A stretch of DNA of 26,075 bases from a virus: the IMG/VR virus record IMGVR_UViG_3300029448_006364, positions 1 to 26,075 of that record. One strand, given 5' to 3'. The notes beneath the pieces are model-generated. The model saw only the letters and a list, made by a program, of their open reading frames with translations, was not told the DNA's origin and did no database searches. Shown piece by piece: positions 1 to 26,075 of the stretch. How positions within the stretch are numbered: the stretch's first letter is position 1; every line of letters starts with the position of its first letter. The position numbers and the translations under genes were made by a program.

Positions 1-84
1 ATATCCTCCGTTACCATGGAAGACTATTTCATGTATTTGTCGGAATAAAGCTGTTCTAGACGGGCAAAGTTGGGTAAAAAAACC
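1..84 (-). CDS. Partial downstream reading frame after gp26; no start codon visible
   Basis: After the gp26 stop, one minus-strand frame stays open to the window edge. It reads in part SRTALFRQIHEIVFHG, which looks like real protein and, from memory, resembles a small protein that follows gp26 in T4-like cyanophages. The frame begins after a TAG at 85-87 and contains no ATG, GTG or TTG. The codon just before the Ser, where I would expect a start, is CCG (61-63). Expression would therefore need a non-standard start, a frameshift from gp26 at the T7 run on 76-82, or a correction of the sequence. The frame is only 28 codons long here, so openness alone is weak evidence. An alternative start at 15-17 (ATG GTA ACG) in another frame cannot be excluded. 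Confidence 0.35.
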
Positions 85-793
85 CTATCCCAATCGGGAT
101 TGGAACCTCCTCACTCCCTGGACCGTCTGGTTGATGTGTTAGCTTAACATCAGGTTGAATCTCAGCATATTTATTTCTTAGCCATCTACCGTCTCTTGCA
201 GTTAGTCCATTGTCTACAAAATCTCTAATAGTAGCGGCATCGGTATGTCCGTTTACAGAGGTAATTATATGTTTTAATCTTGTGGAATTACTATAATCAG
301 AATCAGGTTCTAATTTTTTCTTACCTTCTACTTCTTTATCTATTTCAGTCTGGTCAGCATGAGATAATAGTTTAATATTCACTACATTATCAGTATTAGG
401 TAGTTTATACTCTATATTATTACCATTTTTAAATAATTCTTCATCAATAGATTTATTATCTAATTTCGATAAATCTACAGTATAGGGTTTACTATCATAA
501 TAAATTGGGTATTCTTTTCCATACGCTAGAATACGAGCAGCTATCATAAGAGCATTTTTATCTCCTACTAGCAATTCATCATAGTTAATAGTCTTATCTA
601 CTATTAGTGATTTAATAGTCTTATCTAATGCAGTACCATCTTGAATGTAATTATTATTAGTAAGTATATCTTCTTCTTTGGCAGTCATATACTTCATTTC
701 GACAGTACCTTTTTTAAAAGGAGAAGATTCAGGATACAGTAATCCTTTTGAGGGTAGTTCTACCGTTTCGGTAGGTAAACTAAATTTTGACAT
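56..793 (-). CDS. 26: T4 gp26-like baseplate hub / tail assembly protein
   Basis: The 245-residue product matches the T4_baseplate (gp26) family in length and landmarks: VELPSKGLLYP at residues 11-21, MTAKEEDIL at 36-44, GDKN followed by a MIAARILAYG helix at 77-92, and a C-terminal IPIGIGFFYP. In T4, gp26 acts in assembly of the central baseplate hub, which organises the tail-tube initiation complex. The gene lies downstream of sheath and tube but is separated from them by an intrinsic terminator, so it probably has its own promoter; a TATTTATA box lies about 30 bases upstream. The ATG at 791-793 is preceded by an A/T-rich leader without a Shine-Dalgarno sequence. The last codons cross a run of seven T, which is a possible slippage site leading into the next frame. 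Family assignment is confident; the exact hub role is from family knowledge. Confidence 0.85.
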   Translation of the reverse strand: MSKFSLPTETVELPSKGLLYPESSPFKKGTVEMKYMTAKEEDILTNNNYIQDGTALDKTIKSLIVDKTINYDELLVGDKNALMIAARILAYGKEYPIYYDSKPYTVDLSKLDNKSIDEELFKNGNNIEYKLPNTDNVVNIKLLSHADQTEIDKEVEGKKKLEPDSDYSNSTRLKHIITSVNGHTDAATIRDFVDNGLTARDGRWLRNKYAEIQPDVKLTHQPDGPGSEEVPIPIGIGFFYPTLPV

Positions 794-823
794 AAACTTT
801 TATTAAAACTTTTAGGTATTTTA

Positions 824-831
824 TATAAATA
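824..831 (-). promoter_or_regulatory. Conserved TATTTATA box upstream of gp26
   Basis: On the coding strand this reads TATTTATA inside TATATTTATATAAAA, about 30 bases before the gp26 ATG. The same 8-mer lies before the sheath and tube genes. It is the exact reverse complement of the T4 late box TATAAATA, so it is not simply a T4 late promoter in the right orientation. It also resembles the TAnnTTTG minus-7 element of Bacteroidota. A promoter role is inference from position and recurrence. Confidence 0.4.
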
Positions 832-850
832 TACGAATAAAAAAAATAGT

Positions 851-881
851 AAACAACAAAAAACCCGGAATAAATCCGGGT
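851..881 (-). terminator. Rho-independent terminator after tail tube
   Basis: On the minus strand, 25 bases past the tube stop, ACCCGGA (881-875) pairs perfectly with TCCGGGT (869-863) around a five-base loop. It is followed by T-rich sequence (TTTTTTGTTGTTT). This is the only strong GC hairpin plus T-tract I see in the window. It ends the sheath-tube transcript before gp26, which fits the need for much more sheath and tube than hub protein. Confidence 0.88.
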
Positions 882-905
882 CTTTCAAAATATATGTATC
901 TGATT

Positions 906-1391
906 TTAGTAGTTCAAGATGCAGTAATCCATGTTCACTGTTATGGCTAGCTCTGCTGTTTCGTCAGTAGCCCAATCAAATGATCCTTGGTTAAAGTTAG
1001 TAATAAAAGCACCTTTAATAATCCACTCAGAAACAATGTCTCCTACAGGTCCTAAAAGATTTAGAGTAACATCTTTTTTGTAGAAGTCAGAATAACCAGC
1101 ACGACCGGTTACGGACTCATAAGACAAACGAGCCCATTCCATGCATTGTTGTGCTCCAGATGGTGTAATTGGGTCATATAACGTCATCGTCATTTCTCCC
1201 CATTCCCTTTTACCTCTTATTTTTCTGTATGAATTAATGTGATCCAGCTTTATCGCATTGTCTGTAAAATTAGGAGCAGCAACGTTCTTTACCATGAACG
1301 ATTCTATTCCGTCAATTACCATATAAAATCTGTTCTGGACTTTCGGTTCGAAAGCTCTAAACATTATCTCGTTAGTATCTAGTATTGCCAT
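906..1391 (-). CDS. 19: Contractile tail tube protein (T4 gp19-like)
   Basis: The 161-residue protein fits the size and pattern of the T4 gp19/phage tail-tube family. NRFYMVIDGI at 20-29 is the typical first beta strand. A central basic segment (IRGKREWGEMTMTLYDP, 58-74) and a C-terminal strand run ending in NMDYCILNY follow. Hexameric rings of this protein stack to form the inner tube through which DNA is ejected. The gene directly follows the sheath after a 34-base gap, the classic gp18-gp19 order, and is followed by a strong terminator. A TATTTATA box lies 14 bases upstream of the ATG (1389-1391); no Shine-Dalgarno sequence is evident. No sign of truncation. Confidence 0.93.
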   Translation of the reverse strand: MAILDTNEIMFRAFEPKVQNRFYMVIDGIESFMVKNVAAPNFTDNAIKLDHINSYRKIRGKREWGEMTMTLYDPITPSGAQQCMEWARLSYESVTGRAGYSDFYKKDVTLNLLGPVGDIVSEWIIKGAFITNFNQGSFDWATDETAELAITVNMDYCILNY

Positions 1392-1404
1392 TGTGTTTCT
1401 TTAT

Positions 1405-1412
1405 TATAAATA
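1405..1412 (-). promoter_or_regulatory. Conserved TATTTATA box upstream of tail tube
   Basis: Second copy of the box, in the 34-base gap between sheath stop and tube start, reading TATATTTATAATAAAG on the coding strand. It ends only 13 bases before the ATG, so any transcript starting here would have an extremely short leader. This may argue for a translational or RNA-level role rather than a promoter. The function is inference. Confidence 0.35.
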
Positions 1413-1425
1413 TAGGTTAATAAAA

Positions 1426-3204
1426 TTATCCTCCGAAAGTTGCACCAGTTGGTTCTAAAGTAAAGTCTAGAACTATAAACTCGGCAGTTTTTGAGGGTTG
1501 TATAAAGATCTGGCCAATCAATTGATTTCTATCGATTACGTCGGCTGTATTATTTGTATCATCCATTACTACTCTAAATGCATACAATCCTTGTCTTTGT
1601 ACTACTGAATCCAAGAATGGATTTACAGCTGCTAAGAATTTATTTCTAGTTGTAATAGTGTTCTGATCAAATACTAAAGTGTTAGCTTGATCTCCTACGA
1701 ATTTTTTAAGTTCGATTAACAATCTACGAACATTTACTCTATCTAAAGCTGAAGCTTTTTTCTGTAATGTCTTTTGACCAAATACTGCAATACCTTGTCC
1801 AGGGAAAGTAGCGATTGGATTTACATTACTAGAATATAAAGTATCTCTTTCTGATCTTGTTAATTTTCTTTCTGCTTGTAGTACTGTTGGAATACCTCCT
1901 CTTACTAATCCTGCAGGTGCAAACCATGGTGCTGAAGCTCCATCTGTAAATGCATATACTCCTGGAATAGTAACTGAAGCTGGTACGTAAACGTTTTTAC
2001 CAGTTGCACTTCCTACTTGTACCCAAGGCCAGTAAGCGGCTGCATAAGAAGAATTAATCTCCGATGCTTCTGCTGTTACTGTTGAAGTAGCTGATGTTCC
2101 GTGTGGTACTAAATCTACTACTGCAATACAATCTCCTCTTGATTCTGCGAGAGAGATAATGTTAGCTATCTGAGTAGCTCCGTTAGTTGCTAATGAATGA
2201 ATTAATCCTGGAGATGAAATAATATTAAAGCTGTATTCGTCTTTATTATTTAAGATCGAAATAGCATCATTATAATCTGCTCCTATTAATCCTTGTGTTC
2301 CTGCTGTACTGTTAGAAATATCTTTAAAGAAAGTAGCTCCTGGTATAACGTTAGTTCCAGCTGCTCCTGCAAATCCTCCTGACTGTGCTGTTGGAATAGA
2401 AGCTGTATAGCTGTTTCCTGCTGAATCACTATTGATTGTAATTCCGTCTGTTCCTAGGTAATCAGAAGTTTGTTTTCCTACTGCTGATACTCTAATATAA
2501 TTAGAACGATTAGGATACTCTCCGTTTGAAGTAAGATATACATTAGTACCGTCTGATGTTTTAGAGGTATTAGCTGTACCTATTTGCTTTTCAATATAAT
2601 TATCTTGATTAGGATCTAAACTTAGATTGCTAAACGTTTCAAGAATAATTTTACTCTTGTGATTATCATCCCCTCTACGTACTAAAAGAGAAAATGTACC
2701 TTTATTAGTATCTACATTAGCTATTTCCCATCTAATGTTGTCTGATGAACCGCTTTTTAGAGATCCGCCTGAAAGTTCGTCTGTTGCTCCTACATAATCG
2801 CTACCAGTAACGTTATTATATTGAATACCTTTACCGATAGTCTCTAAGGAGATAACCGCTGCTGCTGCATGAACTCCTGATCCTGAGATAGGAGTAGCTG
2901 AAGAAGCAGTCCATCCGGCAGATCCTGAAACTACTCTTGTAACCAATGCTGTAGTTCCACCCTGGTCGAAATAGTTCTTTACTGCTAGAGAAGTAAAATA
3001 TTCAACAGTAGAAGACGCTGAAACGAAAGTTCTTCCGAATTTTCTTGTGTATTCACCGAACGATGTCACTGTTGTTGGTTGTTCGATTGGCCCGGTAACT
3101 GTTGGTCCGATAAAAGCTGCGCCGACTGCTTGGGGAGCAGGGGAAACGAAGGAAATATCGTTCTCTCTTGTTAGGATACCAGGTGAAATTATAGTTTCTG
3201 CCAT
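1426..3204 (-). CDS. 18: Contractile tail sheath protein (T4 gp18-like)
   Basis: The 592-residue product is a T4-type tail sheath protein. The N-terminus has the usual SPGILTRE arm (7-14), AAFIGPTVTGP (29-39) and the V-S-F-G-E-Y segment leading to FG (46-57). The C-terminal hundred residues carry the conserved RRLLIELKK helix, the VNPFLDSVVQRQGLYAF strand-helix and a final FIVLDFTLEP strand. The variable middle (about 100-330) is rich in Ser, Thr and Gly and is probably the surface-exposed protrusion domain. The sheath surrounds the tube and contracts to drive it through the host envelope. The gene is followed at once by the tube gene. Its 5-prime side has a 115-base gap holding a TATTTATA box, so it probably starts the late sheath-tube transcript. 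Confidence 0.96.
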   Translation of the reverse strand: MAETIISPGILTRENDISFVSPAPQAVGAAFIGPTVTGPIEQPTTVTSFGEYTRKFGRTFVSASSTVEYFTSLAVKNYFDQGGTTALVTRVVSGSAGWTASSATPISGSGVHAAAAVISLETIGKGIQYNNVTGSDYVGATDELSGGSLKSGSSDNIRWEIANVDTNKGTFSLLVRRGDDNHKSKIILETFSNLSLDPNQDNYIEKQIGTANTSKTSDGTNVYLTSNGEYPNRSNYIRVSAVGKQTSDYLGTDGITINSDSAGNSYTASIPTAQSGGFAGAAGTNVIPGATFFKDISNSTAGTQGLIGADYNDAISILNNKDEYSFNIISSPGLIHSLATNGATQIANIISLAESRGDCIAVVDLVPHGTSATSTVTAEASEINSSYAAAYWPWVQVGSATGKNVYVPASVTIPGVYAFTDGASAPWFAPAGLVRGGIPTVLQAERKLTRSERDTLYSSNVNPIATFPGQGIAVFGQKTLQKKASALDRVNVRRLLIELKKFVGDQANTLVFDQNTITTRNKFLAAVNPFLDSVVQRQGLYAFRVVMDDTNNTADVIDRNQLIGQIFIQPSKTAEFIVLDFTLEPTGATFGG

Positions 3205-3227
3205 GTTAAATTATTTAAGTGTTTTTA

Positions 3228-3235
3228 TATAAATA
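3228..3235 (-). promoter_or_regulatory. Conserved TATTTATA box upstream of tail sheath
   Basis: Third copy of the box, reading ATATTTATATAAAAAC on the coding strand, 23 bases upstream of the sheath ATG. With the copies before tube and gp26 it marks all three recognised tail-core genes. I did not find the full 8-mer before genes of the upstream modification island. A late promoter element is the simplest reading, but its orientation is opposite to the T4 late consensus. Confidence 0.42.
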
Positions 3236-3261
3236 TCGTGCTTTATTCTAAACCAATTGTA

Positions 3262-3284
3262 TAAGTAGTGTGGTTGCCTACTTA
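3262..3284. other. Perfect 7-bp inverted repeat in sheath leader region
   Basis: TAAGTAG and CTACTTA are separated by nine bases in the gap between the small gene at 3320 and the sheath. On the coding strand the hairpin is not followed by a T-run, so it is not a convincing terminator. It could be a weak attenuator, a transcript-end stabiliser or chance in AT-rich DNA. Confidence 0.25.
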
Positions 3285-3319
3285 AATAAATAGTGCAAAG
3301 AGAGCTAAAACACTTATTG

Positions 3320-3574
3320 TTATGCAGTAATCTCCCCAGTAGTGACATCTACCGAGACTTTTCCGTATTTAGTTGCTAGTTCTTGACTAAATTCGCTTTC
3401 TAAAACATCTATTTTTTGAAGTGATTCGAAAAACTGTTCTTTTTGGAGCTTTAGATTCTTTAATTGCAATTCTGTTGCTCCTATAGTAGTTAAAATATCT
3501 TTACGTTTACGAATAAAACTATTAAATTTAATTAATTCGTCGTTAGTAATTTTTTTTGGTTCTTTATTTGCCAT
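3320..3574 (-). CDS. Small coiled-coil protein of unknown function
   Basis: An 84-residue soluble, charged protein. A helix-rich stretch from about residue 12 to 65, with regularly spaced Leu and Ile, predicts a coiled coil. It ends in a short Thr/Val-rich tail (VSVDVTTGEITA). No signal peptide, membrane segment or catalytic motif is visible, and I do not recognise the family. It sits alone between the modification island (50 bases upstream) and the sheath (115 bases downstream). That position and its size would suit a minor structural or assembly factor, but this is only inference. The ATG at 3572-3574 lacks a Shine-Dalgarno sequence. Confidence 0.7.
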   Translation of the reverse strand: MANKEPKKITNDELIKFNSFIRKRKDILTTIGATELQLKNLKLQKEQFFESLQKIDVLESEFSQELATKYGKVSVDVTTGEITA

Positions 3575-3589
3575 TTCTATTTAGTTTAT

Positions 3590-3602
3590 ACTATAATATA
3601 GT
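3590..3602. promoter_or_regulatory. Perfect 13-bp palindrome upstream of the small coiled-coil gene
   Basis: ACTATA-A-TATAGT is a perfect inverted repeat with one central base, in the 50-base gap before the gene at 3320-3574. It overlaps an AT-rich region that could hold a minus-10 element. It may be an operator or a chance event in AT-rich sequence. Confidence 0.2.
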
Positions 3603-3624
3603 TAAATGTACTCTAATATGCAAC

Positions 3625-4794
3625 TTATAATCTAGTATTTCCGTAATGAATTACTTTAATATTATTATTAGTCTTAAAACTTCTCCAAGGATCAATAACT
3701 ATTGAACCGTCTGGAAAGTTATAATCATGAAAGTTATTCATATGAGCTAATAAGTAAACTGCTTTAAGTGGTTCTTTAGGATCATAAGTGACTTTAAACT
3801 TACTCCCGAATCTTTCACAGTATTTACCAGTAAGAATAGAAGAAGAACCGTCTTCACTAGTAACATCAGGTTTAAACGATTTTCCTAATATCACTATAGG
3901 TAAATTACTCTTTAAACTTTCTTTTACTAATTTAGTAGATAAGTTTTTAGCTTGTTCCTCTCTTGCTTTAATAACAGCATCAAATATATCATATCCTAAA
4001 TCTAATTTTTCAGCCATATAGCGTAAAGCAATATTATCTCTAGGGTGGCATCCTCCTCCATCCCCCATACCTGGTTTCATATATGCAGGTCCCATAATAC
4101 GTTGAGTAGATCTTGCTAGAGCTCCTGCTACTACATCAGCATTCATATTGCCGTTTTTCTCTGCTACATCTTGAATCATATTTACTAAAGCAACTTTTGT
4201 AGATATAAAAGTATTATAAAATATTTTTATTCCTTCTGCTTCATCCCATGTACCTACCTCATATCTTGTTCCTTTTTTAATAAAGGTATAATAAAAATCT
4301 AATAATAGTTTAGCATCTCCAGTAGTAGCTCCATCTTCAGTCCCTATTATAATCATTTCTGGATTAACCATATCCCATTTTACTGTACCCATAGCTATTA
4401 GATAAGGATTGTAAATAAATCTACCGTTTGGTATTCTACCTATAAACTCTCTCCTTATAGTCCCGGGAAGTACTGTAGATATAAGGACTATCAGCTGATC
4501 TTTGGTTACATGTTTATTTACTTCCTCTAGTACATTATTAACTATAGTATAGTCAAAATCTTTATTGGGTAAGTGTGAGGTAGGGTAGCGGCCATCATAG
4601 TCCGGGTCGTGAGGTGTAGGTACAGCTACAAATATAAGTTCACGATTTTGACATACGTCTTTAATAGTTGTTACCATTTTAAAGTTTTTAGGACTTACTT
4701 CTGTTACGTCGTAACCTATAACTTCATGTTTTTCTGCCATGACTTCAGCAGCGTCTTTTCCTAATTTACCTACTCCTATAAAACCTATTTTCAT
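3625..4794 (-). CDS. UDP-glucose/GDP-mannose dehydrogenase family enzyme
   Basis: The 389-residue enzyme has all three parts of a nucleotide-sugar dehydrogenase, a family that oxidises a sugar C6 alcohol to a uronic acid with two NAD+. The N-terminal Rossmann domain carries GVGKLG (7-12), FVAVPTP (55-61) and STVLPGT (106-112). The linker domain has K190 and N194 in the IKIFYNTF motif. The catalytic Cys is C249 in DGGGCHPRD. The C-terminal nucleotide-binding domain has GKSFKPD (304-310). It is shorter than typical bacterial enzymes (about 430 residues), mainly in its C-terminal half, but no key residue is missing. It is the last gene of the island and overlaps the preceding gene by four bases. 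The substrate (UDP-Glc, UDP-HexNAc or GDP-Man) cannot be told from sequence. Confidence 0.87.
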   Translation of the reverse strand: MKIGFIGVGKLGKDAAEVMAEKHEVIGYDVTEVSPKNFKMVTTIKDVCQNRELIFVAVPTPHDPDYDGRYPTSHLPNKDFDYTIVNNVLEEVNKHVTKDQLIVLISTVLPGTIRREFIGRIPNGRFIYNPYLIAMGTVKWDMVNPEMIIIGTEDGATTGDAKLLLDFYYTFIKKGTRYEVGTWDEAEGIKIFYNTFISTKVALVNMIQDVAEKNGNMNADVVAGALARSTQRIMGPAYMKPGMGDGGGCHPRDNIALRYMAEKLDLGYDIFDAVIKAREEQAKNLSTKLVKESLKSNLPIVILGKSFKPDVTSEDGSSSILTGKYCERFGSKFKVTYDPKEPLKAVYLLAHMNNFHDYNFPDGSIVIDPWRSFKTNNNIKVIHYGNTRL

Positions 4795-5630
4795 ATAGTG
4801 TATATTAATTTTTCAAGTTTGTCTATATCATTAATTTCATTATTATACTTTGGAATAAATTTAGAAGCAAGTTCTTTTGTTTCCATAATATTATTTACAT
4901 CCTCAACTATCTTCTGTAGTACGGAAGAAGGAAAAGGAAGGTTTAATTTTGTACTTATTAATTTAGAGTAGCTAAAATGCTGTAATGGGGTGGGGTGTGT
5001 ATCAATAAACGCTTTTCCATTGGCATTTAAATCCCATATTGGCTTTGTTGTTGGGTTACTGAGGCAGTGTGACTCTATAGAGGGGTAAAGAAAGTAAGGG
5101 GAATTTTCAGTTTCAGACAAAGAAGTATAGTATTTACTTTTTTTCCACTGTAGTATTTGTTTGTCAATATTCTGATGATGAAGGCAGGGTTCACCAAGCA
5201 GGTCTTCTAACCAAGGTTCAAACATATAAAACATACATAGCTTAAATCCTAAATTTTTTGATAATAAAATTAAAGAATCTACATAATGTATAAAATCATT
5301 TGTAGAATCAACTAAACTATAATAGTTGTTTATATAAGATTTATTAAAATAAGGGTTATTGTCAATCTGTCCTGCGCATTTCCAGTGATGATCAATATCC
5401 CTAATATCGTGTCTGATTAGAGAGCTCCATTGAACTATTACTGTATGGTTTTTAGGGTCAATTTCTTTATTATACTTAAAATAGTCTTTAATTTTAATAT
5501 AGCTATACCTCATACCAGAGCCGGATTTTCCTAAAGGAACATACTTATCAAAATAAGGGGTTAACCACAAATCCCATGTTGGGCTGGAATGTTTAGTGTA
5601 ACTACAGCCTGTAGTCAGTAAAGTTGTCAT
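4791..5630 (-). CDS. SGNH/GDSL hydrolase-like protein
   Basis: A 279-residue soluble protein with a GCSYT motif at residues 8-12, which would place the nucleophile at S10. A conserved Gly-rich turn (GKSGSG, 34-39) follows. The C-terminal DTHPTPLQH segment has D210, H212 and H218, like block V of SGNH hydrolases. The GDS of the classic family is GCS here, a variant I associate with phage-encoded SGNH-like proteins. Such enzymes add or remove O-acyl (often acetyl) groups on sugars. There is no signal peptide, so a cytoplasmic sugar or glycoconjugate substrate is likely. Overlaps of four bases on each side indicate translational coupling. Activity is inferred; the fold is reasonably supported. 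Confidence 0.6.
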   Translation of the reverse strand: MTTLLTTGCSYTKHSSPTWDLWLTPYFDKYVPLGKSGSGMRYSYIKIKDYFKYNKEIDPKNHTVIVQWSSLIRHDIRDIDHHWKCAGQIDNNPYFNKSYINNYYSLVDSTNDFIHYVDSLILLSKNLGFKLCMFYMFEPWLEDLLGEPCLHHQNIDKQILQWKKSKYYTSLSETENSPYFLYPSIESHCLSNPTTKPIWDLNANGKAFIDTHPTPLQHFSYSKLISTKLNLPFPSSVLQKIVEDVNNIMETKELASKFIPKYNNEINDIDKLEKLIYTI

Positions 5631-7006
5631 ATTAAGTATTTTTGAGTGTTTAACTTATAATGTGGCTGTACCTTTATTTTTTCACCTGCTACTTGTAGTT
5701 TAAATGTTTTAGCCGGGTAAGATGGTGGTGTATTTTGTAATATAAAGAAGTTTAAGTAGTCTAGTGTTTCCTGCTTTATATCAAATAGAAACCTATTAAA
5801 GTTATGTACTAACGTTTCTTCCATTTCTTGAGTTATCTTATGTAGTTCGTCAACACTTAGCTTACTTAATTCCTTGAGTATTTTTTCTACTTTAGATATA
5901 CGGGTAACTAACTCTATTTCTTCATCGTAACTCTCATCCCACCATTTGTTAAACGTTTTGTAGCCCATTTCTTGCAGTTCTTTTAGAGAGTTAGGGTTTC
6001 CAATTAATATAAATGGCTGTAGCATATATATGGGTTTAAATATTTTCTCAGAAAAAAAAATAGTATCTTCTACGTGTAGTGTTTCTGTAACTATGTTAAG
6101 GAATGTAGATTGATGGAAGTGAGTATTGATATTAAATGCTTGATTACTATTATCTGGGTTGTCAAGAATATGTTCAGGGTTATTAAAATCATACGAGTTA
6201 ATATAGTTACTTACCTGGTCAGTTAGTTTTATGTTTAAAGTACCGTCCCTAATAGTATCCTCTACTATAAGCCCTCTTCTTTCCTGTCGACCTATAGATA
6301 GAATTGTTTTTTCTTCCAGATCAGGATTAGACGCTATAGTCCCAAATATTATTAATCTAGGCAACCTTAATACTCTGTTCAAACAAAGAAAATGTTTTTC
6401 TTTTTTTACTTTTCTGTTACTGTTAATTATACCTTCAGCATGTTCTAATAATTGTTCTTTAGTTGGGGAAACTCCACCTATCGAAGGTGGTATAAACCAA
6501 GGAAAGTTTTCAAAATAAGAATACTTTAAAATTTTAACTCTAGGTTTATTGTCTATTAGTCTAGCTTTTAATAAATTTATATATGTTTGATGTAGTTTTC
6601 TATCACCGTGTGCAAAAAAAAAGTTAGTATCGTCTAACCCATTTAATTTTGCAAATGCCTCCAGCCAAAGTAATAGTCCCTCTTTACCAATGTTCTTATG
6701 AGCTACTCCTTCGGTATCTAACATTATACCTACTTTACATTGGCCGTTATTGCATGCATCTATTATGCTATTATCTAACTTAAAAGGATCTTCCTCATAC
6801 ATTTTTTCGACCAAACCAGATATAGGGTAAATAAATTTTAGGTTTTTTCGAAAAAAATACTCAGTATCTCTTTTTACTACAAGAGTTTCCAGAAATGGAA
6901 CACCGTAGAGTGTAGTGTTAAAGTCACAATCATTTTTATTTAAAGTGTCGTAACCGAAGTATATACTCTTATTGTATTTATTTTCAATAAGCAGGTTAAA
7001 AGACAT
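5627..7006 (-). CDS. Putative GT-B glycosyltransferase (exostosin/GT10-like C-terminal motif)
   Basis: A 459-residue protein whose strongest signal is residues 302-341: FLNIVTETL, then FFSEKIFKPIYMLQPFILIG and NPNSL. This matches the pattern of the sugar-nucleotide site in fucosyltransferase GT10 and exostosin-like GT-B enzymes (acidic residue, then K-x-x-P/A-x-x-x-x-x-P-x-x-x-G). A second conserved-looking element is FLCLNRVLRLPRL at 206-218. The N-terminal 200 residues are not recognised and may form the acceptor domain. There is no membrane segment. The gene overlaps the SGNH gene by four bases and lies six bases after the oxygenase-like gene. Two nine-base T tracts (6052-6060 and 6614-6622) lie inside it. 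Donor and acceptor are unknown. Confidence 0.55.
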   Translation of the reverse strand: MSFNLLIENKYNKSIYFGYDTLNKNDCDFNTTLYGVPFLETLVVKRDTEYFFRKNLKFIYPISGLVEKMYEEDPFKLDNSIIDACNNGQCKVGIMLDTEGVAHKNIGKEGLLLWLEAFAKLNGLDDTNFFFAHGDRKLHQTYINLLKARLIDNKPRVKILKYSYFENFPWFIPPSIGGVSPTKEQLLEHAEGIINSNRKVKKEKHFLCLNRVLRLPRLIIFGTIASNPDLEEKTILSIGRQERRGLIVEDTIRDGTLNIKLTDQVSNYINSYDFNNPEHILDNPDNSNQAFNINTHFHQSTFLNIVTETLHVEDTIFFSEKIFKPIYMLQPFILIGNPNSLKELQEMGYKTFNKWWDESYDEEIELVTRISKVEKILKELSKLSVDELHKITQEMEETLVHNFNRFLFDIKQETLDYLNFFILQNTPPSYPAKTFKLQVAGEKIKVQPHYKLNTQKYLI

Positions 7007-7012
7007 GTAAAA

Positions 7013-7528
7013 TTACTTAGAGTTTATATGTTTATAAATAGTACCTGTAATCTGTAGGGTATATCTTGGTTCTATTCCAATGTTACTAGCTGCATGCTCT
7101 ATATCATAACTGTACATTACATAGTCTCCTTTATTCCAGTTATTAAAACTTGTTTTATTATACTCAAAATAATGACCAGGTTTCCAATCTTCTAAAAAAA
7201 GTATAGCCCTATATACTTCATTTTGTTCTTTATTAAATATTTTACAGTAGGCTTCAAAATGATCGTAATGAGGAGGCATAATATCTAAAGTATCCATTTT
7301 ATAAAAAGTATACCCGCAGTTTTTTAAACCTATAGCGTTACTTATATCTATAGTCCACTCAGGCATAGGATTTTTGCTGCTGTATAAGGCTCCTGTAAAG
7401 CTTTTATGGTAGTATCCTTCTTCTCTCCATCTATTAACTTCACTTTCTTTGATAGGTTGTTTAGTATAGTCGAAGGTAAAGAACTCATTTCCTATTAAAG
7501 TACGTTTTATGTTATCAACTTTTATCAT
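7013..7528 (-). CDS. 2-oxoglutarate/Fe(II)-dependent oxygenase-like protein
   Basis: A 171-residue protein with the metal-binding facial triad of double-stranded beta-helix oxygenases: H87 and D89 in PPHYDHF, and H145 in IEHAASN. R155 in PRYTLQITG is the likely 2-oxoglutarate carboxylate ligand. Spacing and the LEDWKPGHYFEYN strand between them resemble prolyl-4-hydroxylase-type proteins. Such enzymes hydroxylate peptides, sugars or small molecules. It is short but spans the full core. It overlaps the amidinotransferase gene by four bases, which suggests the two act in one pathway. Assignment rests on motif order, not on a database match. Confidence 0.65.
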   Translation of the reverse strand: MIKVDNIKRTLIGNEFFTFDYTKQPIKESEVNRWREEGYYHKSFTGALYSSKNPMPEWTIDISNAIGLKNCGYTFYKMDTLDIMPPHYDHFEAYCKIFNKEQNEVYRAILFLEDWKPGHYFEYNKTSFNNWNKGDYVMYSYDIEHAASNIGIEPRYTLQITGTIYKHINSK

Positions 7529-8535
7529 AATCTTATCATATCAGCAGTACAACAATGGAAAGAACCTCCTAACGTCCTAGAATGTCTTATTTTTAAGTCT
7601 AACGCTTCAATATTATACTTTTTTAACTCTTTGATTAACTCTTTCTGTCTATTATCAACTATTACTGTATTTTCATCTAGAGAAATAAGATTTATACCCA
7701 CCCATTCAGAGGCTCTTAATACTCCTGTATATCCTATATCTACCATAGGAGGGGAATAAATAATATCCCACCCTTTAAATAACTTAGGCATATTTTTTTC
7801 ACTCACTCTAGCAGGGTTAACCAATGCTAGTCCATCTCTTAGAATAGCAATAGTAGAATCGATGTGAGAATACGAATACATATTTTCTAAGTAATGTACT
7901 TTATATTTATCTCCTAACAAATTCTTTAACCAAGTATATCCTTTGTAATTTCCCGTGTTAGAATTAAGGTAAAGAATATCATCATTATGTCTAAGTATAT
8001 TAGCTGCATCAAATACAGGTTCTACTTCAGTTAAAGTTAATTTATCTAGATCATCTCTTTGATATGAATCATCTGTTAGTCTAGGTTTAGGTGCACACAC
8101 CCACTTCGCTCCTTTATCCATATAGTCAATAAACAGCTCTCTATAAGCATCTGTTTCAAACTGTCTAGACCTTAACGTCATAGGTGATTCTATAATGGTA
8201 TCTCCAATGACTGTCATAGTATCTCTTGGGCAGAAGGTATAGTATTGGTCTGTTTCCCAGTAGCCGTTAGAGACGGTTTTTGACGTATCTAAAATATTCG
8301 GTCTATGAACTTTTGCTCCAAAATCTTCTAGTGCTTTTGCTAATAAATCTAAGTCTTCAATAGACTCTTCATATACTTGAGGATCAAATAAACCTCTTTC
8401 TGAGGTAGGTATAGTATCTTTGTCTGCATAATTAATTGCATGTAAGTCAGTACCGTGGAATGGTTGATTAGCATTTTCAACTCTACCTACTATAACCTCT
8501 TTTAAAGTACTATATTCATTATTTACTTTAACCAT
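7525..8535 (-). CDS. Amidinotransferase of the AGAT/StrB type
   Basis: The 336-residue product closely follows L-arginine:glycine amidinotransferase in pattern. EPVFDAANILR (172-182) supplies D176, HIDSTIAI (224-231) supplies H224, and GGSFHCCTAD (323-332) supplies the nucleophile C328; together these are the Cys-His-Asp triad. The intervening VNPARV and ENTVIVD segments also match the family. Members move an amidino group from arginine onto an amine, giving a guanidino product: glycine in AGAT, inosamine-phosphate in streptomycin StrB1. Two genes downstream of a DegT/StrS-type aminotransferase, an amino-sugar acceptor is attractive but unproven. It overlaps its neighbours by 4 and 13 bases. 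No key residue is missing. Confidence 0.87.
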   Translation of the reverse strand: MVKVNNEYSTLKEVIVGRVENANQPFHGTDLHAINYADKDTIPTSERGLFDPQVYEESIEDLDLLAKALEDFGAKVHRPNILDTSKTVSNGYWETDQYYTFCPRDTMTVIGDTIIESPMTLRSRQFETDAYRELFIDYMDKGAKWVCAPKPRLTDDSYQRDDLDKLTLTEVEPVFDAANILRHNDDILYLNSNTGNYKGYTWLKNLLGDKYKVHYLENMYSYSHIDSTIAILRDGLALVNPARVSEKNMPKLFKGWDIIYSPPMVDIGYTGVLRASEWVGINLISLDENTVIVDNRQKELIKELKKYNIEALDLKIRHSRTLGGSFHCCTADMIRL

Positions 8536-9215
8536 TGTTGAAATTTGCTACTGTTATAAATTAAATTAGATATTTTTTCATGGCCTTTTACGTTAGGGTG
8601 ACTCTCATTACCTTCAAAATATTTACCTTCAAAGCAGCTCTGCTCTAGAGCGTCAACATTAAGACTGCTAGGAATTATACCTGAATCTTTTCCTCCTAAA
8701 AACGTAGTTAAACTAGTATCAATTAAAAAGTTAGATTTATCTATCTTGCCGTTAAATTTAAAGCTGTAATCTATACTACCGTAATTAGTAAAGAATAAAA
8801 AACTAACTCCTATTTTAGTTAAATATTCTTGTATACAAAATAAATTTAAAAGTTGAAAATAAGGATGCCAATTTTTATGTTTAACTAATACTTCATTATA
8901 GTAATCAAATTGTTTTTGTATAAATTTATCAGTGTTTTTATTATCAGTATTAAATAGAGATATAAATTTCCCATCTGGAGATTCTCCTATAAACCTTATA
9001 TCAGGAGGAATACATACTAAAATAAAATCACTTTTATCGATTTCCTCAGTTAATATTTCATTAGTAATTTTTGAAAAAGAATTACCATTTAAACCGTAAT
9101 TAATATACTCACTATTTATTTTTTCACTCAGCAAATGAGTATAACATTGTGTTTCAGGCTTATCTAATTCAAAACCATAACACCAACTATCACCAAAAGA
9201 TAAAATTCTACTCAT
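8523..9215 (-). CDS. SGNH/GDSL hydrolase-like protein (second)
   Basis: The 230-residue protein begins with a classic FGDSW block (S10 nucleophile), followed by a GLNGNS block (41-46). Near the end is NESHPNVKGH, where H206 would be the catalytic His. The Asp normally three residues before this His is Asn 203, with Glu 204 next, so the acid may be shifted. It shares family but little obvious sequence with the SGNH-like protein at 4791-5630. A role in acylation or de-acylation of the glycan is plausible. The gene overlaps the amidinotransferase by 13 bases and the aminotransferase by 8. No secretion signal is visible. Confidence 0.7.
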   Translation of the reverse strand: MSRILSFGDSWCYGFELDKPETQCYTHLLSEKINSEYINYGLNGNSFSKITNEILTEEIDKSDFILVCIPPDIRFIGESPDGKFISLFNTDNKNTDKFIQKQFDYYNEVLVKHKNWHPYFQLLNLFCIQEYLTKIGVSFLFFTNYGSIDYSFKFNGKIDKSNFLIDTSLTTFLGGKDSGIIPSSLNVDALEQSCFEGKYFEGNESHPNVKGHEKISNLIYNSSKFQQWLK

Positions 9216-9813
9216 TGAATATTTTTATTTTAGTTAAATCTGGGTAATCTAGATAAGACCATATTTTTGGTTTTTTAATTACTGCTTCTTCTAGTTTAGT
9301 TAAACCTATCTCAGCAGTTTCCGGAGTCATATAATAATGATACCCTATAGTATCTATATCTTGTTCAGTCCATGGTTTATCAAACGTTCTACCATCGTAA
9401 GTCATTTTACGAAGTTTTATAGCTGCTTCTTTATTATCAGTTAATATCATTCCTCCTCTACCTAGACTTAAATGTTTCTTAAATTGAAATGAAAGAACCA
9501 TAAAAGTATTGTTAATATACGAATTTTTTTCCCATAATACAGCTGCATCAATTATATTAGAAGTAATATAGTAAAAACTTTCCCATGCGAAAGATCTCCA
9601 TTGAAGGTCTATATTTAACTTTTTAGAGAGCAAAGGAACTGAAATATAAGTATTAATAGGTGAACTGATTAAAGGAGCTTTACTGTACCTTAAACATAGT
9701 TCTAACCCATGAGTACAGCAATCTACAGCTACTCCATACGGTGCATTAAACCATTCTGCTACTTTCTTTTCAAAGTATGTTATCTTTTGAAATGAATTGT
9801 AATTTGTATTCAT
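9208..9813 (-). CDS. Miniature DegT/DnrJ/EryC1/StrS-family aminotransferase
   Basis: At 201 residues this is about half the usual 360-400 of sugar aminotransferases, yet it keeps the core PLP site. FEKKVAEWFNAPYGVAV (14-30) matches the family N-terminus. IIDAAVLW (87-94) supplies D89 for the pyridine nitrogen. SFQFKKHLSLGRGG (108-121) places the Schiff-base Lys at K113, and YHYYMTPETAEIGLTKLEE (158-176) matches the helix after the active site. The C-terminal small domain is essentially absent. The family transaminates keto-sugar nucleotides to amino-sugars. The reading frame is intact, so this looks like a natural reduction or a domain-degraded enzyme. It overlaps the upstream gene by an unusually long 44 bases. 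Confidence 0.75.
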   Translation of the reverse strand: MNTNYNSFQKITYFEKKVAEWFNAPYGVAVDCCTHGLELCLRYSKAPLISSPINTYISVPLLSKKLNIDLQWRSFAWESFYYITSNIIDAAVLWEKNSYINNTFMVLSFQFKKHLSLGRGGMILTDNKEAAIKLRKMTYDGRTFDKPWTEQDIDTIGYHYYMTPETAEIGLTKLEEAVIKKPKIWSYLDYPDLTKIKIFNE

Positions 9814-10771
9814 TTTTATTATGGTTTGCGTAATTTAAATTATTATACTCTTCTTCAATCCTCCCTAAAGTCATTTCTGATTTCATAAAGTTAACAGTTT
9901 TACCAGATATTCTACTAGCCATATAACTCCAAGTAGAAGGTGGGCTACGAACTATTTCTTTTGTACAGCTTAAACTAAAAAAATCTATTAAGTCGTACCC
10001 CATATTTTTTAATTGAAGTCTAGGTTTTAAAAAGTTTATTTCGTCAATTAAATTTTTATTGATATTTACTACATCACTACAAGTTAAAATTTTATCTGGG
10101 TATCTTACCTTATAGTAATCTATAGCCTTTTCATTAACATCTATACCTAAATAAAATTTAGCTGAAGGGTCTTTATTAATGTATTCATCTATAACTTTAA
10201 AATAAATTTCATCTCTAATAAATGGATATACTTTATCACAATCTAAACATATTTTATAGTACTGCATATACCCTCTAGGTATAGAAAACCTATCTTGATT
10301 GTCTAAATATACTCCGCTGCCTCTTCTTATATGTATCCCAATGCGATCTTGTACTGTAGATTTTATTTTTTCGTAAAGAATATTACTTTTTAATTTTACT
10401 GAGGTAATAATATCAGCATTTTTATTTAAAAAATCTTCACATAGATCTACAGTATTACCGTAATTAAAATTATTAGTATAAGATAATTCTTTATCTAATA
10501 TTATTTCTCTATTTTTAATCCATTTTTGTACTACTGAATCTTTAATTGGTATGGCTTTTATTTTGTCTAAAGTAGTATATTCGGTATTCGGAAAATTTAC
10601 TAAAGAAAGTTCGGGAAACTCTTCAGGTAGTACCTTTATAGTATGTTGATTGCCCATAATATCATTCATTATACAAGCTGTTTGCCATGCAATTAACCGA
10701 TTACCCCATCCGCTATCGTGGTTTTTAACATCATTCCAAGGGTCTCTTAAAAATATAGTTTTTTCAGACAT
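9770..10771 (-). CDS. Fucosyltransferase-like glycosyltransferase (GT-B, HxRRG motif)
   Basis: The 333-residue protein has the landmarks of the alpha-1,2/1,6- and O-fucosyltransferase superfamily. GWGNRLIAW at 21-29 corresponds to the N-terminal G-x-G-N-R element. IGIHIRRGS (144-152) is the GDP-sugar phosphate-binding HxRR motif. KFYLGIDVN (205-213) and SPPSTWSYMASRISG (276-290) match the C-terminal donor-binding motifs. These enzymes transfer fucose or a related deoxy-sugar from GDP. No GDP-fucose synthesis gene is present here, so the donor would come from the host or elsewhere in the genome. It overlaps the radical SAM gene upstream by eight bases. Donor identity is inference. Confidence 0.75.
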   Translation of the reverse strand: MSEKTIFLRDPWNDVKNHDSGWGNRLIAWQTACIMNDIMGNQHTIKVLPEEFPELSLVNFPNTEYTTLDKIKAIPIKDSVVQKWIKNREIILDKELSYTNNFNYGNTVDLCEDFLNKNADIITSVKLKSNILYEKIKSTVQDRIGIHIRRGSGVYLDNQDRFSIPRGYMQYYKICLDCDKVYPFIRDEIYFKVIDEYINKDPSAKFYLGIDVNEKAIDYYKVRYPDKILTCSDVVNINKNLIDEINFLKPRLQLKNMGYDLIDFFSLSCTKEIVRSPPSTWSYMASRISGKTVNFMKSEMTLGRIEEEYNNLNYANHNKNEYKLQFISKDNIL

Positions 10772-11996
10772 AACTTTTTAATTCGGGATAATTTTTATAT
10801 ACAATATCAAAAGTAGACTCTTTTCTATACTTATCAAGTAAAGTAAACTTAGTATATAACTCTTTTAATTCTTCTTTTGAAGGAGAAATACTAAACATAT
10901 AATTTAAAATACCGTCGATATCTTTTTGATATTCACCCCAATCGTGAGTATTCCATTTTTCTTTTATTCTAAGTTTAGTTTCTTTAGGTAAAGAATAAAT
11001 ACACATATGCTTTGGGCCATGTATTATATTTATCCATAATTTAAATTCAGGTGTATTTTTTTGTAACCAGTCATGAAACTCTGGGAGTTCATATGCATTA
11101 ATCCAGGATAAGGTGTAGGTATAATTAAAAAATAAATTATTTTTAACAGAATACTCTTGATATAAAGAGTAAAAATTAAGTAAATTATCTTTAACTAAAT
11201 CCCATTTAGCATTTTTTCTTAAGTATTCAAAAGTTTGACCTAATCCATCTATGCTTAACCCTATTCCTACCTGTTTGAAATTATCTGCTATTCTCCTTAA
11301 TAATTTTTCATTAAATATAGTACCGTTTGAAGACATATTTAAAGTTATATTTTCAGCTAAGCCTTTTTCAATCATTACCCCCCAAGCGTTTTCCCAATTT
11401 TTAGTATAGAAAGGCTCACCACCTACTATCTCTATTCTTTTAGCGTAAGGTAACCATTCTTCCATTGAAGTTATAAACTCACTTTTCGCACCTCCTGCTT
11501 GACCGTGCGGTAATTCATAAAGATGATTATCAATACCTACTATATCTTCTAAAGGCATAGTTTTTAATTCCTTGTACCATTCAGTACTATGAGAGCTGCC
11601 ACAGCTCCTACATTTTAAATTACATGCATTAGTTAGTATAACTTGAAAATCAATTGGATATTCAGATAAAGGTTCTTTTACTAAATTTTCAGCATCCGCC
11701 CAGTCTCCTAAATAATCTTTAATAATTTTATTATAATTTTCTCTCTTAGAAGTATATCCATTATCTTCGTCTTCCCAACATACACTACAGTTTTTAGGTT
11801 TATTACCTTCTAAAAACTCATTTCTAAGATTATTCATATAATCACTATGAAATATATCTTTTACATTATCCAACTGAGTATAATAGTTAGTCCCGTCAGG
11901 TTTAGTAACGTGTTCTCTAGAGATACAACAAGGTCTTACCGAACCGTCGGGATCATTAGAAAACCCTACCCAAGGAATAGTACATAAATTTTTCAT
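10764..11996 (-). CDS. Radical SAM protein with N-terminal Cys-rich (twitch-like) module, copy 1
   Basis: The 410-residue enzyme has the radical SAM cluster motif CNLKCRSC (C125, C129, C132), the SAM-binding GGEP at 192-195 and a SIDG strand at 248-251. N-terminal to the core is CTIPW (C5), a CC pair (C23, C24) and CSVC (C70, C73). This Cys set resembles the ligands of a twitch/SPASM auxiliary 4Fe-4S cluster, moved from the usual C-terminus to the front. Radical SAM enzymes of this style often modify peptides or sugars by hydrogen abstraction. It is the last of five related genes and overlaps the next one upstream by four bases. The substrate is unknown. Confidence 0.87.
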   Translation of the reverse strand: MKNLCTIPWVGFSNDPDGSVRPCCISREHVTKPDGTNYYTQLDNVKDIFHSDYMNNLRNEFLEGNKPKNCSVCWEDEDNGYTSKRENYNKIIKDYLGDWADAENLVKEPLSEYPIDFQVILTNACNLKCRSCGSSHSTEWYKELKTMPLEDIVGIDNHLYELPHGQAGGAKSEFITSMEEWLPYAKRIEIVGGEPFYTKNWENAWGVMIEKGLAENITLNMSSNGTIFNEKLLRRIADNFKQVGIGLSIDGLGQTFEYLRKNAKWDLVKDNLLNFYSLYQEYSVKNNLFFNYTYTLSWINAYELPEFHDWLQKNTPEFKLWINIIHGPKHMCIYSLPKETKLRIKEKWNTHDWGEYQKDIDGILNYMFSISPSKEELKELYTKFTLLDKYRKESTFDIVYKNYPELKSYV

Positions 11997-13231
11997 ATAG
12001 CTTTAATGTTAAAGTTATCTTTATATGGTTTCCATTCGGGTAAATAATCATAAATTTTTACTTTACGAGTTTGATCCATTATTCTTATAAAGGAATAAAA
12101 TCTGTCTTTATCTCTATACTTTGGTTTTCTATTTAATTCAACTTTAAGTTTATGAACTTCATGCTCCTCTAGATACTGAATATTATTTAAGATTTCCGTT
12201 TTCATCTTATCAGGTATTAAACTAACATGCATGTGGTCAGGATAATGAACATAGTTGTGAGCTATAAATAAATTCTTATCATTAGCAAATTTTTTAAAGT
12301 TATCTATATTATAAACATTTAAACAGCTAACAGTTTGACATAGTTCTAAAGTAAATATATCTCTATACTTTAATATTTTATTTAATGAATTCATTATTTG
12401 ATTCCAATCAGAAGGAAAACGAACATAGTAGTTTCTTTCTTCGATATCGTCGATAGATAAATGAATTCTAATATTCTTAAAATTTTTCCAAATTTCAATA
12501 AATTTATCAGGGAACTGAGTACAATTTAGGCTATAATGTAGATCTATATTTTCAGAACTACCATCTTCTATAAATTTTTCTAAAAAATAGGCATGCTCTT
12601 TTATTAAAGTAGGTTCTCCTCCATTTATCCAAATTTCTTGCAAACCATTACATTTAGAATAAAGTTCATCATAAAATTTATAATTTCTATACCACTCAGT
12701 CTTTACCTCTATTTTATAGTAATCATTTTCGAATTCTGTTCCTTTCAAACCATGCAAGTCTTGATGCCATCTATTAGATGAAAATGGATTACAAGTAGTA
12801 CACTTTAAATTACAAACAGTTCCTAATCTTAACTCAACGTATTTATAGTTAACTTCTTTTAAACTCCCATCAGGATTTGTATTAGGTAGACAGTCCTTTA
12901 TATGCTTTTCATATAATAAGTTAGCTTCTCCTCTTTTAGAACCAACACCCTCCTCTTCATATTTAAAACATTTTTGACATACTGAAGGTTTTATACCGTT
13001 CATCATATCCTTACGTACTTTTTTAAATCTTTTAGAATTAGTTATAGATTCTAAACTATCCTTAGAAAGAAATAAATGATCTTTATCATTATCCTCAGCA
13101 GCGGCTGTAGAAACTGAGTTTTTCATTTCTGTAACACAGCAAGGAGTAACAGATCCGATAGGATGAGTAGCTAAATGTATCCATGGAAGAACACAAAAGC
13201 TATCTTTTATATCACTTGTTTGTTGTTCCAC
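11993..13231 (-). CDS. Radical SAM protein with N-terminal Cys-rich (twitch-like) module, copy 2
   Basis: A 412-residue paralogue. The N-terminal module has FCVLPW (C13), PCC (C31, C32) and CQKC (C85, C88). The radical SAM motif is CNLKCTTC (C140, C144, C147), and GGEP lies at 204-207. The C-terminal half (LSIDDIEERNYYVRFP and on) is typical of the partial TIM barrel. Spacing between module and core is the same as in copy 3, so the two probably share architecture. The start lies 25 bases inside the upstream gene, and the ATG at 13229-13231 is the only start before the first Cys. Substrate unknown; copies differ enough that they are unlikely to be redundant. Confidence 0.85.
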   Translation of the reverse strand: MEQQTSDIKDSFCVLPWIHLATHPIGSVTPCCVTEMKNSVSTAAAEDNDKDHLFLSKDSLESITNSKRFKKVRKDMMNGIKPSVCQKCFKYEEEGVGSKRGEANLLYEKHIKDCLPNTNPDGSLKEVNYKYVELRLGTVCNLKCTTCNPFSSNRWHQDLHGLKGTEFENDYYKIEVKTEWYRNYKFYDELYSKCNGLQEIWINGGEPTLIKEHAYFLEKFIEDGSSENIDLHYSLNCTQFPDKFIEIWKNFKNIRIHLSIDDIEERNYYVRFPSDWNQIMNSLNKILKYRDIFTLELCQTVSCLNVYNIDNFKKFANDKNLFIAHNYVHYPDHMHVSLIPDKMKTEILNNIQYLEEHEVHKLKVELNRKPKYRDKDRFYSFIRIMDQTRKVKIYDYLPEWKPYKDNFNIKAI

Positions 13232-14556
13232 CAGTTATATACTTTTTTATTATGTTTTAAATATATTTCGTTTAAGACATTTTCATTTCTTCTCCATTTA
13301 TCTATCCTAGTTAAATTTTCTTTACCTCTTTTTAAACCTTCTCTCCAATCTGGGTATTGCTCTGAAAATACTTGTCTTTGTTTAAGATCTTCTAAGCATT
13401 CAATCCAGTTAGAATGTTTTGGAAATTTCTCAGCTTTAGGTCTTATATACTCTAATATATCATCTATTACTTCTTCATATAAATTCCTAGGTAAAACTTG
13501 AGGACACATCATTATTGAACTATCAAAAGCAAAAGTAGTCTTAATCAAAGTATGAACATCTAATTCTACAGCTAAATCAAACATGTCTTTCAAGCTAAAT
13601 AGTCCTGGGGTTGTAATTGTTAAGTCAAATGCAATCCCATAACTACCGTATTTGTCATTTAAAAATCTAAAATCTTTAAAGTTTTGAATCCAACTTTTCC
13701 ATTTTATACCGTGTCTAACATATTCTACAATATCTCCTGTACCGTCTATAGAAGCACATATTTGAACCATTTTAAAATGAGGTAACATAGTACGTAAATC
13801 CCAATGTTTATAGGTAGTTCTTGAAAAATTAGTATTGTACCTAATCCAAACATTTTTTGCTAAATCGTTATCTATTAAGTATTGCATAACTTCCCAATGT
13901 ATTTCCCACATTAAAGGTTCTCCACCAACCCAATAAATTTCTTCTATAGTTCCGTTTTTAACTGCTTTCCATAATTCAGCTTCTGCTACTTCTTTTTGAA
14001 ATTTATCAATAGCAGGTTTATTTTCTTTTTTTGCCCAAAAATCAGTATTTTCTTCTCTATCATAGTCCCCCATCATTCTTCTTTCAGATTCCCATGAAGA
14101 AGATAATTGATCACCACACATTCTACATTTAAAGTTACATAAGTTTTTTATTCTATAATCAAAAGATATAGGTTGCATTTCAGTATGACCATCGTCTCTG
14201 GTTTTAGCAAATGCCTCATCTATTTTGTTAGGAAATAAAGTCTTGTTAAAATAATCTCTATAGATAGATACGTTTAGTAATTGATGATTACATACCTGGC
14301 ATTGTGGTATCTCTTTACCGGCCATTAAGTCTTTTCTTATACCTTTCATATATTCAGAGTTCCAATGGTCATCTAAAGTACCGGGGTTATAAGTTGATCC
14401 TTTATCTGCATCTTCTGAATCTAAGTATTGTGTAGCCCAGTCAGCTTTTTCTCGAGATGCACAGCACATTCTTCTTTCACTTTGAGGAGATAAATAAGTA
14501 TGAGACCAAGGTGCCATACAAAAAGTCTTATTTCCTTCTGATGGTTTTATTTTCAT
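13207..14556 (-). CDS. Radical SAM protein with N-terminal Cys-rich (twitch-like) module, copy 3
   Basis: A 449-residue paralogue with FCMAPW (C13), MCC (C31, C32), CQVC (C86, C89), the core CNFKCRMC (C140, C144, C147) and GGEP at 211-214. The sequence after the core Cys is longer than in copy 1, with an acidic/basic insertion at about 160-195 before the GGEP strand. A RHGIKWKSWIQNF segment in the second half recurs in copies 4 and 5 (RHGLEWDVWLKN and RYGLQADKFWAN) and may help shape the active site. It overlaps copy 4 by four bases (ATGA type). Role inferred only as a radical modification enzyme in the island. Confidence 0.87.
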   Translation of the reverse strand: MKIKPSEGNKTFCMAPWSHTYLSPQSERRMCCASREKADWATQYLDSEDADKGSTYNPGTLDDHWNSEYMKGIRKDLMAGKEIPQCQVCNHQLLNVSIYRDYFNKTLFPNKIDEAFAKTRDDGHTEMQPISFDYRIKNLCNFKCRMCGDQLSSSWESERRMMGDYDREENTDFWAKKENKPAIDKFQKEVAEAELWKAVKNGTIEEIYWVGGEPLMWEIHWEVMQYLIDNDLAKNVWIRYNTNFSRTTYKHWDLRTMLPHFKMVQICASIDGTGDIVEYVRHGIKWKSWIQNFKDFRFLNDKYGSYGIAFDLTITTPGLFSLKDMFDLAVELDVHTLIKTTFAFDSSIMMCPQVLPRNLYEEVIDDILEYIRPKAEKFPKHSNWIECLEDLKQRQVFSEQYPDWREGLKRGKENLTRIDKWRRNENVLNEIYLKHNKKVYNWWNNKQVI

Positions 14557-16178
14557 ATTGCAGTCTTATTCTTATTTACCTGTAAAACTTTTTTACGTCC
14601 TTTTTTAAGGTCATCAACTAAGTCTATCATATCATCTTGTTGCTGTTCATCAGGTTCTATGTATCCTTTTGATCCTGGGTTTGACCACTGTGGGTTTAAA
14701 ACCCAACCTTCTTCTTTAGCTTGTTGTAAAACTCCAGAAACATATTTGTTAGATTTAGCATCGTCTCCATCTATGGCTTTGATAAGAGGAGTTAGATTAG
14801 TTTCTGGTATACTTTCGTACCAAGTTTTTAATTCAGGGAATGCTTTTAAAAAGTCTTTACCTCTCCTTTTATCGTACTGTTGATAAAAAGATTTAAAATC
14901 TCTTTCTCTAGTTTCTAATGAAGATGTAAATTCATGACCAGTGTCAACTTTTTTTATGTATTCAATTAATCTTAATAGTCCATCTCTTTCTATATCGAGA
15001 AATCCATTAGAGCCTTCATTCCAGTGATCGTTTACCCATTTTTCTATTACAGCAGCTCTTTCTAATCTTATTTCTGTAGGAAGAGTAACTATTGATTGGA
15101 AAGAAGGAAAACGTAAAATATTAAAAGACATCACAGCTGCATGGGGCCCGAATACTTTTTTTAATTGCATCATTTCATCCATAAATTCAGTGATAGAAAA
15201 TAAACATAAACTGTTTATAGTCATCATAACATTTACAGATTCTAAATTAGCTTCTTTATTAATCCTGTACATATTTTTTAACCATACATCCCACTCTAAA
15301 CCATGTCTAATATATTCAGCCTGTAAACCAACAGCTTCGCAAGAACTATAAATACTAAATTTTTTAATGTTATGTGAAGCATCTATTAATGCATCTAATA
15401 ATTTTTTCTTTTGACCTAAATTCGAATTGACTGCAAATGGAACTTTACAATCAGGATTATCTTTCCACCAGTCCATTAATTTCCAGAAGTCAGGAGACAT
15501 AGTAGGTTCTCCTCCGGTTACTCTTAATTCTCTTAAACTATATTGAAGTTCTGCCTCCCACCATTTCCAAAAAGCTTCTACATAAGGATTACCTTCATTT
15601 TTTCTTCCAAAAGGCATAGCATGAGAACCGTCATGTTGGAATGCTCCAGCTCCATCAGATACTAAATTTTGATAAGGTCCGTTTTGCTTTATATCTTTTT
15701 GCCATGTAGTACTAAAAGAAGAGTTACAGTATGAACAAGCAAAATTACAATTAGCATCGAAAGCAATTTCTAAAGTTTTAAGGTCAACATCTTCAGTATA
15801 GCCCATGGTTTCTTTAGCATCTTTTAATTCCTCATCAGTATAAATAACTGATTTGTATACTCTATCTGAGATTTTATCTTTTCCTAAATCTTCTATTTTC
15901 CAGCAGTATTCACATTCTTTAGGTCTAATACCTTCTATCATCTGCTTACGTACAGCTTTCTTATATTTTGTATTGTGAAGCGCTTTGTAACTAAACTTTA
16001 ATTCATCTAAAGGTATCTTATGAGCAGGTGGGTGATGACAAGATGTTGTCTGCCCATTACCTAACCAAATAGTAGCATTATACCATTTAGCACCGCAAAA
16101 TGAAGGAGATAGTTTATCTACAACCCTGTCTCTATACTCTTGATGAGTTTCATCATCTTTTTTAGCGTATATACCCAT
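14553..16178 (-). CDS. Radical SAM protein with CHHP-type N-terminal module, copy 4
   Basis: The largest of the five (541 residues). The N-terminal module has C28 (FCGAKW), then SCHHPPAHKIP in place of the CC pair (C47, H48, H49), and CEYC (C89, C92). The core is CNFACSYC (C144, C148, C151), with GGEP at 222-225. A C-terminal extension of some 60 residues, ending in a Lys-rich tail (KKGRKKVLQVNKNK), is absent from the others. Copies 4 and 5 form a subfamily: both have the CHHP variant, the ALHNTK motif and an HNPY/GNPY-EAFWKWW segment. A His could replace one Cys as an auxiliary cluster ligand. The gene touches the jelly-roll gene upstream by one base. Confidence 0.86.
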   Translation of the reverse strand: MGIYAKKDDETHQEYRDRVVDKLSPSFCGAKWYNATIWLGNGQTTSCHHPPAHKIPLDELKFSYKALHNTKYKKAVRKQMIEGIRPKECEYCWKIEDLGKDKISDRVYKSVIYTDEELKDAKETMGYTEDVDLKTLEIAFDANCNFACSYCNSSFSTTWQKDIKQNGPYQNLVSDGAGAFQHDGSHAMPFGRKNEGNPYVEAFWKWWEAELQYSLRELRVTGGEPTMSPDFWKLMDWWKDNPDCKVPFAVNSNLGQKKKLLDALIDASHNIKKFSIYSSCEAVGLQAEYIRHGLEWDVWLKNMYRINKEANLESVNVMMTINSLCLFSITEFMDEMMQLKKVFGPHAAVMSFNILRFPSFQSIVTLPTEIRLERAAVIEKWVNDHWNEGSNGFLDIERDGLLRLIEYIKKVDTGHEFTSSLETRERDFKSFYQQYDKRRGKDFLKAFPELKTWYESIPETNLTPLIKAIDGDDAKSNKYVSGVLQQAKEEGWVLNPQWSNPGSKGYIEPDEQQQDDMIDLVDDLKKGRKKVLQVNKNKTAI

Positions 16179-16762
16179 TATATCTTATGTACAAAATTTA
16201 AATTACCTGTTATGTCTACATACTTATCGAATATTCTTTCCTCAAAAAAATGATCACTTAAAATCTTTCCATCCTGAGATAAAGTAAACCTAAGAAGATC
16301 AAAGTCAGTATAATTTAAGTTAAAATTATTTTTTGGAAAGTTACCTGCTCCAATTATTATATGTGGGGATTCATTAATACCAAATACTTTATTTTCCATA
16401 GATTCGTTTACTACAACTTCGTTATTAATAAATATTTTAAAATAAAGTTTAGGTTTATGATCAAACTTTACTACTGTATGCTTATCAACAGGTATAGGAA
16501 AAGGTAATCTATAATACCTTGGTTTATCTTCATAAGTTATTGTAATAACAGTTTCTTCTGGGTATAAATCTAAACCTGTATACCTAGGAACTAAAGTAAA
16601 TATAGTTTTTTGGAGTTTAGAATTATCTCTTAATATAAAATCAAAAGAAAACTCAAACGAATGTTCTCCGGTTAATAAAAGATTAGAAGGATTAGAAGGA
16701 AAAGTATCACAAATACTGCTAGGCCAAAATAACCAAGGTTCTCCTTTATTTATTTTCAGCAT
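16178..16762 (-). CDS. Stand-alone jelly-roll (LamG/concanavalin-like) protein
   Basis: A 194-residue protein with strongly alternating beta-strand composition: HSFEFSFDFILRD, TVVKFDHKPKLYFKIFINNE and LLRFTLSQDGKILSDHFFEER. This pattern, with a short Asn-Gly-type hairpin in the middle and a closing strand, is that of a LamG/concanavalin A-like sandwich. No catalytic residues or secretion signal are visible. Similar domains are inserted in the two GT7 enzymes nearby, so it may be a separate carbohydrate- or acceptor-recognition subunit. It lies between the two CHHP-type radical SAM genes and overlaps copy 5 by 17 bases. Fold assignment is by pattern only. Confidence 0.5.
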   Translation of the reverse strand: MLKINKGEPWLFWPSSICDTFPSNPSNLLLTGEHSFEFSFDFILRDNSKLQKTIFTLVPRYTGLDLYPEETVITITYEDKPRYYRLPFPIPVDKHTVVKFDHKPKLYFKIFINNEVVVNESMENKVFGINESPHIIIGAGNFPKNNFNLNYTDFDLLRFTLSQDGKILSDHFFEERIFDKYVDITGNLNFVHKI

Positions 16763-18119
16763 ACATATTAGTTAACTGAGGAAACGTATCAGAAAAACTA
16801 GTACCTCTTCTCTTATCATACTCCTCAACAAATTTAAAAAACTCTTTCCTACTTTTTTCTTGATCATAAATTACGCTATTACCTATTGCATAATCATATG
16901 TTCGTTTAATTTTCTGTATTTCTACGTTTGAAAATCCATAGTTACTATGAGTAAATTCTTTTATTCCATAGTATAAAGCTTTCTCAGCAGATTTTAGTAT
17001 TAGCTCTTTATGTTCCTTATCTAATACTCTTACAGACATAAAAGAAGGCCATCTTAAATAAGAGGTATCCAACTGTATAGCTGATACCCAGTATCTTTTA
17101 CCATTAGCATATTTCTTTTTTAGGTTAAAAACTCTATCAATAACCTTATCGTAAGTAAAAACCGATAGGGCATTAAAAGTAGCCATAACATTTATAGTTA
17201 CTTTCGGTAACTTAGTAAGTATTTTATTAACATTGGCCCAAAATTTATCAGCTTGTAATCCATATCTTACATATTCAGCTTGTTTATCATCTCCTTCTAT
17301 CGAGGTAAATACTATTAATTCTCTTACCTTATTATTATTGCATAAATCTGTAGCTATCTCTATAAATCTATCTATAAGTTTATCTGGTACTCCTAAATTT
17401 GTATTGATTGCTAAAGATATATTACTATTCTCTTTATAATTTTCTTGTATATATTCTAATACTTTAAAAGTATCTTTAGATAATAAAGGTTCGCCGCCAG
17501 TAATTCTAAATGTATGGAGATCTTTAAACATATCTGGCCACCATTTCCAAAAAGCTTCTATATAAGGATTGTGTTCTGAATGTTTATAAGGAAATTCATT
17601 TTTTTTCTTTAAAAACTCTATGTCGTTATAGTTATTAACCTCTTTATATCCTCCATGATTCTCTATTTCTTCTACCCATTTAGAAGAATACTGAGGTCCA
17701 CAGTAAGCACAAGCAAAATTACAAGTATTTGAAAAAGATACTTCTACATATTTAGGATTAAAGTTATCTTCCCAGTCTGAATTAACTATATTATCGAATT
17801 GCGATATTGACCAAGGTTCAGATGACTTAAAAACTCTATCTGAATAAGAAGTAGAATTATCTTCTACATTCCAGCAGTAATTACATTCAGATGGTTTTCT
17901 ATTATTGATCATCTGTCTGCGTTTCATTTTCTTATGCTTAGTATTATGTAAAGCAGTAGGATTACTCTTTAATTCTTCTAATGGTATTTTATGAGGAGAA
18001 GGATGGTGACAGGAATGAGTCATACCGGTACCAAGATGCATAGTAACTTGGGTCCATTTAGCTAAGCAGAACCCTTTACCAACAGAATCTAATTTATTCT
18101 TTACTTCTTGATTGGTCAT
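16746..18119 (-). CDS. Radical SAM protein with CHHP-type N-terminal module, copy 5
   Basis: A 457-residue protein, close in layout to copy 4. It has FCLAKW (C18), SCHHPSPHKIPLEELK (C37 onward), CNYC (C79, C82), the core CNFACAYC (C133, C137, C140) and GGEP at 208-211. The shared ALHNTKHKK stretch and the PYIEAFWKWW segment indicate a duplication with copy 4. It lacks copy 4's long C-terminal tail. This is the first of the radical SAM run to be transcribed, directly after the GT7 genes with a four-base overlap. This gene order suggests that glycosyl transfer and radical modification act on the same product, but the substrate is unknown. Confidence 0.87.
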   Translation of the reverse strand: MTNQEVKNKLDSVGKGFCLAKWTQVTMHLGTGMTHSCHHPSPHKIPLEELKSNPTALHNTKHKKMKRRQMINNRKPSECNYCWNVEDNSTSYSDRVFKSSEPWSISQFDNIVNSDWEDNFNPKYVEVSFSNTCNFACAYCGPQYSSKWVEEIENHGGYKEVNNYNDIEFLKKKNEFPYKHSEHNPYIEAFWKWWPDMFKDLHTFRITGGEPLLSKDTFKVLEYIQENYKENSNISLAINTNLGVPDKLIDRFIEIATDLCNNNKVRELIVFTSIEGDDKQAEYVRYGLQADKFWANVNKILTKLPKVTINVMATFNALSVFTYDKVIDRVFNLKKKYANGKRYWVSAIQLDTSYLRWPSFMSVRVLDKEHKELILKSAEKALYYGIKEFTHSNYGFSNVEIQKIKRTYDYAIGNSVIYDQEKSRKEFFKFVEEYDKRRGTSFSDTFPQLTNMYAENK

Positions 18120-19477
18120 AACTTTACATTAAGCATTTTTGCCCAAGGAGTTAGCTTTTCTTCACTAACTAAATCATACTTTAAGGTACTTATACCTTCA
18201 TTTTTATAGTTTGACTTACCTTGTTGCATTTCTAATACATATCTGCGTTCATTTTTAGCTGTTGTAGGACCTTTAGCCCATTTACCGTTAACTAATCCTT
18301 CATCTTTATGAGGTAAACATCTAAATTTACCATCTCTACGATGAGGAATGATAGCATTATATACTACCATATCTTCTTTAACATTAGTAATATTTTCTCT
18401 AAGGTCATTTTTACTTTCTGTAAGCTTCCATATAGTTTCTCCTTGACTTTTTATTATAACTTCTCCTATACCTCCTTTAAATCTTTTTCCTGGATAGTTT
18501 TCCTCAAAAGAAGGTGTATATCCTAAGTAAATGTCACCATTTTTATATTTACTACTAAGCCTACCGTTATATATTAATGGAGATTCAGTACCATGACCTA
18601 ATTCAGCATCAGCTTCTACTCCATTTAAAAAATAATTAACTTTCCTTTCACGTGGATTAAACTTAGCTGTAATCCAAGTCCATAAGTTATCATATCTTTT
18701 TATCCACATGTAGTTATGTTGATGAAAAGTATTAAAAAATTGAAGAGTAAATGCTCTTGAATTATTGAAAGATAAGCCAAAATCTTCTCCAGGTATCCTA
18801 AAAATAGGATATTCGTAAAATTTAGCTTCATTATCACCTATTAAATGTATAGGAGCTTTATGCTGTTGATGCTCTGCTTTAGCTAAAATAGATATTTCAA
18901 ATTCTCTTTGAAAAAACCCTTTAGGTAAAGTTTCTTTAGGTACTATTATCTTAGAATCTTCACCATTAAAGTATAAATGACTAGAAAATGTATCCATACT
19001 AGTAGTAGTAACATCGAGCATACCTTCTAAATAACATCTCCAAAATAAATCATCATCTTCCATACCCCAATCCCAATAGTTATTAGAGTATCCATTGGTT
19101 TTTTCCACTTGTTCTTTTGAAAATATAACTGCTCCTCCAAAATATTCAAAGTATTTAAGTTTATAATCTGATTGAGATATTCTTACTGCTATATGTTGAG
19201 GATTATCTTTAGGAAAAGAGTAATCACAACTACTATCTTCCGGAATCATATCAATATCATGCCATACAATATAATCACAACCATCTTCGAATGCATGTTT
19301 AGCAGCTATATTTTTCATTGCTCCTCTATTAAACAGTTTATCATCTATTTGATGAGCAAAGTACATTTTAAATTCTATATTAGAGTCTTTTAAGAACTTA
19401 CCTACCTTAGGAATAAATTCATTAAGGTGTAATTCCCTATTTCTATACGGTACACAAACTCCTAACTTATGATTCAT
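18116..19477 (-). CDS. GT7 beta-1,4-galactosyltransferase-like enzyme with inserted LamG-type domain (copy A)
   Basis: The N-terminal 155 residues follow animal-type beta-1,4-galactosyltransferase: VPYRNRE (9-15), FNRGAMKN (49-56), the DID metal motif (74-76), EYFGG (111-115) and WGMEDDD (137-143). Residues from about 162 to 370 are a beta-rich jelly-roll insertion (SSHLYFNGEDSKIIVP to FKGGIGEVIIKS). The GT fold then resumes with IIPHRRDGKF, where H379 aligns with the third metal ligand of the family, and ends with the GISTLKYDL strand. Such enzymes transfer Gal or GalNAc from a UDP-sugar. There is no signal anchor, unlike eukaryotic members. The 453-residue protein overlaps both neighbours by four bases. 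Donor is inference. Confidence 0.83.
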   Translation of the reverse strand: MNHKLGVCVPYRNRELHLNEFIPKVGKFLKDSNIEFKMYFAHQIDDKLFNRGAMKNIAAKHAFEDGCDYIVWHDIDMIPEDSSCDYSFPKDNPQHIAVRISQSDYKLKYFEYFGGAVIFSKEQVEKTNGYSNNYWDWGMEDDDLFWRCYLEGMLDVTTTSMDTFSSHLYFNGEDSKIIVPKETLPKGFFQREFEISILAKAEHQQHKAPIHLIGDNEAKFYEYPIFRIPGEDFGLSFNNSRAFTLQFFNTFHQHNYMWIKRYDNLWTWITAKFNPRERKVNYFLNGVEADAELGHGTESPLIYNGRLSSKYKNGDIYLGYTPSFEENYPGKRFKGGIGEVIIKSQGETIWKLTESKNDLRENITNVKEDMVVYNAIIPHRRDGKFRCLPHKDEGLVNGKWAKGPTTAKNERRYVLEMQQGKSNYKNEGISTLKYDLVSEEKLTPWAKMLNVKL

Positions 19478-20877
19478 AACATTACCTCTAAATGATGATA
19501 GTTTTTACTATCAAATCTATTTCTTTCCTTATATTTACAAGAACTTAATCCATCTCTTTGGTAGTTAGATTTAAAAGTATAATAATTATTTAAATATCTT
19601 AATTGATTTTCTCTACTAGTCCAACTAATCCAGTAACCATCTTTATATCCATTTTCTTTATGAGGTAAAACTTTAAACTCACCTTTTTTTCGGTGTGGAA
19701 TAGGTTTAAATATATCAGTACTAGTCTGAGTTAATGTTTGATTACAGTTAAATACTCTTCCGTTGCTTCCTCCTTTAAGATCTAATAGCTCAGTACCGTT
19801 TACAAATTTCATATCGTAATAAGATACTAAGTAATCTTTAGAACTGAGAGAAAATAAACTATTAGAAAAGTTATTCCCTAATTCAGCACACTCTTCATCA
19901 GATAATGCTTCAGAATAAGTAGCAAAAGTATCTATAGTACCTTTAAACCAATTATTTTTTTCTTTTCTTTCAGGATCTCCTACTCCTAAGTAAATATATT
20001 TTTGTTTCCTTATATTTAACATCTTATCAAAAGGACTCTGTCCTACTTTTTTACCGTTTAAGTAGAATCTAACTAAAGGAGGTAAATAATTACCAGCTTT
20101 GCTAACTGTAATTATAGCATTATACCTTCCTGCTTGTAATCCTTTAGTAGGAAGAGAAATAGAACTTAAATCTTGTTTCCAAAATTGAAAAGTAAGGTCA
20201 AAAAAGGAATTTACTGTTAAGGTAGTATCAAAACCAGGTATACTAAATATAGAATTCTCATCAGTTACTTGATCTACATCAGATATTATATCATTATACC
20301 CAAAAGAAGTATAAATTGTAAAGTCTCTTATAACTGATAGTTTATTTGGTATTGCAACAAAGCTATCTTTACCATTAAACTCTAATGATACTCCTTCTCT
20401 TCCTTTTTGTACTACTTTTTTACCGTTTAAATCAATATGATTCTCTAAACAACGTAATAATAAATCATCATCTTCAAATCCCCACCCAAAATACTCGTTA
20501 GAATAACCATTTACCTGTTTAAATAGATTTACAGGAAAAGCGGTCACTCCTCCGAAGTATTCATCAAATAAAGTCCTAGAAACTCCTTCAGGTAAATCAA
20601 CTTTAGTAATTAAATGTGTGGGTTTATCAACATAAGAATAGTCAGCTTTGATAGGTAACATATCAATATCATGAAATATAACATAATCACATCCTAACTT
20701 ATCTGCTTCTAAAAAACCTATGTTTAAAAGTTTACCTCTATTAAATTCTTTTTTATCTGATTGTTCGACTATAATTAATTCAAAGTCTATTTTAAGGTAA
20801 TCGTTTATTTCTTTTCTAAATACGGCAAGCTGTTCTGATCTATTTCTATAAGGTACTATTATCCCTAATTTATGCAT
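19474..20877 (-). CDS. GT7 beta-1,4-galactosyltransferase-like enzyme with inserted LamG-type domain (copy B)
   Basis: A paralogue of the next gene. VPYRNRS (8-14), FNRGKLLNIGF (45-55), DID (70-72), EYFGG (106-110) and WGFEDDD (132-138) define the GT7 catalytic half. The insertion from about 160 to 390 is a clearer LamG-type domain than in copy A: VSLEFNGKDSFVAIP opens it, and FKGTIDTFATYSEALSDEE is a typical late LamG segment. The metal-site His returns as H395 in PIPHRKKGEF, and DGLSSCKYK matches the family C-terminus. Both copies also share an LPHK(D/E) motif near residue 390-405. The 467-residue product is soluble. The gene overlaps the small upstream gene by eight bases. Confidence 0.84.
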   Translation of the reverse strand: MHKLGIIVPYRNRSEQLAVFRKEINDYLKIDFELIIVEQSDKKEFNRGKLLNIGFLEADKLGCDYVIFHDIDMLPIKADYSYVDKPTHLITKVDLPEGVSRTLFDEYFGGVTAFPVNLFKQVNGYSNEYFGWGFEDDDLLLRCLENHIDLNGKKVVQKGREGVSLEFNGKDSFVAIPNKLSVIRDFTIYTSFGYNDIISDVDQVTDENSIFSIPGFDTTLTVNSFFDLTFQFWKQDLSSISLPTKGLQAGRYNAIITVSKAGNYLPPLVRFYLNGKKVGQSPFDKMLNIRKQKYIYLGVGDPERKEKNNWFKGTIDTFATYSEALSDEECAELGNNFSNSLFSLSSKDYLVSYYDMKFVNGTELLDLKGGSNGRVFNCNQTLTQTSTDIFKPIPHRKKGEFKVLPHKENGYKDGYWISWTSRENQLRYLNNYYTFKSNYQRDGLSSCKYKERNRFDSKNYHHLEVML

Positions 20878-21082
20878 CTTTTTTTGGTAGTTCTTCTATA
20901 TCTTTCGATATTTCAGGAGAACGACTTAAAAATTCAGCTAAATAATACTGAATTCTTTCATTCCACTCTTCTTTATCGATTTCTTCAAACCATAATACAA
21001 AACTATCTAAACTTCTACTAATTTTCTCTAATGCTTTAACTTTTCTTTCTTCTAAAAGCTGCTTTTCTACATCTAGACTCAT
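20870..21082 (-). CDS. Small helical protein of unknown function
   Basis: A 70-residue acidic, helix-rich protein (LEERKVKALEKISRSLDSF, then a WFEEIDKEEW segment) with no recognised motif, signal peptide or membrane span. It overlaps the GT7 gene by eight bases and the GT-A gene by four, so it is translated within the operon and is probably real. It could be a small partner of one of the flanking glycosyltransferases, but nothing in the sequence proves it. Confidence 0.65.
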   Translation of the reverse strand: MSLDVEKQLLEERKVKALEKISRSLDSFVLWFEEIDKEEWNERIQYYLAEFLSRSPEISKDIEELPKKDA

Positions 21083-21915
21083 ATTTTTACTATTTTATCT
21101 CTTAATTTATTCCAATTGGTATATTCGTTATAATTAATATACGAAAATTCCTTTAATTCTTCAACTAAATACTCTGGATTATTAATATCTATCTTCCATC
21201 CTGAGTCTTTAATAGCATTATACATTTTAAGGTACTCTTCTGAGTAAGCATATTGTTTATTTACATCGGCTACCTTTTTAATTCTATCTATACAAGTACT
21301 ATCCCATTTAAAATGATGTACTTGAGTAAATACTTCCTCTATAGGCATTCTTTTAGGGTGTTTAGCACCCCAGCTAGTATTATCAGCAAATTGTACGTAA
21401 TGTTGACCAGAAGTAACTCGCATAGATCCTTTCATTAGAGTAGCTTTGTTAGGGCACGCTCCAGACATAGGATATCTAAAGAATCCACCCAATGGAAATG
21501 CTTTATGTAAGTCCGTCTCTCTAGTGACCTTAGGAAAAGTACCATCTTTACCTATTCTATCTAAGAAACCGCCTGTAACAAACTCATAACCTCTTCTTTC
21601 ACACTGTTCCACTATGTCTTCTATATCATACGGATAAACTTGTAGTTCATCATCGTCAGATACTATCCACCAATCAGTTGGTTTAGTTCCTTTTATAGAA
21701 TTGTATATATCTGTTACTCTATTCCAATTATATTTAGAATCAGTAAATACCATAAATGGGTCTATACCTAATTCTTCTATTTCTTCAAGTATATTATCAT
21801 TTTCAGATTGTCTATAAACACCTACATAGATTTTATCTACCTTATTTTCATAATGTTTTAACATATGGGGTAGAATATGAGTATTCTCACCTACTACTGT
21901 AACTAAATTAAGCAT
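21079..21915 (-). CDS. GT-A glycosyltransferase (GT2/GT92-like)
   Basis: A 278-residue enzyme with a GT-A nucleotide-binding half: LVTVVGENTHILPHMLKHY at the start, a Rossmann-like YVGVYR strand, and WWIVSDDDELQ with the DxD motif at 87-89. The second half has HHFKWD (200-205), a motif common in the LPS and GT92-like branches where the His helps coordinate the metal. It likely transfers a sugar from a nucleotide donor. Length fits a single-domain enzyme. The gene overlaps the methyltransferase gene by eight bases. Acceptor and donor are unknown. Confidence 0.75.
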   Translation of the reverse strand: MLNLVTVVGENTHILPHMLKHYENKVDKIYVGVYRQSENDNILEEIEELGIDPFMVFTDSKYNWNRVTDIYNSIKGTKPTDWWIVSDDDELQVYPYDIEDIVEQCERRGYEFVTGGFLDRIGKDGTFPKVTRETDLHKAFPLGGFFRYPMSGACPNKATLMKGSMRVTSGQHYVQFADNTSWGAKHPKRMPIEEVFTQVHHFKWDSTCIDRIKKVADVNKQYAYSEEYLKMYNAIKDSGWKIDINNPEYLVEELKEFSYINYNEYTNWNKLRDKIVKI

Positions 21916-22645
21916 GTTGTACTATAGTTAAACCTGTAGAACTAGGTTTAGTTGTTAATATACCGTTATTAAATAGATTAAATGAGTTCCACTTAGCATT
22001 TTTCTTTAATTCTTTCATAAACTTAGCTGGACCATTATTAAATTCATGAAAATGGTCTTGATCAGCTATATCTTTAGTTATTATATAGTCTTTAGAGTAG
22101 GATTCATCAGTATCATGAATAGAAATAATACCTTTTTTGCTTACTATATTACTATAAAGTTCAAAATCTTGTTTTATATCTTTATATGAATGTCCAGCAT
22201 CAATATGTAAATAATCTATCTTTATATCCTCTTTAACAAAGAAGTTATAATAAGCTTTTTCAGTTGTTTCGTTTATAATACGAGGACAAAACGTTTTTCT
22301 AAAGAAAGAATCTTTATCTAACCAGTCTACTTGACCTCCTACTTCGTTAGCAGCATCTACAATGAATGTTACCCCTATATCACCCCAACTCATACCATTA
22401 TCTCCTTCAAATATACCTGCTTCATGAAGGTCTTGCCTGGCTTTAGTCATTATTCTAGGTATAAATCCACCTCCAGACCCTAAACATACACATACTTTAG
22501 CTCTCATATATTGAATAATAGAATATATTAATAGTCCATCACCTAAATCATTATCAGTTGCACCATGAGTCCATCTATAAGTGACTGGTTTATCCTTATT
22601 ATTAGTTATATTAGCTTTTATATAATGTTTATTAAGTATACTCAT
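21908..22645 (-). CDS. Class I SAM-dependent methyltransferase (Methyltransf_24-like)
   Basis: A 245-residue protein with the SAM-binding turn LGSGGG (55-60) after a VCVC strand, the acidic post-II region, and the family signature DYLHIDAGHSYKDIKQD (144-160), followed by KKGIISIHDTD (170-180). This pattern fits the Methyltransf_24 and macrocin-O-methyltransferase-like group, which commonly O-methylates sugars and antibiotics. A sugar O-methylation in the island's glycan is plausible. It touches the gene upstream by one base and overlaps the GT-A gene by eight. No membrane or export signal. Confidence 0.8.
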   Translation of the reverse strand: MSILNKHYIKANITNNKDKPVTYRWTHGATDNDLGDGLLIYSIIQYMRAKVCVCLGSGGGFIPRIMTKARQDLHEAGIFEGDNGMSWGDIGVTFIVDAANEVGGQVDWLDKDSFFRKTFCPRIINETTEKAYYNFFVKEDIKIDYLHIDAGHSYKDIKQDFELYSNIVSKKGIISIHDTDESYSKDYIITKDIADQDHFHEFNNGPAKFMKELKKNAKWNSFNLFNNGILTTKPSSTGLTIVQHA

Positions 22646-23511
22646 TATCTTTTTGATAATTTGTTGAGAGATTGCATATTAACGTTACTATTATTAGAAA
22701 TAATACTCTTTAAAGTGTTTATTTCATTAATATAGTTAAATCCTTCCGAAGAATCTAATATTTTATTCTTTTCCATCCAATAATGTCTGAAATATAGTTG
22801 AGCTTGTTTATATTCTAGTATACCTTTTTTACCTTTTAACCATTTCCTTTCATTACAGTGCCATACATTAGTAATTAACGGTATATAGTCTATCTTATGC
22901 AAATCTAATACATGTTTAAGTAATAATTGTTCAGCATAAACTAAGTATTTTGAGTTAGGAGCTCTTAAATCAGTAAGTTCTTTCATTAATTGTAACGAAG
23001 TTCTTGCATAGGATCTGGCAAAAGCAGGATTAGGGTAGTAATTGAAGCAACAATTAACTGAATTATTATTAGGACGGTGTAAAATATGTCTAGTTCTTCT
23101 TACATATTCATCCATTACGTTAGGATAGTAGTTTTCTCCGTTTTCATCATGTCCTACTATAACTTTATCCTTAAGAAAAGGTTCAAAGCACTTATAAACT
23201 AAAAAATCGTGATCTAATACTACTGAGGGTTGATTTATATTAGATAATATATCTAGTTTAGAGCTAGCCCAGAAAATATCTTTATTAATACTTTCATCGA
23301 ATGAACATCTGTATACATTATCCCAAAGTTCTATAGCATTAATATCAGATAAGAAAGAATGAGTCATCTTATCACAATATAAGTTAGTATTAGTATTAGG
23401 ATTATGCTTTTTCCACTGTATTGCAGATCCTAATAGTAAAGATACTTTGAGTTCAGTATAAAAGCTAGAGTGTTTTTTGATATTCTCTAATATCCATATA
23501 ACATTTACCAT
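22645..23511 (-). CDS. Putative GT-A-like glycosyltransferase
   Basis: A 288-residue protein. Residues 80-104 contain FWASSKLDIL, then VVLDHDFLV, where D100-H-D102 would be a DxD-type metal site. The W-A-x-x-K-x-x-x-L pattern before it recalls sugar-region enzymes that bind nucleotide sugars. After this come a Cys-Asn-rich NCCFNYYPNPAF segment (about 153-164) and a YAEQLLL helix. I do not recognise the exact family; the call rests on these motifs and the setting. It is the first gene of the island after the fibre-region proteins and is separated from them by 17 bases. Confidence 0.45.
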   Translation of the reverse strand: MVNVIWILENIKKHSSFYTELKVSLLLGSAIQWKKHNPNTNTNLYCDKMTHSFLSDINAIELWDNVYRCSFDESINKDIFWASSKLDILSNINQPSVVLDHDFLVYKCFEPFLKDKVIVGHDENGENYYPNVMDEYVRRTRHILHRPNNNSVNCCFNYYPNPAFARSYARTSLQLMKELTDLRAPNSKYLVYAEQLLLKHVLDLHKIDYIPLITNVWHCNERKWLKGKKGILEYKQAQLYFRHYWMEKNKILDSSEGFNYINEINTLKSIISNNSNVNMQSLNKLSKR

Positions 23512-23528
23512 TAAAACTTATTTTTCTT

Positions 23529-24227
23529 TTAACAAAGAGTACCACTTGTTATAACTCCATTTGCGTCTACTGTTAATACTGTAGTACCGTCAGAATATTT
23601 ACCTGCTGATACTGTAGTTGTTAATGTCGCATCAGTATAGAATGCATAAGCATCATCAAAGTTAGATCCATCATCATCGTTCCAGAATACCGTAGTACCA
23701 GATGCACCACAAGCAGTAGCTGCATCAGAAGCATGGTAACCTATACTAGCATTATTACTTCCAGGGGAGGTAGACCAGCAATAAAAATTAGTAACTGATG
23801 TATGATCAGTAGCAGTTAAATCTAAAGTAGCATTAGTAGATATAGTAGTAGAGCCATCAGTATCAGAAGTCCATTTTTGAAATACATAAGGATAAGTAGG
23901 AGATGCTACTAATCTAACTGTTGCATTATCATTATAAGAATTATTTTTTATAGCTAAAGTAGTTGAAGCATTTACTGTACCACTAGTATAAGGTAAAGTA
24001 ACTTGAGCTGTAATGTTAGTTTTAGTAACTACGTTACCATAAAATAGTTTATTACTTCTTAATTCACTATTTACACCAAGATTGGTAGCACCAGGATCAT
24101 CAACGATGTCTCTTGCCCAACCATTTGAACCTGATACAGTAATGTTATCGTTTCCGTCTACATTATTAGCCCAAGTGTCAGTTGATGAAAATGATATATT
24201 TGTGGTTCCGTATTCTGCTACTGCCAT
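23529..24227 (-). CDS. Beta-rich virion/adhesin-type protein, probable tail fibre tip
   Basis: A 232-residue Thr/Ser/Asn-rich protein. Residues 103-150 (VRLVASPTYPYVFQKWTSD, then a TTISTNATLDLT run) resemble a bacterial InlB B-repeat/bacterial Ig-like strand pattern. The C-terminal part (164-232) has the pattern ACGASGTTVFW, AYAFYTDATLTTTV, KYSDGTTVLTVD and a final GTLC. I associate this with secreted or fibre-tip proteins of Bacteroidota and their phages. No signal peptide is present, as expected for a virion protein. It lies two genes after the S74 fibre in the same operon. Exact role in the virion is inference. Confidence 0.6.
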   Translation of the reverse strand: MAVAEYGTTNISFSSTDTWANNVDGNDNITVSGSNGWARDIVDDPGATNLGVNSELRSNKLFYGNVVTKTNITAQVTLPYTSGTVNASTTLAIKNNSYNDNATVRLVASPTYPYVFQKWTSDTDGSTTISTNATLDLTATDHTSVTNFYCWSTSPGSNNASIGYHASDAATACGASGTTVFWNDDDGSNFDDAYAFYTDATLTTTVSAGKYSDGTTVLTVDANGVITSGTLC

Positions 24228-24228
24228 T

Positions 24229-24741
24229 TTATGCTTCTTTTATTTCTAAATAAGGAAAAGATTCTAAAAGTCTTTCTTTTATCTTACCGTAACAGAAACC
24301 AAAAATATCTTTTTGGATAGCTGTATAAGCAGGGATTATAGTTTGTTTTTCTTCTTCTCCTATTTTAATACTTTTTTCTACTTCTACCTCTCGGTATTTT
24401 GTAATCTCGTCTCCTAAATCATTAAAACTAACATAAGGAACTTTTTCCTTAACCAGTTCTTGTTTATAAATAGGCTGTTTAATTGTTACTTTTTCAGTTA
24501 AATCTAGTTTTAAAACTGAGGGAAGTCTTATATCTTTACCTTCCGTATCTCCTTTTTCATATACTAAAACCTCATAAGAAATACTATCTATACGAGAAGT
24601 TTTTTTAATATTTTTGAAGTAGGAAAGACTTATAATTATTCTGTTTACTTCTTTTTGTATAGTTATCTGATTTATACTACAGTAGAGACTTTTAGCTGGT
24701 CCTTTAACTGTATCAGTATCTAAATTAAATAAAAAGCCCAT
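24229..24741 (-). CDS. Hypothetical protein next to tail fibre
   Basis: A 170-residue protein, beta-rich at the start (RIIISLSYFKNI, SISYEVLVYEKGDTEGKD) with a charged central stretch (VEVEKSIKIGEEEK) and a helical C-terminus (YGKIKERLLESFPYLEIKE). I recognise no family or catalytic motif. It starts one base before the fibre gene's stop region ends and is one base from the next gene, so it is translated as part of the fibre operon. It could be a fibre-assembly or baseplate-attachment protein, but the sequence does not show this. Confidence 0.65.
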   Translation of the reverse strand: MGFLFNLDTDTVKGPAKSLYCSINQITIQKEVNRIIISLSYFKNIKKTSRIDSISYEVLVYEKGDTEGKDIRLPSVLKLDLTEKVTIKQPIYKQELVKEKVPYVSFNDLGDEITKYREVEVEKSIKIGEEEKQTIIPAYTAIQKDIFGFCYGKIKERLLESFPYLEIKEA

Positions 24742-26075
24742 TTATACCTTACTTTCTAAGTCAGTTACTTTTTGAGAAAGCTCTTTTACCGCTTCTATTA
24801 ATACTGCTGTAAGTTTTTGATAGTCAACTGCAAGGTATCCATGTTCTCTTTGTTGAACAAGTTCTGGATATTGTGCTTGTACTTCTTGAGCTATTACTCC
24901 AATATCGCTTCCCTCATGAGAATGAATAGTTTTTCGTTCTTCGTCAGTTAAATCTTTCCAATCAAAATTAACACCTGTTAAATTATTAACTTTATCTAAT
25001 GCACCTTTAAGAGGTACAATATTCTCTTTTAATCTTTCATCAGAAGAGTAATATGCAGTTATATCAGCTGTTGCTCTTATTTCACCTGTAGTAGTAGATG
25101 CTGCAGTTCCTATACCTAAGCAATGGAATCGAGCATGACTTGTTGTTGTAAGTCCTTGGTCAAATGCTCCTAAATATCCCCATTGAGTAGCTGATATTGT
25201 AGTAGAGCCGATAGCTTCTAACTGTTCTCCTTCTGCTGCAGTTAAATTAGAGATTTCTGTTACTTGAGAAGCTGCTACAGTTTTGTTTGTTAATGTTTTA
25301 GAGGTAGCTGCAAAGTACGTATCAAGATCATCTACATCGATCTGCACCATTGTGCCGTTATCATTTAATACTAATCTATCCCCAGATGCAACCGTTGTAG
25401 AGGTAGCAGAAGTACCACCGTCCATTAGGTTAAGTTCTGCTGCAGTAGCGTCTAGAGCAGCTAGTTTAGTTAAATCACCTTGAACTAACCCAGATACCCC
25501 GTCCAGTAAATTAAGTTCAGCTGCAGTAGATGTAACTGCTGTTCCGTTTATTAGTAGACCACTAGTTGGTACATCTACTACTTTATTAAATACCCATTTT
25601 GTTCCTGAATGTGAATATAAGAGTGTTGCTGCTGCTCCACCTACTGTTAAACCAGCTCCATCTGCTGCTGCAGAGTCTGCTGATCCAGAGGCTACAGTAA
25701 TATTTAGATCTTCTACGTTTAAGTTAGCTACTTGTAATTCTGTTTTTGTACCAGTAACTGTTAAATTACCCGGTATAGTAATGGTATCACTAGAGTTTCC
25801 AATACTAGCAGCTCCTCCTAATGAAGCATTTAATGCAGTTTTTACATTTGCAGTATCAGTCACATCCGCACTTGCCTCAATAGCGTCAAGTTTTGTTTTA
25901 TCTCCATTTGCAAAGGCACCTTCAGAAGGTTGTAGTTGTACGTTTGTACCCTCTACCGCTATAACTCCTGCTGATACTCTTGTAATAGTAGTATCACTCG
26001 CATGTCCTAATTCAATTCCTGTAAACTGTGGTGAATCGCCAGTACCTACTCCTATAGAGGTTCTTAAAGTAGCCC
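24742..26075 (-). CDS. Tail fibre protein C-terminus with S74 intramolecular chaperone (partial)
   Basis: The frame is open to the window edge: the 443 residues seen continue upstream through GVGTGDSPQFTG-type and GDKTKLDAIEA segments, so a GTG near 25861 is an internal codon, not the start. The middle has fibre repeats with the TAAELNL(L/M)DG motif twice and an ISATQWGYLGA unit. The C-terminal 100 residues are a peptidase S74 chaperone. SDERLKEN provides the catalytic Ser (25042-25044) and a Lys five residues later, and DIGVIAQEVQ and LAVDYQKLTAVLIEAVKEL are family hallmarks. In such proteins the domain trimerises the fibre and then cuts itself off just before the Ser. Host-receptor binding is the expected role. 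Confidence 0.93.
   Translation of the reverse strand, partial: ATLRTSIGVGTGDSPQFTGIELGHASDTTITRVSAGVIAVEGTNVQLQPSEGAFANGDKTKLDAIEASADVTDTANVKTALNASLGGAASIGNSSDTITIPGNLTVTGTKTELQVANLNVEDLNITVASGSADSAAADGAGLTVGGAAATLLYSHSGTKWVFNKVVDVPTSGLLINGTAVTSTAAELNLLDGVSGLVQGDLTKLAALDATAAELNLMDGGTSATSTTVASGDRLVLNDNGTMVQIDVDDLDTYFAATSKTLTNKTVAASQVTEISNLTAAEGEQLEAIGSTTISATQWGYLGAFDQGLTTTSHARFHCLGIGTAASTTTGEIRATADITAYYSSDERLKENIVPLKGALDKVNNLTGVNFDWKDLTDEERKTIHSHEGSDIGVIAQEVQAQYPELVQQREHGYLAVDYQKLTAVLIEAVKELSQKVTDLESKV
25420..25530 (-). repeat. In-frame imperfect repeat in the tail fibre
   Basis: Two 30-base copies (25420-25449 and 25501-25530) match at 25 positions and are 81 bases apart, exactly 27 codons. 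They encode the TAAELNL(L/M)DG turns of the fibre. Such repeats extend or shorten fibres by recombination. Confidence 0.75.

Follow-up and report, generated by a model that had tools for sequence, protein, structure and literature searches.

Here we describe an island of enzyme genes set between the tail fibre and tail sheath genes of a virus, within a 26,075-nt stretch of DNA (the window), in which a fixed core module is joined to an exchangeable cassette module. We lean, a little beyond an even chance, towards a glycosylation locus of a T4-like marine phage, expressed late and linked to the fibre gene, in which the priming enzymes are fixed and the cassette varies in a serotype-like manner; it would act on a virion protein, and we infer STR232 and/or STR170 as the most likely acceptor. 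This reading is based on conserved gene order, cassette exchange, co-variation of core genes with these two proteins, and the absence of membrane proteins and of a promoter-like motif inside the island. The enzyme-rich island beside fibre and sheath genes is confirmed as a real feature, and it goes beyond chance, since the same order recurs in dozens of independent contigs.

The major ORFs all lie on the minus strand, running from 26073 to 56, and family searches give the order S74 fibre, STR170, STR232, island, 84-aa protein, gp18 sheath, gp19 tube and gp26-like baseplate protein. The island (3625-23511) comprises 20 same-strand ORFs, nearly all enzymes (Table 1). An earlier note, made from the letters of this DNA, had counted 19 genes, mostly enzymes; the character holds, and the count becomes 20 because a conserved 70-aa ORF (20870-21082) belongs to the island. 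The overlaps of 1-44 nt and the continuity with the fibre gene that it had described are borne out, the only gaps within being of 17 and 6 nt; the first sizeable ones are 50 nt between UGD and sm84 and 115 nt between sm84 and gp18. Rfam and tRNA scans of the window were empty.

Table 1. Features of the window, in the direction of transcription
Feature	Positions	Strand	Basis
Tail fibre with C-terminal Peptidase_S74 chaperone, 5' end past window edge	24742..26073	-	PF13884 E 9.9e-18; phage fibre PHROGs
STR170, small conserved protein, constant core partner; candidate acceptor or scaffold	24229..24741	-	First gene of conserved order; co-varies with GT7b and GT288
STR232, Ser/Thr-rich beta protein, candidate glycan acceptor	23529..24227	-	Flg_new_2/InlB-like, below cut-off; co-varies with GT7b and GT288
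GT288, candidate GT-A glycosyltransferase, DxD-like DHD, conserved core	22645..23511	-	Gene order and co-variation
MT245, SAM methyltransferase, conserved core	21908..22645	-	Methyltransf_24, PF13578 E 8.1e-09
GT278, GT2-like glycosyltransferase, conserved core	21079..21915	-	PF13704 E 3e-4, below cut-off
sm70, 70-aa conserved charged protein	20870..21082	-	43 loci; motif WFEExDK...W..R.Q.YL
GT7a, GT7 galactosyltransferase-type with inserted LamG_3; exchanged along with cassette	19474..20877	-	PF13733, PF02709, PF13385; b4GalT1/7
GT7b, GT7 galactosyltransferase-type, similar central insert; kept through cassette swap	18116..19477	-	PF02709, PF13733; b4GalT7 3lw6 E 1.8e-37 (family profile)
rSAM1, N-terminal-twitch radical SAM protein, last core gene	16746..18119	-	NF033640 332 bits; CNFACAYC
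LamG194, stand-alone laminin-G-like (lectin-fold) protein	16178..16762	-	Profile match to GT7a LamG insert, hhalign E 6.5e-7
rSAM2, radical SAM protein	14553..16178	-	NF033640 319 bits
rSAM3, radical SAM protein (cassette)	13207..14556	-	NF033640 312 bits
rSAM4, radical SAM protein (cassette)	11993..13231	-	NF033640 338 bits; SPASM
rSAM5, radical SAM protein (cassette)	10764..11996	-	NF033640 287 bits; SPASM
FT333, candidate fucosyltransferase-like enzyme	9770..10771	-	HIRRG motif only
Mini-DegT sugar aminotransferase with PLP-lysine motif	9208..9813	-	PF01041 E 2.7e-15
SGNH230, SGNH/GDSL-like esterase or acyltransferase candidate	8523..9215	-	PF14606 sub-threshold; GDS motif
AMT336, amidinotransferase, StrB1/AGAT type	7525..8535	-	1bwd E 1e-90 over 335 residues; FDAAN, HIDST, GGSFHC motifs
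OXY171, 2OG-Fe(II) oxygenase-like, paired with AMT336	7013..7528	-	Matches annotated 2OG oxygenase next to S-SCSM2R amidinotransferase
U459, GT-B-fold glycosyltransferase candidate	5627..7006	-	AF2 model pLDDT 77; top PDB fold matches GT-B enzymes, E 2e-4
SGNH279, SGNH-like candidate	4791..5630	-	GCSY and DTHP motifs
UGD, UDP-glucose/nucleotide-sugar dehydrogenase; cassette's right-hand border	3625..4794	-	PF00984, PF03721; phrog_9148 E 8e-97; swap junction
sm84, small conserved protein before sheath, outside cassette	3320..3574	-	Comparison of relatives
TATTTATA on coding strand before gp18, candidate late-promoter motif	3228..3235	-	Comparative count in relatives
gp18 tail sheath	1426..3204	-	phrog_23 E 1.3e-71

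The several glycosyltransferase (GT) candidates of the earlier note prove to be of unequal standing. GT7a and GT7b are certain, both passing the Pfam cut-offs for GT7N and GT7C and carrying DxD and EDDD motifs; a laminin-G insert is Pfam-supported in GT7a and a similar one lies in GT7b. Like B4GalT1 and B4GalT7, they have the catalytic region, which bears DxD-type and EDDD motifs, at the N-terminal end, but they are viral proteins with a central laminin-G insert and no membrane anchor. GT278 matches GT2 below threshold, U459 is called GT-B by its fold match only, since a PDB profile search gave no convincing sequence match, and GT288 and FT333, for which family searches returned nothing, are candidates. 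Among the loci compared, sm70 is present only alongside the GT7 core.

The other enzyme calls of that note, a methyltransferase, five radical SAM proteins, an amidinotransferase, an aminotransferase and a nucleotide-sugar dehydrogenase, agree with the family searches. Indeed, all five radical SAM proteins belong to the N_Twi family (NCBIfam NF033640, 287-338 bits against a curated cut-off of 170 bits), each with CxxxCxxC and GGEP, and the aminotransferase is a shortened DegT of 201 aa, a length (~199 aa) conserved in relatives. By its full-length homology and the Asp/His/Cys motifs of the family, AMT336 is confirmed as a predicted StrB/AGAT-type amidinotransferase, with phage relatives in S-SCSM2R and CP220; enzymes of this type move an amidino group from arginine to an amine. 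For the oxygenase and the two SGNH-like proteins, the support is motif-level or sub-threshold.

The core order STR170 - STR232 - GT288 - MT245 - GT278 - sm70 - GT7a - GT7b - rSAM1 is kept in about 40 uncultured relatives, with the S74 fibre gene upstream of STR170 in nearly all, and the sheath-side half, of 6.6-26 kb, is exchanged between them. In 19 of 19 records with both genes (the relocated lineage left out), gp18 lies downstream of rSAM1 on the same strand, at a distance of 6.6-26 kb. Thus the neighbourhood comparison proposed by the earlier note, run on these relatives, finds the block adjoining structural genes in a conserved placement. In the relocated lineage (G001-G003), the core is broken up and lies a long way from gp18, with a collagen-repeat fibre ~3 kb off, which speaks against our reading; that STR170, STR232 and GT288 are still together there speaks for it.

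The exchange is best seen in a natural swap pair, two phages 96-99% identical on either side (DNA identity 96.0% from the fibre to sm70, 99.2% from UGD to gp26), in which GT7a and the rSAM1-to-UGD stretch have been replaced while GT7b between them (93.8%) is retained, and which share an identical junction of 57 bp. As in the hypervariable host-recognition or hyperplastic regions of T4-like phages, a variable block lies inside a structural module (fibre upstream, gp18 downstream), its cassette replaced between near-identical phages. The alternative cassettes, with an NTP transferase-mannose isomerase fusion, aminotransferase, PhyH, GT47-like, halogenase, epimerase and sulfotransferase-like genes, likewise encode predicted sugar chemistry.

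Scanning 84,980 bacterial and archaeal genomes with GT7b gave three matches only, one 23-kb contig binned as Pelagibacterales and two weak relatives. That contig carries MT245 to rSAM1, lacks the STR genes within its 23 kb, and is probably viral, because NF033640 exceeds its cut-off in only 1 of 297 Pelagibacterales genomes. Searches by tblastn with GT7b, GT278 and STR170 against 50,697 phage records found no match. The sheath protein comes closest, at 65%, to that of the Flavobacterium phage immuto group.

Furthermore, over and above phage phylogeny, STR170 and STR232 vary together with GT7b and GT288; the genes between the latter two show no such pattern. Against STR170, rho reaches 0.85 for GT7b (0.80 as a partial correlation on gp18; Mantel p 0.001) and 0.82 for GT288, versus 0.18 for GT7a, 0.18 for GT278 and 0.32 for MT245; once the window's clade is removed, co-variation is weaker yet present (partial rho 0.58). 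Plain linkage was rejected as its cause, because GT7a, GT278 and MT245 sit closer to STR170 than GT7b does and lack the correlation. Joint transfer, or a partnership other than that of enzyme and substrate, could also account for the co-variation.

The earlier note had proposed that the island decorates virion proteins, perhaps the fibre. Its glycan-type chemistry, its exclusively soluble enzymes and the run-on from the fibre gene hold up here, and relatives keep the island next to structural genes; as acceptors, STR170 and STR232 are better candidates than the fibre, because GT288 and GT7b co-vary with them. Both are assumed to be virion proteins from position and composition. Serine and threonine make up 29.5% of the STR232 family, the highest of all families compared (the others 10-22%). 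Family searches gave no match for STR170. The STR232 model (pLDDT 62), with weak bacterial-repeat/InlB-like matches only, was dropped as fold evidence, as was the idea that STR232 is strictly required with the core, one relative (G024) having the core without it.

As to expression, TATTTATA precedes gp18, gp19 or gp26 in 176 of 208 cases, versus island genes in 14 of 472, 11 of these 14 standing before UGD; among 20 fibre genes, only 5 have it upstream by exact match. Neither scans for sigma70-type promoters nor counts of TATAAATA departed from chance level, the comparative TATTTATA test being the only informative one among the promoter analyses.

In the mechanism that we propose, the fixed GTs (GT288, GT7b, perhaps GT278 with MT245) would start a short glycan on a structural protein encoded upstream, STR232 and/or STR170, of which the Ser/Thr-rich STR232 is the likelier. 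In turn, GT7a and the cassette enzymes (radical SAM proteins, mini-DegT, amidinotransferase, 2OG oxygenase, SGNH esterases/acyltransferases, further GTs and the nucleotide-sugar dehydrogenase) would make and attach variable outer sugars, some with amino or guanidino groups. Homologous recombination within the flanking constant genes would allow phages to trade the cassette, so that the tail glycan would change type, much like bacterial O-antigens. The likely benefits would be an altered adsorption specificity, or a virion shielded from binding proteins and decoys. The fuller proposal of a glycoserotype locus, in which fixed priming GTs co-evolve with a phage structural acceptor and an exchangeable radical SAM/aminosugar cassette lets lytic marine phages switch tail glycan as bacteria switch O-antigens, is tentative, and we place it somewhat short of an even chance.

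The main rival, which we regard as rather unlikely, is remodelling of the host surface: acting from the cytoplasmic side, the enzymes would change host LPS or capsule, hiding receptors from competing phages or stopping virions from binding lysis debris. Published authors read the host-recognition islands of pelagimyophages, which carry GTs and radical SAM cassettes, in this way (PMC7029224), and the same reading has been given to cyanophage LPS genes and jumbo-phage polysaccharide clusters. Moreover, S-SCSM2R, Bellamy and HTVC008M, cultured phages with genes for similar chemistry, carry these away from tail genes, weak cellular relatives of the radical SAM enzymes adjoin sugar genes, and a membrane PAP2 phosphatase gene lies near the CP220 module. 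However, a hydropathy scan of all island proteins agrees with the earlier note in finding no membrane span or signal peptide, and the lipid-carrier step, of which the note had seen no sign, is also missing from the relatives, the sugar-phosphate transferase PF02397 occurring in 0 of 14 long ones (records that may be fragments); flippase and polymerase families were covered through the hydropathy scan only. The gtr serotype-conversion clusters of temperate phages encode the membrane proteins GtrA and GtrB with a membrane-bound GT, and no island protein has the membrane span that GtrA/GtrB-type proteins would show. In addition, the island follows a structural gene and lacks the motif seen before sheath and tube genes, and GT7b and GT288 co-vary with structural proteins.

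Peptides are often the substrates of SPASM/twitch radical SAM proteins, and a conserved 70-aa protein lies within the core; the radical SAM enzymes could thus mature a small protein such as sm70 in a RiPP-like manner, or modify C-H bonds of a virion protein, glycosylation being secondary. We hold this to be improbable, as the aligned sm70 rows are charged, helix-like and cysteine-free, unlike a typical precursor, and the neighbouring DegT, amidinotransferase, UGD and GTs point to sugars. The same StrB1-type amidinotransferase, DegT, GTs and radical SAM enzymes form a set reminiscent of aminoglycoside pathways, but synthesis of a soluble aminoglycoside-like guanidino-sugar during infection seems very improbable: no resistance or export gene is seen, the island has no membrane protein, and linkage and co-variation with STR170 and STR232 would be left unexplained. 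Least probable of all, to the point of deserving hardly any weight, is that the GTs hypermodify DNA, as happens in other T4-like phages. DNA is indeed modified by GTs from T-even phages and metaviromes, yet this locus lies inside a structural operon, and a thymidylate-synthase/dCMP-hydroxymethylase-type gene (PF00303 above cut-off) occurs in 0 of 14 long relatives, whose records may be fragments.

GT and radical SAM genes recur in marine viromes with guessed roles, usually on host LPS or DNA (e.g., PMC7150976, PMC7029224). In the present locus, a concrete unit is conserved, a candidate acceptor can be named and the cassette has been swapped in nature, so that virion versus host-surface glycosylation becomes directly testable. 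Phage GTs have been shown experimentally to glycosylate capsid and tail proteins of the mycobacteriophages Che8 and Rita (Freeman 2023, as cited in PMC11256854, PMC12619734); according to these citing accounts, those unrelated phages have a few GT genes near the genome 3' end, versus a 20-gene locus here. If virion glycosylation were true, T4-like marine phages would join mycobacteriophages in its known range, and a set of radical SAM enzymes, sugar-active and so far unexplored, would be added.

Related islands are already known, and the present locus is a variant of them. The host recognition cluster of pelagimyophages, which are T4-like marine phages too, is another hypervariable island among structural genes; it contains fibres, GTs, UDP-glucose dehydrogenase and radical SAM cassettes that vary from one close relative to the next. 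It sits between VrlC and gp14, and its published reading is modification of the host O-chain (PMC7029224). Our island belongs to another lineage, is placed between the fibre gene and gp18, and has a GT7/radical SAM core that stays fixed, accompanied by structural proteins that co-vary. The Campylobacter phage CP220/CPt10 module, interchangeable, near baseplate lysozyme genes and read as metabolic (PMC2853527), shares five radical SAM genes, an amidinotransferase, GT-like genes and en bloc exchange between related phages, but its proteins are distantly related (amidinotransferase 30%), and it has no GT7 core and is not at fibre or sheath. Synechococcus phage S-SCSM2R clusters mini-DegT, radical SAM, 2OG oxygenase, amidinotransferase (42% identity) and GTs, though in a psbD/tRNA region away from tail genes and without the GT7 core. 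Finally, the g15-g18 hyperplastic region of cyanomyoviruses is an insertion hot spot just before gp18, with 4-14 genes that include carbon and photosynthesis metabolism (reviewed in PMC2984593); gp13-gp15 and VrlC fall outside the window, and the present island, which lies directly before gp18, is a predicted glycan cassette with conserved order.

The main genes of the 26-kb window, an uncultured virus record, all lie on the minus strand and read from an S74-chaperone tail fibre through two small proteins, STR170 and STR232, and 20 packed ORFs to an 84-aa protein (sm84), the gp18 sheath, the gp19 tube and a gp26-like baseplate protein. An earlier note had counted 19 island genes, to which the conserved 70-aa ORF sm70 must be added; the overlaps of 1-44 nt that the note gave are true of most junctions. 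The enzymes that it listed are mostly borne out by domain calls: five N_Twi radical SAM proteins (rSAM1-rSAM5) score far over the curated cut-off in profile searches, the amidinotransferase is of StrB1 type, the aminotransferase is called as a shortened DegT, and the methyltransferase (MT245) and nucleotide-sugar dehydrogenase (UGD) are likewise backed. Among the proposed glycosyltransferases, two are GT7 enzymes (GT7a, GT7b); the fucosyltransferase-like, SGNH and 2OG-oxygenase labels stand at candidate level, and U459, without sequence family, is a candidate by fold only, its predicted model resembling GT-B enzymes. LamG194 (194 aa) is similar to the laminin-G insert of GT7a.

Relatives of GT7b were found at 43 IMG/VR loci, nearly all reading fibre-STR170-STR232-GT288-MT245-GT278-sm70-GT7a-GT7b-rSAM1 (GT288 and GT278 being candidate glycosyltransferases), often followed by LamG194-rSAM2, then a variable stretch, often UGD, and finally sm84-gp18. 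The placement beside tail genes recurs in relatives. Outside the relocated lineage described below, rSAM1 and gp18 share a strand, 6.6-26 kb apart, in all 19 records with both. Other sugar enzymes occur in the variable stretch, among them a mannose-isomerase/NTP-transferase fusion, a class I aminotransferase, PhyH, a GT47-like protein and UGD paralogues, and such cassettes can differ greatly between phages whose sheaths are 89-91% identical.

A natural swap illustrates this exchange. Contigs L104 and L049, treated as one population (7,422-bp overlap at 100%), were compared with L105/L048: DNA identity is 96.0% from fibre to sm70 and 99.2% from UGD through gp26, most of GT7a does not align, GT7b is 93.8% identical, and rSAM1 to just before UGD differs, bar short patches. 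The swap therefore took genes on either side of GT7b, which was kept; its right junction is marked by a 57-bp identical stretch at the UGD 5' end. Modularity is the best-supported part of the mechanism. The 57-bp stretch recurs about 1 kb further on, 88% identical, beside a U459 paralogue.

Furthermore, pairwise identities in 21 dereplicated records with gp18 reveal that GT7b tracks STR170 (rho 0.85) and GT288 (rho 0.81), and still does so when gp18 is controlled for (0.80 and 0.75; Mantel p 0.001). In these records STR170 is not tracked by MT245 (0.32), GT278 (0.18) or GT7a (0.18), which sit between GT288 and GT7b and so closer to STR170 than GT7b; the difference in rho with STR170 between GT7b and GT7a has a bootstrap interval of 0.40-0.89, and GT7a goes with rSAM1 (rho 0.37). 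Part of the co-variation stems from the window's own clade; removing that clade lowers the partial rho to 0.58. The co-variation suggests that GT7b and GT288 are functionally tied to the structural proteins, which does not prove these to be acceptors. Of the families compared, STR232 is the richest in Ser+Thr (29.5%).

In the proposed mechanism, GT288 and GT7b are the fixed enzymes that, together with GT278 and MT245, would lay down a base on an acceptor that we infer to be a virion protein; variable sugars would be produced and attached by GT7a and the cassette. The island could instead modify the host surface, as a published opinion reads similar islands, and in cultured phages similar clusters sit away from tail genes. 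Against this stand the island's place within a structural operon, the co-variation of GT7b and GT288 with structural proteins, and the lack of membrane-spanning products by hydropathy, as the earlier note had claimed, and of PF02397 proteins in 14 long relatives. It is unlikely that the island modifies DNA, no thymidylate-synthase-type gene having exceeded the cut-off in 14 long relatives.

The relocated lineage (G001-G003) is an exception in which the core is split. There STR170-STR232-GT288 stay joined; the genes from MT245 to rSAM2 form a block some 17 kb off on the opposite strand, far from gp18 in G001, where gp18 was located. A collagen-repeat fibre is nevertheless encoded roughly 3 kb from this block. 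The lineage's sugar-type genes include a tryptophan halogenase, an epimerase, a 2OG oxygenase and a sulfotransferase-like protein. Another record, G024, has STR170 and the core and lacks STR232.

As for expression, TATTTATA, whose reverse complement is the T4 late-promoter sequence TATAAATA, lies on the coding strand about 27 nt before gp18, gp19 or gp26 in 176 of the 208 distinct regions upstream of these genes, but only 14 of 472 regions ahead of island genes have it (11 of these precede UGD). Exact matches before fibre genes are few (5/20; 17/24 with a looser match), which leaves the promoter of the fibre less secure. The island would be transcribed together with the fibre from upstream.

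Coordinates of features in the window and in related contigs
Feature	Location	Strand	Remarks
20 packed ORFs	window 3625-23511	minus	island
Region with TATTTATA before gp26	window 794-905	coding	kept in most relatives
Region with TATTTATA before gp19	window 1392-1425	coding	kept in most relatives
Region with TATTTATA before gp18	window 3205-3319	coding	kept in most relatives
Terminator-like hairpin	window 857-887	coding	between gp19 and gp26; 13 pairs, T-rich tail
Shortened DegT	window 9208-9813		~199 aa, PLP-lysine motif; conserved in 20 loci and Synechococcus phage S-SCSM2R
sm70	window 20870-21082		ERKvkALEKIa...WFEEiDKd.W..RiQ.YL; conserved in 43 loci, seen only alongside the GT7 core
Right swap junction	L049:7352-7408; L048:8431-8487		57 bp
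Divergent block, relocated lineage	L143:8123-16852; L146:7740-16460		halogenase, sulfotransferase-like, 2OG-oxygenase and SGNH genes; separates STR170-STR232-GT288 from remaining core

Variable islands with glycosyltransferase and radical SAM genes are already known in T4-like marine phages (PMC7029224; PMC2984593), and CP220/CPt10 have a known radical SAM/amidinotransferase module that can be exchanged (PMC2853527); virion glycosylation is known in mycobacteriophages, according to passages citing it in PMC11256854 and PMC12619734. In the open-access literature we came across no account of the GT7-laminin-G/radical SAM core. GT7b, GT278 and STR170 had no tblastn matches among 50,697 phage records.

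One Pelagibacterales MAG includes a 23-kb contig (VHCC01000006.1) that carries MT245 to rSAM1 and sugar genes including epimerases; this is probably a binned viral contig, since NF033640, the N_Twi profile, exceeds its cut-off in just one of 297 genomes from the order. Two bacterial MAG contigs (L150, L151) encode GT7b-like proteins of similar length at 34-35% identity.
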